Positions 1-64,000 of a stretch of DNA of 64,000 bases are shown in pieces. The stretch spans positions 1-64,000 of the forward strand of contig JAEEIA010000056.1 in NCBI GenBank assembly GCA_016281125.1, in the 5' to 3' direction. The translations under genes and the position numbers were made by a program. The stretch is from Oscillospiraceae bacterium (lineage in GTDB: Bacteria > Bacillota > Clostridia > Oscillospirales > Ruminococcaceae). Below the pieces are notes generated by a model. It was given only the letters and a program-made list of their open reading frames with translations, searched no databases and was not told the DNA's origin. Every line of letters begins with the position of its first letter. The first letter of the stretch is position 1.

Positions 1-8
1 ACATCTGG

Positions 9-140
9 AAATTCCGGATTATAGGTGTGCGGGCCCTGTGCAGCTAAGCACCGTGAACCATGTCAGGCGGGGAACCGAGCAGCATTAAGCGGATCGCTGG
101 GCGTGCCGCAGTCAGCCTGCACACCTATGCTCCGGAATTT
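9..140 (+). ncRNA. ffs: Signal recognition particle RNA (small bacterial type)
   Basis: The hallmark S-domain apical sequence is visible: GTCAGG followed by a GGAA-type loop and GAGCAGC at about 62-83. The ends close in a long helix: positions 9-18 pair with 131-140, and the next blocks (TAGGTGTGC with GCACACCTA) continue it. The RNA is about 130 nt, so it is the short 4.5S-like form without an Alu domain. It binds Ffh for co-translational membrane targeting. The gene order SRP RNA - dnaX - ybaB - recR is classical in Firmicutes and supports the call. Exact ends are uncertain by about 10 nt. Confidence 0.88.
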
Positions 141-176
141 TCCTGTTTATCCGGATAAGCCGAACGGAGGCGAGGT

Positions 177-1100
177 ATGGGAAGCTGGCTGCGGAAATAT
201 GTGAGGCAGCTCGGAAAGCTGGCAATGAAGGCCGGGTTCCCGGCGCTGGTGATCGACTGCATCATCATCGGGAGCTTCTCCCTCAACGGAACGCCGGATG
301 ACGGAGAACTGCTGCCGGTGTTTTATCTGCGCCTGCTGCTGCTGACCTACGGCGCCTGCTTTATTGCGGCCTGCGTCATTGAGCACCAGAGCCTGATCCG
401 TGCCGCGACACGCATGGATGCCGATCTGATCGGCAATGCCTTCGGCGGGCTCCGCAAGCAGGATAAGCTGTTCGCATCCGGTCTGGATCTGTATGCAAAG
501 GAGCGCGCGCGTGCTGCGCTTGACCTGTTTTTAGAGGTGCGCGAATTTGATCTGACAGATCAGGAGCTGGGCGTGCTGTCCTTTTATATCGGGCGCTGCT
601 ATCAGATGCTGAGATGCCCGTCCAATGCGATCGGTTATTACGAAACCGCGCGCGAAAAAGGCTTTTCGGAGCATTATGCGAAGCTGTTTGAAGCGCGCAG
701 CTATGCCGAGGGCGGGGATTATTCCCGCAGCTTTCAGTTGTTCAATGAGCTGCTGGAAAACGATCCGCCGGAGGATTTTTATTTTTTGTATACGGATATC
801 GGCTTTCTGTTCATCCGGCAGAAGCAGCCCGATGCGGCAGCTGAATGGTTTGAACGGTCGATTGAGAAAAAGCAGAATTATGCCTTTGCACTGAGCGGCA
901 TGGCGATTGCATCGCTGCAAAAGGGCGATTTCGTCGCCGCACAGGATTATCATTATAAAGCGCTGGTCAATCATCTGGATGAGCCCGCCGTGTTCCGGAA
1001 GTATTACGAGGAAACCAAGCGGCTCATGCTGGAAATGCATCCGGACTGGTCGGAAAAGACCGGCGCCGCTCCCGCGGAGAACGCGGAACAAACGGGATAA
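177..1100 (+). CDS. TPR-repeat membrane protein
   Basis: 307 residues. The start ATG is preceded by GGAGG at 166-170. The N-terminus has two hydrophobic stretches (about residues 18-36 and 48-66) that could form a membrane hairpin. The remainder is helical and resembles tetratricopeptide repeats: repeated A-x-x-x-F/Y patterns around residues 105-275, e.g. YIGRCYQMLRCPSNAIGYY and ALSGMAIASLQKGDFVAAQ. It lies between the SRP RNA and dnaX, 16 bp before dnaX, so it is probably co-transcribed. The protein probably serves as a protein-protein scaffold at the membrane. No specific partner can be named from the sequence. Confidence 0.8.
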   Translation: MGSWLRKYVRQLGKLAMKAGFPALVIDCIIIGSFSLNGTPDDGELLPVFYLRLLLLTYGACFIAACVIEHQSLIRAATRMDADLIGNAFGGLRKQDKLFASGLDLYAKERARAALDLFLEVREFDLTDQELGVLSFYIGRCYQMLRCPSNAIGYYETAREKGFSEHYAKLFEARSYAEGGDYSRSFQLFNELLENDPPEDFYFLYTDIGFLFIRQKQPDAAAEWFERSIEKKQNYAFALSGMAIASLQKGDFVAAQDYHYKALVNHLDEPAVFRKYYEETKRLMLEMHPDWSEKTGAAPAENAEQTG

Positions 1101-1116
1101 AGGAGCGTGACGGTGT

Positions 1117-2724
1117 ATGGCTGCATACGAAGCGCTGTACCGCAAATGGCGGCCGCAGACCTTTGAGGACATTGTCGCGCAGCCGCATATCACAAGAACT
1201 CTGAAAAATCAGATCATGCGCGAAAAAACAGCGCATGCCTATCTGTTTACCGGCTCCCGCGGAACGGGCAAGACGACCTGTGCGCGCATCTTTGCGAAGG
1301 CGGTCAACTGTCTGCATCCGAAGAACGGCGATCCCTGCCTGGAATGCGAGATCTGCCGCGATGCCGAAGCCGGTGCGCTGACGGATATTATTGAAATCGA
1401 CGGTGCCTCGAACAACGGCGTCGATGAGGTGCGCAGCCTGCGCGGCAATGCCGCTTTGCTGCCGGTACGCTGCAAATATAAGGTGTATGTCATCGACGAG
1501 GTTCACATGATGTCAGCCGGTGCGTTCAACGCATTGCTGAAAATGATCGAGGAACCGCCTGCCTATGTGAAATTTGTCTTTGCGACCACAGAGATCCACA
1601 AGGTTCCGGCCACGATTCTGTCCCGCTGTCAGCGGTTCGACTTCCGCCGGATTCTGCCTGCGGATATTGTCGGGCGCATTCAGTATATTGCGGAGCATGA
1701 GAGCTTTTCGATCACCGATGCAGCCGCGCACCGGATTGCCGTTCTGGCGGACGGCGGTATGCGCGACGCGCTGAGCCTGCTGGATCAGTGCACAGCGGTT
1801 TCCGGGGAAATCGGACTGGAAACAGTCGAGGAGGCCGTGGGCGTTGCGGGGACGGAATCGGTGTATACGGTTCTGCGTGCGATTGCCGCGCATGATGCGT
1901 CGGCCGCGCTGGAACGCGTTGATCTGCTCTATCAGCAGTCAAAGGACATGACGCGCTTTGCGGACGAGCTTTCGCAGCAGCTGCGCAGTCTGATGCTGCT
2001 GAAAACCGCGCCTTCCGATCTGTCGCTGCTCGGGGTAATGCCCGATGAGGCGGCACAGCTTCAGGAGATTGCGCAGTCGTTTACGCTCGGCGCGATTTTA
2101 GAGGCGCTTTCCGCGGTCCGGCAGTGTTGCGACCGCATGACGCGTGCGGGCAACCGCCGCATGGAGCTGGAAATGACGCTGATCCGCCTCTGCTCGGATT
2201 TTCAGTCGCAGAAGGGTGATCTGCTTGCGCTGACCGACCGCATCGCGGCTCTGGAGCAGCAGCTTGCGGAGCTGAAACGGAACGGTGTTCCGGCAGCGCT
2301 CCCGTCTGCACCGCGCAGAGAGCCTGCCCCGAAGCGGGATGCTCCGGCGAGCAATCTGCAAATCGAGGGCAAGCCGGATACCTCAAAATATCTGCCCGTG
2401 AAAAACTGGGCAACCGTGCTGGAGCGCTTTGATACGGTCAATCCGTCCGTATCCGGACTGCTCCAGGGCTCAAATGCCTTTGCCAATGACGAAAACGGCA
2501 TTCTGCTGATGTTTGTGAAGAACAAGCTGTTCAAAAAGCTGTTCTCGCAGCGTGACGCACAGCTGCTCGGTTCGGCGGCGGAGCAGGTGCTCGGCAAAAA
2601 ATATTCGATCCGCTTCAAGTCCGTGGAAACGGAAGAGGAGCAGGCTGCACCGGCGGACATCCTGTTCCGGCGGGCAAAGGAGCAGGGCATCGAGGTTTCG
2701 GAGCAGGAGCCTTCCGGCATATAA
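1117..2724 (+). CDS. dnaX: DNA polymerase III subunit gamma/tau
   Basis: 535 residues. This is the clamp-loader ATPase of the replicative polymerase. Walker A GSRGTGKT is at about residues 46-53, followed by the zinc-binding cysteines (C-x8-C-x2-C-x2-C, within NC...PCLECEIC), Walker B VIDEVH, and the SRC arginine-finger motif (ILSRCQRFDF). A proline-rich linker (about 390-430) leads to a C-terminal tau-like domain. The opening MAAYEALYRKWRPQTFEDIV is typical of the family, and AAGGAG precedes the start. It belongs to the ffs-dnaX-ybaB-recR cluster. No frameshift signal for a short gamma form was looked for in detail. Confidence 0.97.
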   Translation: MAAYEALYRKWRPQTFEDIVAQPHITRTLKNQIMREKTAHAYLFTGSRGTGKTTCARIFAKAVNCLHPKNGDPCLECEICRDAEAGALTDIIEIDGASNNGVDEVRSLRGNAALLPVRCKYKVYVIDEVHMMSAGAFNALLKMIEEPPAYVKFVFATTEIHKVPATILSRCQRFDFRRILPADIVGRIQYIAEHESFSITDAAAHRIAVLADGGMRDALSLLDQCTAVSGEIGLETVEEAVGVAGTESVYTVLRAIAAHDASAALERVDLLYQQSKDMTRFADELSQQLRSLMLLKTAPSDLSLLGVMPDEAAQLQEIAQSFTLGAILEALSAVRQCCDRMTRAGNRRMELEMTLIRLCSDFQSQKGDLLALTDRIAALEQQLAELKRNGVPAALPSAPRREPAPKRDAPASNLQIEGKPDTSKYLPVKNWATVLERFDTVNPSVSGLLQGSNAFANDENGILLMFVKNKLFKKLFSQRDAQLLGSAAEQVLGKKYSIRFKSVETEEEQAAPADILFRRAKEQGIEVSEQEPSGI

Positions 2725-2802
2725 TGCATGATCTAGCCGCAGATTTGATGCTGCCGGCTTGTCATAATAAAAATGAAAATTAAAAATGATAGGAGAATTC
2801 TT

Positions 2803-3147
2803 ATGAAATCCAGAGTACCGAAGCAGTTTCAGGGCAGCGGAGATATGAACTCCATGATCCATCAGGCACGCAAGATGCAGGATCAGATCACCGCTTTGCA
2901 GGAAGACATCGAGCAGCGCACCTTTGAGGCGACCGCAGGCGGCGGCGCTGTCAGCGTGAAGCTGACCGGCAAAAAGACCATCGAGTCCCTGACGCTGAGC
3001 AAGGACGTTGTGGATCCGGAGGATATCGACATGCTCCAGGATCTGATCATCAGCGCCGTCAATGAGGCGGTCAACAACATCGAAACCACGACCGAGAACG
3101 AGATGAGCAAGATCACCGGCGGTGTGGCTCTGCCGGGTCTGTTCTGA
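2803..3147 (+). CDS. ybaB: YbaB/EbfC nucleoid-associated protein
   Basis: 114 residues. The ATG at 2803 is chosen over one at 2773 because AGGAG (2791-2795) sits at the right distance. A family-typical core is present: QARKMQDQI, then FEATAGGGAVSVKLTGKK, then DPEDIDMLQDLI. The family forms a small homodimeric DNA-binding protein that coats the nucleoid. It lies directly between dnaX and recR, as in most Firmicutes. The extra N-terminal stretch (about 12 residues, before MNSMIHQA) is slightly longer than usual. Confidence 0.93.
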   Translation: MKSRVPKQFQGSGDMNSMIHQARKMQDQITALQEDIEQRTFEATAGGGAVSVKLTGKKTIESLTLSKDVVDPEDIDMLQDLIISAVNEAVNNIETTTENEMSKITGGVALPGLF

Positions 3148-3152
3148 TTTCC

Positions 3153-3755
3153 ATGGAGGAATTCAGTGCTCTGCCGCTTGTGGTATTAGCAGAAAAATTT
3201 GCAGCGCTGCCGGGGATCGGAATGAAAACCGCGCAGCGCCTTGCGTATGCGGTCATGGAAATGCCGGAGGAGGATGCGCAGGCCTTTGCGGAGGCGATTC
3301 TCAACGCCAAGCATCATATCCATGACTGCCCGGTCTGTCAGAATCTGACCGAGCAGGAGGTTTGCAGCATCTGCAAAAACCCGAAGCGCGACGGCAGCAC
3401 CGTCTGCGTCGTGGAGGGGCCGAAGGATGTTGCCGCAATCGAGCGCACGCATGAATACAACGGGCTGTATCACGTTCTGCATGGGCTGATCTCCCCGCTG
3501 GACGGCGTCACCGCGGAGCATCTGCGGGTTGCCGAGCTGCTGGAACGCATCCGGAAAGGCGGCATTTCGGAGCTGATTATGGCGACGAATCCGAGCGTGG
3601 AGGGCGAAGCGACCGCGATGTACCTCTCGCGCCTGTGCAAGCCGCTGGGCGTCAAGGTCACGCGGCTGGCGTTCGGTCTGCCGGTCGGCGGCGTGATCGA
3701 ATACACCGACGAGGTGACGCTGTACCGCGCACTCTCAAACCGCAGTGAAATGTGA
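3153..3755 (+). CDS. recR: Recombination mediator RecR
   Basis: 200 residues, the normal length. Helix-hairpin-helix LPGIGMKTAQRLA lies near residue 15-30. A C4 zinc finger follows (C-x2-C ... C-x2-C, from CPVCQNL to CSICKN). The Toprim segment contains CVVEGPKDVAAIE, and the ISPLDG and TNPSVEGEATAMYL motifs are intact. RecR works with RecF/RecO to load RecA at gaps. The gene starts 5 bp after ybaB. Its stop overlaps the GTG that can start the next gene. Confidence 0.96.
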   Translation: MEEFSALPLVVLAEKFAALPGIGMKTAQRLAYAVMEMPEEDAQAFAEAILNAKHHIHDCPVCQNLTEQEVCSICKNPKRDGSTVCVVEGPKDVAAIERTHEYNGLYHVLHGLISPLDGVTAEHLRVAELLERIRKGGISELIMATNPSVEGEATAMYLSRLCKPLGVKVTRLAFGLPVGGVIEYTDEVTLYRALSNRSEM

Positions 3756-4429
3756 GTGCGGACATGAAAAAGCTGCGCGGGATTATTTTTGATGTGGACG
3801 GCACGCTGCTCGATTCCATGGGGATGTGGCAGCAGCTTGACCGCGTCTTTCTGCGGGAAAACGGCATTGAGCCGCCCGCGGATATTTCGGATATTGTGAA
3901 GAAGATGACCGTCGATGCATCGTCGGCGTATTTTGTCGAGCGCTTTCAGCTGGACATGACGCCCGCAGATGTCAGGCGGCGCGTTGAGGCGCTGGCCGCG
4001 GAGGAATACCGGCAGCATCTGCCGCTCAAGGAGGGCGCAAAGTCCTTTCTGATGCAGGCATCTGCGCAGGGCATCCCGTGTGCGGTCGCAAGCGCGAATT
4101 ATCCGGCGCTGCTGGATGCCGCATTTGCACGGCTCGGCATTGCGGGCTGCTTCCGCACGGTGCTGACACCGGGTGAACAGCTTGCGGGCAAGCATCAGCC
4201 GGATATTTATGTGGAAGCTGCGCGGCAGCTGGGGACGGATCCCGCGGAAACTGCGGTGATTGAGGACGCGCTCCATGCAGCGGAAACAGCCAAGGCCGCC
4301 GGGTTCTATACGGTCGGCTTTCGGGACAGCAGCAGTCAGGCGGACTGGGATGCGCTCGCAGCACTCTGCGACCGCGTCACGGACAGCTGGACGACGTTGC
4401 TGCATGACGGATTTCTGCAATGTTTTTGA
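3752..4429 (+). CDS. HAD-superfamily phosphatase (beta-phosphoglucomutase-like)
   Basis: 225 residues from the GTG at 3752, which overlaps the recR stop; ATG at 3764 is an alternative. The haloacid-dehalogenase motifs are present: FDVDGTLLDSM (motif I nucleophile Asp and acid/base Asp), VASAN (motif II), a conserved lysine in GKHQPDIY (motif III) and VIEDALHA (motif IV). The helical cap between motifs I and II is of the C1 type used by phosphoglycolate phosphatase and sugar-phosphate phosphatases. The substrate cannot be read from the sequence. Confidence 0.85.
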   Translation: MSADMKKLRGIIFDVDGTLLDSMGMWQQLDRVFLRENGIEPPADISDIVKKMTVDASSAYFVERFQLDMTPADVRRRVEALAAEEYRQHLPLKEGAKSFLMQASAQGIPCAVASANYPALLDAAFARLGIAGCFRTVLTPGEQLAGKHQPDIYVEAARQLGTDPAETAVIEDALHAAETAKAAGFYTVGFRDSSSQADWDALAALCDRVTDSWTTLLHDGFLQCF

Positions 4430-4488
4430 ACCGACAGGCTGTACAGGGGAACTGTGCAGCCTTTTCCGGATATGCGGAGGAACAGCGT

Positions 4489-5178
4489 ATGAAACAGTAT
4501 ACAAAAGCGGAATTTGAACGGAATATCTGCGGCGGCGACTGGCGCGCGGAAGGCGAATACATGATCTGGTTCAACATGATCTGGGAGCTGGCAGTCAGGG
4601 AAAAGCGGCATCAGTACCGCAATTTTACGGAGTATCTTTCGCTGCTCAGCCTGATTCAGGGCAGCGTCCGGATCTATCAGATGTACGCCTCGCGGTTTCT
4701 GGAGGAGGACGACGATCCCGAGCAGCCGCTGCTTGCATTTGATTTGGAGAATCTTGCGAAAGAGCTGCTTGCCAATACCGATCTGGATGCAGTGTATGAC
4801 GATCCGGATGCGGATGCCGTTGATCCGCAGGCACTGCTCTGTCAGGTGCTCTCGGACAATCTCCGCACAGACGATGCCATGACGCCGGTGTTTGCGATGC
4901 TCCGCCGCACGCTGGGCAGAGAGCGTACCTTCGCGGCGCTGTATTATTGCATGAATTATGCGAAATTCTCCGTAGAACCGTGGGAAACGGATGAATACTA
5001 CTACGGGGATATTGACGATCCGGACGAGCTGCGCGCAGCCGTTGCGGAGAATCAGGATTACGAAATGCGCAAGCAGTATGCGGCCTGCGAGGACGTGGAC
5101 GGGATTCTGGATATGATCCTGAACGAAACCGACGTGCCGCGTCTGGAAGCCTACGGCTGGCTTGCGGAATATATGTAA
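4489..5178 (+). CDS. Hypothetical protein, acidic
   Basis: 229 residues. The ATG at 4489 has GGAGG eight bases upstream and is preferred to an in-frame ATG at 4420 that overlaps the previous gene. The protein is strongly acidic with a DDPDADAVDP-like stretch in the middle and another Asp/Glu/Tyr-rich patch near residue 165-180. There are no membrane segments, signal peptide or recognised motif. It is placed between the HAD phosphatase and the amidohydrolase in one apparent operon. Function unknown. Confidence 0.7.
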   Translation: MKQYTKAEFERNICGGDWRAEGEYMIWFNMIWELAVREKRHQYRNFTEYLSLLSLIQGSVRIYQMYASRFLEEDDDPEQPLLAFDLENLAKELLANTDLDAVYDDPDADAVDPQALLCQVLSDNLRTDDAMTPVFAMLRRTLGRERTFAALYYCMNYAKFSVEPWETDEYYYGDIDDPDELRAAVAENQDYEMRKQYAACEDVDGILDMILNETDVPRLEAYGWLAEYM

Positions 5179-5191
5179 GGCGGAGGACGTC

Positions 5192-6025
5192 ATGCTGATT
5201 GATTTTCATACCCATATTTTTCCGGAGCATATTGCGGAGCGCAGCGTTGCGGCATTGCTGGCTGGCATCCGCCGCGAGCAGGGCGACGCATACTGCGAAA
5301 GCAATACGCTGATTTACCGCCCCGCGACGCTGGACGGGCTGCTTGATCTGATGCAGAAGTCCGGTGTGGACAGAAGCATCTGCCTGCCGATTGCGACGAA
5401 GCCCTCGCAGACGGAAACCATCAACCGGTATGCGGAGCAGGTGCGTTCCGCGCAGGCGCTCTCCTTCGGGACGGTGCATCCGGCAGATCCGGACTGGGAG
5501 CGCGTGCTCTGCTCTTTGGCGGAGCGCGGGTTCCGGGGCATCAAGCTGCACCCGCAGTTTCAGCAGTCGTATATCGACAGCCCGGAGAGCATCCGTATCA
5601 TCAAAAAATGTGAGCAGCTCGGCCTGCTTGTGATGTTCCACGCAGGCTCGGACATCGGCCTGCCGCCGCCGCTTTACGCAACACCGGAGCGCATCGCGCA
5701 TGTTCTGACGGAAACGGACGGCAGCCACATGATTGCAGCGCATCTCGGCGGCTGGGATATGTGGGACGACGTCGAGCGGTATCTTGTCGGGACGCCGATT
5801 TTGATGGATACGGCATTCATCTGGAAATTTCTTGCGCCGGAGCAGTGCCTGCGGATGATCCGGAATCACGGCGCAGACAAGATTCTGTTCGGTTCTGATT
5901 CCCCGTGGGAGGATCCGGCGGATACGCTGCGTTATCTGCGGTCGCTTGGCCTGACCGCGGAGGAACTGGATCAGATCACATATCAGAATGCGCTCCGCAT
6001 TCTGGGGGAGAACGCATCAGCATGA
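5192..6025 (+). CDS. Amidohydrolase-2 family metal-dependent hydrolase
   Basis: 277 residues. The ATG at 5192 has GGAGG upstream and gives MLIDFHTHIFPEH, where HTH is the first metal-binding motif of the family. Later motifs fit a TIM-barrel hydrolase: GIKLHPQFQ (conserved Lys/His strand), MFHAGSD (metal His), AAHLGGW (metal His) and FGSDSPW (catalytic Asp). Members act as hydrolases or decarboxylases on small cyclic or carboxylic substrates; which one is not deducible. The stop overlaps the start of the downstream dus gene. Confidence 0.86.
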   Translation: MLIDFHTHIFPEHIAERSVAALLAGIRREQGDAYCESNTLIYRPATLDGLLDLMQKSGVDRSICLPIATKPSQTETINRYAEQVRSAQALSFGTVHPADPDWERVLCSLAERGFRGIKLHPQFQQSYIDSPESIRIIKKCEQLGLLVMFHAGSDIGLPPPLYATPERIAHVLTETDGSHMIAAHLGGWDMWDDVERYLVGTPILMDTAFIWKFLAPEQCLRMIRNHGADKILFGSDSPWEDPADTLRYLRSLGLTAEELDQITYQNALRILGENASA

Positions 6026-7020
6026 AAACAGTCACGATTGCGGGACAGCAGGTTCCGCAGACAGCTGCGCTCGCGCCGATGGCGTCCGTTGCGGATACGT
6101 CATACCGGCTGCTCTGCCGGAAGCACGGCGCCTGCATGACAACCGGTGAGCTGGTTTCTGCAAAGGGGCTCTGCTACGGGAGCAAGGGCAGCGCGGAGCT
6201 TTGCCGGATCACGCCGGAGGAGCGTCCGATGGGGCTCCAGCTGTTCGGCAGCGAGCCGGAATTCATGGAGGAGGCTGTGCGGCGGATTCTGCCGTTTCAG
6301 CCGGATTTCATTGATCTGAATATGGGATGCCCCGTGCCGAAGGTCGTCAACCAGGGGGCGGGCAGTGCCCTGATGAAAACGCCGGAGCTCGCGGAAACGC
6401 TGATGAAAGCAGTGGTCAGGGCGGCGGACGGCGCATGTCCCGTCACCGTCAAAATGCGGATTGGCTGGGACGAGCAGCATATCAATGCGGTTGATTTTGC
6501 AAAGCGCATGGAGGCTGCCGGTGCCGCGGCGATTACCGTTCATGCCCGGACGCGCACGCAGTTTTACAGCGGCCGTGCGGACTGGAATCAGATTGCGGCA
6601 GTGAAGCAGGCTGTTCAGGTGCCGGTGATCGGCAACGGCGACATTACCTGCGGCGCGGACGCGGTGCGGATGTATGCGGAAACCGGCTGCGATCTGGTGA
6701 TGGTCGGGCGCGCGTCCTACGGCAATCCGTGGATATTTGAGGAGATTGCATGTGCGCTGGCAGGAGAGCCGTTCGCTGCTCCGGCCATTCCGGCACGCTT
6801 GCAGGAGATGCTTCTGCATATCCGCATGATTCTGGAACGCAGTGAAAAATCAGAGCAGCTTGCGATGCGGGAGGCACGCAAGCACGCGCTCTGGTATCTG
6901 CGGGGATATCCGGGCGCGGCGGCGTTCCGGGCGCGCTCCGCAACACTCAACAGCTATGCCGAAGCAGAGGCGCTCGTGCAGGATTATCTGCATCACGCGG
7001 GCAGGAGGGAGGCACCGTGA
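6022..7020 (+). CDS. dus: tRNA-dihydrouridine synthase
   Basis: 332 residues, starting at ATG 6022 which overlaps the previous stop (ATGA). It is an FMN-dependent TIM-barrel enzyme that reduces uridine in the D-loop of tRNA. Diagnostic sequence is NMGCPVPKVVNQGAGSAL, which holds the catalytic Cys. Others are VKMRIGWD, the RNA/FMN segment ITVHARTRTQFYSG and the phosphate-binding GNGDI. Length and motif order match the DusB-like bacterial group. It ends overlapping the GTG of the response regulator. Confidence 0.94.
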   Translation: MKTVTIAGQQVPQTAALAPMASVADTSYRLLCRKHGACMTTGELVSAKGLCYGSKGSAELCRITPEERPMGLQLFGSEPEFMEEAVRRILPFQPDFIDLNMGCPVPKVVNQGAGSALMKTPELAETLMKAVVRAADGACPVTVKMRIGWDEQHINAVDFAKRMEAAGAAAITVHARTRTQFYSGRADWNQIAAVKQAVQVPVIGNGDITCGADAVRMYAETGCDLVMVGRASYGNPWIFEEIACALAGEPFAAPAIPARLQEMLLHIRMILERSEKSEQLAMREARKHALWYLRGYPGAAAFRARSATLNSYAEAEALVQDYLHHAGRREAP

Positions 7021-7694
7021 ACGCGAAAATAGCGATCATTGAGGACGATCCCGCGATCAGCCGGATTCTCACCGATTTTTTGCGAAAAAACGGCTGTGAC
7101 ACCACTGCCGCCTTCGACGGAAACAGCGCGTCTGCGCTGCTCAGTACGGAGCGGTTTGATCTGGTGCTTATGGATCTGATGCTGCCGCAGAAAAGCGGCG
7201 AGGTGCTGATTCCGGAGCTGCGTGCGCATTCGGATACGCCGGTCATTGTGATCTCGGCAAAGTCCATGCTGGAAACGCGGCTTGAGGTGCTGCGGCTCGG
7301 TGCGGATGACTACATTCTGAAACCGTTTGACCTGAACGAGGTGCTCGTGCGGATCGAGGTCGTGCTCCGGCGCGCCGGTACCCAGCAGGCGGATGCGCTG
7401 CTGGAATGCGGCGGTCTGCAAATGCATACGCAGGAAAACCGCGTGACCTGGGAGGGCAGGCCGGTGCAGCTGACAGCAAAGGAATTGCAGCTGCTGCGGC
7501 TGTTTCTGGAATACCCGAAGAAGGTGTTTTCCAAGGCGAATCTGTATGAGTCGGTCTGGAATGAAGAATATTGCTATGAGGACAATACGGTCAATGTCCA
7601 TGTCAGCAATCTGCGCACGAAGCTGAAAAAAGCGACGGGACGCGATTTCATCGAAACCGTCTGGGGTATCGGTTATCGGCTGAAGGAGGGATAG
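7017..7694 (+). CDS. OmpR/PhoB-family response regulator
   Basis: 225 residues, GTG start overlapping the dus stop, with GGGAGG upstream. The receiver domain has the acidic pair E9/D10/D11, the phosphoacceptor Asp at about 53 (LVLMDLMLP) and the conserved Lys in YILKPFD. A winged-helix DNA-binding domain follows (LTAKELQLLRLFLE ... NTVNVHVSNLRTKL ... TVWGIGYRL). It acts with the kinase encoded 1 bp downstream. The target is unknown; the ABC operon beginning 850 bp beyond the kinase is a plausible but unproven target. Confidence 0.95.
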   Translation: MNAKIAIIEDDPAISRILTDFLRKNGCDTTAAFDGNSASALLSTERFDLVLMDLMLPQKSGEVLIPELRAHSDTPVIVISAKSMLETRLEVLRLGADDYILKPFDLNEVLVRIEVVLRRAGTQQADALLECGGLQMHTQENRVTWEGRPVQLTAKELQLLRLFLEYPKKVFSKANLYESVWNEEYCYEDNTVNVHVSNLRTKLKKATGRDFIETVWGIGYRLKEG

Positions 7695-7695
7695 C

Positions 7696-8604
7696 ATGTG
7701 GCTGTACTGGCTTGCGGGCGCACTTGGCGTCTGCTGTTTGCTGCTGCTTGTGTATCTGCTCCTGATGAAGCGACAGCTGCATAAAATTGCAGAAGAACTG
7801 CGCAAAAACATGGATATAGACTACAATCACCGGCTGTCTGTTACGCTGTTTGACCGTTCGCTTGAAACCGTCGCAGCGGAGATCAACCGCAGTCTGGATT
7901 ATCAGCAGCGGCTGAAATATACGGCGCAGTGTGCGGAGAATCACCTGCGGCAGTCGCTCTCGGATATTGCCCATGATCTGCGCACGCCGCTGACGGTCAT
8001 CAAGGGCAATTTGCAGCTGATTGCGGGCAGCGGGGAACTGACCGCCGAAAACATGGATTATCTTGCGGTATGCAGCGAAAAGTCAGAAACACTCCGGCAG
8101 ATGGCAGATGCATTTTTTGAGCTGTCCGTGCTGGAAAGCGACAGCAGGCCTGTCCCGCTGCAAAAGGTCGATCTGACGAAGCTGCTGATGCAGTTCATTG
8201 CCGATCACGAGCCGGTGATCCGGATGCAGAATCAGGAGCCGGAGGTCGTATTCCCGCCGCATACGGTGACGGTCATGGCGGATCCGCAGATGCTCGGGCG
8301 GATGCTGGAGAATCTGCTGAACAATGCGCTCAGGTATGCGCAGGGCAGCTTTCAGATCCGACTGGAGCAGGACGGCGTTGTGTTTGCGAATACGGTTGTA
8401 CCGGAAAACAGACCGGATCCGGCGCGGCTGTTTGACCGCAGTTACCGTGCGGAGCCGTCGCGGACAAGCAAAAATGCGGGGCTCGGGCTGTATATCGTTC
8501 GGCTGCTTGCAGAGAAGCAGCAGGCAGCAGCGGAGGCTTCGATGGACGGCGATCTGCTCACGCTGCGGCTGCGGTTCCGGACAGAAGCGCCGCAGGCGGA
8601 ATGA
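7696..8604 (+). CDS. Sensor histidine kinase with one N-terminal membrane segment
   Basis: 302 residues. There is one clear membrane helix (about residues 2-23) and no recognisable extracellular sensor loop. The dimerisation/phosphoacceptor motif SDIAHDLRTPL has the phospho-His at about 93. The N-box is NLLNNALRYA and the G2 box GLGLYIV; both are intact. The short architecture resembles intramembrane-sensing kinases of cell-envelope stress and antimicrobial-peptide systems, although those usually have two membrane helices. It is cotranscribed with the response regulator and ends just before a strong terminator. Confidence 0.93.
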   Translation: MWLYWLAGALGVCCLLLLVYLLLMKRQLHKIAEELRKNMDIDYNHRLSVTLFDRSLETVAAEINRSLDYQQRLKYTAQCAENHLRQSLSDIAHDLRTPLTVIKGNLQLIAGSGELTAENMDYLAVCSEKSETLRQMADAFFELSVLESDSRPVPLQKVDLTKLLMQFIADHEPVIRMQNQEPEVVFPPHTVTVMADPQMLGRMLENLLNNALRYAQGSFQIRLEQDGVVFANTVVPENRPDPARLFDRSYRAEPSRTSKNAGLGLYIVRLLAEKQQAAAEASMDGDLLTLRLRFRTEAPQAE

Positions 8605-8640
8605 AAGCGGGATTGTGACGCAATACTCTATTATTGGAAT

Positions 8641-8682
8641 AAAACAGGCGCTGACAGAACGATCAGCGCCTGTTTTCTTTTT
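8641..8682 (+). terminator. Rho-independent terminator after the two-component genes
   Basis: A perfect 14-bp stem (AAAACAGGCGCTGA with its complement TCAGCGCCTGTTTT), an 8-nt loop and a T-rich tail (TCTTTTT). It closes the operon that begins near the SRP RNA. The A-rich left arm means it could also act on minus-strand transcripts. Confidence 0.92.
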
Positions 8683-9454
8683 CATACAGTACGAAAGTCT
8701 GGCACACAGAAAAGAATAAGCCGCTGGCGGCGCTTCTCTCCCCTCTCTTGTGGTTTCCTCTCAGGATTCGCGCCGCGGGCAGCGCCCGCCGGCAATTTCC
8801 TTCGGGTAAATTGGCCGGTGCTCTCCCCACTTGCCAAGTACACGCCGCTGTTCGCGGCTTTTTGGGCGTGCGTGCTCCCAGCTGCAATGAAACGCAGAGC
8901 AAACCGAGAATAACTATGCACACCAAAGACACCCGCAGAACAATCCCGTCAGACTGCCCCGTGAGCTCCAAATCATCCCCTGCAAGTGTTGTAAACTATT
9001 CAATTTTCAAGGTGCCAAAGCGTATCCTGTCCCCTGGCGTTCCCGTCATCGGACCGCCTTCATGCGCCGTCCGGTTTCCGCCTTTCTCGCCGCCGCAGTC
9101 CGGTCCCGGATTGTCCCGGGTACCTGAGCCTGCGCGTAACGCTCTCTGATCATAGCGCAGAAAAGCAAAAAAGTTGCACGTTTGCGTACAACTTTCCGAC
9201 AAATGATTTTCATTTAACATTTATATGCGTAGAAATCTGCACACACAGACAGCAAGATTGCGAATATACTGCGTTTTGCGTTCTGATCCGAAAACGTCTT
9301 TGCCCGTTCAACAGGGATTATTCTGATAGACAGCATCTCAATTATGAACAATTTGTGAATTTTCAGGGAATTAAGAAATTCTTTATGATTTCCTTTTATC
9401 ATAAAATCAGCAAGGATATCCGAATGCATCCAAATTGAAACAGGAGGTCAGAAC
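8683..9454. other. Gene-free stretch with several strong hairpins
   Basis: No credible gene is seen in these 770 bp. The stretch 8740-8900 is dense in hairpins: GCGGGC-AGC-GCCCGC at 8775-8789; CCGGCAATTT with AAATTGGCCGG at 8789-8818, capped by C(TTCG)G; and CACGCCGC with GCGGC...GGGCGTG at 8841-8870. The last contains a GC stem followed by five T. The C(TTCG)G tetraloop on the plus strand hints at a structured plus-strand RNA. 8900-9150 is GC-rich with no clear pattern. 9150-9430 is AT-rich and likely holds the promoter of the ABC operon, though no convincing -35/-10 pair was found. Confidence 0.5.
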
Positions 9455-10411
9455 ATGTCAGATATTATCATTCAGACGGAGGGACTGACAAAGCAGTATA
9501 AAAAACAGCTGGCCGTCGATCATGCGGATCTCAGCATCCGCCGCGGCATGATCTGCGGACTGATCGGCCCCAACGGCGCAGGCAAAACCACGATCATGAA
9601 GATGCTCGGCGGGCTGGTGCTCCCGACGGAGGGCACGCTTTCGATCTTCGGCGGCACCTCCGAAAAGGAGCTCGCCCATGCGCGCAGCCGGATGAGCTTC
9701 ATGATCGAAACGCCCTACGCAAAGCAGGAGCTTTCCGCACATGCGAATATTGAAAAAATGCGGCTGCAAAAGGGCATCCCCGATCCGAAGCGCGTGGACG
9801 AGGTACTCCGTCAGGTCGGGCTTTCCGATACCGGAAAAAAGCCGGTATCGAAATTCTCGCTCGGGATGCGGCAGCGCCTCGGCATTGCGGGTGCGCTGCT
9901 CTCCAAGCCGGAAATCATGGTGCTGGACGAGCCGGTCAACGGTCTTGATCCGGAGGGCATCATCGAAATCCGTGAGATGCTCCGGAAGCTCAATCAGGAG
10001 CTGAATATCACGATTCTCATTTCCTCGCATATTCTGGCGGAGCTCTCCATGCTCTGCACCGATTATGTCTTTCTCAAAAAGGGAAAAATCCTGCAAACGA
10101 TCACCGCACAGGATCTGCACAAGCTCTGCGGTGAATACTACCATATCCATACCGACAACGACGAAAAAGCGCTTGCCGTGCTGCAAAATCAGCTCGGTAT
10201 TGAAAAGTGCGATGTGCTCAGGGACGGCACACTCCGGCTGTTTGAGCGGCTGGACGATCTGCCGCTGATTTCGCGGACACTGTACGAAAACGGCCTGATT
10301 CCGGTGACACTCCATATTCACGAGGCGGATCTGGAATCCTACTATATGAAACTGGCAGGTGATGACAATGTGGAATCTGTTGAAAGCAACGGCGTCGCAG
10401 ACAAAGCGTGA
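9455..10411 (+). CDS. ABC transporter ATP-binding protein
   Basis: 318 residues, ATG preceded by AGGAGG. Walker A GPNGAGKT, signature FSLGMRQRLGIAGAL, Walker B IMVLDEPVNGLD and the switch histidine (LISSHIL) are complete. A C-terminal extension of about 90 residues resembles exporters of the drug/lantibiotic-immunity kind. The next gene begins inside its 3' end, followed by a second permease. A complex of this ATPase with two different ABC-2 permeases is the LanFEG-like arrangement that expels peptides or drugs from the membrane; substrate not known. Confidence 0.93.
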   Translation: MSDIIIQTEGLTKQYKKQLAVDHADLSIRRGMICGLIGPNGAGKTTIMKMLGGLVLPTEGTLSIFGGTSEKELAHARSRMSFMIETPYAKQELSAHANIEKMRLQKGIPDPKRVDEVLRQVGLSDTGKKPVSKFSLGMRQRLGIAGALLSKPEIMVLDEPVNGLDPEGIIEIREMLRKLNQELNITILISSHILAELSMLCTDYVFLKKGKILQTITAQDLHKLCGEYYHIHTDNDEKALAVLQNQLGIEKCDVLRDGTLRLFERLDDLPLISRTLYENGLIPVTLHIHEADLESYYMKLAGDDNVESVESNGVADKA

Positions 10412-11174
10412 CAAGATTCTCTGGGCGATTGCTGCGTTTTTCTGTCTGATTGTTCCGGGCCTGATGGCTTTGATGGATCTCGTGATGGATGCGGGGCTCT
10501 TTACGAACATGACCGGCAGCGCGGCTGCGGGTACATGGCTCGAATCCACTGCATTTCTGATGCCGATGATGGTTATTATCCTGACGGGACGCATCTGCGG
10601 CTGGGATCTGCGGGACAAAACCGCAAACTATGAGATCCTGTTCGGCCACAAGCGGGCGGCGGTCTATTTCTCACGGTTTCTGATTGCTTCGGCAGTCTGT
10701 ATCTTCTGCGCCACCGTGCTGATGCTGCTTCCGCCGCTGCTGATGGCCGCTGTCAAGGGCTGGGGCGCCAGCATGACCTTCGGGACAATGATGCAGCATT
10801 ATCTGCTTGCGCTGCCGGTTGTGCTGCGGATCGTGTGTCTGTTTACGATGCTGGCATTTCTGGTTGAACATGATATTGCGGTGTTTGCAATCGGCTTCTT
10901 TGTCAACATGGGGCAGATGATCCTGATTGTGCTGCTGGAGGTCAGCGGGAACGGCTTGAAGCTGAGCTGGCATACATCGCTGATCTGCCTGATGCGGAAT
11001 GTGCTGGACTTTTCCAACACGACAGGCGGAATGCTGGACGGCAAGGAAATCACGGTCTACAAAGCGGCACTGACGCAGAGCGCTGTCACAGAAACACTGC
11101 TGAGCGCCGTCGGATTCGGGCTGCTCTGGCTGCTGCTCGGGTACCTGATTTTCCGCAGACGGGATCTGAAATAA
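10368..11174 (+). CDS. ABC-2 type permease, first subunit
   Basis: 268 residues from ATG 10368 (GTG 10359 and ATG 10362 are in-frame alternatives; the GGCAGG sequence fits 10368 best). Six hydrophobic segments are visible: about residues 20-40, 53-75, 100-125, 145-165, 175-200 and 240-262. The motif WDLRDKTANYEILFGHKR after the second segment is typical of ABC-2 permeases (a similar block, ADLEDKTVNHEM, is in the next gene). It overlaps the ATPase gene, indicating translational coupling. It should form the membrane channel of the exporter. Confidence 0.88.
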   Translation: MWNLLKATASQTKRDKILWAIAAFFCLIVPGLMALMDLVMDAGLFTNMTGSAAAGTWLESTAFLMPMMVIILTGRICGWDLRDKTANYEILFGHKRAAVYFSRFLIASAVCIFCATVLMLLPPLLMAAVKGWGASMTFGTMMQHYLLALPVVLRIVCLFTMLAFLVEHDIAVFAIGFFVNMGQMILIVLLEVSGNGLKLSWHTSLICLMRNVLDFSNTTGGMLDGKEITVYKAALTQSAVTETLLSAVGFGLLWLLLGYLIFRRRDLK

Positions 11175-11184
11175 GGAGGCTGAC

Positions 11185-11973
11185 ATGAAGGATATTATTC
11201 GCGCACAGCTGCGGCAGGCGCGCCGCACGACCATGCTGTATATCATCTTTTTTCTGCTGGCCGGATCATGTGCGGTCGGATTGCTGAACGCCACGGTGGA
11301 CGGCGCCTCTGCTTCCGCAGTGACTGCGGGTGACGGCAAACTGATTGCCGCCTTTTCGCTGATGTTTCTCGGCACGGCAGCGAGCTGGATCTGCGGTGCC
11401 GATCTGGAGGACAAAACGGTCAATCATGAAATGACCTCCGGCAGACTGCGCCGGGATGTGTATCTCGGCCGCGTGATCCCGGCAATGGCGGTCGCTGTCA
11501 CCGGCACGATGGTTCTGATGTTTATGGTGTTCGGGATCACAACGGCACTGGTCGGCTGGGGACATGAGATTCCGCTTTCCAATGCGCTGCTGCGGTTTGC
11601 GCTGATGGTCTTCCCGCTGCTGCGGCTGGGTGCGTTCAGTTCGGCGGTCACGTTCGTGACAAAAAACCGCGTAACAGGGTTTATGGTCTGCCTGTACGCT
11701 GCAATGTTCAGTCTTCCGGCGGATACACTTCCGTTTGAATGGCTGCGGGATCTGCTCGGAAATTACCTGCTGCTCAGTCCGCTGACCTTCGGAAAGCTCT
11801 GCACGTTTGACAGCTGGTATGTCTACGGCTGTGCAGATCTGAAAATGCATTACATCTATTATCCGGAGCTGTCGGGTTCGCTGATTGCAGGCATTGTAAT
11901 CGTTTCACTGATCATGACAGCCGTGTATCTGCTGCTCGGCTACCATTTCTTCCATACGGATGACCTGAAGTAA
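11185..11973 (+). CDS. ABC-2 type permease, second subunit
   Basis: 262 residues, ATG with AAGGAGG upstream. About six membrane segments, the last ending YLLLGYHFFHTDDLK. It shares the ADLEDKTVNHEMTSG block and overall plan with the preceding permease, so the two are probably paralogues forming a heterodimer with the ATPase. The gap to its neighbours is about 10 bp on each side, so a single operon. Confidence 0.88.
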   Translation: MKDIIRAQLRQARRTTMLYIIFFLLAGSCAVGLLNATVDGASASAVTAGDGKLIAAFSLMFLGTAASWICGADLEDKTVNHEMTSGRLRRDVYLGRVIPAMAVAVTGTMVLMFMVFGITTALVGWGHEIPLSNALLRFALMVFPLLRLGAFSSAVTFVTKNRVTGFMVCLYAAMFSLPADTLPFEWLRDLLGNYLLLSPLTFGKLCTFDSWYVYGCADLKMHYIYYPELSGSLIAGIVIVSLIMTAVYLLLGYHFFHTDDLK

Positions 11974-11984
11974 GGAGGTGCAGC

Positions 11985-13685
11985 ATGAAGAATCTGGATA
12001 TTCTGGCAGTGGCTGCCGGTGTCGGCATCTGCATTCTGCTGTACTGCATTGCCGGACGTGCAGAGCGGATCAAAAGCACAAAATGGAAGCTGTTCTGGCT
12101 GCTGCCCGCGTCCGTGCTCGCCTTCGCAGGCAGATTTGAGCGTTCGCTGCTGCCGCTGTACGTCGGCATTGTGATTTTGCTTGCGGGCTTTTTCCGGGAG
12201 AAAACGGTATTCCGCAGGGGTCTGAGCATCGCGGGTGCGCTGAGCATGCTGGCGTCGGTTCCGGCAAGCCTGCTGAATCCGCGCTACCGCGCCAAAGATT
12301 ACACCGGTGATTTTCAGAAGGGCTATGACGCAATGCGGGAACATTATGTGCTGACCGAATACAAGGGCATTGACTGGGATGCGCTCTATGAAACCTATAT
12401 GCCGATGATTGAAGAGGCCGACCGCGAGCAGGATGCTGTGAAAAACTATCTTGCGTGGTCTGGCTTCTGCGGCACGTTCCATGACGGCCATGTGGGCTAT
12501 TACTGCGAGAAAGAAACCATGGAAGCAGCGGCACGGTCGGTGCTCGGAAACGATTACGGCCTTGCCGTGATGCGGATGACGGACGGCCGCTTTGCCGCGG
12601 TCAATACCGAGGAATCGCTCCGTCAGTACGGCATTGCAAACGGCACGATCATCACAAGCTGGAACGGTCAGGTGCCGGATGAAGTCAGCAGGCAATCTCC
12701 GGCATGGGGGCTGATGTTCTATTACGAAAACGAGGAAACGGGTTACGAAACGGAGTTCGGCTGCTTCCCGGATATTGACAACGAAATCTTTTACAGCGGG
12801 CTGCTTGCGGCGGGCGTCGGCGGGGAAACCGTATCTGTCGGCATTCTCGATGAAAACGGCATGGAGCGGACGGTCACGCTGCCGAAGATCGGGGAATACT
12901 ATGACCGGCTGTTCGGTACGGTCGAAAAGATCGACCACGGCGTGAACATCGGCAATCTGGAATGGCAGCGCACGGATCAGACAACCGTGCTCCTGCGGAT
13001 CAAGGGCATGGCATATGATACGCAGTCCTATATGTCCGGGGACGAAAAATCCTACCGCGAGATGAAGGAGAAGCTCACCGAAGCGCTGGAGGAATACAAG
13101 GCGGACGGCGTGAAGGACGTCATCATTGACCTGCGCAACAACGGCGGCGGATCTCCGATTATGGTCAAGACTGTCGTTTCGCTGTTTGCGCCGGAGGGAA
13201 CATATGACTGCTCCGTGGACGGGCTCTGGGACGATGACAGAAAATGCTGGGTGACCGATGAAAACGGCGATTACGTGCCGGGCAAGGCGATTCGCTGCCA
13301 GGGCGAGAATCTGCTGGACGGCGGCAGGGTGATTCTGCTGACGAATCAGGCATGCGTCAGCGCGGGTGACTTCATGGTGAAGATCATGCGCGGGCTGCCG
13401 AATGTGACGGTCATGGGCTTCACCGAGCCGAACGGCTCCTGTCAGGCCGTCGGCGGCGTGAACTTCCGCGGCGGCAAGCTGACGTTCTCGAACTGCGTGA
13501 ATCTCGATCCGGCAGGCGGCATTCTCATTGATTCCGGCATTGACCGGCAGAGCACGGATGATATTGACGTGCAGATTCCGTTTGATCTGGATGCAATCCG
13601 CGCGATTTTCGACGAGGGACAGGATTATGCTCTGGCTTCTGCGGCGGCAGTGTTCTCATCGACTGCCGAAGCGGACGTCCCCTGA
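11985..13685 (+). CDS. Membrane-anchored S41 (tail-specific) peptidase
   Basis: 566 residues, ATG with AAGGAGG upstream. Residues 1-95 hold about four short hydrophobic helices. The rest is an extracytoplasmic S41 peptidase: VIIDLRNNGGGSPIMVK is the characteristic core strand and CVSAGDFMVKIMR carries the nucleophile Ser in an SAGD context. A PDZ-like middle (GTIITSWNGQVPDE) is plausible. S41 enzymes cut C-terminal tails of periplasmic or secreted substrates. The position as last gene of the exporter operon suggests it processes or degrades the transported peptide; this is inference. Confidence 0.82.
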   Translation: MKNLDILAVAAGVGICILLYCIAGRAERIKSTKWKLFWLLPASVLAFAGRFERSLLPLYVGIVILLAGFFREKTVFRRGLSIAGALSMLASVPASLLNPRYRAKDYTGDFQKGYDAMREHYVLTEYKGIDWDALYETYMPMIEEADREQDAVKNYLAWSGFCGTFHDGHVGYYCEKETMEAAARSVLGNDYGLAVMRMTDGRFAAVNTEESLRQYGIANGTIITSWNGQVPDEVSRQSPAWGLMFYYENEETGYETEFGCFPDIDNEIFYSGLLAAGVGGETVSVGILDENGMERTVTLPKIGEYYDRLFGTVEKIDHGVNIGNLEWQRTDQTTVLLRIKGMAYDTQSYMSGDEKSYREMKEKLTEALEEYKADGVKDVIIDLRNNGGGSPIMVKTVVSLFAPEGTYDCSVDGLWDDDRKCWVTDENGDYVPGKAIRCQGENLLDGGRVILLTNQACVSAGDFMVKIMRGLPNVTVMGFTEPNGSCQAVGGVNFRGGKLTFSNCVNLDPAGGILIDSGIDRQSTDDIDVQIPFDLDAIRAIFDEGQDYALASAAAVFSSTAEADVP

Positions 13686-13708
13686 AACCGGAATAATACC
13701 GACAAGCA

Positions 13709-13735
13709 GAGCCCCTGTACATGGTACAGGGGGCT
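13709..13735. terminator. Terminator between convergent operons
   Basis: Inverted repeat GAGCCCCTGTAC - ATG - GTACAGGGGGCTC lies between the S41 peptidase stop and the convergent pectinesterase stop. The T tracts are weak on both sides, so it may act with Rho or only as a transcript-end stabiliser. Confidence 0.6.
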
Positions 13736-13755
13736 CAGTCTGTCGATAAAATCGG

Positions 13756-15621
13756 TTATTCCACCCAGATATAAGGCGATTCCGACGGCTTCTGAAGAAG
13801 ATGCTTCAGCACGAAATTCAGATCGTCCCGCGTGACCTGACCGTATTCGTGTAAACTTGCATTGGAAAGACCGTCGCCGGACAGCTCCGCCAGATGCAGC
13901 ATATGCCGCTTCATCAGCGTCACATCGCGCGCATCAAGGAAATTATCACAGGAAGCATCGCCCGGACACAGAATCTCCGGCGGGGCTTCTGCCAGTTTCC
14001 GCGTCACAATCACGGTATAGTTTGTCACCTTGCCGGTCATGCCGTTCGTGCCGAGCGTGACCGCTGTGCCTTTCTCAAAATCCTGCCGCCAGAAATCATA
14101 GGTGACATTGTCCGTGCTTTCTGCGGTCAGACCGTCGCATTTCTCATATCCTGCCATCCACGCAGGCAGTGTTTCATTGCGCTGATCCATGACAATGTAT
14201 ACGGAAATATCCTCCGCCGCGGTGAATGACGCCAGATCGCCGGTGAGCTTTTTCGCATCACAGGGCGTCATGATCTGTTCGCAGCTTTTGGTGCTGATGA
14301 GTTCGGTGAAAAATGCGGGCAGACTGCGGAACGCATAGTCGCGGTCGGTGTAGAGCTTTGCGTCAGTCGGCATTTCCTCAACGATTTTCCATTCATACAT
14401 ATAATCATTCGGCCTGAGATCCTTGACCAGCCTGCCGCTGACCGCGGGAATCTCCGGCAGGGTGCCGTTCAGATAATACGGCACCCATGCGCCGAGATAG
14501 GTCTGCGTATCGAGCCCGTCAGCGGAATACTGCACCGTGCCGCGGACTCTGCTGCCCGTATTGACCGGCGCGCCGTTGCAGGTTGTGCCGTACTCCTTGA
14601 ACTTTGCATCCTCCGGCTGGTGGCCGCTCATGGACGTCCATCCGGCGCCGGTGATGATGCCCTCATATTGCAGCTGCGTGTTGACGAATGCGACATCCGC
14701 AGAGCCGCCCCACGGTCTGCCGAAATAGCCTGCTGCGACCGGCAGCGATCCGGCCGTCACGCGGCATCCGGTGAACAGCGTCCGTTTGGAATCCTTCATC
14801 GCGGTGATGTATCCGCCGACACCGCCGGAGCTGTACCCCTTGAAGCGCAGCTCACAGCCGTCGAACACATTTGTGCCGTTCTGTCCGAAGATATAGTCCG
14901 TGTTGCCTTCGATCAGGCAGTCCCGGAAATAGCCGTATCCGCCGCCGATATACAGCGTATCCTGGCTGCTCTGGAATGCGCAGCCTTTGAATTCGCAGCA
15001 GTCTGCTTCGATGGCCATTGCCGCAGCGCGCTCGGTTGCAGCCTTCTGCTGGACGTCCGCGCCCTGCTGCCGCCGGAACGTGATGCTCTGGCTGCCGGAA
15101 ACCTCAACGCCGTCTGCCAGCTCCTCGTCTGTGACGTAGCGGTTGAATGAATTTTCAAAGGTAATGTTCTCCGCGCGGAAAAAATTTGCGCCGGAGCGCA
15201 GCCGCACCGAGCAGCCCCAGCGCTGGGTTGGCTCGTTCTTGGCGTTCTTCGCTTTTGCAGCATCTGCGCTGTATTCGCCGTTGCTGCCGACGCTGTAATA
15301 CTTGTAGCCGATACCGTAATACCATGTCAGCGTGACCTTCTGCGAAGGCGTATCGTTGACAAAGCTCAGATACGGCGTATTGACCGTGACCTGCTCGCGG
15401 TAAGTGCCAGGCGCAATGTGGATGGTCACGCGCTGGCTTTCTGACGACGGCTTGATCTGCGCCGCCGCGCTGACCGCCGCATTAACGGTGCCGTAATTAT
15501 TCTGCCTGTCGGGATAACCGACGAAAAGATCCGTGCCTGCTGCCTGAACGGGCAGCGCAGGCAGCGCGGTCAGGAACAGTACATACGCGCTGACCGCAGC
15601 TGTAATTTTACCGGTGTGCAT
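13756..15621 (-). CDS. Secreted pectinesterase with C-terminal dockerin
   Basis: 621 residues from the ATG at 15621 (GGGGGATT upstream); a longer frame to 15654 lacks a ribosome site. A signal peptide (about residues 5-27, ending PVQAAG) is followed by a CE8 right-handed beta-helix. Motifs SSQDTLYIGGG, GNTDYIFGQ (catalytic Asp) and GRPWGG are those of pectin methylesterases, which demethylate pectin. The C-terminus (about 560-621) has two EF-hand-like repeats, GDASCDNFLDARDVTLMKRH and EYGQVTRDDLNFVLKHLL, that form a dockerin. The second loop is degenerate. Dockerins bind cohesins, so the enzyme is probably displayed on a cellulosome or a cell-surface scaffold. Confidence 0.92.
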   Translation of the reverse strand: MHTGKITAAVSAYVLFLTALPALPVQAAGTDLFVGYPDRQNNYGTVNAAVSAAAQIKPSSESQRVTIHIAPGTYREQVTVNTPYLSFVNDTPSQKVTLTWYYGIGYKYYSVGSNGEYSADAAKAKNAKNEPTQRWGCSVRLRSGANFFRAENITFENSFNRYVTDEELADGVEVSGSQSITFRRQQGADVQQKAATERAAAMAIEADCCEFKGCAFQSSQDTLYIGGGYGYFRDCLIEGNTDYIFGQNGTNVFDGCELRFKGYSSGGVGGYITAMKDSKRTLFTGCRVTAGSLPVAAGYFGRPWGGSADVAFVNTQLQYEGIITGAGWTSMSGHQPEDAKFKEYGTTCNGAPVNTGSRVRGTVQYSADGLDTQTYLGAWVPYYLNGTLPEIPAVSGRLVKDLRPNDYMYEWKIVEEMPTDAKLYTDRDYAFRSLPAFFTELISTKSCEQIMTPCDAKKLTGDLASFTAAEDISVYIVMDQRNETLPAWMAGYEKCDGLTAESTDNVTYDFWRQDFEKGTAVTLGTNGMTGKVTNYTVIVTRKLAEAPPEILCPGDASCDNFLDARDVTLMKRHMLHLAELSGDGLSNASLHEYGQVTRDDLNFVLKHLLQKPSESPYIWVE

Positions 15622-15743
15622 TTCAGAATCCCCCTTTTTTCTCTTGTCCGGCATAAACTGCCATTGTTATTATAGCACAGCCGCCCGGCTTATGCAATAT
15701 CGTACAGCCCTTTTTTACTGTAAAATTGTACGATTCTGCAAAT

Positions 15744-15769
15744 CGGGATGCCCCCGGAGGAGCATCCCG
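15744..15769 (-). terminator. Terminator after the LRR protein gene
   Basis: Stem CGGGATGCTCCTCC/GGGGGCATCCCG on the minus strand just past the LRR gene, followed by a short T-rich run. A moderately strong intrinsic terminator. Confidence 0.7.
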
Positions 15770-15827
15770 ATCAGTTTGTGATTGTGTTGAAGTTTGCCGT
15801 CCTGTGACGGTCAGATATGCTTGCGGA

Positions 15828-17630
15828 TCACGGATTCTCCTCGTCAACCGGGAACAGATTGATCTGTCTTGCAATCTTATAGAGCATGAGCGTGATATCT
15901 TCCGGCTGAACCTTGCCGTTGCCGTCCACATCCGCATTCTTCTTTCCCTGATCCAGAATCTTAGCTTCCTTGTCGCCGATGATGAACCGGCAGGTCAGCA
16001 CCACGTCGGAAACATCGAATATGCCGTCCAGTGTGGTGTCACCGGTTCTCGGGCCGATCTGTTCAAATTGGAGTTCATGATCAAATGCATAGTATTCCGC
16101 ATAGGAGTACGGATATGCCCTGACGGTCACGTCCTTGACGTCGTCAAATGCATAATCATCAATCTCGGTCACGCTTTTCGGAATCGTGACCGTTTTCAGT
16201 TCCGTACATCCGTTGAAAGCGTGATTGCCGATGCTCTTGACGGTATCCGGAATCACAACATCCGTGATGTTTTTGTTATATTCAAATGCCTGCTGGGAAA
16301 GTGCGGTCACACCCTCCGGAATCTCCGCGACGCCTTCTGCCGTTCCGGCATCAACAAGGATGGTGTTGACAACGACAAACGGACTTTCAGCCCGCTTCTG
16401 TTCCAGCCACGGCGTACCCTCGAACACGCGGCCGCCGATCTTCGTCACAGTTTCCGGAATCTCAATCTCCTCCAGTGCGGAACAGTTCAGGAATACTGTT
16501 TCGGTCAGCTCCTGCACGCTCTCCGGCAGCGTCACACCGGTCAGCTTTTTGCACTCGTAAAACGCATAGCTCGGCAGAACCTCCAGTTTTTGGGAGAGGA
16601 CAACCTTTTCCAGATTGTCGCATTCCGCGAACGCATTTGCGCCGATGCGCGTGACGGTGTCCGGCATAGTGATTTCGGTAACTGCCGAATTGCCGCGGAA
16701 AGCCTCCGGATTGATGAAGGTTACGCCCTTGGGGATCGCAACAGCGCCTGACACGGTTTTGGCATAAATGAGCATATTATTGACGATGACAAGCGGATTC
16801 TCCGCGCACTTTTCCTCCAGCCATGCGGATTTTTCAAATGCGTTGATGTGAATGTCCGTCACCGATTCCGGAATGGTGATGTCGGTCAGCTTTTCACAGG
16901 CACTGAACGCTTTGTCGCCGATGGATGTAACCGTATCCGGGAGCCTGATGCCGGTCAAAGCGTTACACTGACAGAATGCAAGGTCGCCGATACGGGTCAC
17001 ACCGTCCGGAATCTGAAACTCCTTCAGCGCAAAGCAGTATGAGAATGTATTGTTCGGAATTTCCGTGATGCTCTCCGGAAGCGTGACGCTTTCCAGTGCC
17101 TGACAGCCGGTAAACCAACCGGCCTCGATCGTTTTCACGCCGTCCGGAATCTGAATTGAGGTGATCGCTCTGCATGAATTGAATGCACCGGCGCCGATGT
17201 GCGTCACCGTGTCCGGAATCTCAATTTTCTCCAGGGAATAACAGGATTGGAATGCGGTCTTTCCGATGCTTGTGACACTGTCCGGAATTGTCACCTTGGT
17301 CAGATTTTCAAGCCCAACAAAAGCATTGTCCGGAATATTCGTGATGCCTTCTCCGATGATAACCTCCGTGATCGGTGCGGGCTCCTCGTTCTTTTTGCGC
17401 ACCCGCGCCCACGGCAGCGCGCTTCTGTCCGCGCTCAGTTCGCCCTGACCGGTGATCGTCAGCAGGCCGGTTTCGGCATCATAGGTCCATTGGGCGTTGT
17501 CCCCCCATGCGCCGCTCTCCGGAATTGTGAATTCCGCAGAAACAAGGAATTCCGCAGGCATGATTGCTGTGAAGTTCATCAGCGAGATTGCACCTGCACT
17601 CAGGATTGCCAGTTTACGTAGAGATTTCAT
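15828..17630 (-). CDS. Secreted BspA-type leucine-rich-repeat protein with dockerin
   Basis: 600 residues from ATG 17630, which has AAAGGA upstream; the longer frame to 18017 is not used. An N-terminal signal sequence (about 5-32) precedes a bacterial-immunoglobulin-like linker. Then come at least 15 repeats of LRR_5 type with the pattern V/I-x-I-P-D/E-x-V-T-x-I-G-x-x-A-F, from about residue 85 to 520. The C-terminal 70 residues are a dockerin (GDTTLDGIFDVSDVVLTCRF ... DVDGNGKVQPEDITLMLYK) with two good calcium loops. BspA-type proteins mediate surface adhesion; the dockerin suggests attachment to a cohesin scaffold. Same orientation as the pectinesterase. Confidence 0.9.
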   Translation of the reverse strand: MKSLRKLAILSAGAISLMNFTAIMPAEFLVSAEFTIPESGAWGDNAQWTYDAETGLLTITGQGELSADRSALPWARVRKKNEEPAPITEVIIGEGITNIPDNAFVGLENLTKVTIPDSVTSIGKTAFQSCYSLEKIEIPDTVTHIGAGAFNSCRAITSIQIPDGVKTIEAGWFTGCQALESVTLPESITEIPNNTFSYCFALKEFQIPDGVTRIGDLAFCQCNALTGIRLPDTVTSIGDKAFSACEKLTDITIPESVTDIHINAFEKSAWLEEKCAENPLVIVNNMLIYAKTVSGAVAIPKGVTFINPEAFRGNSAVTEITMPDTVTRIGANAFAECDNLEKVVLSQKLEVLPSYAFYECKKLTGVTLPESVQELTETVFLNCSALEEIEIPETVTKIGGRVFEGTPWLEQKRAESPFVVVNTILVDAGTAEGVAEIPEGVTALSQQAFEYNKNITDVVIPDTVKSIGNHAFNGCTELKTVTIPKSVTEIDDYAFDDVKDVTVRAYPYSYAEYYAFDHELQFEQIGPRTGDTTLDGIFDVSDVVLTCRFIIGDKEAKILDQGKKNADVDGNGKVQPEDITLMLYKIARQINLFPVDEENP

Positions 17631-17844
17631 AGAAACATTCCTTTCTTGCCAGCACTCAGCTGTCATTTGTTTTTTGAAAAATGGTTTTGTCATGCGTAGG
17701 GTTATTCGGGGGCTTTCTGCCGGGGGCAGCAAAAAACCGGCATGATTATCATAACACTTTTTATCAGAATTGTCAAGTCTTGAAACAAAAAATGCGTGCC
17801 GACGGCTGTTTATGCTTGTACTTTGTTGCGCTGAGAACGCATCT
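17631..17844. other. Leader and upstream region of the LRR gene
   Basis: About 210 bp with no gene. It holds the ribosome site of the LRR gene (AAAGGA) and an AT-rich segment near 17740-17790 that probably contains its promoter; no clear -35/-10 pair is asserted. Confidence 0.4.
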
Positions 17845-17882
17845 GAAAAAACAGGCGCCGACCGAAATGGACGGCGCCTGTT
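17845..17882 (-). terminator. Terminator of the cotJ operon
   Basis: Stem ACAGGCGCCG with CGGCGCCTGT around an 11-nt loop; read on the minus strand it is followed by six T (CTGTTTTTTC). It lies 40 bp after the stop of the cotJC 3' part, so it would end the cotJABC transcript. Confidence 0.9.
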
Positions 17883-17919
17883 CTGCTGCTTTCTGCGAAG
17901 CGGGAATCCCCGTTTCTGC

Positions 17920-18375
17920 TTATCGGCTGCCGTACCGCGGCTGCGGGCGGACAGGCATGGGGTCGAACGAGGTGTTGAACGCGTAGGGATTGCCGGGATC
18001 GGGCGCGTATTTTGCAAGCTGCTCCTGAATCAGGCGCAGACCCTCGCCGAACCGCTGATAATGCACGATTTCGCGTTCCCGCAGGAACCGGATGACGTCG
18101 CGCACATCGGGATCATCAGCCAGCCGCAGGATGTTGTCATAGGTCGTGCGTGCCTTCTGCTCGGCGGCAAGATCCTCGTTCAGGTCGGTGATGGCGTCGC
18201 CGGTGGACTGGAACGTCGCCGCATTGAACGGAACGCCCGCTGCGGAAACCGGATAGATTCCGGCGGTGTGATCGACAAAATAATCCGCAAAGCCCTGCGC
18301 CTCAAGCTGCTCCGGCGTCAGCCCCTTCGTCAGCTGGCAGATCACGGCGGAAACAATCTCCATGTGAGAGAGCTC
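17920..18375 (-). CDS. cotJC: cotJC, 3' part (spore coat, manganese-catalase family), separated by prophage
   Basis: Encodes residues 65-215 of CotJC: E-LSHMEIVSAVICQLTKG, then DLNEDLAAEQKARTTYDNIL, then VIRFLREREIVHYQRFGEGL. These carry the second set of manganese-ligand residues (E/H in SHMEI and REREIVHYQ) of the manganese-catalase-like fold. There is no start codon of its own in the host portion; the open frame continues into phage DNA up to 18465. The N-terminal 64 codons lie at 59203-59394. Joining at the TC core (18374-18375 = 59201-59202) gives ...LLTDIGTEE-LSHMEI..., the usual family sequence. CotJC is a coat component made in the mother cell. As it stands the gene cannot make full-length protein unless the prophage excises. 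Confidence 0.93.
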   Translation of the reverse strand, partial: ELSHMEIVSAVICQLTKGLTPEQLEAQGFADYFVDHTAGIYPVSAAGVPFNAATFQSTGDAITDLNEDLAAEQKARTTYDNILRLADDPDVRDVIRFLREREIVHYQRFGEGLRLIQEQLAKYAPDPGNPYAFNTSFDPMPVRPQPRYGSR

Positions 18376-18396
18376 GTACACACATACATGATATAC
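18361..18396. other. attL, left attachment site of the prophage
   Basis: Host cotJC sequence (GTGAGAGAGC) meets phage sequence (GTACACACATACATGAT) at TC, 18374-18375. The TC dinucleotide is the only sequence shared with the right junction, as expected for a serine integrase whose crossover occurs at a 2-bp core. Confidence 0.88.
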
Positions 18397-18399
18397 ATA

Positions 18400-18429
18400 A
18401 AAAAGAGCGCAGGTCAATCGCCTGCGCTT
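18400..18429 (-). terminator. Terminator of the left-end repressor gene
   Basis: Stem AGCGCAGG/CCTGCGCT around a 7-nt loop; T-rich on both outer sides (CTTTTTT on the minus strand, TTCTTTTTC on the plus strand). It overlaps the stop codon of the HTH gene and insulates cotJC from phage transcription. Confidence 0.85.
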
Positions 18430-18632
18430 TCTTTTTCGTAGTAAATAATCGCATCCGGCTGGCAATCAAGCAGCCTGCACAGCGTTTCAAGGTTTTCCCA
18501 TGCAATCGGCTGATTCTCGCGCAGCTTTTGCACCGTGGATTCGCTCAGCAGTTTATCGCATCTGATGCGGTACGTTGTGAAGCCCTTGCTTTTCAGCGCT
18601 TCAAGCACATTGATTTTATATTTCAGTGCCAT
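18414..18632 (-). CDS. Small Cro/C1-type HTH regulator (left-end switch)
   Basis: 72 residues from ATG 18632, with GGAGGTGA upstream. The whole protein is a helix-turn-helix of the Cro/XRE type: ALKSKGFTTYRIRCDKLLSE, then TVQKLRENQPIAWENLETLC, then LLDCQPDAIIYYE. It is divergent from the gene at 18810. The intervening 177 bp contain two back-to-back promoters each overlapped by TACAC-N8-GTGTA, so autoregulation is likely. It is separate from the main lysogeny switch at the other end of the prophage. Confidence 0.85.
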   Translation of the reverse strand: MALKYKINVLEALKSKGFTTYRIRCDKLLSESTVQKLRENQPIAWENLETLCRLLDCQPDAIIYYEKESAGD

Positions 18633-18650
18633 AATATCACCTCCGATTTT

Positions 18651-18679
18651 ATTATACATCATAATGTACACGATTGCAA
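18651..18679 (-). promoter_or_regulatory. Promoter of the left-end HTH gene
   Basis: On the minus strand: -35 TTGCAA (18679-18674), 17-bp spacer, -10 TATAAT (18656-18651), then the ribosome site and ATG 18632. A TACAC-N8-GTGTA palindrome (18667-18684) covers the -35. Confidence 0.8.
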
Positions 18680-18684
18680 GTGTA
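18667..18684. promoter_or_regulatory. Operator 1, TACAC-N8-GTGTA
   Basis: Inverted repeat TACAC GATTGCAA GTGTA covering the -35 of the leftward promoter. The same half-sites with the same 8-bp spacing recur at 18735-18752. Probable binding site of the adjacent HTH protein. Confidence 0.7.
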
Positions 18685-18701
18685 TAAATGCACAAAATGA
18701 A

Positions 18702-18717
18702 GCACGAATGTTCGTGC
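18702..18717. promoter_or_regulatory. Perfect palindrome between divergent promoters
   Basis: GCACGAA-TG-TTCGTGC, a 7-bp perfect inverted repeat midway between the two TACAC-N8-GTGTA sites. It could be a third operator of different sequence or a site for a second regulator. Confidence 0.5.
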
Positions 18718-18727
18718 AGATTGCCTA

Positions 18728-18756
18728 TTGCGAATACACTGCATTTCGTGTATAAT
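18728..18756 (+). promoter_or_regulatory. Promoter of the rightward accessory genes, with operator 2
   Basis: -35 TTGCGA (18728-18733), 17-bp spacer, -10 TATAAT (18751-18756). The spacer is filled by TACAC TGCATTTC GTGTA (18735-18752), the second copy of the operator; binding there would block RNA polymerase. Confidence 0.8.
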
Positions 18757-18809
18757 AAAAATACGAACAAACGTTTCGGGCGAAAGCCCCTGCCGAAAGG
18801 AGCATGGAT

Positions 18810-19034
18810 ATGACACTCGCTGATATTAGCAACAACCTCGCAGCGACCTGCGAAAAGCTTGCAAGCCTGCTTGACAATGCGGCTTTCAAAGCCCTGATGC
18901 GTGCAGACCTTGATGAGTGCGAGCAGCTGGAAGAAGACCGCGACCGACTGGAAGATGCGGTTTACCGGAACGACCGTGACACGATGACCGAGCTGATTGC
19001 AAAGTATAATGAGATCGTGAAGCGGATGCAGTAA
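18810..19034 (+). CDS. Small acidic helical phage protein
   Basis: 74 residues from ATG 18810 (AAAGGAG at 18796-18802 is well spaced; ATG 18804 is too close). Mostly charged alpha helix (NNLAATCEKLASLLDN ... ECEQLEEDRDRLEDAVY). No recognised domain. First gene of the rightward accessory operon controlled by the HTH switch. Confidence 0.7.
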   Translation: MTLADISNNLAATCEKLASLLDNAAFKALMRADLDECEQLEEDRDRLEDAVYRNDRDTMTELIAKYNEIVKRMQ

Positions 19035-19084
19035 TTACAGACCGCCCCGCCGGAGGCATTGTATCCGGCAGAAAGGAAAAAGCT

Positions 19085-19888
19085 ATGGAAGCAAGGGAAA
19101 TCACAATCACCGACATTGAGGAAATGACCGAGCAGGACATCCGCGCAGCATACGCGCCGGATTTTGAAGCGGTACCGGTTAAGGGATACACCGTGTACCT
19201 CGTAGATGTTGCAGGCCGCTTCGGGTACAGTATGATTGTATTTGGTGACGGCCGACAGATTAGATGGGCGAATGATTACGAGCTGCATCACGACTATTAC
19301 ATGAAAGAGCACACACGCGCAGACCTGCGGGCGCTGTACATCAAGAAGGCTGAAGCACAGTTGTACACCGAGGAAGAACTTGCACAGCCGCTGAAGGACT
19401 ACCACGATTTTGAACGCCGCCGCCGGTACATCTCGGAACTGCTGCCGCTGAAGCGCGATTTCATGAGCATGTTTGGCCTTGCACGAAACGCGGAAGAAAA
19501 GGCCGCACGCGAAGCAGAACGCGCCGCGCATCCGGTAAACTGTGTATCAGCATACGGATACTTCGCGGAGGCCGACAAGGAATTTGCGCAGCACATTGAT
19601 GACTTGATGGTTGACCTTGTGACGCACCTTGAAAACACGAGGAACGATTACGAATACAACTTCAAAGCATTTTACTATGAACTCGGAAATCATGAATACC
19701 ACATCAACACGTATCAAGGAGATTGGGATACGCTCAGCGCCTTCGGACAAATACCGTGGAGAGGCCAGGGCGCAGAAGCGCGGGAGCAGTATTACAAAGA
19801 CCTCAGCTTCACGGAAACGCAGGTGAAAGCGTTTGAAGCAGCCCGCAAGCAGTTTTTGAAAGACGCGATGAAGAATGATTGGTATTGA
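19085..19888 (+). CDS. Hypothetical prophage accessory protein
   Basis: 267 residues, AAAGGA upstream of the ATG. The first 80 residues look like a beta-rich domain (VKGYTVYLVDVAGRFGYSMI VFGDGRQI). The rest is charged and helical, with many Tyr/His (YELHHDYYMKE). No function recognised. It is expressed with the small protein upstream from a regulated promoter and ends in a shared terminator, so it behaves like a lysogeny-expressed cargo gene. Confidence 0.7.
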   Translation: MEAREITITDIEEMTEQDIRAAYAPDFEAVPVKGYTVYLVDVAGRFGYSMIVFGDGRQIRWANDYELHHDYYMKEHTRADLRALYIKKAEAQLYTEEELAQPLKDYHDFERRRRYISELLPLKRDFMSMFGLARNAEEKAAREAERAAHPVNCVSAYGYFAEADKEFAQHIDDLMVDLVTHLENTRNDYEYNFKAFYYELGNHEYHINTYQGDWDTLSAFGQIPWRGQGAEAREQYYKDLSFTETQVKAFEAARKQFLKDAMKNDWY

Positions 19889-19903
19889 TACCAAAACAAA
19901 GAC

Positions 19904-19938
19904 AACCGGCGGAGCGCAATGCCCCGCCGGTTTTTTTA
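19904..19938. terminator. Terminator shared by convergent genes
   Basis: AACCGGCGG ... CCGCCGGTTTTTTTA: an 8-9 bp GC stem followed by seven T on the plus strand. It ends the rightward accessory operon where the leftward phage transcript also ends. Confidence 0.9.
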
Positions 19939-20271
19939 TGTTTCTTTGAAATGCCGCATTGTGATGCGATACAAGCGCGGACAAACTGCTTGCAGCGTGT
20001 TCATCAGATCGTCAACAACCGCAAGCACCTGCTCCGCGTCTTTGCCGTGTACTGCGCGTGAAAACTCTGTGCCGGATAGATATGTGATAGCCTCACGGGG
20101 CTGAATTTCAATCGCTGCCGCATACGACGCAGCGGAACTGTCAGGCGCTCCGTGCTGCATGTGATCTTGTATCGTGTAAAACGCGGCGAGCTTCATGCAT
20201 GTGTGCGCATTCGGGTTTCTCTCCCCCTGACACTCTGCGATTGCCTGACGGAGATCGGATTCAGTAATCAA
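19936..20271 (-). CDS. Hypothetical phage protein
   Basis: 111 residues. The likely start is a TTG at 20271 preceded by GGCGGTGA; no ATG fits. Helical, with a segment of small residues (SSAASYAAAIE). No known domain. It is the last gene of the leftward (minus-strand) transcript. Confidence 0.65.
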   Translation of the reverse strand: MITESDLRQAIAECQGERNPNAHTCMKLAAFYTIQDHMQHGAPDSSAASYAAAIEIQPREAITYLSGTEFSRAVHGKDAEQVLAVVDDLMNTLQAVCPRLYRITMRHFKET

Positions 20272-20287
20272 GGGGATTCACCGCCCT

Positions 20288-20647
20288 TTATACGTTTTCC
20301 AGTTCGCGGATAAAGTTGTGAAAGCGCTTGCGCGTGTGCTCGTCCGGTGCATCGTGCATCAGCTCGCGCAGCTCTGCAATCATGCCGTCACGGGCATCAT
20401 CGCGGGAATAGCGGCCATCACGGGAATATCTTCCCATACGGTCGCGGCGTTCGCTGTGCTCATAATGCGGGTATGTGTTGGAATACCCTGCCTCGTTCAT
20501 TGCGACAATCGTTTCAATCGACTTGATGCTGTGTGTCAGCTTGTCAACCGTGTCAAGGCTTCCGGCAGTCAGCTCACCTTTGCGAGTGATTTCTTCAAGC
20601 TCGCGGCAGAGCATGTCCTTCAGATCGTGGTACACCTGAATATTCAT
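20288..20647 (-). CDS. Hypothetical phage protein, charged
   Basis: 119 residues, GGCGGTGA upstream. N-terminal helix (YHDLKDMLCRELEEITRKGE) followed by an Arg/Asp-rich segment (ERRDRMGRYSRDGRYSRDD) and a helical end (DEHTRKRFHNFIRELE). A plan of this kind is common in Firmicutes prophages; function unknown. Confidence 0.7.
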   Translation of the reverse strand: MNIQVYHDLKDMLCRELEEITRKGELTAGSLDTVDKLTHSIKSIETIVAMNEAGYSNTYPHYEHSERRDRMGRYSRDGRYSRDDARDGMIAELRELMHDAPDEHTRKRFHNFIRELENV

Positions 20648-20662
20648 ACTGTCACCGCCTTA

Positions 20663-21472
20663 TCAAGCGCCGGTCGCCGGAGTTGAAGGATTTGCGACCA
20701 CGTATGCGGGAACCGGATACGGAGAGATGCGATTGACAAGATACTGCGTCTGCGCAGTATTGTCGGCCACCAAAGCGGCAGTCTGTGCCGTCTGGCTCGC
20801 CGCAAGCGCCTGCATATTGACCTGATTCTGAAGCGCAATGTTTGCGGCCTTCAGATTGTCGATTTCCTGCTGGCACATCTTGTCGAGGATTGCCTGCGTC
20901 TGCTCCTGAATTGCGAGGCGCGTTGCTGCGCCTTCCGTTGCAACTGCATTCCGTGTTTCAACGGTTTGCAGTCTGTTCTCGCAGCAGCAGGAAGCGAGCT
21001 GCTGCGAAAGGTTTGTCAGCCCTGCCGTGTTTGCAGTCTGCGCGTCAAAGCTGCGGTTCAGGTTTGCGATTTCGTTGCCGTACAGCTGCTGAGCGATTGC
21101 GTTCTGTGCGCCGGTGATTGCTGCCGTTGTACCGGCAAAGCCGCCGCAGAGTGCAGTCTGAATGTCGCCAAAGCCGCTCGTCACGGCGTTCTGGATGCCG
21201 TTGACCTGCGTGTTCAGCATCTGATCGCGGAAACCGTCGTTGATGTTCTGGCTGTTGTTCATCCACGGATACAGCATATCCATTCCGAGGCCTGCGCCCA
21301 TTGCTGCACCGCCGAAACCGCCGAGGCCGAAACCGCCCCATCCGCCGCCGAGAACCAGGAGCAGAAGAATCCACGCCCAGTCGCCGCCGAAACCGAAGCC
21401 GCCGTTTCCGTAAGAATTGCCCATAGGTGCGACCGGCATAACCATGCCGCCGCCTTCATCTGTGAGTGCCAT
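20663..21472 (-). CDS. Glycine-rich phage protein with membrane segment
   Basis: 269 residues from ATG 21472 (AAAGGA upstream). The N-terminus is glycine-rich and contains one hydrophobic segment (DWAWILLLLVLGGGWGG). The remainder is a long Gln/Ala/Asn-rich helical region, probably coiled coil, with a CCC triplet near residue 165. Proteins of this plan recur in gut Firmicutes prophages near the lysis module; role unknown. Confidence 0.7.
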   Translation of the reverse strand: MALTDEGGGMVMPVAPMGNSYGNGGFGFGGDWAWILLLLVLGGGWGGFGLGGFGGAAMGAGLGMDMLYPWMNNSQNINDGFRDQMLNTQVNGIQNAVTSGFGDIQTALCGGFAGTTAAITGAQNAIAQQLYGNEIANLNRSFDAQTANTAGLTNLSQQLASCCCENRLQTVETRNAVATEGAATRLAIQEQTQAILDKMCQQEIDNLKAANIALQNQVNMQALAASQTAQTAALVADNTAQTQYLVNRISPYPVPAYVVANPSTPATGA

Positions 21473-21583
21473 GATTTGTATTCCTTTCGTAGTAAGATTA
21501 TATTCAACCGCCCTGCGCACTGACGGGAATATGTGCTGAATATGTAAAGTGTAGTTATAATCTTTTCTGGAAAAGTTGAAAGT

Positions 21584-21808
21584 TTACCGGCGGAACATGC
21601 GGGAAATCATCTGCTGTGCCATGTTGAGCCGCCCCTGCGGCACTCTGCCGGATTGCATCAAGTGCTGCAAAATGCCTTGCGGATTATTATCCATACCCTG
21701 CGGAATCTGAATACCATGCTGCCGCAAAAGATTCATGCATTGTTCACGCGGGGTCTGCGGCTGTTGCTGCGGTGCGCTGCTGTTGAGCGTCTGGTAAATA
21801 TCATTCAT
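21584..21808 (-). CDS. Small Gln/Pro-rich phage protein
   Basis: 74 residues from ATG 21808 with GGGAG upstream. Rich in Gln, Pro and Met (SSAPQQQPQTPREQCMNLL; AQQMISRMFRR). No domain recognised. Overlaps the end of the gene above it, so translationally coupled. Confidence 0.65.
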   Translation of the reverse strand: MNDIYQTLNSSAPQQQPQTPREQCMNLLRQHGIQIPQGMDNNPQGILQHLMQSGRVPQGRLNMAQQMISRMFRR

Positions 21809-22187
21809 CGTTCTTGCTCCCCTCCCCGTATTGCGCGAGAATCGCCTGTATACGGCGTTCAAATTCTTCCCGCGTAATAAAGCCGGAAACATCTACTCCC
21901 GCCGCTGTCGCGCTGTCGGGCGCTGACACGGTCTCTTTGCGCTCAGTATAGTCAAATACACGTAGCGGCAGAGGCATTCCGGAGGCATCTGCGGTCTTTA
22001 TGAAAAAACGATTGCTTTCCGAATCCATCAGAAGAACGGATTGCCCTGCGCCGACCGGATGCGACTTTGCACCTGGCTCGCCTTGCACCCAAATCAATCC
22101 GCCTTGCTGCTGTGCCTGCTGAAGCGAATAATTCTGAACCATCGGCAACGGATACGGATATGGTGTCTGCATATATGGGAAAGCCAT
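21801..22187 (-). CDS. Hypothetical phage protein (Tyr/Pro-rich N-terminus)
   Basis: 128 residues. N-terminus MAFPYMQTPYPYPLPM, then a beta-rich centre with a conserved-looking core (GAGQSVLLMDSESNRFFIKTAD) and a helical C-terminus (ITREEFERRIQAILAQ). Such proteins occur downstream of lysis genes in related phages; function unknown. Confidence 0.7.
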   Translation of the reverse strand: MAFPYMQTPYPYPLPMVQNYSLQQAQQQGGLIWVQGEPGAKSHPVGAGQSVLLMDSESNRFFIKTADASGMPLPLRVFDYTERKETVSAPDSATAAGVDVSGFITREEFERRIQAILAQYGEGSKNDE

Positions 22188-22191
22188 ATTA

Positions 22192-22557
22192 TCACTCCTT
22201 CACGAAATAATAAATCGGTTTTTCTGCGCCGCTGTTCCAGCTGTCTATCCAGTTGCCTTCAACAACTGCGACAGCGTGCGTTCCTGTTCCGAGGATATAT
22301 CTGCCGTGCGGATGATCTGCTGCAAATTCTGCAACAGTTTGCCCGCTGATATTGTGTTTTGTGTATCCGTAAGATTGCAGGAACTCAGTCCATATTGAGT
22401 TGACATTGCCCCATATTGTGCAAGGGTATCCGAAAAGGCACAATCCCGCATATACCTTTTTCGGATGCATACCGGTCACGATGCTGATTGCCCGTATAAC
22501 GCAATCTCCGGTATTTACCCCGCACGGGTTCGCGTTGTACTGTATAAACACGTTCAT
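22192..22557 (-). CDS. Papain-like cysteine-peptidase-type phage protein
   Basis: 121 residues from ATG 22557. A cysteine in GDCVIRAIS at the start of a helix and a histidine in GTGTHAVAVVEGNWIDSW fit the Cys-His-Asp/Asn order of the papain/C39-like fold. The His-strand followed by a turn and W-D/N is typical. Length is minimal for a peptidase. It may mature phage proteins or act on the host; substrate unknown and the peptidase call is inference from motif order. Confidence 0.55.
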   Translation of the reverse strand: MNVFIQYNANPCGVNTGDCVIRAISIVTGMHPKKVYAGLCLFGYPCTIWGNVNSIWTEFLQSYGYTKHNISGQTVAEFAADHPHGRYILGTGTHAVAVVEGNWIDSWNSGAEKPIYYFVKE

Positions 22558-22823
22558 TCCCCTGATTTCATTATAAATAAAAAAAGGCACCCCCGCAATG
22601 TCGCGGGAGTGCCTTTTTGGTGCCGTTCTGGCTGTTCAGTTGTCAAGGTTGTTTTTGCTCGCGCAATTATTCGGGCGACCTGCCTGCGGGATAGAAAAAA
22701 CTCGGAGCTTAATTCGTCGTATGTTTTCCCGTCAATCAAGCGCCTCCGCAGTAAATTCCGGTCGCGCTCATTGTGGATTGTTTCGGCAATCATGCGTTCA
22801 ATTTCTGAATTTGTATACTGCAT
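22554..22823 (-). CDS. Sigma-70 region-4-like HTH protein
   Basis: 89 residues from ATG 22823 (AAGGAG upstream). The centre (LLRRRLIDGKTYDELSSEFF followed by LSRRQVARIIARAKTTL) is a region-4-type helix-turn-helix. No region 2 is present, so it is a small DNA-binding regulator rather than a sigma factor. The last 25 codons contain a strong intrinsic terminator, and its stop overlaps the start of the next gene. Confidence 0.65.
   Translation of the reverse strand: MQYTNSEIERMIAETIHNERDRNLLRRRLIDGKTYDELSSEFFLSRRQVARIIARAKTTLTTEQPERHQKGTPATLRGCLFLFIMKSGE
22579..22618 (-). terminator. Intrinsic terminator inside the 3' end of a coding sequence
   Basis: AAAAAGGCAC-CCCCGC ... GCGGGAGTGCCTTTTT: stem of about 12 bp with A/T flanks on both sides. 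Read leftward it is followed by at least seven T. It separates the lysis operon from the genes at 20-22.5 kb. Confidence 0.85.
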
Positions 22824-22859
22824 CATTTTCTCCTTTTGTGCTGCGGCGTAAAAGTGCGA

Positions 22860-24038
22860 TTATTTTGGATAGACGGTGCCTTTGTACTGCTTCCCGTCAA
22901 TAGTCAGTTCAATTTCAACTCCTTTTGCGGGTTCCGGCTCTGTATCCGCAGGCGGATGCGTGCTGCCGTATCCGTTGAGGCCTTTTGCCTTGATTTTTGC
23001 AGGATAATCGACATAGCAGTAATCGAGATCGCAGTCGCCTGTCACGCCTGCTGCAGTGCCGACCTTATATTGCCAAATTCCATACGCGCCGGAATACGGG
23101 CTTTTTTCGACATCCCAGTGCGCAAGCCAGATTGCATATCTGCTGCGGATGCTTTCATCCGTCAAGTTTGTGAGCGAGCTATACGAGCCATAAAGGCCGA
23201 CGAAATAGCCTGCTGCCTCTACGCGTTCGAGGAATGCACGGATAATTGCAGAAAGCTTTGTTTTGCCGAGTGCAAGCTGATCTTTCTCCTCAACATCGTA
23301 ATATATCGGATATTCAAACTGCTTGCCAGCAATAACAGCGATGCAGGCATCAGCTTCTCGGCGTGCTTCCTCCGGCGTTTTGGCGTATGAATACCAGTAA
23401 GCGCCGACCGGAATGCCGCGCTTTTTTGCGCCTGCATAATGGCTCTCAAACATGGAATCTTTCTGCGTGCTGTACCTGCCGTATCCGGCACGGACAATCA
23501 CGAATTCGGCGTTGACTGCATTCCAGTCAACTTTCTTTTGACAATAGCTGATGTCGATGCCCTTTTTCATAGGTGCCGCCTCCTTTCCGATACCAAAATA
23601 CTCGCGGAAATCGTTGCAGGGGATGCAGTAGTTGCTTCCTTGGGTTTCGTCGCCGTACCAATGCCCAACGCGTGTATCTACATGCGTATATGTCGCATTG
23701 ATTCGGGCGATGCCGGAAAATCCGACCTCCTGCGCAGCAATGCAGACAAGACGGCTGTCAATCGGCTGTCCGTCCTGGCCGATGCAGCAAATATCCGCCG
23801 CTTTGCCGTGGATGTGCTGACCGGTGCCAGACCCGCCGACGGCCTTGTCATGCGACAAGCACCGGAACCCGCTGCTCACGTTAATTGCAGTGCAATTGAG
23901 CGCGGTGTACAGCTTTTCGAGCAGCTCCACGAGCTTTTCGTCAAGCTGGAATTCATGCCGTGCGCTGCATTTGCACTGAAATTCCAGTGCGCGGAAGTGC
24001 GGAGAGATTTGCTCGGTGTCTCCGTAGTGATATGTCAT
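22860..24038 (-). CDS. Two-domain endolysin: M15 peptidase plus GH25 muramidase
   Basis: 392 residues, ATG overlapping the holin stop, with GGAGG. Residues about 1-150 are a zinc D-Ala-D-Ala peptidase of M15 type (VSSGFRC, GTGQHIHGKAADI with the His/Asp ligands, YTHVDTR). Residues about 155-350 are a GH25 lysozyme (GIDISYCQKKVDW with the first catalytic Asp; FVIVRAGYG; PIYYDVEEKD; GIWQYKVG). A short C-terminal linker ends in a small beta segment (ELTIDGKQYKGTVY). It should cut both peptide and glycan bonds of the wall at lysis. Confidence 0.92.
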   Translation of the reverse strand: MTYHYGDTEQISPHFRALEFQCKCSARHEFQLDEKLVELLEKLYTALNCTAINVSSGFRCLSHDKAVGGSGTGQHIHGKAADICCIGQDGQPIDSRLVCIAAQEVGFSGIARINATYTHVDTRVGHWYGDETQGSNYCIPCNDFREYFGIGKEAAPMKKGIDISYCQKKVDWNAVNAEFVIVRAGYGRYSTQKDSMFESHYAGAKKRGIPVGAYWYSYAKTPEEARREADACIAVIAGKQFEYPIYYDVEEKDQLALGKTKLSAIIRAFLERVEAAGYFVGLYGSYSSLTNLTDESIRSRYAIWLAHWDVEKSPYSGAYGIWQYKVGTAAGVTGDCDLDYCYVDYPAKIKAKGLNGYGSTHPPADTEPEPAKGVEIELTIDGKQYKGTVYPK

Positions 24039-24421
24039 TTTTCGCCCTCCTTGTCACTGTTGAAAATCCTCAGTTTTTTCAGGATCCCAGCCGCCCATTT
24101 TGCATCCGGATTTGTCTCAAGATAGTTTTCCAAGATCGAAACGATCTCCATGCATACAATGTAAGTGAAAACTGCTCCGGATGCGAAAAGCCCTGTGATC
24201 TCTGCAAGGCGCGGCTCATCATAATACTGTCCGAGCATACCGATGCCGATTTCAAGACCAATTGCGACAAGCATCACAACGATCTCCATCACCTTATGCA
24301 ATCCGCCTGTGCGCATCATTTTTGAGGAAACGTCCTGCTTGATGTATGCCTTAATGATGCCTGTGATAAAGTCTGCCAGTGCAAGACCAACAACGATGGT
24401 GATCATAATTATGTATTTCAT
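24035..24421 (-). CDS. Phage holin
   Basis: 128 residues. Three hydrophobic segments (about 4-22, 45-65 and 75-97) with a charged C-terminus (KKLRIFNSDKEGEK). The DFITGIIKAYI motif at the end of the first helix is typical of the phage_holin_4 (toxin-secretion/lysis) family. Directly upstream of and overlapping the endolysin. Confidence 0.88.
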   Translation of the reverse strand: MKYIIMITIVVGLALADFITGIIKAYIKQDVSSKMMRTGGLHKVMEIVVMLVAIGLEIGIGMLGQYYDEPRLAEITGLFASGAVFTYIVCMEIVSILENYLETNPDAKWAAGILKKLRIFNSDKEGEK

Positions 24422-24446
24422 ACGAAAGAATCCTCCTTTATTTTGA

Positions 24447-25040
24447 TTAAAGCGCCTGAATCATTGCCCACAAGTCATTCAATGACGGCCTGTACGGTGC
24501 ATACTGACTTGAAAAAGCGTATTTCCAGCGCTCACAAATCATGGGCTTTACTGTTTTTGCAGTCGTAAACTCGTACCCGGACGCCACACGTATGTTAAAG
24601 TAACCCGTGTAATCGGAGGACGGTCCCCATGATACCGGGGCATCGCCTTCGTTCGTGATGTTCACAGAACCGGTCGCTGTCGGGGAACGCAGTTCAAGTC
24701 TGTACGAGCTTGAGCCGCCGCTCTCAGGCATACCAGTGAAGTAATACAATCCGGCTGGTATCGTTACCGGGATGCTAAAAAAAGCCGCACCGGAGCCGGT
24801 GTTTTTGCCGGTAAGCGTGATTGAATAGTCATCGTTTACCGTAAAAATTACCCCGTTGATTGTCTGTGTTTGTGCAGCGGAAATGTTGAGCACGTTCTTA
24901 GCGCCCTCGTTTATCAGATTTACGATTCCCGCCATTTGCACAGCGTCCGCTTCTTCACGGGTTTCTATTTCGTCCGAAAGCTGCGCCGGCAATGCGTCGA
25001 TTTGCTCATATGTGCTTGATTTCATCTGACCTTCAGCCAT
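24447..25040 (-). CDS. Phage tail/baseplate-associated protein, beta-sandwich
   Basis: 197 residues, overlapping the tail protein upstream. A short helical N-terminus is followed by an all-beta domain (VIFTVNDDYSITLTGKNTG, then IPAGLYYFTGM, then RLELRSPTATGSV). Probably an adsorption accessory or baseplate decoration; function by position only. Confidence 0.65.
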   Translation of the reverse strand: MAEGQMKSSTYEQIDALPAQLSDEIETREEADAVQMAGIVNLINEGAKNVLNISAAQTQTINGVIFTVNDDYSITLTGKNTGSGAAFFSIPVTIPAGLYYFTGMPESGGSSSYRLELRSPTATGSVNITNEGDAPVSWGPSSDYTGYFNIRVASGYEFTTAKTVKPMICERWKYAFSSQYAPYRPSLNDLWAMIQAL

Positions 25041-26424
25041 TTTTCAAATCCACCTCCGTATGCAATACAGCGCCATTCACATCTGATATAATCAGACCGT
25101 TTTTATCGCGCCATACAAATGATTTTACTTCCGGCTGAATCTCTGCAACATGTACTTCTGCCGGTAAATTTGTCGGTCTTGTGAAACTGCGCCGGTTTCC
25201 GACGCTGAAAGAAAGCGTGCGGCCTGTGATGCCGTCTTTCTCCGTTTCCGTGATTTCCAGATACACCGAACCGCCTAAGCGTTCATCAGTCACCGTGCCT
25301 TTGTCGCCTACCTTATACCGATACATCTTTGAGATGTCCTCGTATACCGGATTATTTATTGAATCCGAGATGTTGAATTTGTAAGCGATAATAGGCTGAC
25401 AGTACCGCCAGAAATAAGAGCTTGCATATTGAATCAGCGCGTCAATATCCCATATAGGCTGTCTAAGGCTTCTGACAATGTTATGCGGAATTTGCCGGAT
25501 AGGAAACGACGAGGGCGCCCATGAGCAAGCCCAATATGCTCCCCATCCGTTCGTAATCCGGAGATATGAAACCATCGACTGCACATCAACCGTCTGCTGA
25601 ATTCCGTATAGGTTGTTACCTACGCGCAAATCAAAGGCGTTTTCTTCGGAATCCTCCATTTCGGTATTGACAGAAAAATAGAAGTTGTCACGGAACAACT
25701 TTCCGCCCGTGACCTCCGTTAGGCCATTGCTACCGAGAATTGCGGCGACTGGTGTCATGCCTTCCGTGACCTCGCGGAGATACGAGATGCCGGTGATGTC
25801 ACTGCCGTACTGAAACAGAAAACTGTGCGCGTCGCTGCCCGCATAGTAAGTGGACATCATCATGATAGACCGGAGCACTTCTTCGCCGGTTGAACCCGCA
25901 ATGAACGGCGGCTGATCATCCAGCACGCCTTCAAAAATCCATCCGTCAGACAGCTGATAGAAAACATGCTCAGCCGTGACATCCACGGTATGCGCCTGAT
26001 AATCCCGCGACACCTGCACGATTGTGAAAATTTGCCCCAAAACTTTCAGATAGTTTCGTTCGAGCAACAATTTCCATTTCCCGTCCTCGTCCATAGGATG
26101 CTTCATGCGCACCGAATATTCACCGTTGAGAACCTCATGCACAATGCATTCCGTCGGGCATAAGATAGCCAAGCCGTTTGAATTGAAGTCGCTTCTTTCG
26201 GATTCGATGTCAAACACACTGATATACGGATTCTGGTCGACGATATTCACGCGAAGATGCGGAATGCCTATCATCAAATCGCAAAACGGATAACCTGCGT
26301 TATACGTTCCTTCGATGTGCCAGATGCCGCCGCCGACCGGCTTTGTTAAGGTGCGTCGAGGATAATCAATAAATTCTGTGTTTGTTAGTGTAGGTTGTCC
26401 GTCTATCTCCCAGATCACCCACAT
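25033..26424 (-). CDS. Tail-associated protein (Tal / prophage tail endopeptidase family)
   Basis: 463 residues. The segment from about residue 75 (VFDIESERSDFNSNGLAILC, GEYSVRMKHPMDEDGKW) through the YLKVLGQIFTIVQVSRD and VTAEHVFYQL blocks matches the Tal/gp44-like fold of Firmicutes siphophages. It lies downstream of the Dit gene, as usual. The extra N-terminal 70 residues (WEIDGQPTLTN...) look like a small addition. It forms the tail tip hub. Confidence 0.85.
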   Translation of the reverse strand: MWVIWEIDGQPTLTNTEFIDYPRRTLTKPVGGGIWHIEGTYNAGYPFCDLMIGIPHLRVNIVDQNPYISVFDIESERSDFNSNGLAILCPTECIVHEVLNGEYSVRMKHPMDEDGKWKLLLERNYLKVLGQIFTIVQVSRDYQAHTVDVTAEHVFYQLSDGWIFEGVLDDQPPFIAGSTGEEVLRSIMMMSTYYAGSDAHSFLFQYGSDITGISYLREVTEGMTPVAAILGSNGLTEVTGGKLFRDNFYFSVNTEMEDSEENAFDLRVGNNLYGIQQTVDVQSMVSYLRITNGWGAYWACSWAPSSFPIRQIPHNIVRSLRQPIWDIDALIQYASSYFWRYCQPIIAYKFNISDSINNPVYEDISKMYRYKVGDKGTVTDERLGGSVYLEITETEKDGITGRTLSFSVGNRRSFTRPTNLPAEVHVAEIQPEVKSFVWRDKNGLIISDVNGAVLHTEVDLKNG

Positions 26425-26436
26425 AAGCTCACCCCC

Positions 26437-27333
26437 TTATGTGTCAGGTACACCGATAGGAAATCCGTTGTCATGCAGCCATTCCTCGTCACGAAGCTGC
26501 GCGTCCGTGCATACCAAGAAATTTGCATTCGCAGGAACGGTCACGGATGACGGATCGTTGACAGCCAATACTGACGGATAGCCTTGTTCTGCCGCCTGAA
26601 TTGTCTTTGCTGCGTTTGAACCGCACCGGAACGCCGATGCATGAGCGCGGAGCGTGATGTGCAGCGCTGTAATATCATCGCCATACAAGTCAAACCATGA
26701 ATACGATGAACCGGAGTAGCTGTTTGTGTCCTGCCTGATTTCCGTGAACCCCTGCACAGCAACCTTGAAATTGCAATAATCCTGTCGGTGACCGAGCGAA
26801 ATGCTTTTGACACCCGCCGCCGTACCGCGAATCATCTCAAAGTTGCAAGCAGAGCAGTACATTTCCATGTCGCCAAACATCGCAACCGGTGACGCGCCCT
26901 GCGCTGGAATAGCGACCATTGCGGAGAACTGTGAACCTGAGCATTGAACATAATTCTGCGTAACAACTTGACCGTCAATCGTGTTCACCCGATACCCGCC
27001 ACGGAATAAACAATCTTTCGGGTACGAATTGTCTATCACCATGTTAATCAGATGCAGCGCGTTCCAGAATTCCAAACGTGCTTGACCTGCTGCCTGTGTA
27101 CTAGTAAAATAGAAATATGAATTCGTCAGTTTCAGATTCTTGACCGTTGTTCCGCGCCCGTAAATCCTGTCGCATTTGATTTGAAAAATTGTGTCAGTGT
27201 ACCCCTCCGGATGCGTTTGCCCGACATCCCACTCGCCAAACTCCGGACAATAGACCTCTGTATCGTCATGCGTGATAGCTACAAGGAACTCGTCCCACGA
27301 TGTCGGGTATTCTTGGTACTGGCAAAAAGACAT
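26437..27333 (-). CDS. Tail fibre/spike-like beta-structured protein
   Basis: 298 residues from ATG 27333 (GGAGGTG upstream). Sequence alternates short beta strands and turns (DRIYGRGTTVKNLKLTNSYF, NMVIDNSYPKDCLFRGGY), suggesting a right-handed beta-helix. Unusually rich in cysteine for a tail protein. Located between Dit and Tal; possibly a receptor-binding element. Function is inferred from position and fold only. Confidence 0.6.
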   Translation of the reverse strand: MSFCQYQEYPTSWDEFLVAITHDDTEVYCPEFGEWDVGQTHPEGYTDTIFQIKCDRIYGRGTTVKNLKLTNSYFYFTSTQAAGQARLEFWNALHLINMVIDNSYPKDCLFRGGYRVNTIDGQVVTQNYVQCSGSQFSAMVAIPAQGASPVAMFGDMEMYCSACNFEMIRGTAAGVKSISLGHRQDYCNFKVAVQGFTEIRQDTNSYSGSSYSWFDLYGDDITALHITLRAHASAFRCGSNAAKTIQAAEQGYPSVLAVNDPSSVTVPANANFLVCTDAQLRDEEWLHDNGFPIGVPDT

Positions 27334-28058
27334 CAGTAACACCTCCAATTCCCGATGACGGTACACCCGCTGACATGCGCTGACACCTGCACAACGTTGT
27401 TCCCGACGCCGAACAGCGGCAGTTTCCCGCTTGTCTTTTCCATGATGCTGATGTTCTCGTTGTCCACGGTTTTGTAAATCAGCATCCGGTTGCTGTCTAC
27501 TGTTATCAGGCCGCTATCGGTGATTGTCAGCGTGTCGCCGTTCGTCGTGATGTACGCGCCGCCGGATGCTGTGAATTTCAGAATAGGTTTGCTGTACCGC
27601 GTGCCGTTGTTGACAATTACTCCGTCCTGCGGCAGCGGGAATTCGTCGTTGTTCACGATGTACCGGAACGGCGACAGCGTCATGCTGATTTTGTAATCAA
27701 TGCGCATCCCGTCCTGCCGTACCGTCGGCTGAATGCCGTCTATCGTCCTGATCTTGAAGTAAAATCCGGAATACCGGCTGATTTGCAGGATTTTTCCGGA
27801 TTGAATCCACGCGAAAAGCTCCGTATCATCGAAATCCGCGCTGCGTGACATCGGGAATTTATAGCAGTTCAGCGTATAGCGGACATTTTCGTAACTGTCA
27901 TCCGAATACACGCCGTCCTCGTCAGAGCCGAACTTAAACGTTGTATAACGCTTCCGCGCCATCGGCGGAATCTGCGGGGTATCGCAGTAAAGTCCTTTTG
28001 TGTCGCAAAGCACGCCGTCCAACTTGAACCAGTCTTTGCTCGAAACAACCAAACTCAC
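27333..28058 (-). CDS. Distal tail protein (Dit)
   Basis: 241 residues from GTG 28058, whose GTGA overlaps the stop of the tape-measure gene; another GTG six bases upstream is too close to GGAGG. Opening VSLVVSSKDWFKLDGV and a later ISMTLSPFRYIVNNDEFPL are typical of the siphovirus Dit family. It joins the tail tube to the tip. Confidence 0.85.
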   Translation of the reverse strand: MSLVVSSKDWFKLDGVLCDTKGLYCDTPQIPPMARKRYTTFKFGSDEDGVYSDDSYENVRYTLNCYKFPMSRSADFDDTELFAWIQSGKILQISRYSGFYFKIRTIDGIQPTVRQDGMRIDYKISMTLSPFRYIVNNDEFPLPQDGVIVNNGTRYSKPILKFTASGGAYITTNGDTLTITDSGLITVDSNRMLIYKTVDNENISIMEKTSGKLPLFGVGNNVVQVSAHVSGCTVIGNWRCY

Positions 28059-30217
28059 GCCCACACACCTCCCCGATAGCCTAATCCGTATCCTCTGGAT
28101 TCACGGCCTTGCAGATCTGCGAGCTGCGTGCTGATCTCGTTTATCATTTGCGCGACCGTGCTGCGCGTTGTGGATTCATCCATCACGCCGGTGCATGTCA
28201 GATTCACATTGATGTTTTCAACATGCACGCCGCCTGTCATTCTGTCATTCAGTTTGTCTGCGAATTTATCCATCCATGAGGTGTTGCTGTCAAGCGGAAG
28301 CAGAACCTCGTCGCCGTTTTCACCGACAACATCATTTGTCAAAAATGCCGGACGGTTTGCATAGAAACCGGTTGCATGTCCGTTTGCTCTCAAATACGCA
28401 TCAATGCCGGCCTGCGGTACACCTGCAAGCCGCATCCCGCGTGCAGTCATTTCAACATCGTACGAATCGTCGGAATCAACCTCTTTTTCCTTTTCTTTGG
28501 CGTATTCCTCCGCAGCATCGTTGATCCACTTCCCGATAATACCGCCGGTTGCCATGTTATGCAGGAAAGCCTGACCGAGCCGCTTGATGATTTCATCCGC
28601 CGTGTCGTAATAGTCAATCTCGCCGACGAAGCATTCCGCCCATGCGCGGGCAATTTCAACCATCAAAGGAGCAACGCCGTTTTCAAGGATTGATTTGATT
28701 CCCTTTGCAAGAGATTTCAATACCTTTTTCGCGGCATCCCAAAACGCTTGACGGTTGTCCTCGTCAGAAAAGTATTCACCGAGTTTTTCAATAATCTGCT
28801 TTGCCGCGCCGAAAAGTCCACCCTCTCCGTCTTTATCCTCTCCGAGCAATGCCTGTTCGATACCGTCAACCAGATTTGCAATGATATCCGGTGCGCTCTT
28901 TACAAAGGCATTGATTGAATCTTGCGAAAGCAGACCATTAATCAGCGCGCCGATGATTTCATCAGCCTTTTGCACGACAACTTTCAGATTATTCGGATTC
29001 GTGATAGAAACGGCAAACTGACCGACAGCAGCAGCAGCACCCTTTGTGATTTCAGTGATTGATTGCGTGTCAATCTTTTCAGGGAACAGCACCTTCACAA
29101 TCTCTTTTGCGGATTCCTTCAGCGATGTAATCAGCTGCGGGAAAATCCGCACGATTGCCGTGCTGACGCTTATAATGCCCTGTGCAACAGATGGCACGAT
29201 AGCCGGTATCAACTGCGGCAAACGCTCCGCAAGGCCTGTGACAAGCATAGACGCGCCGTTGATAATCGAAGGGAGCGTCTGCTCAATGATAGCAGGGAGT
29301 TCCGGTGCGATCTGATCTGCAAGCTCTGTCAGCCCTTCTGTCAGGCGCGGAATAATGTCTTTCAGGTTGTTTTTGATGTTACCGATTGCATCCTTCAGAA
29401 CCTTTGAAAACTGCGCCGGACTGCCGGTGCCGGTCAAGAAGTTTTGCCATGCGGCCTTCATGGAAGCAATGGAACCGGAGATTGTGCGCGATGCTTCATT
29501 GTGCGTTGTACCGGCGATTTTCATTCGCTCCTGCATAACGGAAATCGCGTTCACAATGTTCCCGAACGACATGGAATCTGCATCAACCGTGACACCGAGC
29601 TTTTGCATTTCCTCGTTCATTTGTGAAGCGTCAACGATAAGGCGCTGCATTTCCTCTTTCGTACCGCCGTATCCGAGTTTCAGGTTATCCAGCATTGTAT
29701 AATTCTGCTTGCTGAATCCCTGGTATGCGTTCATGACAGATTCCATACTGCTTCCGTATGTGTTGACATTATCAGCCATGTCAATAATCGCACGGTTTGC
29801 AGCATCTGCCGCCTTTTCTGTGTCGTTGTCAAGCGACTGAAGCAGCGATGCGGAAAAGCTCGTGACCGTTTCCATGTATTCATTCGCGGAAAGGCCTGCC
29901 GTTGTGAATGCCTGATTTGCATAATCAAGCACCTTGCTCGCAGAATCACCGAAAATCTTTTCAACACCGCCGCGCAGCTGTTCAAAGTCTGCAACGGCAT
30001 CAAGGCTTTTCTTCGTCAAGGCCGTAACAGCTGCGCTCGCTGCGCCGATGCCTGCCGCTGCGGTTTTGCCGACACCCGCAAGCACATCGCCGATTTTTCC
30101 TGCTGCGCTTTTCAGGCCGTCACCAAACTTTGAAAAGCTGCTTTTTGCGCCTTCCAAGTCTTTTTCATAGCCTTTTGTATCAAGGCTGATTTTTGCAAAC
30201 AAATCAAATACGTCCAT
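28055..30217 (-). CDS. Tail tape measure protein
   Basis: 720 residues from ATG 30217 (AGGAGG upstream). The N-terminal region (DLEGAKSSFSKFGDGLKSAA ... FEQLRGGVEKIFGDSASKVL) is the TP901-type tape-measure core; hydrophobic helices lie near 35-75 and 270-380. It sets tail length; at 720 residues a tail of about 100 nm would be expected from the usual residue-to-length ratio. It overlaps the frameshifted chaperone extension by 14 bp. Confidence 0.92.
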   Translation of the reverse strand: MDVFDLFAKISLDTKGYEKDLEGAKSSFSKFGDGLKSAAGKIGDVLAGVGKTAAAGIGAASAAVTALTKKSLDAVADFEQLRGGVEKIFGDSASKVLDYANQAFTTAGLSANEYMETVTSFSASLLQSLDNDTEKAADAANRAIIDMADNVNTYGSSMESVMNAYQGFSKQNYTMLDNLKLGYGGTKEEMQRLIVDASQMNEEMQKLGVTVDADSMSFGNIVNAISVMQERMKIAGTTHNEASRTISGSIASMKAAWQNFLTGTGSPAQFSKVLKDAIGNIKNNLKDIIPRLTEGLTELADQIAPELPAIIEQTLPSIINGASMLVTGLAERLPQLIPAIVPSVAQGIISVSTAIVRIFPQLITSLKESAKEIVKVLFPEKIDTQSITEITKGAAAAVGQFAVSITNPNNLKVVVQKADEIIGALINGLLSQDSINAFVKSAPDIIANLVDGIEQALLGEDKDGEGGLFGAAKQIIEKLGEYFSDEDNRQAFWDAAKKVLKSLAKGIKSILENGVAPLMVEIARAWAECFVGEIDYYDTADEIIKRLGQAFLHNMATGGIIGKWINDAAEEYAKEKEKEVDSDDSYDVEMTARGMRLAGVPQAGIDAYLRANGHATGFYANRPAFLTNDVVGENGDEVLLPLDSNTSWMDKFADKLNDRMTGGVHVENINVNLTCTGVMDESTTRSTVAQMINEISTQLADLQGRESRGYGLGYRGGVWA

Positions 30218-30521
30218 CGCGCTCTCCACCTCCTAACTTTTCAAATTCACTGAGTACGCAGTCTGTCACTGCTTCAGCGCTTATTTCCGGCGCGTTCGTG
30301 CCGCGAATGATGTCATATAACCTGTCATGTATAACGCCGCCTGACAGCGTTCTCACGCATTCTCCGATGTATCCCCAGCAGATGCACTCGCGCTCGAACC
30401 GGTCTGCGCATTCTGCAACGTGCTGTCCGATGACTTCATCCCCGAAAAGATCGACTTTGCGGAGGTCAATGCTTGTAAGATATTCTCCGTATCTTTGCCA
30501 CCCAAAGCAGCCATTTTGATA
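30204..30521 (-). CDS. Tail chaperone frameshift extension (T part of gpGT)
   Basis: A 105-codon open frame without its own start, in the -1 frame of the upstream chaperone gene. It contains RKVDLFGDEVIGQHVAECAD and YIGECVRTLSGGVIHDRLYD, and ends at 30204 inside the tape-measure start. The chaperone gene contains T TTT TTT (30527-30521) in frame, a canonical slippery heptamer. Slipping there joins the first 120 codons of the chaperone to this frame, giving a 225-residue product. This is the lambda gpG/gpGT arrangement, common in siphophages just before the tape-measure gene. Confidence 0.75.
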   Translation of the reverse strand, partial: YQNGCFGWQRYGEYLTSIDLRKVDLFGDEVIGQHVAECADRFERECICWGYIGECVRTLSGGVIHDRLYDIIRGTNAPEISAEAVTDCVLSEFEKLGGGERDGRI

Positions 30522-30880
30522 AAAAAATCCATGACGCGCTCAGATGTAAGGCAGTCAAACAGGATGTCAAACATTTCCGCAGGGTCAAGCTCCTGCGCCT
30601 GCTCCGGTTCCATAAACGCGACCAGGCCGACGATTTCAACCGTCTTTTCAACATTTGCGTCAAGGACTGCATCAAGGATTTCGGATACGAACTCATGTGA
30701 TATTGCCTCTTTACCGGCTTCATCCTGTTCTGCATATTTCTTCGCCATTCTGTCGCGAATGCCGCTGATGTTCAGTAAATCATAATATTCCTTTGCCTGC
30801 TTGCGGATTTTGTTTGCCTGCCGCAGGAACTCCGCCGCTTTGCAATTTGCAAGCGTTTTGCGCATGGTATCGTTCGCCAT
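30353..30880 (-). CDS. Tail assembly chaperone (gpG-like)
   Basis: 175 residues. Helical N-terminal domain (TLANCKAAEFLRQANKIRKQ ... VEIVGLVAFMEPEQAQELD ... MFDILFDCLTSERVMDFFIK) as in Firmicutes tail chaperones, followed by a low-complexity Ser/Ala tail. A slippery T7 at codons 119-120 allows a -1 shift. The gene lies between the major tail protein and the tape measure, the conserved place for this chaperone. Confidence 0.8.
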   Translation of the reverse strand: MANDTMRKTLANCKAAEFLRQANKIRKQAKEYYDLLNISGIRDRMAKKYAEQDEAGKEAISHEFVSEILDAVLDANVEKTVEIVGLVAFMEPEQAQELDPAEMFDILFDCLTSERVMDFFIKMAALGGKDTENILQALTSAKSIFSGMKSSDSTLQNAQTGSSASASAGDTSENA

Positions 30881-30904
30881 AGTATCATTTCCCCTTTATG
30901 CAGT

Positions 30905-30938
30905 TAAAAGCCCCTAGAAATGCATTCTAGGGGCTTTG
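30905..30938 (-). terminator. Terminator between major tail protein and chaperone
   Basis: Stem AAAGCCCCTAGA/TCTAGGGGCTTT with a 7-nt loop. On the minus strand a short T run follows (GCTTTTAAC). It likely attenuates transcription after the abundantly needed tail-tube gene. Confidence 0.8.
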
Positions 30939-30950
30939 TCGTGTATTTAG

Positions 30951-31775
30951 TTATGCACCGGCGCTCGTAACATGCACGAGGCAGGTGTCCGTCGCGGTTA
31001 CGCTGCCGACAGTAATGCTTGCGGTGATCGTAGCAGTACCGGCGGCTTCGCCAGTCACAACACCGCCGGATGTTACCGATGCCTCCGTAGAATCATCGGA
31101 ACTCCATGTAACCGTTTCACCGGAAGGCGTTGTCGTTGCCGTGAGGTTGAAACTGTTGCCGACAGCAACGGAGATTTCGTGGTAGTTCAGCTCCACATCG
31201 ACCGCCGGAATGCTGTAATACTCAACAGGGATCACGGAAGGCGCTTCGATTGTGCCGTAACCGGTGATAGTCACCTGGAACGTGCCTTTGCCGCCCTTCT
31301 GCGTTGTGAGCGAAATGCCGCCCGTGGAAAGAGCATTGCTCAGCATAATTGCCGCAAGGCCGCCGCCGACACGCTTCAGAATCAGCGCGAGGTTCTGGAA
31401 ATCGGTTTCCGTGTTCGTGTTGAACCGAGGCGCGACTTTGTTGCCTGTTTTGGTTGCAAAGCCGAGCAGGAACTTGAACATTTCAGCGGTGCATTTCAGC
31501 GCCGTGAATGTGATTGTCGGATTTTCATAGCCTGTGACAACGAGCGTTTCCTTCGGCAGAATGTGAATGTTGTTCACATCTTCCGCAAGGTTTACCGTTG
31601 TCAGATTGAAATTGTGTCCGATATTGCCGCTTGTCGCGCACAGAATATCAGACGCGGACGGAGTTGTGAATGTGCTCGGATTGAAATTCTTGACGATAAC
31701 GCCGGAATCAAACACCATTGAGGCGAATTCTTCCTGCGTAATCACATCCCAGTCCAGAACATTGACCATTCCCAT
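30951..31775 (-). CDS. Major tail tube protein with C-terminal Big_2 domain
   Basis: 274 residues, AAAGGAGTG upstream. Residues 1-190 form the tail-tube domain (ENPTITFTALKCTAEMFKFL; GKGTFQVTITGYGTIEAP). The last 80 residues are a bacterial Ig-like Big_2 domain (VAVGNSFNLTATTTPSGETV, TWSSDDSTEASVTSGGVVTG, AAGTATITASI), which would decorate the outside of the tail and may bind mucus or cell-surface glycans. A terminator follows. Confidence 0.85.
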   Translation of the reverse strand: MGMVNVLDWDVITQEEFASMVFDSGVIVKNFNPSTFTTPSASDILCATSGNIGHNFNLTTVNLAEDVNNIHILPKETLVVTGYENPTITFTALKCTAEMFKFLLGFATKTGNKVAPRFNTNTETDFQNLALILKRVGGGLAAIMLSNALSTGGISLTTQKGGKGTFQVTITGYGTIEAPSVIPVEYYSIPAVDVELNYHEISVAVGNSFNLTATTTPSGETVTWSSDDSTEASVTSGGVVTGEAAGTATITASITVGSVTATDTCLVHVTSAGA

Positions 31776-31788
31776 TTTATCACTCCTT

Positions 31789-32184
31789 TCAGTGATTTGT
31801 GTAGAAGCGGACTGTAATATTCATCAGTTTCCGCTTAATCATATCGTCTGACGGGTCGCCTGTGCTTTGCGCAAACGGCGAACCGCGCATAATCAGGATA
31901 TAGCCGCCATCAACCGGAATGACTTTGCCACTCCTGCCGATTGCTGCGGAAATTTCCTCGACTTTTGCATTTGCTGCCGCCCACGAGGTTGACCGATACC
32001 AGAGCGAAAACGTGAGCGCGGTATCGTACTCACCGAAAGCATCCGTCATCATCTCATATGTCAGGTATGGGAATGACGGCGGGTTTTCAAGCGCGTAAAC
32101 GCTGTTTTCCTCCCATGCATCCAGCCCGAAGCCGGAGAAGAAGCTATACAGCGCCGCCGCTTTCGTTGCTGCTGTTGCTGGCAT
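31789..32184 (-). CDS. Tail terminator / tail completion protein
   Basis: 131 residues. LTYEMMTDAFGEYDTALTFS, YRSTSWAAANAKVEEISAAI and ILIMRGSPFAQSTGDPSDDM, with a final strand ITVRFYT, fit the tail-terminator family. It sits directly before the major tail protein in the transcript. Confidence 0.7.
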   Translation of the reverse strand: MPATAATKAAALYSFFSGFGLDAWEENSVYALENPPSFPYLTYEMMTDAFGEYDTALTFSLWYRSTSWAAANAKVEEISAAIGRSGKVIPVDGGYILIMRGSPFAQSTGDPSDDMIKRKLMNITVRFYTNH

Positions 32185-32566
32185 CGTTTGTCACCTCCGG
32201 TTCTTCGATTTCATTGTCCGGTATCGTCCATAATTTGGCGGATACTGCACGCATGTTCAGACCCGCAGAGGCAGGCGTGTGATTATCTTTGCCAGAGGTT
32301 GTCACGCGGAAAGTCGTTCCGTCGCCCAAACGTTTCACAACATCATTGAACTCCAAATCAACTTCGCGCCCCGTGACAATCGTATACAAGTCATCCACGC
32401 CTTCAGCCTGCGCACGTTTTGCCTGCACAGAGCTGTCAAATCTCAGCGCCGCATTGAACGTTGCTTCGGATTGCGTCCACGTTACAACCGGATTTCCTTC
32501 CGCGTCGCGTGTATGGCTTTTATCCATGAACGCGAATGATTCCTTGTATTCATCAAGTAAACTCAT
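32144..32566 (-). CDS. Head-tail joining protein
   Basis: 140 residues from ATG 32566 (GGAGGTTG upstream). Contains MDKSHTRDAEGNPVVTWTQS and VTGREVDLEFNDVVKRLGDG, then a beta-strand TFRVTTSGKDNHTP; typical of minor head-tail adaptors in this genome position. Exact role not certain. Confidence 0.65.
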   Translation of the reverse strand: MSLLDEYKESFAFMDKSHTRDAEGNPVVTWTQSEATFNAALRFDSSVQAKRAQAEGVDDLYTIVTGREVDLEFNDVVKRLGDGTTFRVTTSGKDNHTPASAGLNMRAVSAKLWTIPDNEIEEPEVTNDASNSSNESGGAV

Positions 32567-33042
32567 AACACGTTCAACCTCCGAAACGCCCGCAGGCGAT
32601 AGCCGAACTGATTGACCCATGAAACAGCAGCGGATGCGCCTGCACTTTGTCCGCCGCTTCCCTTCTGGTATGAATACCCCGCGAAGGATTCAGCGGTGAA
32701 AGGGCTCATGTTTGCGCTGTCTGCCGTTTCGTTTTTGGCTCTCCATGCATCAATGTCCGTACAAAGCTCAATAAATGCACGCGGCACAGACATTTCCCAG
32801 ATTGCGCCGGTAAAGGTTTCATCTGTCAGCACTTTGAGCGAATCAACTGTATTGCAGTACACACCGTCGTTCATTGCTGAACCAACGATGCGGAAGTATT
32901 GACCAGGCTGAATAAAATCAAGCGGTGCGATGGAATGACCGCTGATCTCATATACTCCGGTATGAATAAAAGTCCTGTCGGCCTTTTTTGTTGCCGGAGC
33001 GAAGTAATTTCTGCACTCTGCACAGTAAACGGATAAATCCAT
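32563..33042 (-). CDS. Head-tail connector-region protein
   Basis: 159 residues from ATG 33042. N-terminus DLSVYCAECRNYFAP, then VYEISGHSIAPLDFIQPGQY and a Ser/Gly-rich segment (KGSGGQSAGASAAVSWVNQF) seen in connector proteins of related phages. Its stop overlaps the next start. Function by position. Confidence 0.65.
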   Translation of the reverse strand: MDLSVYCAECRNYFAPATKKADRTFIHTGVYEISGHSIAPLDFIQPGQYFRIVGSAMNDGVYCNTVDSLKVLTDETFTGAIWEMSVPRAFIELCTDIDAWRAKNETADSANMSPFTAESFAGYSYQKGSGGQSAGASAAVSWVNQFGYRLRAFRRLNVL

Positions 33043-33056
33043 CACACCGCCCTCTT

Positions 33057-33323
33057 TCATTCGTCTTTTGGCTTTCTTTTGCGCTTTCGCGGTTCATGCT
33101 CCACGGGAACAGGTTTATCAGCGGATTCTTCGGCATCAGCTGTTTCGCCTGCGCCACGTACCTCCTCGATCAGAGCGATGCCGCGCTTGTTTTGCGTTCC
33201 GGAAAGCTCTTTGATTCGGTTTGCATCCACCGACAAGCCCGCACGCGGGAATTCATCTCCCGCGTGGTACGGATGCTCGTCATCCTGCAAGTCGGTGAAA
33301 TAGGCCAGCACGCGATATTTCAT
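33057..33323 (-). CDS. Small phage head-region protein, basic tail
   Basis: 88 residues. N-terminal beta segment (YRVLAYFTDLQDDEHPYHAG) and a highly basic Lys/Arg/Pro end (EPRKRKRKPKDE). Such small proteins often follow the capsid gene; function unknown. Start overlaps the capsid stop. Confidence 0.7.
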   Translation of the reverse strand: MKYRVLAYFTDLQDDEHPYHAGDEFPRAGLSVDANRIKELSGTQNKRGIALIEEVRGAGETADAEESADKPVPVEHEPRKRKRKPKDE

Positions 33324-34510
33324 CAGGCCTTCTTGTCAAGGTCAGCAGAACCCGCAGCCTGTGCGCGACCGGTGCTGTCAACCGCTGCGACGGTGATCTT
33401 TGTCGCAGTTGCCGCCGGAGAAATGTTCGTGCCGGTTGCATCGGTCAGCGCAGTCCAGCCGGTCAGCTTCTGGCCGTATGTGACGACCGGTGCGGTAGTT
33501 GCTGCACACTTATACACCCACTTCTCGCCAGTACCGAGCGTATAGCCTGCAACAGAAATCACGGAATCGCCGGATGCCGTTGCTCCGGAATCCGTAGATG
33601 TAACCGTTGCAGACGCGAGCGCCGGAGTGCTGTCGATGATGCCATTGACAACGCCGTCCGCAAACTCAACGAGGAACTGAATGCCGGACATCACCAGAGT
33701 TTCGATCTGTGCGCGTTCCTTGTTCGGATTGCCAGTGCTGATGCCGATGAAGCCGGTTTCATCAGTTGTAAGATCGAAGGAGCTTGCGAGGTCGCCGTTC
33801 ATGGTGATGTAATACAGAATCAGGTTCTGCTTTGCCGTGGAAACGACATGACCTGCCGGAATCTGCGAGGACATCACAACAGTGCCGAGGCCGAGGAAAT
33901 CTTCGATATAGGTCATACCGAAAGCGGTCTGAGTTGTGATTGTTGCCGTGGCCAGGTAATCAGCAATCGTCAGCGGATTGATGAAATGGCAAACCTCAAC
34001 GGCATCATCCTCAAACAGAACCTGAAGCTGACCCCAGCTCTTTGCGAGCACTGCCTGAAGCGTGGAAGCGCCGACAACAGTGCCGTTGATGCTGCTCACG
34101 TAATCGAAATAATCACCGCGAATCTTCTTCTGCACAAGCTGAAGCAGCTTTGCATCGGTTTCGCGGAGTGCTTCCTGTGCGCCGGACTTCTTGATAGCCT
34201 CGGCAGTTGTGGCCTTGCGCCACTTGTTCAGCGTGATCTCACCGACGGCCTCCTTTGTACGTGCCATCTGCGACAGCGGGATAATTTCGCCCTCAGGCAC
34301 CGCGCCACTCTGAAGCGTGCCGGTGCTCTTGTACACGTACATCGTGGTTCCTTCCTGCATTGCGATAGTCCGTGTCACGCCGAGGGCTTCACGGAACTTC
34401 TTCAGGACATTGCCGGTAAACTGCAGAACAAAGTCAACCTCGCGCACTTTCGCCATTTGCGAAGCGCCGGTGATATTGGTTTCTGCTGCGTTTGTGACAT
34501 TAGTAGGCAT
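33323..34510 (-). CDS. Major capsid protein
   Basis: 395 residues, AAAGGAG upstream. Residues 1-290 show the HK97-fold pattern of N4-gp56/Firmicutes capsids (VLKKFREALGVTRTIAMQEG, KWRKATTAEAIKKSGAQEAL, QIETLVMSGIQFLVEFADGV). The C-terminal 95 residues are a Ser/Thr/Ala-rich beta-type extension that may decorate the capsid surface. It follows the scaffold gene, as expected. Confidence 0.88.
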   Translation of the reverse strand: MPTNVTNAAETNITGASQMAKVREVDFVLQFTGNVLKKFREALGVTRTIAMQEGTTMYVYKSTGTLQSGAVPEGEIIPLSQMARTKEAVGEITLNKWRKATTAEAIKKSGAQEALRETDAKLLQLVQKKIRGDYFDYVSSINGTVVGASTLQAVLAKSWGQLQVLFEDDAVEVCHFINPLTIADYLATATITTQTAFGMTYIEDFLGLGTVVMSSQIPAGHVVSTAKQNLILYYITMNGDLASSFDLTTDETGFIGISTGNPNKERAQIETLVMSGIQFLVEFADGVVNGIIDSTPALASATVTSTDSGATASGDSVISVAGYTLGTGEKWVYKCAATTAPVVTYGQKLTGWTALTDATGTNISPAATATKITVAAVDSTGRAQAAGSADLDKKA

Positions 34511-34531
34511 AATTCAAACTCCTTTCAGAAT

Positions 34532-35140
34532 TCAGATGCCGAAAAGATCATGATTTTCCGCAATCGCCTTCTGACGCGCTGCGGTGTCCGTAATCTTCAT
34601 GATTTCGTCCTTTGTCATGGTCTTTCCGGTTGTTGTGGAAGGCGGGTTCTGTGCCGGAGCGCCCTGCTGCGTTTGCTGCGGAATGAAATCAGACCATTCC
34701 TTTTTGATGCTCTCCGTCAGTTTGTCCGCGTCCTTGATCTTCCCGTCGCTATCAAATTCGATGCCGTCAAAATCGGAAACACGCAGCACAGCGTCCAGCC
34801 GCTTTTCAGTCACACCGGCATCTTTTAGGAGCTTGCGGTATGCCGCCTCCTTCTTTGCCTTTGTGGCCTTTGTTTCGGTGTCCTTTTTGTACGCGTCGAA
34901 TTCCTCTTTCAGCGCCTCGTATTTGACCTGATACGGGTTCTTGCCGCCGTCCTTTGCGGCCTGTGCTTTGATGCCGTCGAGTTCCGCCTGTACTCCGGCG
35001 AGCTTTGCGGCATCGGATTTGAACTTGTCGCGTTCGGTTTTGAGCGCGTCTGTGACCTCGGTGTGAACGGCGATGATTTCATCAGCCTTTGATTCATCAA
35101 TACCGAGAGCCGTCAGAAATTTCCTTGTAAGACTTGCCAT
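34532..35140 (-). CDS. Scaffold protein (GP20 family)
   Basis: 202 residues from ATG 35140 (AGGAGG upstream). Coiled-coil-rich (TEVTDALKTERDKFKSDAAK ... ALKEEFDAYKKDTETKATKA) with the C-terminal segment of the phage GP20 minor structural family. Scaffold proteins guide capsid assembly and are removed from the head. Confidence 0.85.
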   Translation of the reverse strand: MASLTRKFLTALGIDESKADEIIAVHTEVTDALKTERDKFKSDAAKLAGVQAELDGIKAQAAKDGGKNPYQVKYEALKEEFDAYKKDTETKATKAKKEAAYRKLLKDAGVTEKRLDAVLRVSDFDGIEFDSDGKIKDADKLTESIKKEWSDFIPQQTQQGAPAQNPPSTTTGKTMTKDEIMKITDTAARQKAIAENHDLFGI

Positions 35141-35197
35141 GTGTTTTTCCTCCTGTACTTCGGGCGCGGTGCTTCGCGCTTTGGAATTGTATAAAAA

Positions 35198-35229
35198 ATC
35201 AGCGACCGCAGTGCTTTGCAATCGCTGAT
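35198..35229 (-). terminator. Terminator after the HK97-gp10-like gene
   Basis: ATCAGCGA with TCGCTGAT (8 bp) around a 16-nt loop, then six T on the minus strand. It precedes the scaffold-capsid genes, so these probably have some promoter of their own or rely on read-through. Confidence 0.75.
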
Positions 35230-35239
35230 AATTTATCGG

Positions 35240-35707
35240 TTATTTGCCCGTCATGAATTTGGTGATAATTCGCTTGTATTCGTCCGTATGCTCGGACGCA
35301 GCTTTTTTCAGGAAGTGTATCGGATACAAACCACGTGTCCGGTGCGCTTTGCCGCGCCGGTCGTAGTATATCCACGGCGTTTTCCTGCCGCCTGCCTGGC
35401 TCGCATAAATGCCGGTTCCGAGTTCGTGATACGGCGCATATTCAAGGTTCGTTCCGATGTATACCTCGCTTTGTACGACCGTATGAGCAACACTGTTCCG
35501 CAGCCTGCCGGTATCCACGCGGGAATTATCCTTTTCGCCGTATTTCGTCAGGTCTGTTTTTCCATACACAAGCGAATCCGTGATAACCTGCTTTGCATGG
35601 CTTTCCGCCTGCTGGCCGATTGCTTCAAGCGCTGCCGCAAGCTGACTGTGAAACGCTTGCAGCACTTCGCCGGAGTTGTCGGTGATCTTTACATCGAAAT
35701 TCCCCAT
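35240..35707 (-). CDS. HK97-gp10-like head-tail protein
   Basis: 155 residues. DTGRLRNSVAHTVVQSEVYI and GTNLEYAPYHELGTG are the hallmark motifs of the gp10-like family, and a conserved Pro/aromatic C-terminus follows (YPIHFLKKAASEHTDEYKRI). Here it precedes the scaffold, an order seen in some Clostridia phages rather than after the adaptors. Confidence 0.85.
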   Translation of the reverse strand: MGNFDVKITDNSGEVLQAFHSQLAAALEAIGQQAESHAKQVITDSLVYGKTDLTKYGEKDNSRVDTGRLRNSVAHTVVQSEVYIGTNLEYAPYHELGTGIYASQAGGRKTPWIYYDRRGKAHRTRGLYPIHFLKKAASEHTDEYKRIITKFMTGK

Positions 35708-35732
35708 GATATCACCTTCTTTTCAGGAACAT

Positions 35733-35762
35733 AAAAAAAGCGCCCGTTTACGAGCGCTTAAT
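35733..35762 (-). terminator. Terminator after the small zinc-ribbon gene
   Basis: Stem AAGCGCTCG/CGGGCGCTT (one mismatch) followed by seven T on the minus strand. The third terminator within the structural region, so late expression is tuned in steps. Confidence 0.8.
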
Positions 35763-35772
35763 AAAAATCAGT

Positions 35773-35958
35773 TTACTCAATGTCGATTTGCGGATCCATG
35801 TTAATCGTGCTTTCACACACTGCACACTTGAAACAAGTCGCTTTTTGCGGAGGTGTTTTTATTGGATATGGAATGTAATATCCTTTTTTGCAGCGCCTGC
35901 AAACAACTTCATCGCCGCGCCGAAGCGCGATCGTGATATTAACGCTTTTTTCTTCCAT
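35773..35958 (-). CDS. Small zinc-ribbon phage protein
   Basis: 61 residues with C-x2-C (VVCRRCKKGYY) and C-x2-C-x2-C (CFKCAVCES), a four-cysteine metal site. Overlaps the 3' end of the MuF gene. Function unknown. Confidence 0.7.
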   Translation of the reverse strand: MEEKSVNITIALRRGDEVVCRRCKKGYYIPYPIKTPPQKATCFKCAVCESTINMDPQIDIE

Positions 35959-37528
35959 TTATTTTCCCGCCTTTCCTCCATTTTTTGTCTGAGTACACCT
36001 TTTGAACTTCGTCAATTATCAGCCGCAGGTCTGCGCGCGATAGCTTTTCAACGTTTCGAGCATGTTTAAGCTCCTGTGCAACACAAACGCATTCAGCCCA
36101 TTGACATTCGCCTATTCCGTATCTGTAATGAGTTGTTTCGTGGATTATTGTTCTTGCAGCCCACAAAACGCTCTTGCAGTTTCTAAGGTTTATCTCTATA
36201 ATGCCGTTTTCCTCGTGTCCTCTTACACCAGACGGATCGTCATAATCCTCAAACTTAATCGGTTCAGGAAGTGTCTCAATTATTTGCAGCGTTTCGCGCC
36301 CGATAGCCGTTGTTTCCAGATTATCGAGTATTTCTTCCGCCGTATATTTTGGAGAAGGCAAATCGTTGAAATTCAGCATTTCAAGAGGCCTTGCTAAGTT
36401 TATATTAGCACGACTTTCAATAAATGTAAAGTCCTTCGTCTGAAAATCGGCAGAATAACCATATGCAGGATTATCCGGATTCACACGCGGCTTTTTCGGC
36501 TCCGCCTTGCGCCGTTCGTATTCTTCCTGCTTTGCATACTTCCACTCCGCATAGGACATCCCGTCCGGATGCGTTTGCGCTTTGAGCATCAAGCTTTCTT
36601 CAAAGCCCTTGACCCAGCATAAAAGCGTGCAGCGGCAGTTCCAGACAAGCCCCTGCGGTGCGTATGGGTCGCCCGCGTAGAGTATTTTTTGCCCGTCAAC
36701 TTCAAACGGTTTGTCAACATCGCGCCGCTGGCCGTCAAGCATCCTGTGCGTGTGTCGTGTGCGACCGTCAAGCGTTGCACACCATTCGATTGTCAGATCT
36801 GCGCCCGCTGCTTTAAGCTTGCGGTATCCGTTGTATCTGCCGCCGTTTTCGGCGCTTGTCGTTGCTGTGCGTGCATTCCGAATCGCAGTGTTTTCGTTCA
36901 TACCGGCGACAGAAGAAACAAGCCGCAAAGCAATGTCCTCTATCTTTTCGCCTTGTACAATCGCCTGCGTCATTGCGCTTGTGAGCTGTTTGGTGTTCCA
37001 CAGCATATCTTTCGGAACGTTTATTTTCGCCTCAATAGGCATCAGCTCCGGTTCTTCCTTCAGCAGCCTTGCAACCGTTTCGCGGTCGTACAGCGTGAAG
37101 GATGTTTGGAACCCGCCTGTGATTTCGCCCTGATACAATGCGTAATTGAAACCGGTTGCAAACACCTCCGGCAATTCGCCGTTTATAATGCCCGCTGCGA
37201 TCTTGTTCGCGTTCGTCATATCCTCCGCAAGAACAGCCGCTTGTTCATACCACCGTCGACCGGTCGCAATGTGTGAAATCCTCCATTGCTTCCATTCTGC
37301 CGCCGACATTTTTCCTTCTGCGACCATTTTTGCACGTCGTTCGTCCTCTGCAAGGAACTGCGCCAGATAATCATCCGCCTTTTTCTTCATTTCCCGTGCG
37401 GCCTGCAAGTATTCTTTGTGAACCTTGTGTTCCATGCGGGAAAGGATGCCGTCAACTTCTTCGCGCCCCTCGTCTGCGCTGCGTGCGCTGTACGGCGGGT
37501 AATCGGGGCGCGGTATCAGTGCCGCCAT
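35939..37528 (-). CDS. MuF-type minor head protein fused to a zincin metallopeptidase-like domain
   Basis: 529 residues. The middle (NARTATTSAENGGRYNGYRK, EWCATLDGRTRHTHRMLDGQ, GLVWNCRCTLLCW) is the head-morphogenesis domain of Mu gpF/SPP1 gp7. The C-terminal 170 residues hold HETTHYRYG, an HExxH zinc-peptidase motif, with further acidic candidates (GECQWAECV) for a third ligand. MuF proteins enter the capsid in few copies, and many carry toxin or enzyme domains at the C-terminus thought to be delivered with DNA. A metallopeptidase cargo fits that pattern. Confidence 0.85.
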   Translation of the reverse strand: MAALIPRPDYPPYSARSADEGREEVDGILSRMEHKVHKEYLQAAREMKKKADDYLAQFLAEDERRAKMVAEGKMSAAEWKQWRISHIATGRRWYEQAAVLAEDMTNANKIAAGIINGELPEVFATGFNYALYQGEITGGFQTSFTLYDRETVARLLKEEPELMPIEAKINVPKDMLWNTKQLTSAMTQAIVQGEKIEDIALRLVSSVAGMNENTAIRNARTATTSAENGGRYNGYRKLKAAGADLTIEWCATLDGRTRHTHRMLDGQRRDVDKPFEVDGQKILYAGDPYAPQGLVWNCRCTLLCWVKGFEESLMLKAQTHPDGMSYAEWKYAKQEEYERRKAEPKKPRVNPDNPAYGYSADFQTKDFTFIESRANINLARPLEMLNFNDLPSPKYTAEEILDNLETTAIGRETLQIIETLPEPIKFEDYDDPSGVRGHEENGIIEINLRNCKSVLWAARTIIHETTHYRYGIGECQWAECVCVAQELKHARNVEKLSRADLRLIIDEVQKVYSDKKWRKGGKINGRKKR

Positions 37529-37534
37529 ACATTA

Positions 37535-38920
37535 TCACTCCGCGCTTGTCGGCGCTGTCTGCGGCTGATTCGCAAGGTTAAACCGTGCGAGGCCTTCATC
37601 CTGCATACGTTGCAGCACTTCCTCGGTCAAATCCACCTTCCCGAGCGCTTCAAGCACCAAACGGGTCGCGGTTTCCGAATCAATGAACTGCGCCGCCTGC
37701 GCAATGTTTGTGATTTCCTCGCTGCGGTTTGCTGCGCGGTCATACTTAAAAGAAAACTTTTCATCCGCTGAAATGCCAGCAACAACAAACAGCCGCTGAA
37801 TGAAGTCAATCACCTGGTATTCAAACTTTGCCGTCTTTGCATCGAGCTTCTGATATGCCGCTTTGATCTGCGTCGCGGTGATATTGCCGGAACGGATGCT
37901 TTCCGTATCTGCTACCATGAAATTATCATCGAGCAGGCGCTTGATGCGCGTGATGCCCGTTTCCGTGCCGTCAATGGGCGCTTCGATTGTGTGCGGCTCT
38001 GCATCCGCCCCGTCGCCGTTCGGGTTGTCAGCGTGTACGACATGCGATTTCAGCAGGTTTGCGATGAACGCCTCGTCATCCGCTTCATCCATGCCGTTGC
38101 AGTTACGGAGAACCCAATAAATAAGATTCCCCTCGTCCACGTTGTTCACCATCTTGCTCAGCATCAGGTCGTATGCGTCAAGCGCGTTTTTGTTGCCGAA
38201 TAAAATGCTGTCGTGGTTGATGTAATACAGCGGCACAATCGGGAAATCCGGATAGTTTTCGCCGCCGGTTATTTCCGTAAGCGCCGAATCCGGATAGCTT
38301 GCGATATTCAGCTTATAAGGCCGCTTCGGCTTGTCAATCTGCATATCCTCGCCGACAGCCTGCACGTATTCCGTGAATCCGTCCAGTTCATAAAGAACCG
38401 CGTGCAGCGGCTTGTCCTTGTCGAGCTTCCAATACCGGATTCCGGCCTTGACAGCCGATGTATCTTCATCCATCAGCGGGATAAACTGCAAAAACGGGAA
38501 TACTTCGATGTGATCTTTGTTCCAGAAGCCCCATGCAGCGCCATAGACCTGCGCGTCATCTGCAAGCTGCTGCATTTTGGTGTCAAAGTCACTGCCGAGC
38601 TTTTCCTTTACGCTGTCGCTGTCAAAGCTGACACCGTTGCCGAGCAGATACTGCGTTCCCTCTGTAACAGCGGAGAAGAAATACCGGCTGAAAATCTTAT
38701 GGTTAGGCGATACGTTGTCGATGTGCGCATGTCCGAGCATATCCCAGACAAGTTTCTGCGCCCGCATGATAGTCGGGTTCTCGCCGCGATAATACAGCTG
38801 CGCATCCTGCGCGAACCGGAATGCCTCGGAGCTTTCAAATTTGCTGATGCATTCCTTGATGAAGTCCATGCGCAGCCGGTCACTATCACCGACAGCGAGT
38901 AAATCCTGAAACGTTTTCAA
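37535..38920 (-). CDS. Portal protein (SPP1 gp6-like)
   Basis: 461 residues. AYDLMLSKMVNNVDEGNLIYW and the segment DTESIRSGNITATQIKAAYQ, TAKFEYQVIDFIQRLFVVAG match the SPP1-type portal family. It forms the dodecameric DNA channel. Located between terminase and the MuF gene as in SPP1. Confidence 0.9.
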   Translation of the reverse strand: MKTFQDLLAVGDSDRLRMDFIKECISKFESSEAFRFAQDAQLYYRGENPTIMRAQKLVWDMLGHAHIDNVSPNHKIFSRYFFSAVTEGTQYLLGNGVSFDSDSVKEKLGSDFDTKMQQLADDAQVYGAAWGFWNKDHIEVFPFLQFIPLMDEDTSAVKAGIRYWKLDKDKPLHAVLYELDGFTEYVQAVGEDMQIDKPKRPYKLNIASYPDSALTEITGGENYPDFPIVPLYYINHDSILFGNKNALDAYDLMLSKMVNNVDEGNLIYWVLRNCNGMDEADDEAFIANLLKSHVVHADNPNGDGADAEPHTIEAPIDGTETGITRIKRLLDDNFMVADTESIRSGNITATQIKAAYQKLDAKTAKFEYQVIDFIQRLFVVAGISADEKFSFKYDRAANRSEEITNIAQAAQFIDSETATRLVLEALGKVDLTEEVLQRMQDEGLARFNLANQPQTAPTSAE

Positions 38921-38936
38921 TGCGCTGCACCGCCTT

Positions 38937-40196
38937 TCAGTCTATTGATGCACGCCGTTCCGCGTGCGGCTTTGTTATGTTCAGCGTGAAAACCATGTAC
39001 CGCATGGAATCCATCGCGTGGTCGTTTACCTTTACCGGCTTATCATCGCCGGATTTTTCATCCCAGGTGTAATTCTGGATTTCAAAGACCGTTTTTTCAC
39101 AGTCGGGGTTCAGCTTCAGCTTTCCGGTATGCAGTGCGGTGCCGGTTTCGCGGATGCCGTCGTTCACATCGTTGTTCGCCTTCAGAACCTTGTAATACCT
39201 GCGCTTCATCAACAAAGCAATAAAAGAAGCCGCCGACGGGTCAATGATCGTCAGCAGCTTTTCACCTGGTTTCAGGAACTTTACAGCGTTTTGATTCTGC
39301 TCGCAGCCGTCCGGCGTGTAACCTGCAAGGAATGTGTCAAGATCGTTTGCGTATTCCTCGTCGGTTTTCTGCACGCGTTCAGCTCTGCCGGAGTAGTAAT
39401 ACTCGCGCAGCTGATGCCATACGTTTCCGAACTTTCCCCAAAGAATAGCGGCGAAGGCGTTTTGCGTGCCGTAGTCGATTGACAGCGCATATTTTTCAGC
39501 CTGCCGTGTCGGAGGATATTCCAGCGCATCGCTCCACATCGGATATATCAGGCCTTCCGCCTGAACCCACTTGCCGAGGATAAACCGGTCGTAAAAAACG
39601 CCGGTATATTCGCGCTTGATGTTCTCCACGTATTCCGCCGGAAGCGTGGTATTATCATCAATCAGGAATTTCACGCAAAGCATAGATAAATCCTCTGCGC
39701 GGTCTATGTAATCAGTTTTGAGCCAATGCGCCGGATTTTCGGGGTTCGTTGTTGCAAACAGCTTTGCACCTGGCACACGCAAACGGGAAAGCAGCATTGC
39801 AAAGAAATCGCTCGGAAGCTTTGTGGCCTCGTCCACGTATGCGCCCTGCAATGTGATGCCTCGGATTTTACCTTCTGAACGGATGTCGCTTGCGCCTTCA
39901 AGCAGCACGCGCCGCCCGAACAGCCGCCCTTCCTTTACGGATACGGAGAAATCAAAATTATCCTTCCCGACAAGCTCCTGAAGCAAAATCAAGCAATTTC
40001 GCTTCAGCGTTGTGAGCGATACGGCGGACATCAGATACAGCTTGTCAAGCGGCATTTGTGAAACCCAGAACGCCCACAAGACAAGCGAAATCCACGTTTT
40101 GCCGCTGGATACGCTGCCTTCAAGCAGGTTTATTCGTTTCAGCTGACCCCGTTGCCACATCTGCATCAGGGCTTTCTGTTTCGGTGTGTAAATCAT
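38937..40196 (-). CDS. terL: Terminase large subunit
   Basis: 419 residues (ATG 40196; GTG 40199 possible). PBSX-type terminase: Walker A LLEGSVSSGKTWISL, GAYVDEATKLP (Walker B), ATTNPENPAHWLKTDYI coupling motif, then the RNase-H-like nuclease (ALSIDYGTQNAFAAILWG; IDPSAASF). Packages DNA into the head. It starts 77 bp inside the small-subunit gene. Confidence 0.94.
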   Translation of the reverse strand: MIYTPKQKALMQMWQRGQLKRINLLEGSVSSGKTWISLVLWAFWVSQMPLDKLYLMSAVSLTTLKRNCLILLQELVGKDNFDFSVSVKEGRLFGRRVLLEGASDIRSEGKIRGITLQGAYVDEATKLPSDFFAMLLSRLRVPGAKLFATTNPENPAHWLKTDYIDRAEDLSMLCVKFLIDDNTTLPAEYVENIKREYTGVFYDRFILGKWVQAEGLIYPMWSDALEYPPTRQAEKYALSIDYGTQNAFAAILWGKFGNVWHQLREYYYSGRAERVQKTDEEYANDLDTFLAGYTPDGCEQNQNAVKFLKPGEKLLTIIDPSAASFIALLMKRRYYKVLKANNDVNDGIRETGTALHTGKLKLNPDCEKTVFEIQNYTWDEKSGDDKPVKVNDHAMDSMRYMVFTLNITKPHAERRASID

Positions 40197-40602
40197 CACT
40201 TTGCAGCCCCTTTATCAGATCTTCGAGCATTCCGTTGTTCTTGCTGTCATCGCCGTTTATGCGCTTTGTTTCGGCCTTGATTTTATCCGTTGCCGCCTTC
40301 AGGTTCGCCCGCTGTTCCGGTGACATTCCTGCGCCTGTCAGCATAACAAGCAAGTCAACGGCCTTTCCCCAGTTCTTTCCGTTTGGTGTTGACAGGTTTG
40401 CGAGCAGGCCTTTCAGCACAAGTTCAGCGCCGGTTACTTCCTGTCCGTTTTTATCGTGATACGTTCCGTCGAGCACTTCCTGCGCAAGTTTGCGGAGGTT
40501 TGCTTTCTGCCGTCTTGCCTTGCCGGATGCGATGCCGCCCTTCTTTTGTTCCTCTTGTGTTAGCTTATATTCGCCCGGTTTCAGATTTTGCTCGTTTGCC
40601 AC
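40120..40602 (-). CDS. Terminase small subunit-like protein
   Basis: 160 residues from GTG 40602, AGGCGGTG upstream. Basic helical N-terminus (KKGGIASGKARRQKANLRKL) and a central helical part (PNGKNWGKAVDLLVMLTGAG). Position immediately before terL supports the role of DNA-recognition subunit. The C-terminal 26 codons overlap terL in another frame. Confidence 0.75.
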   Translation of the reverse strand: MANEQNLKPGEYKLTQEEQKKGGIASGKARRQKANLRKLAQEVLDGTYHDKNGQEVTGAELVLKGLLANLSTPNGKNWGKAVDLLVMLTGAGMSPEQRANLKAATDKIKAETKRINGDDSKNNGMLEDLIKGLQSDDLHTETESPDADVATGSAETNKPA

Positions 40603-40651
40603 GCCGCTTCACCGCCTTTCTTCGCGGCAATACGCGGAAGGTATAAACATC

Positions 40652-40921
40652 TTAATTCAAGTCACCGACCAACGAAAGAAAACTGTTAAACTGCTTGTCA
40701 ACGCATGAGGAAAGCTCGAGATACGTTTTGTTTTCTTCCGGGAAAGTGTGAATAGCGAAATGCGATTCTGCAAGCAGAAACAAAGCTGTAAAGCCCTGCG
40801 GTGAAAAGAACGCAGTACATTCATTCATGATTCTGAACCCGCTGTCAAGAAGCATCTGCCTATATTTGGCATACAGGACATCCGCCTTTGTTTCGGAAGT
40901 CCAGCCGTGCCAATTATTCAT
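40652..40921 (-). CDS. S-adenosylmethionine decarboxylase-like phage protein
   Basis: 89 residues from ATG 40921, which lies inside the end of the methyltransferase gene. The segment FFSPQGFTALFLLAESHFAI followed by HTFPE matches the core of bacterial AdoMet decarboxylase proenzymes. The ES pair is the self-cleavage site that turns Ser53 into the pyruvoyl cofactor; His58 and Cys73 lie at the same spacings (5 and 15 residues) as the catalytic His68 and Cys83 after Ser63 in the B. subtilis enzyme. The C-terminus is shorter than in cellular enzymes. It may make decarboxylated AdoMet for polyamines or simply consume AdoMet; which is unknown. Confidence 0.8.
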   Translation of the reverse strand: MNNWHGWTSETKADVLYAKYRQMLLDSGFRIMNECTAFFSPQGFTALFLLAESHFAIHTFPEENKTYLELSSCVDKQFNSFLSLVGDLN

Positions 40922-42221
40922 CTTCGCTTTCAAGGTCTGCCACCTCCACGTCGCCGAACTCTTTTGAAATCGCGCTTTGTTCGCCCTTATAAAAGACGAG
41001 AACTTCCTGATGCAGCCGAACGACCTTCCTGTTCCGCATAATGTTCCTTGCTCTGAATGCGCCGCTGCCGACAGAGTTCACGAGGATGATTTCATTATAC
41101 AGTTTCAGGCCGCAGCTCATAAACGTGTGCTTTATATCGCTGATGAAGTCATAATAGCCGCCGTCCTTGCCGCGCACGTCAGATGCAACGACAACAGCGA
41201 AGCGATTATTTTTCAGGCACTTGCAAGCCTCTCGGAATGCTTTGTCAAGAATCTGGTAGAATTCCTCATACGTTTCCTGATTGCTCGCGTCGTTCGGGAG
41301 ATCGCTGTAAACTTCGAGGTCGTAATACGGAGGACAGCTAAAAAACAAATCCTGAGATTCTGCTGCAATGTGCTTGCATACGTTACGGCCGTCATCGCAA
41401 ATATACTGCGCATCAAGTCCGTATTCCTGAACGCTTTCGGAATTGAACTTTGCCTGTTCTTCGCGCAGTTCAATTCCGGTAAAGCGCTTTCCTTTATACC
41501 CGGCAACAAAGCCGAATACAGTATCACCGGCAAAAGTGTCAAACACGTTCAAGCCGTTTTGCGGCATAAACCATGACACGATTATTTCGGCAAGAACGGG
41601 GTCAAGCAAACTGTTCGGAGCCATGCCGCCTTGTCCTTCATAAGATTCGATATTCCCCGCCATGAGCTGCGCGGTGCCGCGAGTTGTCGCATCATCCTTG
41701 ATGATTTCGCGCCATTGCCGTTTCCTTTCGAGCCATGTTCCGCCTCTGGTATCAAAAATAGAAAACGGCGGAATCAGGAAATCGCGTGCGAGGCTTCCTT
41801 GTTCGCCTGTGTTTGGCTTTTTTGCGGTATCCTCGCCAAAGTCCAGCGGCTCCACCTCAAAATCGAAAGAACCCATATCAATTTCGCCGATGTGTGCCAG
41901 CTCAACTTCCAAGATATCCATATCAAAGCCGCTGTTCATCGTCAACTTGTTATGGATAAGCGCATATGCACGGCGCTGCTCGTCCGTCAGATCGTCCAGC
42001 CGGATAATCGGAACTTCCGTCATGCCGAGCTGCTGCGCTGCAAGCAACCGCCCGTGACCTTCGATAATTTCATTGTTTTGCCAAACGGCAATCGGGTCAT
42101 CAAAGCCAAGCAGCTCAATAGAGCGTTTAATCTGGTCGATTTGCTCCTGCGGATGCAATTTGGCGTTTCCTGCATACGGCGTGATGCTGTCAATCGGAAC
42201 GTATTCAATTTTCAGTTCCAT
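40914..42221 (-). CDS. ParB-domain DNA methyltransferase
   Basis: 435 residues from ATG 42221 (GGCGGTGA upstream); the open frame extends to 42428 but without a ribosome site. Residues 1-95 are a ParB/Srx-type domain (HPQEQIDQIKRSIELLGFDD, IIEGHGRLLAAQQLG). Residues 200-430 are a class I methyltransferase with FDTFAGDTVFG (AdoMet site), GIELREEQ and the catalytic SCPPYYD. The SPPY motif is typical of N4-cytosine or N6-adenine enzymes. ParB-methylase fusions are common in phages and are thought to modify their own DNA against restriction. Confidence 0.88.
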   Translation of the reverse strand: MELKIEYVPIDSITPYAGNAKLHPQEQIDQIKRSIELLGFDDPIAVWQNNEIIEGHGRLLAAQQLGMTEVPIIRLDDLTDEQRRAYALIHNKLTMNSGFDMDILEVELAHIGEIDMGSFDFEVEPLDFGEDTAKKPNTGEQGSLARDFLIPPFSIFDTRGGTWLERKRQWREIIKDDATTRGTAQLMAGNIESYEGQGGMAPNSLLDPVLAEIIVSWFMPQNGLNVFDTFAGDTVFGFVAGYKGKRFTGIELREEQAKFNSESVQEYGLDAQYICDDGRNVCKHIAAESQDLFFSCPPYYDLEVYSDLPNDASNQETYEEFYQILDKAFREACKCLKNNRFAVVVASDVRGKDGGYYDFISDIKHTFMSCGLKLYNEIILVNSVGSGAFRARNIMRNRKVVRLHQEVLVFYKGEQSAISKEFGDVEVADLESEDE

Positions 42222-42274
42222 AAAATTCACCGCCAGATATAAAAATAACCGCCGAAGCGGGATAAAACGAGGTC

Positions 42275-42303
42275 GCCCTCCGGAGCTATTGCAACCGGAG
42301 GGC
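42275..42303 (-). promoter_or_regulatory. Hairpin in the leader of the methyltransferase gene
   Basis: A perfect 9-bp stem (GCCCTCCGG/CCGGAGGGC) with an 11-nt loop lies 54 nt before the start of the methyltransferase, within a 150-nt leader. The T run after it is weak, so an RNA-level control element or attenuator is more likely than a full terminator. Confidence 0.5.
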
Positions 42304-42372
42304 ATTTTGGAAACAGTGTAAGCAAGGAGGTAACTGCCGGAAAAATATTCATCTTCCAATCGTCCTAGCCTA

Positions 42373-42430
42373 ACTATATCACACTCTGCAAGTTGTATGC
42401 AAGTGTATTTATGTGCATTTATGTGCATTG
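42373..42430 (-). promoter_or_regulatory. Probable late promoter with 10-bp direct repeats
   Basis: On the minus strand: -35 TTGCAT (42402-42397), 18-bp spacer, -10 TATAGT (42378-42373). Directly upstream are two exact repeats of ATGTGCATT (plus strand, 42411 and 42421) and a degenerate third, spaced exactly one helical turn. This is the layout of an activator site next to a -35 box. It lies between the DUF1492-type regulator and the late genes. Confidence 0.6.
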
Positions 42431-42431
42431 T

Positions 42432-42872
42432 TCAAATTTTTCCGAGGATTTTTTGAACTTCCGTCAATGCACGGTCGTGCATCCGGTGCGCGACATGGTG
42501 TTCGCTGTACTGCTCGCCGGATGTATTGCGCATGGTTTCGGCTATCACGTTAAACGGTTTTCCGCCCATATAGCGCATCGTCAGCAGCGTGCGCAGCCGT
42601 GAATCCTTTACTTCGCAGATAACGTGATAAACATCCTTCTGCACTGCTGCAAGCTGCACGGAGCGTTCTGTCAGCTCGTTTTCAAGGTCAACGATGTTTG
42701 AAACAATGGCTTCCAGTTTATCGGTTCGCCGTGTGCCAGGTGCGCCGCCGTCGTTTTCAAAGCCGACCGTAATGTTTTCAGCGAGTTCCCGCTGCGCCCG
42801 TATCTGCTCTGTCAGCGTTGTGATCTCCGCAGCGGTGTTCGCGTACTGCGAAAGAAACTCTTTTGCCGTCAT
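42432..42872 (-). CDS. DUF1492/ArpU-type phage transcription regulator
   Basis: 146 residues, GGGAGG upstream. N-terminal coiled coil (QYANTAAEITTLTEQIRAQR ... VDLENELTERSVQLAAVQ) and a C-terminal sigma-region-4-like helix-turn-helix (LRTLLTMRYMGGKPFNVIAE, then SEHHVAHRMHDRALTEVQKI). Proteins of this family sit just upstream of terminase and activate late genes in Firmicutes phages. The direct repeats at 42404-42430 are a candidate target. Confidence 0.78.
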   Translation of the reverse strand: MTAKEFLSQYANTAAEITTLTEQIRAQRELAENITVGFENDGGAPGTRRTDKLEAIVSNIVDLENELTERSVQLAAVQKDVYHVICEVKDSRLRTLLTMRYMGGKPFNVIAETMRNTSGEQYSEHHVAHRMHDRALTEVQKILGKI

Positions 42873-43054
42873 TCCTTGCGCACCTCCCTTTCAGCACGTT
42901 TGATCTTTTCCTCAGCTTCAAGCCGCACAAAGCAATCAGAGCAGATGCAGCGCCCGTAATACCAAACCATCGTATCCAAGTCGGTGCGGAAACCGCATAC
43001 AGGGCATTTCCGATATTCAGGGGTATCCGTCGGCCTGTGTGTCGAATCCATCAT
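42869..43054 (-). CDS. Small zinc-ribbon phage protein
   Basis: 61 residues, GGAGTGA upstream. Two cysteine pairs, KCPVCGF and CICSDCF, form a probable zinc site, followed by a charged helix. Stop overlaps the regulator gene's ATG. Function unknown. Confidence 0.7.
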   Translation of the reverse strand: MMDSTHRPTDTPEYRKCPVCGFRTDLDTMVWYYGRCICSDCFVRLEAEEKIKRAEREVRKE

Positions 43055-43060
43055 CTGCGC

Positions 43061-43393
43061 TCACTCCTTTTCCATGTTTATCGGTGTTCCTACTGTGCCA
43101 ACGCTTTCGCTGTCGCCGGTCGGCCTGAAGGTATAACCAAGATCCCGCCGGAAGTCAAATGCAAATTTCAGGTAATTTGCCGCGTCAATAAGGTGTTCCG
43201 CGTTTTTATCCTTTTCAAAGGCATCAAGGCACAGCATAGCGGTCGCAATGGGGTCAACGCGTCCGCCTCCGAAATTGTCCTTTGCTGCGCCGTATTTATA
43301 ATAACTTTGAAGCACACGATTTTTCATCAGGTTTATAAACGAATCGGGGAACTCCCTTGCGAGTATTGCGCCGGTGTCTTCGATATTGTTCAT
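43061..43393 (-). CDS. Conserved phage protein, possibly nucleotide-metabolism related
   Basis: 110 residues, AAAGGAGG upstream. A helical motif AEHLIDAANYLKFAFDF near the C-terminus resembles a block in all-alpha NTP-pyrophosphohydrolase-like phage proteins. The metal-binding ExxE signatures are not clear, so the activity is uncertain. Confidence 0.6.
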   Translation of the reverse strand: MNNIEDTGAILAREFPDSFINLMKNRVLQSYYKYGAAKDNFGGGRVDPIATAMLCLDAFEKDKNAEHLIDAANYLKFAFDFRRDLGYTFRPTGDSESVGTVGTPINMEKE

Positions 43394-43755
43394 TTTTTGC
43401 CTCCTTTTTCCGCATCGCGGTCATATTCTTCCTTATACTGCGATTCCGTCAAGTCTATGCCGTATGCATCCTTCATGTGTTGCAGGGCATCGCGGGGCGA
43501 GAACTCCCGCCCCATAATGCCGGTATACATCAGATGCGTGATGTCATCAACCTTGTTTTTGAACTCCGTCAGCCGCTTTTTACGCCAGCCCATAGATTCC
43601 AGAGCTGCAAAGCAGCACGCGAGCGCCTGCTGGAAGCAATCCCACTGAACAACATCATAAAGCTGATCTTTGTATTCCTTCAGCGTTTTCTCCGTTGCCT
43701 TGCTGATTTCCTTTGCAAGGCCTGTCGTTGAGTATGTGCAATAATTGGATTTCAT
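43390..43755 (-). CDS. Hypothetical phage protein
   Basis: 121 residues, mostly helical (TGLAKEISKATEKTLKEYKD; QALACCFAALESMGWRKKRL). ATGA overlaps on both sides show tight coupling with RusA and the next gene. No known domain. Confidence 0.65.
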   Translation of the reverse strand: MKSNYCTYSTTGLAKEISKATEKTLKEYKDQLYDVVQWDCFQQALACCFAALESMGWRKKRLTEFKNKVDDITHLMYTGIMGREFSPRDALQHMKDAYGIDLTESQYKEEYDRDAEKGGKK

Positions 43756-44198
43756 TCATCGCTCACCGTCCTAATCGTCACATCGCATCGCGGTTCCTCT
43801 GAATATTGCTTATGCACAATCAGCGTGCAAATCTGCGCATCGTCCTTCCACGCTTCCCCGTTCAGCGCGTCGCATATCGCTTTCGCAATGTTGTCGGCAT
43901 CCGGTTTCACGGTCGGCCTGATACAATTTTCGAGCATTTTTTGCCGTTTGGATTTGCTTGCGCTTTTTGGTATCGGGTAATATGCGTTGATGCATACCAT
44001 GAGTTCGGCATCTGCCGGAAACGTGCATCCCTGTGCCTGCATCATGTACGCAAGCTGCACGGCCTGTTCATAAGCCTTTGTCTTTGCAGGTGTATATGTT
44101 CCGTGCCGTGTCACGCGCGGCCTTGCTTTGCCCTGTGGAGCGCCTGCGACCGTGAATGTTACGGTCAGATCGTTGTCGGTTTCACCAAAGTAAATCAC
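43752..44198 (-). CDS. rusA: RusA-family Holliday junction resolvase
   Basis: 148 residues from GTG 44198, which overlaps the previous stop (GTGA) and has GGAGGTG upstream; longer frames lack a ribosome site. The family motif VKPDADNIAKAICDALNG carries catalytic Asp residues, and GAPQGKARPRVTRHGTYTP is the N-terminal core. It resolves branched DNA before packaging. Confidence 0.9.
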   Translation of the reverse strand: MIYFGETDNDLTVTFTVAGAPQGKARPRVTRHGTYTPAKTKAYEQAVQLAYMMQAQGCTFPADAELMVCINAYYPIPKSASKSKRQKMLENCIRPTVKPDADNIAKAICDALNGEAWKDDAQICTLIVHKQYSEEPRCDVTIRTVSDE

Positions 44199-44422
44199 CC
44201 TGAAACACCTCCACAAAATATCATGCATATAATTGCAATCAGCGCCATGATACACAACGCGCAAAAAATAACCGCAATCAAGCAAACCGAGAATAATATC
44301 GCTGATATAATCGCACTTTCTGCATTATAACACTTGTCAAAAGCGAGGCATCCGATGAAAGCGAATACAGCAATTCCGGCAATCAGCCCGATTATGAGCT
44401 TTATACTTTCAGCCGTTGTCAT
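44195..44422 (-). CDS. Small membrane protein
   Basis: 75 residues, almost all hydrophobic: two to three helices (KLIIGLIAGIAVFAFIGCLA; AIISAILFSVCLIAVIFCAL; IMALIAIICMIF). Unknown role; overlaps RusA and the zinc-ribbon gene. Confidence 0.65.
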   Translation of the reverse strand: MTTAESIKLIIGLIAGIAVFAFIGCLAFDKCYNAESAIISAILFSVCLIAVIFCALCIMALIAIICMIFCGGVSG

Positions 44423-44888
44423 CCTGCGTCACCTCCGGCGGTTCGGGTATATCCATTTTTGCGCCGCAAAGCGGGCAGTAATTGAACCTGCGCAGCATCA
44501 GCTCAAATGATTCCGGCCACTTCGACTTTTTGCAGTTCGTGCAATAGATTTCTCCATTTTTCTTTTTCCACCGCCCATGCCGCACTTCCGGCTCGATTGT
44601 GGGCTGTTTGGCAATCAGCTCGCCAACTGTTCCGATAAATCCCTCTGCCGGTCCTTGCTCGGCGTAGTAATTGCCGTACTGTTCTGAAAAAGCATCCGCA
44701 TCAATCAGACGGTTACCGGATTTCGTAGTTGTTTGCAGACCGTTTATCTGCGATGCGATTGCGCACAGCACTTCGTCCGTGCTTCTTTCTTTCAGGTTGT
44801 TCAGGGCGACTGCGTTTTCGGCGTTTATGATACGCATAACGTCCGCTTTCTTAATCATTTCAAATTCGTTCATTCCGTATTCATCCAT
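44409..44888 (-). CDS. Zinc-ribbon phage protein with RLIDAD motif
   Basis: 159 residues, GGAGG upstream. N-terminal helix, a RLIDADAFSE motif, then RHGRWKKKNG, IYCTNCKKSK and FNYCPLCGAKMD. Two other genes here (46017, 46734) share the RHGxW ... CPxCGAKM ending. Such proteins are abundant in Firmicutes phages; function unknown. Confidence 0.75.
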   Translation of the reverse strand: MDEYGMNEFEMIKKADVMRIINAENAVALNNLKERSTDEVLCAIASQINGLQTTTKSGNRLIDADAFSEQYGNYYAEQGPAEGFIGTVGELIAKQPTIEPEVRHGRWKKKNGEIYCTNCKKSKWPESFELMLRRFNYCPLCGAKMDIPEPPEVTQDDNG

Positions 44889-44889
44889 T

Positions 44890-45225
44890 TTATTTTTCCT
44901 CCTGTTCGGTTTTTTCCGCTTTTATAGTGTACTGGTTCACGCAATCAAAGCCGCAATTCAGCGGATGCTCGCAGCAAATGCTGCAACTGGTAGTTTTCAG
45001 AAAATATGCAAGTTCCTCGTCGTCCATTGCGCGGATTTTGTCGGCGTTCTTCATTCCTCCTTTGCGACCGACATTAGTGTCGGTCGCATCCAGTTTCGCA
45101 ATGGGCGCGTTTTCGACCGCAAACTTAGCACATCGGAACTTCTGCGCATCGGTGAGCTTACCGTTCTGCTCGATGGCTCGCAGTTGCTCCATGATTGCAG
45201 TCCTGTCAATCAGTCTTTCCGGCAT
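44890..45225 (-). CDS. Cysteine-rich phage protein (paralogue of 48127)
   Basis: 111 residues. N-terminal RLIDRTAIMEQLRAIEQNGK and C-terminal DDEELAYFLKTTSCSICCEH plus PLNCGFDC. The last 40 codons are nearly identical in DNA to the gene at 48127, showing a recent duplication. Probably binds a metal through its cysteines. Confidence 0.7.
   Translation of the reverse strand: MPERLIDRTAIMEQLRAIEQNGKLTDAQKFRCAKFAVENAPIAKLDATDTNVGRKGGMKNADKIRAMDDEELAYFLKTTSCSICCEHPLNCGFDCVNQYTIKAEKTEQEEK
44898..45018. repeat. Direct repeat copy A (121 bp)
   Basis: Matches 48150-48270 with only a handful of mismatches over 121 bp, in the same orientation. It covers the 3' end of the cysteine-rich gene. The copies flank about 3.1 kb of accessory genes. 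Confidence 0.85.
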
Positions 45226-45697
45226 CTCCTAACTCCTCTCCGGCCTTCTGCACGGCCTCGGCGTCCTTGATCTTCTCGTTCGTCGGCTTGACGATCTCCT
45301 CAAAGATGCAGTTGTTCGCATTCAGCTCGTCCCACTTTTCTTTCCGTTTCCGGCGCGGCGTGTCGCGCATCTCGAGCATGATGTCTGTGCAGGTCAGCGC
45401 CTCCAGAAAGCCCCAGCGGCCGTCTGCCGCGCGGTCGTTGCACCATGCGTCGAAATACTCAAACGTCATCGTCCCCACCTGCTCGTCCGCTCTCCGGTTC
45501 CACGCTTCGGCGGCCTCCTCGAAGGCTCTTTGAAACTGCGCTTTGCCGCTTTCCACCCGCAGGTGCGGTTTCCTCAGAAACGGCTTGCACTGGATCGTGC
45601 ACCATGCGCCGAACCCCGAGGCCTCGTAGGATTGGTCGCGCTTTACCCTCGGCTCTTTGCCGCATACGGGGCACACCCGCAGCATGATTTCCGTCAT
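45206..45697 (-). CDS. Lar-like restriction-alleviation family protein
   Basis: 163 residues. The N-terminus has CPVCGKEPRVKRD ... GAWCTIQC followed by AFEEAAEAWNRRA, the arrangement of the Lar zinc-ribbon family. Lar of the Rac prophage relieves type I restriction; other members are uncharacterised. The C-terminal 85 residues (FEYFDAWCNDRAADGRWGFL) are an extra helical part. Probable role is protection of phage DNA, by family only. Confidence 0.72.
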   Translation of the reverse strand: MTEIMLRVCPVCGKEPRVKRDQSYEASGFGAWCTIQCKPFLRKPHLRVESGKAQFQRAFEEAAEAWNRRADEQVGTMTFEYFDAWCNDRAADGRWGFLEALTCTDIMLEMRDTPRRKRKEKWDELNANNCIFEEIVKPTNEKIKDAEAVQKAGEELGDAGKTD

Positions 45698-46020
45698 CCC
45701 TGCTTCGCCTCCTCTGCCTTCCGCACCAGCTCGTCGATCCGGGCGTATGCTGCAAATGCCGCCTCACGAGCCTCCTGTCGGCTGTCCTGCAGCTCGGCAA
45801 CGTCGCTCTCGAGATCTCTTATCCTTTCTATCAGCCCGCCGACCTTGCTCCGCTTCTCCTGCAACTCCTCCAGCCACTCAGCCAACTGCTCGTGCTCGGC
45901 TGCGCACTCCTCGCAGTCATTCGCCGCGTGCATAAGTCCAATCTGCAAACGCTTCACAGATTCTTGTCTCTGCTTTTCTGCCTGCTCCCTGCAATGCTGG
46001 ATTGCCTCCTCGATCGTCAT
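45694..46020 (-). CDS. Coiled-coil phage protein
   Basis: 108 residues of continuous charged helix (HEQLAEWLEELQEKRSKVGG; IRDLESDVAELQDSRQEARE). ATGA overlaps with both neighbours. No function recognised. Confidence 0.7.
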   Translation of the reverse strand: MTIEEAIQHCREQAEKQRQESVKRLQIGLMHAANDCEECAAEHEQLAEWLEELQEKRSKVGGLIERIRDLESDVAELQDSRQEAREAAFAAYARIDELVRKAEEAKQG

Positions 46021-46397
46021 CCCAATTCCTGCGCACCCCCATTCACGGGTTCGGCCATTTTCGCACCGCAGTTCGGGCAGTATCTTGACCGCCAGAATGA
46101 TTTTGCTATCGGAACGCTGTTTTCATCGAATGTTATAGACGAATTCTGTTCGTCGCATTCAGAACAAACAATCTGGAATTCCAAGCCCTTCACCGTTTCG
46201 TCCTCGTATGGCGGCTTCTCAATCCACCGCCCATGCCGAACCGGCGCGGCGTCGATTGTCGGGAAATCGGTTTCATCTCGCATAGCACGAGCAAACGCAA
46301 TCATAATCGCCGTTCCGCCGAACCCTATTTCATCGGCATGTTCTTCGACACCGCGCATAATTTTATCAGCCGCAGCATCCGCGTCGATCAATCTCAT
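46017..46397 (-). CDS. Zinc-ribbon phage protein (RLIDAD/CPNCGAKM)
   Basis: 126 residues from ATG 46397 (GGAGGAG upstream). MRLIDADAAADKIM, RHGRWIEKPPYE, IVCSECDEQ and RYCPNCGAKM: the same architecture as the gene at 44409. Unknown function; possibly a nucleic-acid-binding ribbon. Confidence 0.75.
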   Translation of the reverse strand: MRLIDADAAADKIMRGVEEHADEIGFGGTAIMIAFARAMRDETDFPTIDAAPVRHGRWIEKPPYEDETVKGLEFQIVCSECDEQNSSITFDENSVPIAKSFWRSRYCPNCGAKMAEPVNGGAQELG

Positions 46398-46741
46398 TCC
46401 TGCTCCTCCTTTGGCTCTGCTGGCATCGGCATCCAATGCGTCACGTGTTTCCCGTAGATTTCGTCGCCCCAGCCCATGCCGCACGGTGTTGGAAAATATC
46501 GCATGAGCTGAAAACGCCTCAGGCTCTTTTGATATGTCAGATAGAGCCCGCTCTCCTTCGGCTGTCTTTCGCTGCACGGAATCCAATGGTTTACGGCGGG
46601 AATATCAACTTTTGGTGTCTGCCAGATGCTTTCGCATTCGTGACACATTCCATGCGGATGCGGGCAGTGACCGTCATATCCGCTTTTGCAATCTCCGCAC
46701 ATTTTGTCTATCGCCGCACCCCGTTCAATCAAATCATCCAT
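46394..46741 (-). CDS. DUF551-domain phage protein
   Basis: 115 residues from ATG 46741 (GAGGTG upstream). The C-terminal half HWIPCSERQPKESGLYLTYQ ... THWMPMPAEP is the DUF551 module. An N-terminal Cys/His cluster (MCGDCKSGYDGHCPHPHGMC) probably binds zinc. Common in gut phages; function unknown. Confidence 0.78.
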   Translation of the reverse strand: MDDLIERGAAIDKMCGDCKSGYDGHCPHPHGMCHECESIWQTPKVDIPAVNHWIPCSERQPKESGLYLTYQKSLRRFQLMRYFPTPCGMGWGDEIYGKHVTHWMPMPAEPKEEQE

Positions 46742-47027
46742 TATCAGCACCTCCGTCCATTTTCGCACCGCAATTCGGGCAATAACTAAATGTTGCTGTT
46801 TGTCCTGATTGCGATTTCAGGCATTCACTGCATTTCATCCAACTGCTCGTATTTGTATTCCCGAAAATCCAGTAACCGTGACGAGCCGGTTCGGCTTCAA
46901 TTGTGCGCATCTGGTCAATAATTCTTGCCGCCCTGTTATACGCCTCTTTGCTTTCATAGCATTCATGCGTTTGCGCTTCGGTTTTCAGCCTGATATACGC
47001 CGCGTGTTTATCAATCAGTTCCGGCAT
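46734..47027 (-). CDS. Zinc-ribbon phage protein
   Basis: 97 residues. ELIDKHAAYIRLKTEAQTH, ARHGYWIFGN, MKCSECLKS and YCPNCGAKMD: third member of the local family (44409, 46017). Confidence 0.73.
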   Translation of the reverse strand: MPELIDKHAAYIRLKTEAQTHECYESKEAYNRAARIIDQMRTIEAEPARHGYWIFGNTNTSSWMKCSECLKSQSGQTATFSYCPNCGAKMDGGADNG

Positions 47028-47238
47028 CTTCGCTCACCTCCTGTACTTCAACCTTTACGATGATAAAATCAAAATTTCTGAATCGTACCGATTCTTTCAG
47101 GCTTTTCATAGCTTCTTGCGCATATTGTAAACTATGGTAAATTTTCGCTTTACGCAGTTGCTTATCTATATTGCTGTATCCGCAATAATATGCGCCTGTC
47201 GTTGTCTTGATTACATATCCGCTATCAATCGCAGGCAT
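47011..47238 (-). CDS. Hypothetical phage protein
   Basis: 75 residues from ATG 47238 (AAAGGAG upstream). Starts YVIKTTTGAYYCGYS and ends in a beta strand (FDFIIVKVEVQEVS); possibly a small alpha/beta fold. Function unknown. Confidence 0.65.
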   Translation of the reverse strand: MPAIDSGYVIKTTTGAYYCGYSNIDKQLRKAKIYHSLQYAQEAMKSLKESVRFRNFDFIIVKVEVQEVSEDAGTD

Positions 47239-47530
47239 CTCGTTTACTCCTTTCCTTTGCCATTCCGATATAGAACAGCCGCATCTCTCGCTTTGGATTA
47301 TCGTCTGAAAACCGTTTGTGGAATAGCGGCATATCATCTGAAACTTTCCGCGCTTCCGGCTTGAAAAGCGTTATAAAATACCGGAACTCCTTGCCGCCCA
47401 TTCCCCCGATTCCTCCGAAACACTTTGCGGCTTTGTATTTTGCTTTTGCGGCTGTTTCAGCTTCAACCACTATTTCGTCATAGCTGTTGCATGCCCATGA
47501 AGTATCTAATATAACCGCATATCTCGGCAT
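47225..47530 (-). CDS. Hypothetical phage protein
   Basis: 101 residues from ATG 47530 (AAGGAGGG upstream). PRYAVILDTSWACNSYDEIV and EAETAAKAKYKAAKCFGGIG suggest a small alpha/beta domain. No recognised family. Confidence 0.65.
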   Translation of the reverse strand: MPRYAVILDTSWACNSYDEIVVEAETAAKAKYKAAKCFGGIGGMGGKEFRYFITLFKPEARKVSDDMPLFHKRFSDDNPKREMRLFYIGMAKERSKRDACD

Positions 47531-47541
47531 ATTATCCCTCC

Positions 47542-47745
47542 TTAAAACGGGTATTCGTTCAGGTAATCGGCAATGCACTTTTCGCAGTCTGCTTTGTGCT
47601 CATAGCACCGGATAACTTTTTTATCGTAGCCGATAAGTCCGATCATAACGCACGCGCTGTTGAACGCCCTAAGATTATCATTCATTGCGCACAGAAGATC
47701 GTAGAAACTCTGCTGCAACAGCTTGTCACGGTTTCTCTGTGCCAT
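47542..47745 (-). CDS. Hypothetical small phage protein
   Basis: 67 residues from ATG 47745 (TGGAGG upstream). Helical with three Cys near the end (CYEHKADCEKCIADYLNE). Overlaps the HTH gene upstream. Confidence 0.6.
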   Translation of the reverse strand: MAQRNRDKLLQQSFYDLLCAMNDNLRAFNSACVMIGLIGYDKKVIRCYEHKADCEKCIADYLNEYPF

Positions 47746-47980
47746 ATTGCGCCTCCATTTCCTGAGTTCGTCCAAGCAAGAAATCAACCGATACCCGCAG
47801 CACATCCGCAATCTTTGCCAGCGTTTCCGCGCTCGGCATCTGGTAGCCGCCGCGCCATTTCTTCACAGTGCTTTCGCTCATTCCGATAATAGCCGCAAAG
47901 TCTCTCTGCTTGACGTTCCGGATGCTCATTGCACGCCTGAGCCGGAATCCGAACACGCAAGGTTTCACGCATTCAATCAT
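47726..47980 (-). CDS. Cro/C1-type HTH regulator
   Basis: 84 residues, AAGGAGG upstream. NVKQRDFAAIIGMSESTVKK followed by WRGGYQMPSAETLAKIADVL is a classical XRE helix-turn-helix. It sits inside the early/middle leftward operon rather than at a divergent switch, so it probably tunes middle gene expression. Confidence 0.85.
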   Translation of the reverse strand: MIECVKPCVFGFRLRRAMSIRNVKQRDFAAIIGMSESTVKKWRGGYQMPSAETLAKIADVLRVSVDFLLGRTQEMEAQYGTEKP

Positions 47981-48140
47981 CTTCCTGCGCCTCCTTTTGC
48001 AGCCATTTTACGATACCGGCTGTGCAGTTATCAAGCACACATTTTTCACCGTCATGCTCATATTCGCAGCACGCGCACTGACGGATATAGCAAGCAAGCT
48101 GCTCGTCTGTCATTTTTCGGATTCTGTCACCGTTTGTCAT
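47973..48140 (-). CDS. Short cysteine-rich phage protein
   Basis: 55 residues, ATG at 48140 with GGAGGTGA upstream; short enough to be missed by gene callers. MTNGDRIRKMTDEQLACYIR followed by QCACCEYEHDGEKC and NCTAG. The opening is the same as that of the neighbouring gene at 48127 (MTNGERIRNMTDEEL), so the two are diverged tandem duplicates with C-C-C metal-site patterns. The stop overlaps the HTH gene. Confidence 0.72.
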   Translation of the reverse strand: MTNGDRIRKMTDEQLACYIRQCACCEYEHDGEKCVLDNCTAGIVKWLQKEAQEDD

Positions 48141-48306
48141 CCTGCGTCACCTCCTGTTCGGTTTTTTCCGCTTTTATCGTGTACAGGCTCGCGCAATCAA
48201 AGCCGCAATTCAGCGGATGATCGCAGCAAATGCTGCAACTGGTAGTTTTCAAAAAATATGCAAGTTCCTCATCCGTCATATTTCGGATACGTTCACCGTT
48301 CGTCAT
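48127..48306 (-). CDS. Short cysteine-rich phage protein (paralogue of 44890)
   Basis: 59 residues from ATG 48306 (GAGGT upstream). MTNGERIRNMTDEELAYFLK then TTSCSICCDHPLNCGFDC. C-terminal part is repeated at 44890; N-terminal part is shared with 47973. Probably a small metal-binding protein. Confidence 0.7.
   Translation of the reverse strand: MTNGERIRNMTDEELAYFLKTTSCSICCDHPLNCGFDCASLYTIKAEKTEQEVTQDDKR
48150..48270. repeat. Direct repeat copy B (121 bp)
   Basis: Second copy of the repeat at 44898-45018, same orientation, covering most of the 48127 gene. Recombination between copies would delete the genes between them. Confidence 0.85.
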
Positions 48307-48420
48307 TTTTGCATACCTCATATTTTGCATTTTACGGGCGATTTGCGGCGTTGTAAGTATGTGCCAGTATGTTGATACCTTTTTAGCATAAACTCGCCGG
48401 AAATCGCTTGCTCGTTTCTG

Positions 48421-48798
48421 TCAAGGGCTGTTCCTGTCTATTTCGCCTGTCAAAGTCAGCTGCAAGAACTCCGGCAAGCACTTTTTCCGCCTGCAATGGA
48501 AACGGTCGGTCAGCTCGTATGCCTGCCCGAATACGTTCATGCAGGCTTTGTACAGCTGCGGTTCGTATTCGTGCATCAACCGCAGTTCTTCTGCCGTGTC
48601 TTTTCCAAATGGGCACCCGACGCAGCCCGTGCGCTTCATTCCCCATACTTCATAGCAGTCAGAGTATCTTATACCCTCAGCGGCCTTGAATGCAGCTTTC
48701 ACGTCATTGCTCCACCAGAACAGGGGCATATACTTGTCAAGCGATTTTCCTTCTTTGCCTTCCTCGAAGCAAGATGTATGTGAAATCGCTCTTTGCCC
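48421..48798 (-). CDS. PAPS-reductase-like protein, C-terminal part (other frame)
   Basis: The C-terminal half of the gene at 48699, in the -1 frame. It reads QRAISHTSCFEEGKEGKSLD, KYMPLFWWSNDVKAAF and CVGCPFGKDTAEELRLMHEY, all expected after GERKAEGG in this family. Reached only by a one-base frame change at the C6 run 48796-48801 (GGGGGGC on the coding strand). An internal ATG at 48729 could give a separate 102-residue product but has no good ribosome site. Confidence 0.7.
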   Translation of the reverse strand, partial: GQRAISHTSCFEEGKEGKSLDKYMPLFWWSNDVKAAFKAAEGIRYSDCYEVWGMKRTGCVGCPFGKDTAEELRLMHEYEPQLYKACMNVFGQAYELTDRFHCRRKKCLPEFLQLTLTGEIDRNSP

Positions 48799-49433
48799 CC
48801 CTCTGCTTTCCGTTCTCCGGTCACAGTAACATCCGCTCCGTGTTCCTTGTGATACTTTTTCAGCGGCTCTTTTTTGCTTATGTCACAGCATTTCGCGCTC
48901 ACGTTGATGCCGTTGTCATCAAGGTACCGTGCAAGCTCACGCTCTGCCTCTGTAAATCGGAAGTGCATTTTCGGGTCGTTTGCCTCAAATACAAGGTAAT
49001 ATCCCTTCGGTGTGCGTCGCCTATACATGTCAATATAATGTGCTTTCACTTTGTTGAGTATCGGAAAGCCGTGCATTTTGCAGGCATACACAACAGATTT
49101 CCCGCGTATCTTGTCTATCGTGATGCCGTACCGCGCTTCCAAGTCAAGCAGATGCCGCTTCGTCGCCGCGTATTCCAGACCCGTATCAACAAACACAAAC
49201 CGGCATTTTTCAAAGTATTCCGGAAAGTATGTGCAAATCAGATGCACGATGCAGTCGCTGTCGCTGCCTCCGGATACGCTGATGCACGGGCGCTCGTGCT
49301 GGCCGATGTGCTCAATCATTTTCGCGCCCGTGTGAAACAGTGCGTCGTATACTTCATACCGTTTGCCGATGTCGCCGGTGCCGTGCGTGATATATTTATC
49401 CTTGATTGCCTCAGCAAATTCAGCCCGTTCCAT
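48699..49433 (-). CDS. PAPS reductase-like adenine-nucleotide alpha hydrolase, N-terminal part
   Basis: Starts at ATG 49433 (GTG 49442 possible). PP-loop ISVSGGSDSDCIVHLI binds ATP or adenylyl sulfate, followed by FVFVDTGLEY. The frame reads normally to GERKAEGG (about residue 210) and then passes into sequence unlike the family, ending at 48699, while the true continuation is in another frame. Either one G has been lost from a G run or a -1 ribosomal shift at G GGG GGC is used. Phage PAPS-reductase-like enzymes have been linked to sulfur-containing DNA or tRNA modification, but no partner genes of the Dnd system are here. Confidence 0.75.
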   Translation of the reverse strand: MERAEFAEAIKDKYITHGTGDIGKRYEVYDALFHTGAKMIEHIGQHERPCISVSGGSDSDCIVHLICTYFPEYFEKCRFVFVDTGLEYAATKRHLLDLEARYGITIDKIRGKSVVYACKMHGFPILNKVKAHYIDMYRRRTPKGYYLVFEANDPKMHFRFTEAERELARYLDDNGINVSAKCCDISKKEPLKKYHKEHGADVTVTGERKAEGGKERFHIHLASRKAKKENRLTSICPCSGGAMT

Positions 49434-50265
49434 TGCCTGCACCCCGCATTCTGTAATTCCGTCCGGCTTCCCGCAGGTTCATCACCTTGTTTCCGCGTGT
49501 CTTGTCTCGGATTCTGCCTCCGAGTGCTTCATCAAAGCTGATGATTTCGTCAATCATGAATTCCGTGCTGAAAATCGTTCGCTTGTCAGCCTTGCACCGG
49601 GCATCAACGATTTCCAGCGCATATGCAAGCATATCAGCAGAAGGCGCAATGTTGTCCGGCGTTTTTAGGAAGTCATCAAGGTAAAGCACATCGGCATCGG
49701 TGCAAGCGGTAAAGAGCTGCTCCTGCTCTGCTTCCTTGAAACGGGTCTGAAGCAGCTTGTCGTATAACCGCCTCCACTGCACATATCGGATGCCGCGCCC
49801 GCGCTTTGCAAGCTCCGAGCATATCGCGGTGCAGAGGTGCGTTTTACCGCACCCGCTTGCACCTGCAAACAGAAACCACGCGTTCCCGTCCTGCGCTGCG
49901 TACCGCATTGCAGTTTCCTTGTTCCGCCGTTGCCAGTCAGCCGAAACGATGTACCTGTCGAATGTGCATCGCTCGTACAGATCGCCGAGGCCTGCGCTTT
50001 GCATCATGTTGATGTATCTGCGCTGTGCCATGCACCGGCATTCACGCTTCACGCGGTATCCGTTTTCGTCAAGGGCTTCAAAATAGCCGCGATTTTTGCA
50101 CTCGTGGCAATCAAGCCCCGTCAAGCTGCCTTCGCTTTCGTTGTACCATTCGCACTGTCGCTGTGCAAGCTGCTCCGGTGTCATTGCCTGTTCGCCCGTG
50201 TCGCGGTATTCAGGCGGCACAAAGCTATGAAACAGATCAGAAAGCGTCTTCTGCGTCGATTCCAT
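49420..50265 (-). CDS. DnaC-like helicase loader ATPase
   Basis: 281 residues. A zinc-finger-like N-terminus (LDCHECKNRGYFEALDENGY ... KRECRCMAQRRY), then Walker A FAGASGCGKTHLCTAI, Walker B DVLYLDDFLK and sensor segment TIFSTEF. It loads the host replicative helicase onto the phage origin. Overlaps the initiator gene upstream. Confidence 0.9.
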   Translation of the reverse strand: MESTQKTLSDLFHSFVPPEYRDTGEQAMTPEQLAQRQCEWYNESEGSLTGLDCHECKNRGYFEALDENGYRVKRECRCMAQRRYINMMQSAGLGDLYERCTFDRYIVSADWQRRNKETAMRYAAQDGNAWFLFAGASGCGKTHLCTAICSELAKRGRGIRYVQWRRLYDKLLQTRFKEAEQEQLFTACTDADVLYLDDFLKTPDNIAPSADMLAYALEIVDARCKADKRTIFSTEFMIDEIISFDEALGGRIRDKTRGNKVMNLREAGRNYRMRGAGNGTG

Positions 50266-50920
50266 TGTACCTCGGTTCCTCCTTTCGCTTTACGCCGTCG
50301 CGTGCCATAAAGGTATTTCGCAGCGCAAGATTATAGTTCTTGTACCGTTTGCCGGATTGCTCGCAGTACTCGTCAAGCCTGCGGATGTACTTCATAACAA
50401 CCGGTTCGCCGTAATCGTCAAGCAGCTTTTGGTATTCCTCGTCGGTCAAAAGAACGTGTTTGTACTCGCCGTGCTTGTGTTTCTGCGGCTTGCCCGCAGA
50501 TATAATATTATTATTTATTACAGTATCAGTTACAGTAACAGTATCAGTTACAGTTACAGTACCATTAACAGTATCAGTAACAGTAACAGCATCGTTTGCA
50601 TCCGTTTGCTCATTTTGCAATGCAAAAGATGCATTTGCATCGTTTGCATCATTTGCATCCGAATGTTTTTTCTCCCACCGCTTTTGAGCTGCTTCTGCAC
50701 GTTTTTTCCTTGTATCGTCCCACTTGTCGCCGTCCCTGTCGATCTGTGCCGCGATAAAGCTAAAAGCCATGAGTAGCATCCCGTCATCAGTTTGTATGCG
50801 TTCGCCTGTTATGCCATAATGCAAAAGCGCTTTAATCAACGCCCCTGCCTGCTGGTCGGTGAGCATTTCCCACTGATTTATCGTATCTGTATAGATAATC
50901 ATGCTTTTCTTTTCCGGCAT
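50237..50920 (-). CDS. Phage replication initiator (DUF6291 / DnaD-like)
   Basis: 227 residues. N-terminal domain MIIYTDTINQWEMLTDQQAG ... DRDGDKWDDTRKKRAEAAQK is the DUF6291-type helical DNA-binding module. The C-terminal part (LTDEEYQKLLDDYGEPVVMK ... LDEYCEQSGKRYKNYNLALR) resembles the DnaD-like module that contacts the loader. Between them is a Val/Thr/Asp repeat encoded by a short tandem repeat. Phage origins often lie within such initiator genes. Confidence 0.8.
   Translation of the reverse strand: MPEKKSMIIYTDTINQWEMLTDQQAGALIKALLHYGITGERIQTDDGMLLMAFSFIAAQIDRDGDKWDDTRKKRAEAAQKRWEKKHSDANDANDANASFALQNEQTDANDAVTVTDTVNGTVTVTDTVTVTDTVINNNIISAGKPQKHKHGEYKHVLLTDEEYQKLLDDYGEPVVMKYIRRLDEYCEQSGKRYKNYNLALRNTFMARDGVKRKEEPRYNGIDAEDAF
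50518..50660. repeat. Short tandem repeats in the initiator gene
   Basis: Plus strand: 6-bp units CAGTAA/CAGTAT/CAGTTA repeated about 12 times over 50518-50592, then GCATCGTTTGCATC-type 9-mers to 50660. They encode TVTVTDTV and DANDAN linkers. An iterated array within the initiator gene is a candidate for the phage replication origin (iterons), although a flexible linker alone would explain it. Confidence 0.6.
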
Positions 50921-50933
50921 CTATATCACATCC

Positions 50934-51419
50934 TTAAAACGGAACTTCACCGTCGCTGAGCAGTTCCTCAAACTCGGCAAGATCGTCGATGCTTTGCACC
51001 GGTGCAGATGCCTGCGGCCTGGTCGGTGTGCCGAGTGCATCCTGAATCTGCTGATGCGGAGCCGGAGCCGGTGCGCTGTTCTGCTGGCCGTCGCTGTTTT
51101 TGGATTCGCAGAAGCTTGCATTGTTCACAAGCACGTTCATCGCATAGTGCTTCACGCCGTTGTTGTCGGTGTAATTGTTATTGCGCAGCTCGCCCTCCAC
51201 CAGAATCATATTTCCTTTCGCGAAGTAGCGTGCAATGAATTCGGCGGTTCCGCGCCAAGCAGTGCAGTCCACAAAATCGGTTTCGCGCTCGCCGGTTTCC
51301 TTGTTTGCAAACTGCCGGTTGATTGCCAGCGAGAAGCGGCAAAACGGAGTTCCGGATGTTGTTTGTTTGAATTCAGGGTCGCGGGTCAGTCGCCCCATCA
51401 AAATCACACGGTTCAGCAT
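50934..51419 (-). CDS. ssb: Single-stranded DNA-binding protein
   Basis: 161 residues. OB-fold start MLNRVILMGRLTRDPEFKQT, then FSLAINRQF and VDCTAWRGTAEFIARYFAKG. The C-terminal acidic tip DLAEFEELLSDGEVPF is intact, so it can recruit host repair proteins. Located between RecT and the initiator. Confidence 0.95.
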   Translation of the reverse strand: MLNRVILMGRLTRDPEFKQTTSGTPFCRFSLAINRQFANKETGERETDFVDCTAWRGTAEFIARYFAKGNMILVEGELRNNNYTDNNGVKHYAMNVLVNNASFCESKNSDGQQNSAPAPAPHQQIQDALGTPTRPQASAPVQSIDDLAEFEELLSDGEVPF

Positions 51420-51420
51420 A

Positions 51421-52356
51421 TTATCCCTCCATCAGCGCAGCAAATTCGTCATCGGCAACAAACGGCGGTTCCTCCGGCAGAGGCGGCTCCGGCATCGGTT
51501 CCGGCTGCTTGCGCTGCGGCTTTGCAGGTGCTGCTTTCTGAACAGGCGGTTCCTCAACCACTTCAGCGGCAGGCGCTTCAAATACCGGCGCATCAAAATC
51601 AGGGCTGTCAACGTAATCAACGGTTCCGTCCTGGTTCACAACACCGCCGTCAGCTTCATAGGCCTTCTGCATTTCGAGGCTCATAACGCCCCATTTGCTT
51701 ATCAGCTGCCGGAGCATGGTTTTCACGCCCATCGCATCGAAGTCCCGCTCCCAGAAGGTATATCCCTTCTTTGCACGGTATCCCTGCGAGTATTTCAAAG
51801 CGTGCTGCTCCATTTTGGCGCGGCTCCAATACAGCACCTTCTTGAACCCGTTATGGTATTCAAACATCGCAAAATATCCGATGGTCGGCAGTGCTTCGCG
51901 CTGTTCCTCGTCCTCGATGTACTGCAATTCGATTTCGTCATTGAAGGGGTCGTATCGCAGCAGCTCGCCCTCTTTCACAGCCATTGCGTTGATTCGCTTA
52001 TATTCGCCGCTGCGCTGTGCAAGCTGAAGCATTCCACGGTATCCGAGCTGAAACTGCGCCGTCGTGCGGTTGTTTTTCCGGTCGTTAAACGGAACGAGGT
52101 AATACTGCCCGAGCTGCGGCGAGGGGCTGAGGTTCAGCGTTTCACCAAGCAGGCCAGCGGAAACGATTGTCGCAGCGTCGCAGGTCTGCAACGCGGGGTT
52201 CGTGCTCACTGCGGAAGTGATCGCGGTCACAAAACGCGCCGCTTTCTTCGGGTCGCCAAGCGTCTGATTAATCATGCGCTTATATCCGTCGGAGTTAATC
52301 ATAACACCGAAGGAAGGCTTCTTGTTCTGCTTTGCAAGCTGATTGTTGATAGGCAT
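51421..52356 (-). CDS. recT: RecT single-strand annealing protein
   Basis: 311 residues. SAVSTNPALQTCDAATIVSA, GLLGETLNLSPSPQLGQYYL and VPFNDRKNNRTTAQFQLGYR followed by GMLQLAQRSG are the diagnostic RecT core. The last 80 residues are a Pro/Glu/Ala-rich tail ending DDEFAALMEG. It anneals strands made by the YqaJ-type nuclease encoded upstream, for phage recombination and concatemer formation. Confidence 0.95.
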   Translation of the reverse strand: MPINNQLAKQNKKPSFGVMINSDGYKRMINQTLGDPKKAARFVTAITSAVSTNPALQTCDAATIVSAGLLGETLNLSPSPQLGQYYLVPFNDRKNNRTTAQFQLGYRGMLQLAQRSGEYKRINAMAVKEGELLRYDPFNDEIELQYIEDEEQREALPTIGYFAMFEYHNGFKKVLYWSRAKMEQHALKYSQGYRAKKGYTFWERDFDAMGVKTMLRQLISKWGVMSLEMQKAYEADGGVVNQDGTVDYVDSPDFDAPVFEAPAAEVVEEPPVQKAAPAKPQRKQPEPMPEPPLPEEPPFVADDEFAALMEG

Positions 52357-52375
52357 AGTCTTTTCCTCCTTGTTT

Positions 52376-53245
52376 TCACTTAACTACTTCAAACCGGATG
52401 CCGTTCTGCTTCAGAAACGCCGCAAGGGCTTTGATCTGCTCTTTCGTACCGGTCACTCTGAACGTGCCGCTAATCATAGGCGTGTCAGCGGATGTCGTGC
52501 GCTGTGTCGCGTTTTGCGGTTCATTTGGTACAGTTACCGCCTGCGGCACATCCTCCGCGCAAATCGCTTTTTCAGCGGCTTCTCGCTGCCGCTGGATTTC
52601 TTCGGCGCGTTTCTGTTCCTCCGCCTGCTGCCGTTCAAGCTGTGCGGCGTATACAAGTGTCTGCGATTTATCCTTGCAGCGCATGAAACGCTCGCTGATC
52701 GCAGTCCACAAAGGCGAAGCGCCGTAGAGGTTTTGCAGCTCTGTGTAATCGTCCTCCGCCTGGCATACCGCCGAGCTGATTTCCTGCCGCAGTTTATCAA
52801 GCGCTGCGGTCTTGTTCTTCCATTTCGGATTCACAACATCCGCAAGGCTGAGCCATGCCGGAGCGCCGATGCCTGCAAAAAACACTTCAAGCTCACGCCA
52901 CTTTTTTTCGGTTTCAGCGTTTTCATAGTCTTTGATCTTGCCGTCAATCGCTGCAATCGGCTTTTCAATCAGGCCGCTGAGTTCCTTGCACTGTGCTTCC
53001 AGCCGGTTGAACTTTTCCAGATACGCCGCTTTTGCATCCTTGCGGTACGTTTCAATCTGGTCTTTCACCTTGCGCAGATGTGCGCGGGTTTTTTCCGCAT
53101 CCTTTACGGATTCAGCCGTCACGATGGTGTCCGTGTCGTACTGTTGCAGGGCTTCCGTGATAGCGGCTTTCACTTCTGTGAAGTTTCCGATCTCTGCCGG
53201 AAGCTCCGGCGTGTCGGTGCGCATGATGATTTCAAACTGTGTCAT
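52376..53245 (-). CDS. DUF1351 phage protein
   Basis: 289 residues. Long helical N-terminal part (KAAITEALQQYDTDTIVTAE ... KVKDQIETYRKDAKAAYLEK) and a C-terminal alpha/beta segment (ISGTFRVTGTKEQIKALAAF). This is the DUF1351 family, which consistently sits between recT and YqaJ-type nucleases and probably assists recombination. Confidence 0.85.
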   Translation of the reverse strand: MTQFEIIMRTDTPELPAEIGNFTEVKAAITEALQQYDTDTIVTAESVKDAEKTRAHLRKVKDQIETYRKDAKAAYLEKFNRLEAQCKELSGLIEKPIAAIDGKIKDYENAETEKKWRELEVFFAGIGAPAWLSLADVVNPKWKNKTAALDKLRQEISSAVCQAEDDYTELQNLYGASPLWTAISERFMRCKDKSQTLVYAAQLERQQAEEQKRAEEIQRQREAAEKAICAEDVPQAVTVPNEPQNATQRTTSADTPMISGTFRVTGTKEQIKALAAFLKQNGIRFEVVK

Positions 53246-53256
53246 GCTGTTCCTCC

Positions 53257-53949
53257 TTAGAATAAATTCAACTGGACGCCGTCCAGGTCATCAACTCCCC
53301 ACTGTTCAGCCATTGCCTTTGCAATGCCTATGAATGTTCTCGATCTTACTTTTTTGTCGCCGCCAGCCCGTGAAAATCCCGCTTTGTCCGGATTGCCTTT
53401 ATTACGACTTGTTCCGCACGATACATACGGTTTGTAATCGGCAATGATGTTTGTTGGCTGCAACAGATTCAGACCTTTCAGCCACAAGCACGTTTTCTTG
53501 CTGTACGGCTCACCAAATTGAAATGGCTGAATCGACTGCGTGTATCGCGGCAACTCAAAGATGCTTGACGGTATCGGATTCTCAATACAGATTTTTTCAC
53601 AATCAGCGTTCCAGATTTCCATGAAAAACGCCTTTGCTTCAAGTCCCTTTTTATATCGTTCCTGATTCAGTTCACCTTTTCGCGGATAAAGCCGACACGC
53701 TCCGGCATTTGATAGGTATGTGCAAGGCGGGTGCGCTATGATAATATCCCATTTCGGAATATCATGAGTTACGCCGTCCATAGTCACGATTTGCCCCCCC
53801 TGAATTGCTTTCAGAGCATCACCGAGGATGTGCCTGTCCGGTCTGCCGCCTGACGGCTCCTGAATGTCGCAGCTAAAAGCATTGTGACCGCGTTCAAGAA
53901 AAGCAAGGCAAACGCGCTGTGATTCTTCGCAGGCTACCAGTACATTCAT
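53257..53949 (-). CDS. DNA cytosine methyltransferase-like phage protein
   Basis: 230 residues (ATG 53949; 53952 possible). MNVLVACEESQRVCLAFLER ... AFSCDIQEPSGG and AHPPCTYLSNAGACRLY resemble the AdoMet-binding motif and the PPC catalytic loop of C5-cytosine methylases, but the protein is shorter and lacks a clear target-recognition part. Phage homologues are annotated as methylases or as DNA-modification enzymes of unknown product. C-terminus has SRTFIGIAKAMAEQWG, like the last helix of the fold. Confidence 0.7.
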   Translation of the reverse strand: MNVLVACEESQRVCLAFLERGHNAFSCDIQEPSGGRPDRHILGDALKAIQGGQIVTMDGVTHDIPKWDIIIAHPPCTYLSNAGACRLYPRKGELNQERYKKGLEAKAFFMEIWNADCEKICIENPIPSSIFELPRYTQSIQPFQFGEPYSKKTCLWLKGLNLLQPTNIIADYKPYVSCGTSRNKGNPDKAGFSRAGGDKKVRSRTFIGIAKAMAEQWGVDDLDGVQLNLF

Positions 53950-53958
53950 CATTTCACC

Positions 53959-54609
53959 TCACATCGTAATCAACGCCGCAGGCGGCTTTCCGCTGTTCAC
54001 GCAGTCCATGAAGCGCATTTCCTGCTCACGCAGATACGCGATGTCATCCAGCACATCGTCACGCTCGATGCGGTAATCTCTGACCGCAGCGCGGAACTCG
54101 CCGCCCTTGTAATACCGTATATATGCTCGCAGTATTGCAAACTCAAAGCCGGTCGCGCTGAGCTGATGCAGCACTTGCGCATAATACCGGTCGGGGATGC
54201 CGCCTTCCCATTCATCCCACTGCGTTTTGCTTTGTATTGTGGTTGTTTTGATTTCAAGGATGCCGCGTTTACCGTTTCCGGTGTCATCCGTCAGCTCGCC
54301 GTCCAGCGTTGCAAATTGCCAGGGGAGCCGGTCGTTCACGTACATCCAGAACTCGTGATAATTCACGGTAAAATGCGGGTAATCAAGCACAAACAGCTCG
54401 CGGATGTGTTCCTCTGCTACCTTGCCAAACTTCACCGCCGGTTTGTCGCTGATGTCCTCAGGCACTTCCAGCCCGATCTTCTGCCGCCAAAGCACCAGGT
54501 TCGAGCAATACGGGTTCAGTCCGAGCACAGTTCCGGCATCACTGCCGCCGATGCCCTGCGCCTGCCGCATTGCGAGCCATTCTTCACGGGTCTGCGGTTT
54601 CAGTATCAT
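53959..54609 (-). CDS. YqaJ-type viral recombinase/exonuclease
   Basis: 216 residues. REEWLAMRQAQGIGGSDAGT is the YqaJ N-terminal motif; FATLDGELTDD and GILEIKTTTIQSKTQWDEWE hold the nuclease Asp and E-x-K, and YYAQVLHQLSATG the final motif. It digests 5' ends to supply single strands to RecT. Together with RecT and SSB it makes a complete phage recombination set. Confidence 0.92.
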   Translation of the reverse strand: MILKPQTREEWLAMRQAQGIGGSDAGTVLGLNPYCSNLVLWRQKIGLEVPEDISDKPAVKFGKVAEEHIRELFVLDYPHFTVNYHEFWMYVNDRLPWQFATLDGELTDDTGNGKRGILEIKTTTIQSKTQWDEWEGGIPDRYYAQVLHQLSATGFEFAILRAYIRYYKGGEFRAAVRDYRIERDDVLDDIAYLREQEMRFMDCVNSGKPPAALITM

Positions 54610-54758
54610 GCCGGTTCCTCCAATCTAAACTCGTAGCCGTGATTAAACGATTGCAGGAAGCGCACCATTTCCATCGCGTCATCGTGCGTGCTGATAATCT
54701 CCGTGTACAGCCTCCACTCTGCCGCAGTGCTTGTCCGGAAGTAAATTGCCCGCATCAT
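54606..54758 (-). CDS. Short phage protein between DUF3846 and the exonuclease
   Basis: 50 residues, ATG at 54758 overlapping the previous stop (ATGA) and its own stop overlapping the exonuclease start. MMRAIYFRTSTAAEWRLYTE ... MEMVRFLQSFNHGYEF. The coupling at both ends and open frame support a real gene. Function unknown. Confidence 0.65.
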   Translation of the reverse strand: MMRAIYFRTSTAAEWRLYTEIISTHDDAMEMVRFLQSFNHGYEFRLEEPA

Positions 54759-55072
54759 GCTGTACCACCTTCCGCAAAGTAGTCCACCGGAAAATTCAGC
54801 AGCGTCATAAAAGCATCCGGCACATCGCAGAACCCTTTGCCGTCGGAACCAACAATAACCGCGTCACCGTAAACGCCGGTTCCAGCAATAAGGCTTGCGA
54901 GGTTGTTATACGGTTTGTCTTTTGCGAGTGCAAACTGATCGCACAGCATATGTCCGCCGTCGCGCAGCGTAATCGTCTCAAAACTGCCGCCGAGCTTTCC
55001 CTGAATTGCTTTCGTAGTGTTTTCAAGGTCAATCATGTTGATTCTGAAGCCCTGAAGCATCATCGCCCGCAT
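54755..55072 (-). CDS. DUF3846-like phage protein
   Basis: 105 residues from ATG 55072 (AAGGAGG upstream). NTTKAIQGKLGGSFETITLR and NNLASLIAGTGVYGDAVIVG resemble the DUF3846 module found in phages and conjugative elements. Function unknown. Confidence 0.68.
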   Translation of the reverse strand: MRAMMLQGFRINMIDLENTTKAIQGKLGGSFETITLRDGGHMLCDQFALAKDKPYNNLASLIAGTGVYGDAVIVGSDGKGFCDVPDAFMTLLNFPVDYFAEGGTA

Positions 55073-55266
55073 GGTGCAGCCTCCTTCCATTCTTCCTCAG
55101 ACATACCGTAGATGCCGCAGATTGTTTCCTTGAATGCCGGATGCAGCTTTCTTTCGCCGCTGAGCATTCGCCAAATGTCCGAAGGTACCGGCAATCCGGC
55201 GCGTTCTGCCACCTGTACAGCCGTCAGGCCGCGTTCGTGCAGAAACTTTTTCATCGCTGCTTTCAT
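55060..55266 (-). CDS. Small XRE-like HTH protein
   Basis: 68 residues, GGAGG upstream. KKFLHERGLTAVQVAERAGL then SDIWRMLSGERKLHPAFKET fits a Cro-type helix-turn-helix. Overlaps DUF3846 and the membrane-protein gene. Confidence 0.72.
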   Translation of the reverse strand: MKAAMKKFLHERGLTAVQVAERAGLPVPSDIWRMLSGERKLHPAFKETICGIYGMSEEEWKEAAPCGR

Positions 55267-55475
55267 TCCGGTTTTCCTCCCATCTCGTCCACGATCTGCA
55301 AGCGCTGCACAACGCGCACCCGCATCCCGCGCACCATCTGCTCGAACCGGCGGTTTGCCATACGCTCCGCATCATCTGCCGCAATGTCGGAGTATATCGC
55401 CTGCATATGCCGGTGATACGTTGCACACAAACCGCCGAGCATACTAATCAGCATAATCAGTCCGAGTGCTTTCAC
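55263..55475 (-). CDS. Small membrane-anchored phage protein
   Basis: 70 residues, GTG start with GGAGG upstream. One N-terminal membrane helix (ALGLIMLISMLGGLCATY) and a charged helical cytoplasmic part (DAERMANRRFEQMVRGMRVR). Unknown function. Confidence 0.62.
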   Translation of the reverse strand: MKALGLIMLISMLGGLCATYHRHMQAIYSDIAADDAERMANRRFEQMVRGMRVRVVQRLQIVDEMGGKPE

Positions 55476-55491
55476 TGTTCCCGCCTCCTCG

Positions 55492-55647
55492 TCACTTTAC
55501 GTAATTGCGCCAATTCATAGCGAAGTAAGATTTTGCACGCTTAACCGCGCCCGTCTGCGGGTCAATAATCATCGGTCTGCGGTTCATGTGCTGCACGCCT
55601 TCCGCCTGCATCTTTGCACGCGCAATCGCTCTTGCAAGTTTTCTCAT
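55492..55647 (-). CDS. Short basic phage protein
   Basis: 51 residues from ATG 55647 (AAAGGAGG upstream). MRKLARAIARAKMQAEGVQH, then NRRPMIIDPQTGAVKRAKSY. Basic; possibly nucleic-acid-binding. Start overlaps the stop of the gene before it. Confidence 0.62.
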   Translation of the reverse strand: MRKLARAIARAKMQAEGVQHMNRRPMIIDPQTGAVKRAKSYFAMNWRNYVK

Positions 55648-55808
55648 AATTTTTCCTCCTTTTGATTTGCAGGCCATTCAATGCCGTTTCGCACGCACGC
55701 GATGTACAGCTCTGCAACAGCCCGTTTCACAGTTTCGATACGCGCCGCCTGTTCATCTGGTGTCAGGTTTGGCCGTATCACTCTTACAATGGGTTCCGGT
55801 GCGGGCAT
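55644..55808 (-). CDS. Short phage protein
   Basis: 54 residues, ATG at 55808 with AGGAAGGTG upstream; ends in ATGA overlap with the next gene. MPAPEPIVRVIRPNLTPDEQ, then AARIETVKRAVAELYIACVR. Below the size usually called, but the overlaps on both sides support it. Unknown function. Confidence 0.68.
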   Translation of the reverse strand: MPAPEPIVRVIRPNLTPDEQAARIETVKRAVAELYIACVRNGIEWPANQKEEKL

Positions 55809-56015
55809 TTATGCACCTTCCTTCCGCTGCATCATGGTGTCAATCGTCACCCCGAGCGTGCTCGCGATCTTCGCCGCAAGAATCACGTTCGGAGCTTTGG
55901 CACCGGCTTCATACTGCGCGATAATTGATTGTGATACGCCGAGGCTTTCTGAAAGTTCTGCCTGAGAAATCCCCTGCATCTCGCGCAGTCTTTTCAGGTT
56001 TTCGCCAAATTCCAT
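55809..56015 (-). CDS. Cro-like repressor of the lysogeny switch
   Basis: 68 residues from ATG 56015 (AAAGGAGAG upstream). MEFGENLKRLREMQGISQAE followed by LSESLGVSQSIIAQYEAGAK is a textbook XRE domain. First gene of the leftward (lytic) transcript and divergent from the CI-like gene, so by position it is the Cro-type regulator. Confidence 0.85.
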   Translation of the reverse strand: MEFGENLKRLREMQGISQAELSESLGVSQSIIAQYEAGAKAPNVILAAKIASTLGVTIDTMMQRKEGA

Positions 56016-56122
56016 GCAATCTCTCCTTTCGGTATTGACTTTTTGCGGCGTTTCGTGTATACTGTAATGTGATAGATTTTTAGCAAACACTCAACGCCCG
56101 CGCTTCCCATCGGTTCACGGAG

Positions 56123-56136
56123 CTACTTTTTTGTAG
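56123..56136. promoter_or_regulatory. Operator A, CTAC-N6-GTAG
   Basis: CTAC TTTTTT GTAG. It overlaps the putative -35 (TTGTAG, 56131-56136) of the rightward promoter (-10 TATATT at 56154-56159, 17-bp spacer) that would serve the CI-like gene. Confidence 0.72.
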
Positions 56137-56156
56137 TCCTGTATAACCATAGTTAT

Positions 56157-56185
56157 ATTATAGCTACATCAAAGTAGAAAGTCAA
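56157..56185 (-). promoter_or_regulatory. Early leftward promoter with operator B in the spacer
   Basis: On the minus strand: -35 TTGACT (56185-56180), 17-bp spacer, -10 TATAAT (56162-56157), nearly consensus. The spacer holds CTAC ATCAAA GTAG (56164-56177), so repressor binding would block this strong promoter. Confidence 0.88.
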
Positions 56186-56194
56186 TAGTTCAAG

Positions 56195-56208
56195 CTACAT
56201 TTTTGTAG
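56195..56208. promoter_or_regulatory. Operator C, CTAC-N6-GTAG
   Basis: CTAC ATTTTT GTAG, just upstream of the -35 of the early leftward promoter. Third copy; the centre-to-centre distances of the three sites are 41 and 31 bp (about four and three helical turns), suiting cooperative binding on one face. Confidence 0.75.
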
Positions 56209-56293
56209 ATTCGGCCATATGCACAATCGTCAACAGCGTTTTTTGTGCAAAATAAAAGCCGCCCACGCAGGACGGCTGAAAGGATATTTCTTT

Positions 56294-56623
56294 ATGTTTT
56301 GGGAGTTTTTCTGCGATCTATGCACTTCAATCGGAAAAAAGCCGAACACGGTTTGCCGTGAACTCGGCTTCTCAAATGCAACTGCTACACACTGGAAAAA
56401 CGGCACAACCCCAAACGGCGAGGCTCTTATAAAGCTATCTAAATATTTCGGAGTGTCAACCGACTGGCTTCTAGGCCTTGCAGAATTTCCGTCCGCGTAT
56501 TTGCCGGAGGACAAATGGAGGCAGGTGCTGAATCAGCTTTCTGCGGAATCGCTTGCAGAGCTGGAAAAGTATCTTGATTTTCTTCTGTGGAAACAAAGCC
56601 AAGAAGCTTCAGCTTCAGAATAA
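56294..56623 (+). CDS. CI-like lysogeny repressor (XRE HTH)
   Basis: 109 residues from ATG 56294 (AAAGGA upstream). FFCDLCTSIGKKPNTVCREL, GFSNATATHWKNGTTP and GEALIKLSKYFGVSTDWLLG form the helix-turn-helix; the C-terminal helix (AESLAELEKYLDFLLWKQ) may dimerise. It has no LexA-like peptidase part, so induction is not by RecA-stimulated self-cleavage. Confidence 0.82.
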   Translation: MFWEFFCDLCTSIGKKPNTVCRELGFSNATATHWKNGTTPNGEALIKLSKYFGVSTDWLLGLAEFPSAYLPEDKWRQVLNQLSAESLAELEKYLDFLLWKQSQEASASE

Positions 56624-56700
56624 TGCGCTCAATCTGCGCGGCTTTATCTGCGTTTGCCATATGCGCCCTCCTGAATTGCGTTTTACTGCTAAAAAGTAGT

Positions 56701-56726
56701 GTCGCCCCGACGCGACGCGGGGCGAC
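56701..56726. terminator. Strong GC hairpin after the CI-like gene
   Basis: GTCGCCCC-GACGCGACGC-GGGGCGAC, a perfect 8-bp stem. No T run follows on the plus strand, so termination is uncertain. The 250 bp between 56624 and 56900 hold no other gene on the plus strand. Confidence 0.55.
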
Positions 56727-56900
56727 TGTACCAGGTTACTGCGTGTGATTGTGCTGCGATGTATTGCTGCGACTGTGCTGCGTGGTAGAGGTTCGACCTG
56801 CCTCTGTCTATATCATAGCATATCCATAGACAAAGTGCAAGCTCATTTGAGTATCATTTGCGTATCAAAAAAAGCAACCGAAAAGGAGCGTGAGTATCAA

Positions 56901-57377
56901 ATGGAAATCGAAAAACTAAAACGCAAAACCATTCACCGGCTCAAACAGATTAAAACTGAACAGGGTCTGACAGTGCCGAAAATCATGGACTTGATGGAGG
57001 AACGCGGGCAATTCGTATCAGAGGCCACAATTAAACGTGTATTTGCCGACGGCTCGGAAGAACAGAATTTCAGGTATCAGGACAGCATCGCGCCGATTGC
57101 GGATGTGCTGCTTGATATTTACGGCGAAGGCGCGGGTCTGGATGATGCCGAATCCCTGCGGCGAATTGTACGCGAAAAGAACAAGCTGATTGAATTCCTG
57201 ATGATTAAACTGGATGAAAAGGAGGCGGAGTTTGACAAGCGAATAGCACTGTGCGAGGAACGGAAGGCATTATATGAAAAAACAATAGACCGCTTTGAAG
57301 TGCAGATCGCACGCAAGGATGAACTCATAGAGCGCCTGCTGAATACCTATTTGCCAGCAAAGGAGGATGCGAAATGA
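56901..57377 (+). CDS. HTH and coiled-coil phage regulator
   Basis: 158 residues from ATG 56901; the AAGGAG box is 13 bases away, farther than usual. N-terminal XRE-like domain (LKQIKTEQGLTVPKIMDLME, SEATIKRVFADGSEE) followed by a long coiled coil (REKNKLIEFLMIKLDEKEAE ... RFEVQIARKDELIERLL). It heads the rightward lysogenic operon that includes the integrase; possibly a regulator of integration or excision. Confidence 0.78.
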   Translation: MEIEKLKRKTIHRLKQIKTEQGLTVPKIMDLMEERGQFVSEATIKRVFADGSEEQNFRYQDSIAPIADVLLDIYGEGAGLDDAESLRRIVREKNKLIEFLMIKLDEKEAEFDKRIALCEERKALYEKTIDRFEVQIARKDELIERLLNTYLPAKEDAK

Positions 57378-57562
57378 CGAAGCGTTGTTTTGATTGCGGC
57401 TGTGAGGTAAAACCGGAAACAAGCGTTTGCCCCGATTGCGGCAGCACACATATCGAAACGATTGAATATATAGCGCCGCCTGAAAAGAAAAAGCACCCTG
57501 TTTTGATAATCCTTGCAATTCTGTTTGTGCTGTTCGTTCTGATTCCTATTTTGCGCCCGTGA
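57374..57562 (+). CDS. Zinc-ribbon membrane protein
   Basis: 62 residues. CFDCGCEVKPETSVCPDCGS is a C4 ribbon; one C-terminal membrane helix (HPVLIILAILFVLFVLIPIL). ATGA overlap with the gene before it. Similar ribbon-plus-helix proteins occur next to integrases in Firmicutes elements; function unknown. Confidence 0.72.
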   Translation: MTKRCFDCGCEVKPETSVCPDCGSTHIETIEYIAPPEKKKHPVLIILAILFVLFVLIPILRP

Positions 57563-57571
57563 GGTGATTAT

Positions 57572-59143
57572 ATGTTTATGCTGCCGGACTTAAAGCCGGA
57601 AGAAGTTTTGATATACCTGCGAAAGAGCCGGACGGATGATCCGGCTCTCACAGTATCGGAAGTCGTTGCCAAGCATGAGCAGATGCTTGATGATTATAGT
57701 ATGCGGGTATGGGGCGCACTTATTCCGGAGCGCAACCGCTTTCGGGAGATCGTAAGCGGTGAAACCATTTTCGCAAGGCCTGAAATACAAAAAGTGCTGC
57801 GCTTGGTCGAGCAGCCGTGTTTCCGTGCAATCCTGATTGTCGAACCGCAGCGATTGAGCAGAGGCGACCTTGAGGACATCGGCAGGCTTTCAAAGCTGCT
57901 GCGGTACACCGGAACAATCGTCATCACGCTACAATACAGCTATGATTTGACGGACGAGCGCGACCGTGATTATTTTGAACGGGAGCTGAAGCGCGGCAAT
58001 GAATTCCTCGAATACAGCAAAAGGATTATGATGAACGGCAGGAACCTCGCTGCGGAAAAAGGGTATTACACCGGCAGCAGAAAGCCGTTCGGATATACAC
58101 GCGTATTCAGAAAAGAAGGGAATCACAAATACCCGACGCTTGCAATCGTTCCGGATGAAGCTGCAATCGTGCGCACTATTTTCCGCATGTACGCAGAAGG
58201 AAACGGCGCGACAAACATATGCAGTTATTTGAACAGCATCGGAAGCAAGCCGGAGCGCGGTGATCTATGGTCGCCTCCTGCGATTTACCACATGCTCGAC
58301 AATCCTTTATATAACGGGAAAATCAAATGGGGATACCGCAAAACTGTGAAAAAGGTTGAGGACGGAGAAATAAAGCTGCATAATCCGAAGAACAAAGATT
58401 GCCCCGTGTATGAAGGCAAACACGAAGCAATCATTGATGATGTACTATGGAGCGCCGTGCGCAGCCGCAGGAACGCGAAGGACATCCCGAAGGTAAAAGT
58501 ATCCAAGCAACTGCAAAACCCACTCAGCGGGCTTGTCTGGTGTACGTGCGGCAGGATGATGATTCGCAGGCCATACAGCGGCAGAAGCGCCGACCGGTAT
58601 CAATGCCCGAATCAGGTTTACTGCGACACGGCATCATGCACGATGGACGAACTGCACGAGGCCGTCATCAAAGCGCTGCGCAGCGCCGTTGCAGATTTTC
58701 GCATAATGGTCGGGTCTGAATCTGATACACCAAAGCAGCACCGCACGGAAACGCTGAACATGCTGCAAACAAAGCTCGCGGATGCAGATCGCAAGGAATC
58801 CGCATTGTGGGAAAAGTTCGTTGAAGAAAACATGCCGCGCCGTGTGCTTGATGATCTGCTTGAAAAGCTGAACCGGCAAAGGGATGAAATCACAGAGCTG
58901 ATACGCAAAGAGCAGGAAGAACCGGCGGCACTGGATGTGAACGAACGCATTGTGACTTTCTGCGAAGCCATTGACGCACTCGGAAATCCGGATATGCCCG
59001 CAGCAGAAACAAACAAGCTGATGAAAGCCTGCATCCGGCGCATAACGTACAGCCGCAAGCGCGGAAGCAGGGAAACCGGGAGCAACAATCACGGCGGATG
59101 GAATGTTGAGCCGATACAGCTTGACATTGAGCTGAATTTCTAA
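57572..59143 (+). CDS. Large serine recombinase (phage integrase)
   Basis: 523 residues, GAGGTGA upstream. Catalytic domain starts LIYLRKSRTDDP, with the nucleophile Ser at about residue 19, then VEPQRLSRGDLEDIGRL (catalytic Arg). The recombinase domain carries KPFGYTRVF and ATNICSYLNSIGSKPERGDL followed by the HTH. The zinc-ribbon domain (GLVWCTCGRMMIRR ... YQCPNQVYC) is interrupted by a coiled coil (MLQTKLADADRKESALWEKF). It ends 57 bp before the right junction and should integrate at, and with a partner excise from, the 2-bp TC core in cotJC. Confidence 0.95.
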   Translation: MFMLPDLKPEEVLIYLRKSRTDDPALTVSEVVAKHEQMLDDYSMRVWGALIPERNRFREIVSGETIFARPEIQKVLRLVEQPCFRAILIVEPQRLSRGDLEDIGRLSKLLRYTGTIVITLQYSYDLTDERDRDYFERELKRGNEFLEYSKRIMMNGRNLAAEKGYYTGSRKPFGYTRVFRKEGNHKYPTLAIVPDEAAIVRTIFRMYAEGNGATNICSYLNSIGSKPERGDLWSPPAIYHMLDNPLYNGKIKWGYRKTVKKVEDGEIKLHNPKNKDCPVYEGKHEAIIDDVLWSAVRSRRNAKDIPKVKVSKQLQNPLSGLVWCTCGRMMIRRPYSGRSADRYQCPNQVYCDTASCTMDELHEAVIKALRSAVADFRIMVGSESDTPKQHRTETLNMLQTKLADADRKESALWEKFVEENMPRRVLDDLLEKLNRQRDEITELIRKEQEEPAALDVNERIVTFCEAIDALGNPDMPAAETNKLMKACIRRITYSRKRGSRETGSNNHGGWNVEPIQLDIELNF

Positions 59144-59172
59144 TGCCGACCAGGTGTCGGCATTGCTTTTTC
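59142..59172 (+). terminator. Terminator after the integrase
   Basis: AATGCCGAC-CAGGT-GTCGGCATT, a 9-bp stem with a 5-nt loop, followed by GCTTTTT. It stops integrase transcription before the cotJ genes. Confidence 0.92.
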
Positions 59173-59179
59173 GCACTAT

Positions 59180-59217
59180 ATGCATCATGTATGTTTGTGT
59201 TCTTCTGTTCCGATATC
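59180..59217. other. attR, right attachment site of the prophage
   Basis: Phage arm ATCATGTATGTTTGTGT meets cotJC sequence TTCTGTTCCGATATC at TC, 59201-59202. With the left junction this gives attB ...GAGAGC-TC-TTCTGTTCC... and attP ATCATGTATGTTTGTGT-TC-GTACACACATACATGAT. Confidence 0.88.
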
Positions 59218-59394
59218 TGTGAGCAGTCCCTGCAATTCTCTGAGCGGCATGGTGTACCGCTGATTCAGATAGCGCATGGACGCGCCTAACTCACCGTCCG
59301 GGCCGCCGAGCTGGCTCATCACCATTTTTGCGAGTCTGGCGTTCGGGCGGGCGATTTTCACAGGATATTGCAGTGCTTTTTCGTACTGAAACAT
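59185..59394 (-). CDS. cotJC: cotJC, 5' part, truncated by the prophage
   Basis: Starts at ATG 59394, directly after the cotJB stop, with AAAGGAGG. MFQYEKALQYPVKIARPNAR ... GGPDGELGASMRYLNQRYTM ... ELQGLLTDIGTEE is the first third of CotJC (manganese-catalase-family coat protein) including the first Glu ligands. After E65 the frame enters phage DNA and stops five residues later (HKHT-stop). The missing 151 residues are at 17920-18375. Confidence 0.93.
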   Translation of the reverse strand: MFQYEKALQYPVKIARPNARLAKMVMSQLGGPDGELGASMRYLNQRYTMPLRELQGLLTDIGTEEHKHT

Positions 59395-59679
59395 TCAGTT
59401 CGCCTCCTTTTCCCACGGCCACGGCGTATTGCTCCACGCGCCCCAGCCGTCCTCATCGTTGACGTGCATCACGGTCAGCGCGCCGAAGCGCTTTGCATAG
59501 GCGTCTGCGGCTTCGGAATACGCCTCGCGGTGTGCGCAGAACGTGCTGAGCGCATTCGCATCGGTCGGGTGGGTGTCAAGATAGATCATCAGATCGCGCA
59601 TGGCGAACTGATGCGACTGCACGGCGCGCAGCAGCTCAGCCCTTCCCATTGAATCCCATGACTTCGACGGCATCTTCAT
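59395..59679 (-). CDS. cotJB: Spore coat protein CotJB
   Basis: 94 residues from ATG 59679 (AAAGGAGG upstream; overlaps cotJA by 44 bp); a start at ATG 59649 is possible. RAELLRAVQSHQFAMRDLMI followed by YLDTHPTD is the family motif, and the end WSNTPWPWEKEAN matches the usual PWPW...E terminus. CotJB is needed for CotJC assembly into the coat. Confidence 0.9.
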   Translation of the reverse strand: MKMPSKSWDSMGRAELLRAVQSHQFAMRDLMIYLDTHPTDANALSTFCAHREAYSEAADAYAKRFGALTVMHVNDEDGWGAWSNTPWPWEKEAN

Positions 59680-59869
59680 CGGCGGAACGGCCTCCTTTCC
59701 CTTTTCTGAACGGCATAACGAGCGACGGAAACACGGTTCCCTGGCAGAGTGCTTTTTCCGCGGGCAGCGTATCCTCCCAGCTCTGGAACGGGACATACGC
59801 CATGGCAAGCGTCAGCCGCGGCGGAAATGTGCCTTCCGGTACAACCGGAAGTGTCTGATCCTGAAGCAT
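59636..59869 (-). CDS. cotJA: Spore coat protein CotJA
   Basis: 77 residues from ATG 59869 (AAAGGAGCAG upstream). LTLAMAYVPFQSWEDTLPAE ... ALCQGTVFPSLVMPF is the conserved CotJA core. First gene of cotJABC; the operon is expressed in the mother cell in Bacillus. The C-terminus carries an extra 25 residues rich in Gly/Lys/Asp. Confidence 0.92.
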   Translation of the reverse strand: MLQDQTLPVVPEGTFPPRLTLAMAYVPFQSWEDTLPAEKALCQGTVFPSLVMPFRKGKGGRSADEDAVEVMGFNGKG

Positions 59870-59974
59870 GATGCTGCTCCTTTCCAATTTGATTTGCAGC
59901 GGCGCTGCATGGTTCAGTATATGCCGGTGCGACAGAATTCGACACGGCAGCGCAGCGGCCCGCATGTGCAGTTG

Positions 59975-60110
59975 GTCCGCGACGAAATTCCAGGGTGGCA
60001 TTTCGTCGCGGATTGGCAACTCAGGTGCCAAAAACGGGATTTCGTCGTCGTATACGGCATTTCGTCGCAATATTGTGCATTCTGTCGCAAAATATTGCAT
60101 TTTCGTTCCG
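59975..60110. repeat. Degenerate GCATTTCGTCGC repeats with 20-bp period
   Basis: Copies on the plus strand at 59998, 60036, 60056, 60076 (GCATTCTGTCGC) and 60096 (GCATTTTCGTTC), and one inverted copy at about 59979 (GCGACGAAAT). From 60036 the spacing is 20 bp, two helical turns. They lie 110-230 bp upstream of cotJA. Confidence 0.7.
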
Positions 60111-60284
60111 GATGTGATATGATATACATGCGGAAAGAAATCGGGACGCGCCGCTGAACATCAGTTCACCGTGTTCCGTTTTCTGAAAGTACAGACATCC
60201 CCCATTTTCTTCATATCGCGCAATCCATCTCACACGCCGGCGGAGGCCGGCACGGAGCAAAGGCCGGCCACCTGCGCTCCACAC

Positions 60285-60314
60285 AAAAAGAGCTCGCTTC
60301 GGCGGGCTCTTTTT
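60285..60314. terminator. Bidirectional intrinsic terminator
   Basis: AAAAAGAGC ... GCTCTTTTT with a GC loop stem; A/T tracts on both sides permit termination in either direction. Confidence 0.88.
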
Positions 60315-60630
60315 GCTGCCTGGCTTATTGATAAAGGTATCGCTACGCGATGATTTATCATGGGCTCTGTCCAAACCCGACAAAGGGATCTCTCCCTTTG
60401 GAATCCCATAATACAGAAAAGTGAAAAAATGCTTTATTCTCATTACAATGGGATTTTAATGACTGGTGCTGTTGAGCAGAGGGACATTTTCCTGCAAGCT
60501 CATAGCGAAGCGGGCGTGCGTCCCAAATATGAATTCACCGGAGGCACTTTTTCCACAGACTGAGGCGACAGTGCCGTCCTCCGTTTTTGCTCCCATTTGA
60601 TGCAGCGATCGCTTTTTTGTACTTCTCCCA

Positions 60631-60659
60631 TTGCTATTTCCGGGATAATATGCTATAAT
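60631..60659 (+). promoter_or_regulatory. Promoter of the MoxR operon
   Basis: -35 TTGCTA (60631-60636), 17-bp spacer, -10 TATAAT (60654-60659) with TGC in front (extended -10). The MoxR start is 44 bp downstream. Confidence 0.85.
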
Positions 60660-60702
60660 ATAATTGGTTTATTATATCACCCTGAAAAGTGAGGAGCAAA
60701 AA

Positions 60703-61644
60703 ATGCATACAGATATTCAGTCTTTGACAGAAAGCATCGGAAAGGTTATCGTCGGCAAGGATCGCGTGATTCAGTGCGTCATTGCAGGTCTGCTCTGCAA
60801 CGGCCATATTCTGATCGAGGACGTCCCGGGCGTCGGCAAAACGCAGCTCGCTGCGGCGCTGTCCCGCTCAATCGGCGGCAGCTTCAACCGCATCCAGCTG
60901 ACGCCGGACGTCATGCCGTCGGATATCACCGGTTATTCCATGGTCAACCAGAATACCTTTGAGCTTGAATACCGTCCGGGCGCCGCAATGTGCAACTTCC
61001 TGCTCGCGGACGAAATCAACCGCGCCTCCCCGAAGGTGCAGTCCGCACTGCTGGAGGTCATGGAGGAGCACCAGATTTCCATTGACGGCGTGACGCACAA
61101 GCTACCGCAGCCGTTCATGGTGCTTGCGACGCAGAACCCGGTCGAAACCTACGGTACCTATCATCTGCCGGAGGCGCAGATGGACCGCTTCTTCATGCGT
61201 GTGAGCATGGGCTATCCCTCCGAAAACGAGGAGCTCCAGATTCTTTCCCGCACCGAGCATCACAATCCGCTGGAGAACATTGAGGCGGCTGTGCTGCATC
61301 CCGAAGACATCATCCGTCTGCAATCGCAGGTTGAGGCGGTGTATGTCAGCGAGGCAGTCAAGCGGTATATTCTGCAAATTGTTTCCGCAACCAGAACCCT
61401 CGAGGTACTGACGCTCGGCGCCTCCCCACGCGGTTCGATTGCGCTGTATAAGGCGGCCAAGGCGATTGCGTTTCTTTCCGGCCGGGATTATGTCCTGCCG
61501 GATGACGTCAAGTCCATGGCGGAAAGCGTACTTGCGCACCGCCTGATTCTCTCTCCGAAGGGCAAATCCCGCCACGGAGATGCCCGCAGTGTCATTCTCG
61601 GCATTCTGGACGCCGTGCCGGTGCCGATGGTCACGGGACGATGA
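60703..61644 (+). CDS. MoxR-family AAA ATPase
   Basis: 313 residues from ATG 60703 (GAGG upstream). Walker A EDVPGVGKTQLAAAL, Walker B FLLADEINRASPKVQSALLE, sensor FMVLATQNPVE and the arginine-finger region ASPRGSIALYKAA. MoxR proteins act as chaperones for membrane or secreted complexes and are nearly always followed by DUF58 genes, as here. Confidence 0.95.
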   Translation: MHTDIQSLTESIGKVIVGKDRVIQCVIAGLLCNGHILIEDVPGVGKTQLAAALSRSIGGSFNRIQLTPDVMPSDITGYSMVNQNTFELEYRPGAAMCNFLLADEINRASPKVQSALLEVMEEHQISIDGVTHKLPQPFMVLATQNPVETYGTYHLPEAQMDRFFMRVSMGYPSENEELQILSRTEHHNPLENIEAAVLHPEDIIRLQSQVEAVYVSEAVKRYILQIVSATRTLEVLTLGASPRGSIALYKAAKAIAFLSGRDYVLPDDVKSMAESVLAHRLILSPKGKSRHGDARSVILGILDAVPVPMVTGR

Positions 61645-62936
61645 CGCTCGGATATTTCTGCGCGATCGGCATTGCGATCGTGTTCATGCTGTACATGGAC
61701 GGCCAGATCGGCGTGATGATGCTGAGCTTTCTGCTGCTGATGCCGGTGGTTTCCGGGATCATGACCTGGCTGGTGCGCCGTTCGCTGACGGTCACGCTGG
61801 AGCTCCCGGATACCGGAGCAAAGCAGAAACAGGTGTCCGCAGTGATCCGCGTGCAAAAGGATACACCGCTGCCGCTGCCCTTTCTCAGAATGCAGCTGAC
61901 GGCAGATTCGCATTTTCTGCCGCTGAATCCGGGGGCGGCCCCGCTGCCGGAGAAGCCGCTGGAGGGCGCAGGCGGTCTGCTGCGTTACCGCGCGGCCATG
62001 CGAAAATGGAACAGGATCCGGCGCAGACAGCTGACGCCGGATACACTGCCGCTCTGCGTGTCGATGGGCATTGAGCGGGAGGCGGAATACCGCATTGCCC
62101 TGACGCCGCGGTTCTGCGGCAGCGGCGTTGTTTCGCTGCATGATATGCGGCTCGGGGATTTTCTGGCGATGCTGAATCTGCGCGTGAAGCAGCCGGATCC
62201 GCAGAAGCTGCTCATCACGCCGGAGATTCCGGAGCTGAAAGCGAACAGTTCTCTGTTCCGGTCAGTTTCGACGGCGGTTGCGGCGGCGGACGAGGAAACC
62301 GAGGCGACGCCGAATCACTCGGCCTCTGCGATGCCGGGCTACGATCACCGCGATTACATTCCCGGCGATTCGCTGAAGCGCATCAACTGGAAGCTGTCCT
62401 CCAAGCGCAGACACCTGATGGTGCGGCAGGACGAGCCGATTGCACTGGCACGGCTCTCCGTGGTGCTGGATTTCCGGCGCAGTACACTGTATATGCCGGA
62501 TGCAGTACGGCTTGCACAGGAGGAGCAGCTGATTGAAACGGCGCTGGGCTTTCTGATGCTCTGTGCCAAATACGGCTATCCCTGCCAGCTCTGCTATGCA
62601 AATGAGCAGGCGGCGTGGAGCAGCATTGCGATTGACGACGGCGAGCAGCTTGCAGTCGAGGCGGTTACGCTGCTGCGCGGCGGATTCCGTCCTGCGGAGT
62701 CGCTGGCGTCCCTGACGGTGCTGCCCCCTGCCTTGCAGCAGGACAGCGGCAGTGTGCTGCTGTATATCACGCACACCGCATCCGAAGACACCGCCGCGGC
62801 GCTGGAGCAAGCATCCGCGCTGCTCTATCTGCTTGTGCCGGAGCAGACGGCCGAACGTACGGCCGTCCCGAAGAACGCCGCGCTCTGGCTTGTGACACCC
62901 GACCGCAGTCTGCTCCAGGCAGGCGGCGAGATGTAA
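61641..62936 (+). CDS. DUF58 membrane protein
   Basis: 431 residues; ATG overlaps the MoxR stop. Two N-terminal membrane helices (about 3-17 and 24-44), then a beta domain, and the family signature GYDHRDYIPGDSLKRINWKL at about residue 233-252, followed by a vWA-like region (RLSVVLDFRRSTLYM). Works with MoxR in an uncharacterised surface process. Confidence 0.92.
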   Translation: MTLGYFCAIGIAIVFMLYMDGQIGVMMLSFLLLMPVVSGIMTWLVRRSLTVTLELPDTGAKQKQVSAVIRVQKDTPLPLPFLRMQLTADSHFLPLNPGAAPLPEKPLEGAGGLLRYRAAMRKWNRIRRRQLTPDTLPLCVSMGIEREAEYRIALTPRFCGSGVVSLHDMRLGDFLAMLNLRVKQPDPQKLLITPEIPELKANSSLFRSVSTAVAAADEETEATPNHSASAMPGYDHRDYIPGDSLKRINWKLSSKRRHLMVRQDEPIALARLSVVLDFRRSTLYMPDAVRLAQEEQLIETALGFLMLCAKYGYPCQLCYANEQAAWSSIAIDDGEQLAVEAVTLLRGGFRPAESLASLTVLPPALQQDSGSVLLYITHTASEDTAAALEQASALLYLLVPEQTAERTAVPKNAALWLVTPDRSLLQAGGEM

Positions 62937-62970
62937 TACAGAACCCCTTTTGAATGTGTGGTGAAACCTT

Positions 62971-64000
62971 ATGACAAAGCTGGCTGAGCTGCGGGAACAG
63001 TTCCCTCTGCTCAAATGGTTCCTCCAGGCAGAGCGGATTCCGCTGCTGTTCAGCGTCACGATTGTCGCAGGTATCTTTTACCATTATGCGCCGTCGCTGA
63101 CGCTGCTGTGGATCGTGCTTTCGCTGCTGCTCCAGGCGCCGCTGTTCCGGCTGTTTGACTATATGAAAAAGCACAGCTTTCTCGGCTCCATTATATACTG
63201 CGCCGTCGGGACGGTCTTTCTGGCGCTGGCCGTGATGTTTGTGCTGCTCGGACGCGATGCCCCGATTTTTTCCCCGGAGATGGGCAGCATGCAGATTGAT
63301 TTTATCGTCTGGTTCATGACGCCGCAGTCCGTTCTGCCGACAACCTATCTCGGCTATACGATTGCGCTGTTTCTGCTGTTCACGATCTTCATTGCGTCGG
63401 TTGCGTATTATTTTACACTGGTTCGCTACCGCGTGCTGATGTCCTTTGTGGTTATGATTTTCCCGTTTGCGATTTACGCAAAGGAAAACGAAACCATGCC
63501 GGTGCCTTCGATCATCATTCTGCTGATCTGCTATTTTGCCGTCATGGTCTACTGCCGGCAGGCACACGGCGAGGATCCCGCAGTTGTGCAGCGCTATGAG
63601 CCGGACGCGGAGAGCAGGCTCTCCATGCCGACGAAGAAATCCCCGCATTTCGGCGTGCTGCCGGAATTTCTGGACAAGTCCTTTATCCGTGCAACCGGCA
63701 TTTTCATCGCAGCGTCGATCATTCTGGTGCTTGTGATCCCGAAGCCGGAGGTTCAGGCAGACCGTACGGTCTTTGACGCGATGATCGACATGTCCGCGCT
63801 CTCGGATTACCTGATGAACGCAATCAGCGGCTTTGCGGATAACTCTGACGGCGGAAATTATTCCTCGCCGACCTATAACCGTTCGCTGTACCGCGTCCGT
63901 GCCGACGAAGATCTGAATCTCCGCGTGCAGACGCTGACCAATTATCATTACGATACCGACAGCTGGTCTGCATCGGATTACGACCAGATGATCGAGCCGG
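62971..64000 (+). CDS. Transglutaminase-like membrane protein (TgpA type), partial
   Basis: Begins at ATG 62971 and is still open at the window end (343 codons seen). The N-terminal part contains about six hydrophobic segments (e.g. LTLLWIVLSLLLQAPLFRLF; LGYTIALFLLFTIFIASVAY; IRATGIFIAASIILVLVIPK). The last 85 residues are extracytoplasmic. By operon position after MoxR and DUF58, the unseen C-terminus is expected to carry a transglutaminase-like cysteine-protease fold; that is inference. Confidence 0.82.
   Translation, partial: MTKLAELREQFPLLKWFLQAERIPLLFSVTIVAGIFYHYAPSLTLLWIVLSLLLQAPLFRLFDYMKKHSFLGSIIYCAVGTVFLALAVMFVLLGRDAPIFSPEMGSMQIDFIVWFMTPQSVLPTTYLGYTIALFLLFTIFIASVAYYFTLVRYRVLMSFVVMIFPFAIYAKENETMPVPSIIILLICYFAVMVYCRQAHGEDPAVVQRYEPDAESRLSMPTKKSPHFGVLPEFLDKSFIRATGIFIAASIILVLVIPKPEVQADRTVFDAMIDMSALSDYLMNAISGFADNSDGGNYSSPTYNRSLYRVRADEDLNLRVQTLTNYHYDTDSWSASDYDQMIEP

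Follow-up and report, generated by a model that had tools for sequence, protein, structure and literature searches.

Elements that interrupt sporulation genes have been described singly, the accounts that we drew on each dealing with one gene and one element. The closest to the locus described here is SPbeta in spsM of Bacillus subtilis (sprA/sprB): the prophage is complete, occupies a late spore-envelope gene, carries a large serine recombinase and, on excision, restores its target exactly; its excision in the mother cell and its directionality factor have been demonstrated (PMC4191935). Skin, in sigK of B. subtilis and, as skinCd (CD1231/CD1234), of C. difficile, is likewise a serine recombinase element that splits a mother-cell gene, although it is prophage-like and resides in a regulator gene (PMC5025042). 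The gin element in gerE of Bacillus cereus is of non-phage type, spans 28.6 kb and has three serine recombinases (PMC5595907). Prophage-like elements are also described in other sporulation genes, yin in yabG of Clostridium botulinum and vfbin in spoVFB, of which yin has been called unique (PMC10747680). The prophage phi027 of C. difficile lies beside a cotJC-like gene, which the descriptions consulted put next to the prophage or downstream of its attachment site, with no split apparent in them (PMC11222575, PMC12122855).

The window, a 64,000-nucleotide stretch of an Oscillospiraceae genome, contains a cotJC gene, encoding the spore-coat Mn catalase, that is interrupted after codon 64 by a 40.8-kb prophage (Table 1); the insertion inside cotJC is confirmed. 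The halves lie where the first-pass annotation had placed them and have only the dinucleotide TC in common (as read on the plus strand; GA in coding orientation). When they are joined there in silico, the product is 648 nt, or 215 codons plus a stop, with no base gained or lost, which bears out the exact restoration of frame that the same annotation had claimed. Both the interruption of a sporulation gene within its coding sequence and precise joining at a shared core are hallmarks of the skin, SPbeta and gin type of element. The metal-binding motif is IGTEELSH, and the GA core falls in its two adjacent Glu codons. The 3' half matches the Pfam Mn_catalase domain at 8.9e-28, and the metal-ligand residues, taken to be E35, E65, H68, E136 and H169, are conserved, as befits a Mn catalase. 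The cotJA gene upstream was assigned by its LAMAYVPFQ.W motif, which recurs in genes lying upstream at other cotJ loci. No second cotJC match was detected in the host genome at E<=0.001 (98 contigs, about 95.5% complete). Among other sporulation genes of the host, spoIVA is whole and sigK is split in a skin-like manner: its two pieces, covering profile positions 3-114 and 107-224, lie on separate contigs, and a serine-recombinase ORF directly adjoins the 3' one.

Table 1. Features of the interrupted cotJ locus and its prophage (coordinates of the window).
Feature	Position	Strand	Basis
Prophage inside cotJC, 40.8 kb	18376..59200		junctions and gene content
cotJC 3' half, codons 65-215 and stop, Mn_catalase	17920..18375, including shared core dinucleotide 18374-18375	-	Pfam
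cotJC 5' half, codons 1-64	59201..59394, including shared core dinucleotide 59201-59202; coding part 59203-59394	-	sequence
cotJB, open frame with CotJB domain (2.9e-23), directly upstream of cotJC 5' half	59395..59808	-	domain match
cotJA, 77 aa	59636..59869	-	reading only, LAMAYVPFQ.W motif
CATATACT, candidate -10 of cotJ operon	59916..59923	-	octamer identical to G374 cotJ promoter match
HTH_26 Cro/C1-type protein, left end	18414..18770	-	
Left-end gene with homologues in two IMG/VR phage contigs	20288..20647	-	
Endolysin	22860..24038	-	
Tail / minor head protein	25033..26424	-	
Distal tail protein Dit	27333..28064	-	
Tail tape measure protein	28055..30229	-	
Major head protein	33323..34510	-	
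Head morphogenesis protein (Phage_Mu_F)	35939..37528	-	
Portal protein	37535..38920	-	
Terminase large subunit	38937..40199	-	
RecT	51421..52356	-	
158-aa ORF heading apparent integrase operon	56901..57377	+	reading only
62-aa ORF immediately ahead of integrase; zinc-ribbon-like, with hydrophobic stretch	57374..57562	+	reading only
Large serine integrase, 523 aa, ending 57 bp short of core; site-B1 clade	57572..59143	+	domains, tree

Its gene content marks the element as a temperate siphophage that is complete, with its own large serine integrase and a predicted attB inside cotJC. Structural, packaging and lysis genes, assigned by PHROGs comparison, are all present, and the integrase has the Resolvase, Recombinase and Zn_ribbon_recom domains; the apparently complete phage with a serine integrase reported in the first-pass annotation is thereby upheld. 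Around GA, the arms of the composite attP make up an imperfect inverted repeat (14 of 17 core-adjacent positions match, 18 of 30 overall), an arrangement that, with the domains, is typical of temperate phages using large serine integrases. As in skin, SPbeta and gin, the intact recombinase adjoins a junction. The phage structural genes are retained, unlike in a defective, domesticated, skin-like remnant. In two IMG/VR phage contigs, homologues of the left-end gene at 20288..20647 directly follow the integrase, the circular order, with no cotJC between them. The exact attP gave no match in the viral contigs searched.

SPbeta differs from the window prophage in its target, spsM rather than cotJC, and in that mother-cell excision and a directionality factor have been demonstrated for it (PMC4191935), whereas for the window prophage excision is what we infer and no candidate for such a factor carrying a mother-cell promoter was found. 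The phage would use its own large serine integrase to enter an attB within cotJC; in the mother cell, a terminal cell, integrase and a directionality factor would excise it, rebuilding cotJC at the time the cotJ operon is required, and the forespore would retain the prophage, as with SPbeta and spsM. We consider the locus best explained by restoration of cotJC through excision, probably in the mother cell, with cotJC in the wider group being a repeated target of five integrase clades; we give this reading as a whole a probability of roughly two in three. The likeness to skin and SPbeta, already pointed out in the first-pass annotation, is strengthened by the split sigK of the host, by the many relatives with a split yet intact cotJC, and by purifying selection on a cotJC that a shared element interrupts.

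The search of relatives for intact genes and other insertions, recommended at the outset, shows the window insertion to be one case of recurrent insertion and, on these sequences, cotJC to be an integration hub. Among 396 genomes of the same family, 273 have a cotJC match. The gene is in one piece in 131 of these, and both flanks of a split are present in 81, as counted over 271 of the 273; site A is occupied in 33 of the 81, B in 47 and C in 14, and at least two sites in 13. Paralogue rows (about 23-38% identity) were dropped from this count, except one 36% row of G248. The flank table holds 135 genomes, of which 54 lack both flanks at any single site and were not counted as split; some of these matches are at contig edges, some apparently have divergent C termini (ending near residue 185), and some are one-flank candidates. 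A same-contig B piece of G132, 675 kb off and with its order reversed, is perhaps unrelated. In a control set of 148 family genomes, SpoIVA was whole in 127 of 128 and RecA in 139 of 144, while cotJC was whole in 47 and had both flanks in 31. Elsewhere in the order, a renewed search of 80 genomes showed both flanks in at least 51, which belong to at least 13 other families. Elements at the same site as the window prophage are carried by its congener G374 and by other genomes.

The integrases fall into five clades, each with its own cotJC site: A at codons 29-32, B1 and B2 at codons 62-65, C at codons 133-136, and D at about codon 176. Four of them, A (17 rows), B2 (11), C (4) and D (4), are each confined to one side of a branch of the integrase tree with support of 99-100, and 13 B1 rows, together with 3 reference rows, are on another branch (support 100); C and D, both on long branches, come together in this tree, and 11 of its rows have unusual composition. 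Site labels change 7 times along the tree, against 29.9 times in shuffles, the labels being derived from breakpoints, with G109, which has no junction alignment, placed in B1 by default and D assigned by position only. An integrase scan of genome contigs returned three relatives, one of which (L154) adjoins cotJC residues 62-136. No integrase was found in the DNA examined for G145 and G162. The occurrence of several integrase families at a few fixed cotJC sites in many spore-formers suggests that the gene is rebuilt from pieces during sporulation.

The candidate -10 of the cotJ operon (Table 1) is accompanied by a degenerate -35, and the full pattern was not matched. Directly upstream of small phage ORFs in the window prophage, no mother-cell-type -10 was found (0.45 expected by chance), and a simple motif filter found no small ORF there with both such a box and a ribosome site. 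Ahead of the integrase operon, a SigK-like match (56813; score 12.9) coincides in part with an inverted repeat and lacks conservation in the related phage contigs L152 and L153, and so was not counted as a promoter. The suggestion of a developmentally excised element is partly supported: the exact split, the complete phage with a serine integrase and the comparison with skin and SPbeta stand, while excision of this phage in the mother cell is as yet a proposal. More broadly, a profile built from 37 cotJ promoter matches gave no cotJ-type enrichment upstream of integrases (35 integrases against 696 background windows, p=0.50), and the idea of mother-cell promoters for the integrases was set aside. 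The integrases of SPbeta (PMC4191935) and skinCd (PMC5025042) are reported to be expressed in vegetative cells too. Over whole elements, the promoter scan gave 20 matches in 19 small elements against 16.1 expected. A short motif upstream of integrases recurs in two elements only.

Of the alternatives, the one that survives best, although we consider it unlikely, is unprogrammed turnover, in which cotJC simply offers good sites that phages often enter and leave, the insertions are young, and the halves look undamaged because their interruption is recent. Phage-like contigs with an integrase followed by the left-end gene and no cotJC do exist, the window's congeners have different elements at different cotJC sites or none, and no mother-cell promoter was found in the window phage. 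Turnover accounts poorly, however, for elements of 2-5 kb that have an intact integrase and no recognised phage structural genes, and for genes in which up to four sites are interrupted simultaneously with every piece open; in G609, cotJC is in five pieces across 83 kb, with a recombinase at every junction. Nor does it fit G483 and G418, two species with a common colinear 3.2-kb element (91% identity over 4,052 nt), in which cotJC has a dN/dS of 0.031 at a dS of 0.62 (integrase dN/dS, 0.091); to judge from these ratios, the cotJC interrupted by this shared element is under purifying selection. The two cotJC parts of this pair differ in dS (0.11 and 1.01) and identity declines from 97% to 85% along the locus, indicating that it has been touched by recombination.

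The cotJ operon of B. subtilis is dispensable. Loss of cotJC might therefore be tolerated, which counts against restoration by excision and leaves room for a simple knock-out, with cotJC a dispensable safe harbour and CotJC abolished and never restored. This possibility, raised in the first-pass annotation, seems to us more doubtful still than turnover, fitting poorly with the split sigK and with the condition of split genes in many relatives. The judged parts of split cotJC are free of stops and frameshifts in 53 of 54 genes (38/39 and 15/15), every covered metal ligand is kept in those 53, and the sole decayed gene, in G027, is the one whose integrase is broken too. Within the genus, the window cotJC has a dN/dS of 0.049-0.068, similar to the 0.055 of the intact pair G246/G108; the window values cannot date the insertion, which may be recent. 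That the phage and the cotJC halves are not truly contiguous is scarcely credible, despite a draft genome and odd geometry at a few related loci: the entire element and both junctions are on one 180-kb contig, the same site is occupied in G374 and others, and single-contig splits recur in better assemblies (G338, G609, G429, G013).

Across the order, we lean slightly toward a broader version of mother-cell excision, in which cotJC would be a gene in pieces with up to four sites occupied at once, each element having a dedicated recombinase and the mother cell deleting all of them to give one ORF. The elements would range from live phages to domesticated cassettes of 2-5 kb with a recombinase and a directionality factor, some also with amidase or superoxide dismutase genes under mother-cell-type promoters. 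Here one coat gene, rather than a regulator, serves as the attachment site for five recombinase clades in 14 or more families of a single order, several insertions occurring in one gene; the choice of late mother-cell genes by phages, the coordination of excision, and the passage from phage to minimal cassette thereby become testable, and many sets of recombinase and attachment site with a common target gene are now provided. If true, the system would be a bacterial counterpart of programmed internal-sequence elimination, focused on one coat enzyme. For annotation, cotJC may appear as separate fragments.

Observed cotJC elements range from complete phages down to 2-kb cassettes. The small, cargo-bearing ones are similar to gin, which differs in size and in having three recombinases (PMC5595907) where one is recognised in each cotJC element. 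Clustering of 3,922 small ORFs did not yield one common small protein as directionality factor, the clusters consisting mainly of cotJA, cotJB, fragments of cotJC, and frames that overlap cotJC or an integrase. A narrower scan, for a CATA box, ribosome site and ORF, gave no match in the window, in either the phage or about 22 kb of host DNA, and 27 matches over 38 stretches of element DNA, where first-order Markov sequence gave 5.4; since that null lacks real gene starts, only single strong cases were used. Across the promoter scans, candidates for a directionality factor or recombinase under mother-cell control were noted in G194 and G097. The G194 element is minimal, its 2.0 kb comprising an integrase and an ORF of 68 aa, 16 nt ahead of whose start lies a CATAGTAT box; this is the layout of sprA and sprB in SPbeta (PMC4191935).

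In the window, cotJC, the spore-coat Mn-catalase gene, lies in two parts separated by 40.8 kb and, as the first-pass annotation had claimed, joining them in silico at the common TC (59201-59202 / 18374-18375) restores the gene exactly, as a single 215-codon frame. The composite attP around the same TC core is an imperfect inverted repeat in which 14 of 17 core-adjacent positions match. On the upstream side, cotJC is neighbored by CotJB (by Pfam) and cotJA (by motif); no second cotJC copy was found in the window's own genome (3.9 Mb, 98 contigs). The intervening element includes packaging, head, tail and lysis genes and, at its end, a large serine integrase with all three expected Pfam domains. 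The mechanism of phage insertion is ordinary for a serine-integrase phage; the unusual part is the target gene and the persistence of its pieces.

The best match to this integrase in the phage collection is 36% identical (Roseburia phage Jekyll), and relatives 68% and 49% identical are found on two IMG/VR phage contigs (L152 and L153). On each of them the left-end gene of the window has a homologue ~110-140 bp past the integrase, an arrangement that looks like the gene order expected of the unintegrated phage. We found no cotJC in the 13.5 kb of sequence examined on these contigs, and the sole match there among 11 other window phage proteins was the endolysin, in L152.

The search of relatives for intact cotJC, suggested at first pass along with one for other elements at the same codon, found both whole and interrupted genes. 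A cotJC match is present in 273 of 396 same-family genomes; among the 271 classified from the listed matches, 131 carry the gene in one piece and 81 have it broken at one or more sites with the sequence on either side of the break present. Breaks fall at site A (codons ~29-32) in 33 genomes, B (~62-65) in 47 and C (~133-136) in 14, with two or more sites broken in 13. At site D (near codon 176), an integrase adjoins in G083, G270, G190 and G239, and both flanks are seen in G270, G609 and G429. In 148 family genomes used for controls, 127 of 128 SpoIVA matches (the exception is a fragment at a contig end) and 139 of 144 RecA matches (the others being in G009, G015, G024, G049 and G066) are in one piece, versus 47 whole cotJC genes and 31 with both flanks. 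An order-wide sample gave a match in 234 of 295 genomes, at least 115 in one piece among the matches listed, and both flanks of a break occur in at least 51 of 80 re-searched genomes outside the family, which were picked for weak or partial matches and span 13 families.

Junction alignments place core A within the codons of LGGP, core B1 (the window's site) in those of Glu-Glu in IGTEELSH, core B2 in those of Gly-Thr-Glu just ahead, and core C in those of Ala-Ala-Glu. All of these fall in conserved motifs of the catalase, several of which we take to contain metal ligands. We built a tree from 49 integrases, taking a single one for each site in each genome, and three reference rows; 46 of the 49 are encoded no more than 300 nt from a piece of cotJC. 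A branch separates the integrases of each of A, B2, C and D from all other rows (support 99-100), and another does so for those of B1 together with the references (support 100); site labels change 7 times versus 29.9 in shuffles. Several distinct recombinase clades have thus adopted cotJC, and each keeps to a site of its own. In two B-site elements (L104 1329-1562, L171 10523-10888), the integrase is directly preceded by a small ORF bearing the motif LERIDNN, a possible accessory factor. In G609 the gene is broken into five pieces, all on a single contig (205516 to 288981). Its site B (L165-L169, L200-L201) has ends that differ in recombinase and core type, B2-like 5' and B1-like 3', and may hold two elements in tandem; the 38 kb of intervening DNA searched contained no additional recombinase.

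Features of the cotJC elements and the window's genome (G numbers, related genomes; L numbers, DNA stretches)
Feature	Genome or stretch	Position or length	Strand or contig
cotJC codons 1-64	window	59203-59394	minus
cotJC remaining 151 codons	window	17920-18375	minus
Phage protein, ParB N-terminal and N6/N4 DNA methylase domains	window	40914-42428	
Major head protein, C-terminal match to S-layer SbsC-type domain	window	33323-34510	
Putative split sigK	window's own genome	L158 1-1884 and L159 1495-1842	C15, C83
Recombinase ORF, site A	G609	514 codons	
Recombinase ORFs, site B ends	G609	590 and 526 codons	
Recombinase ORF, site C	G609	550 codons	
Recombinase ORF, site D	G609	510 codons	
Cargo: amidase with SH3 domain	G097, G129		
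Cargo: AhpC/TSA and YaaA peroxide proteins	G384	L104 3180-4459	
Cargo: MATE and Na/H exchanger	G055		
Cargo: superoxide dismutase	G483	L174 1104-1730	
Cargo: nucleoside phosphorylase	G619		
Cargo: endonuclease	G610		
Cargo: chemotaxis receptor	G270		

The split pieces appear well kept. In 38 of 39 scored family genomes, the judged cotJC parts have no stop or frameshift and keep every covered ligand, the score leaving out residues right at the break and some pieces (e.g., the C-terminal pieces of G011, G129, G194, G219 and G005). In the exception, G027, cotJC contains two stops and one change of frame, and the integrase is likewise interrupted. Every judged part is open in 15 further genomes of the order. 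Two genomes of one genus, G483 and G418, have a colinear A element in common (91.2% over 4,052 nt), with a dN of 0.019 and dS of 0.618 for cotJC (ratio 0.031, 191 codons) and an integrase ratio of 0.091; because identity along the locus drops from 97% to 85% and dS is unequal between the cotJC parts, their history includes recombination. Ratios for cotJC are 0.014-0.022 in G513, G408 and G576, the G513/G408 integrases being too diverged for the element to be called inherited. In the window's genus, nine computable ratios are 0.049-0.095, and that of an intact pair is 0.055. The pieces lie on opposite strands in G100 (L111) and G005 (L141/L142), where rejoining would need inversion, not excision, and in reversed order in G145 (L110); rearrangement or assembly error may explain these geometries.

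Programmed mother-cell excision of the cotJC elements, inferred by comparison, would account for the persistence of the pieces, for the existence of very small elements and for the decay of both cotJC and integrase in G027. For the window phage, turnover of phages at the site without an excision programme is possible. The literature compared, which mostly lacks subscription papers and bioRxiv preprints and includes PMC11222575, PMC12122855, PMC5595907, PMC10747680, PMC8987985, PMC10083194, PMC5025042 and PMC4191935, gave no account of cotJC as an integration site or of any sporulation gene that hosts multiple elements of this kind.

Same-contig elements span 2.0 kb (G194) to 91 kb (G013), the small ones comprising a recombinase and host-like cargo. 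Oxidative-stress genes ride in elements within a catalase gene in G384 and G483. A strong cotJ-type promoter lies 34-36 nt ahead of the amidase genes of G097 and G129, and a CATAGTAT box lies 16 nt ahead of the start of a 68-aa ORF in G194. For comparison, SPbeta sprB is transcribed in the mother cell from a promoter whose -10 is perfect, its transcript beginning 20 nt ahead of the start codon, and sprA and sprB together are enough for excision in sporulation (PMC4191935). Promoter statistics across elements and integrases overall were weak or negative. Upstream of cotJ itself, a SigK-type promoter is enriched across the family (strict pattern in 9 of 38 versus 0.86 in shuffles; looser pattern in 49 of 64 loci). 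The full pattern was not matched upstream of the window's cotJ; the -10 octamer CATATACT is present at 59916-59923 and also in the matching promoter of the congener G374.

The window's genome encodes SpoIVA in one piece. Two pieces match the SigK profile, one over positions 3-114 and the other, on a separate contig, over 107-224. Each scores under the curated cut-off for the whole protein, and the 3' piece is adjoined by a serine-recombinase ORF that also matches a profile of the cotJC integrases. From this arrangement, sigK appears to carry a putative skin-like split.
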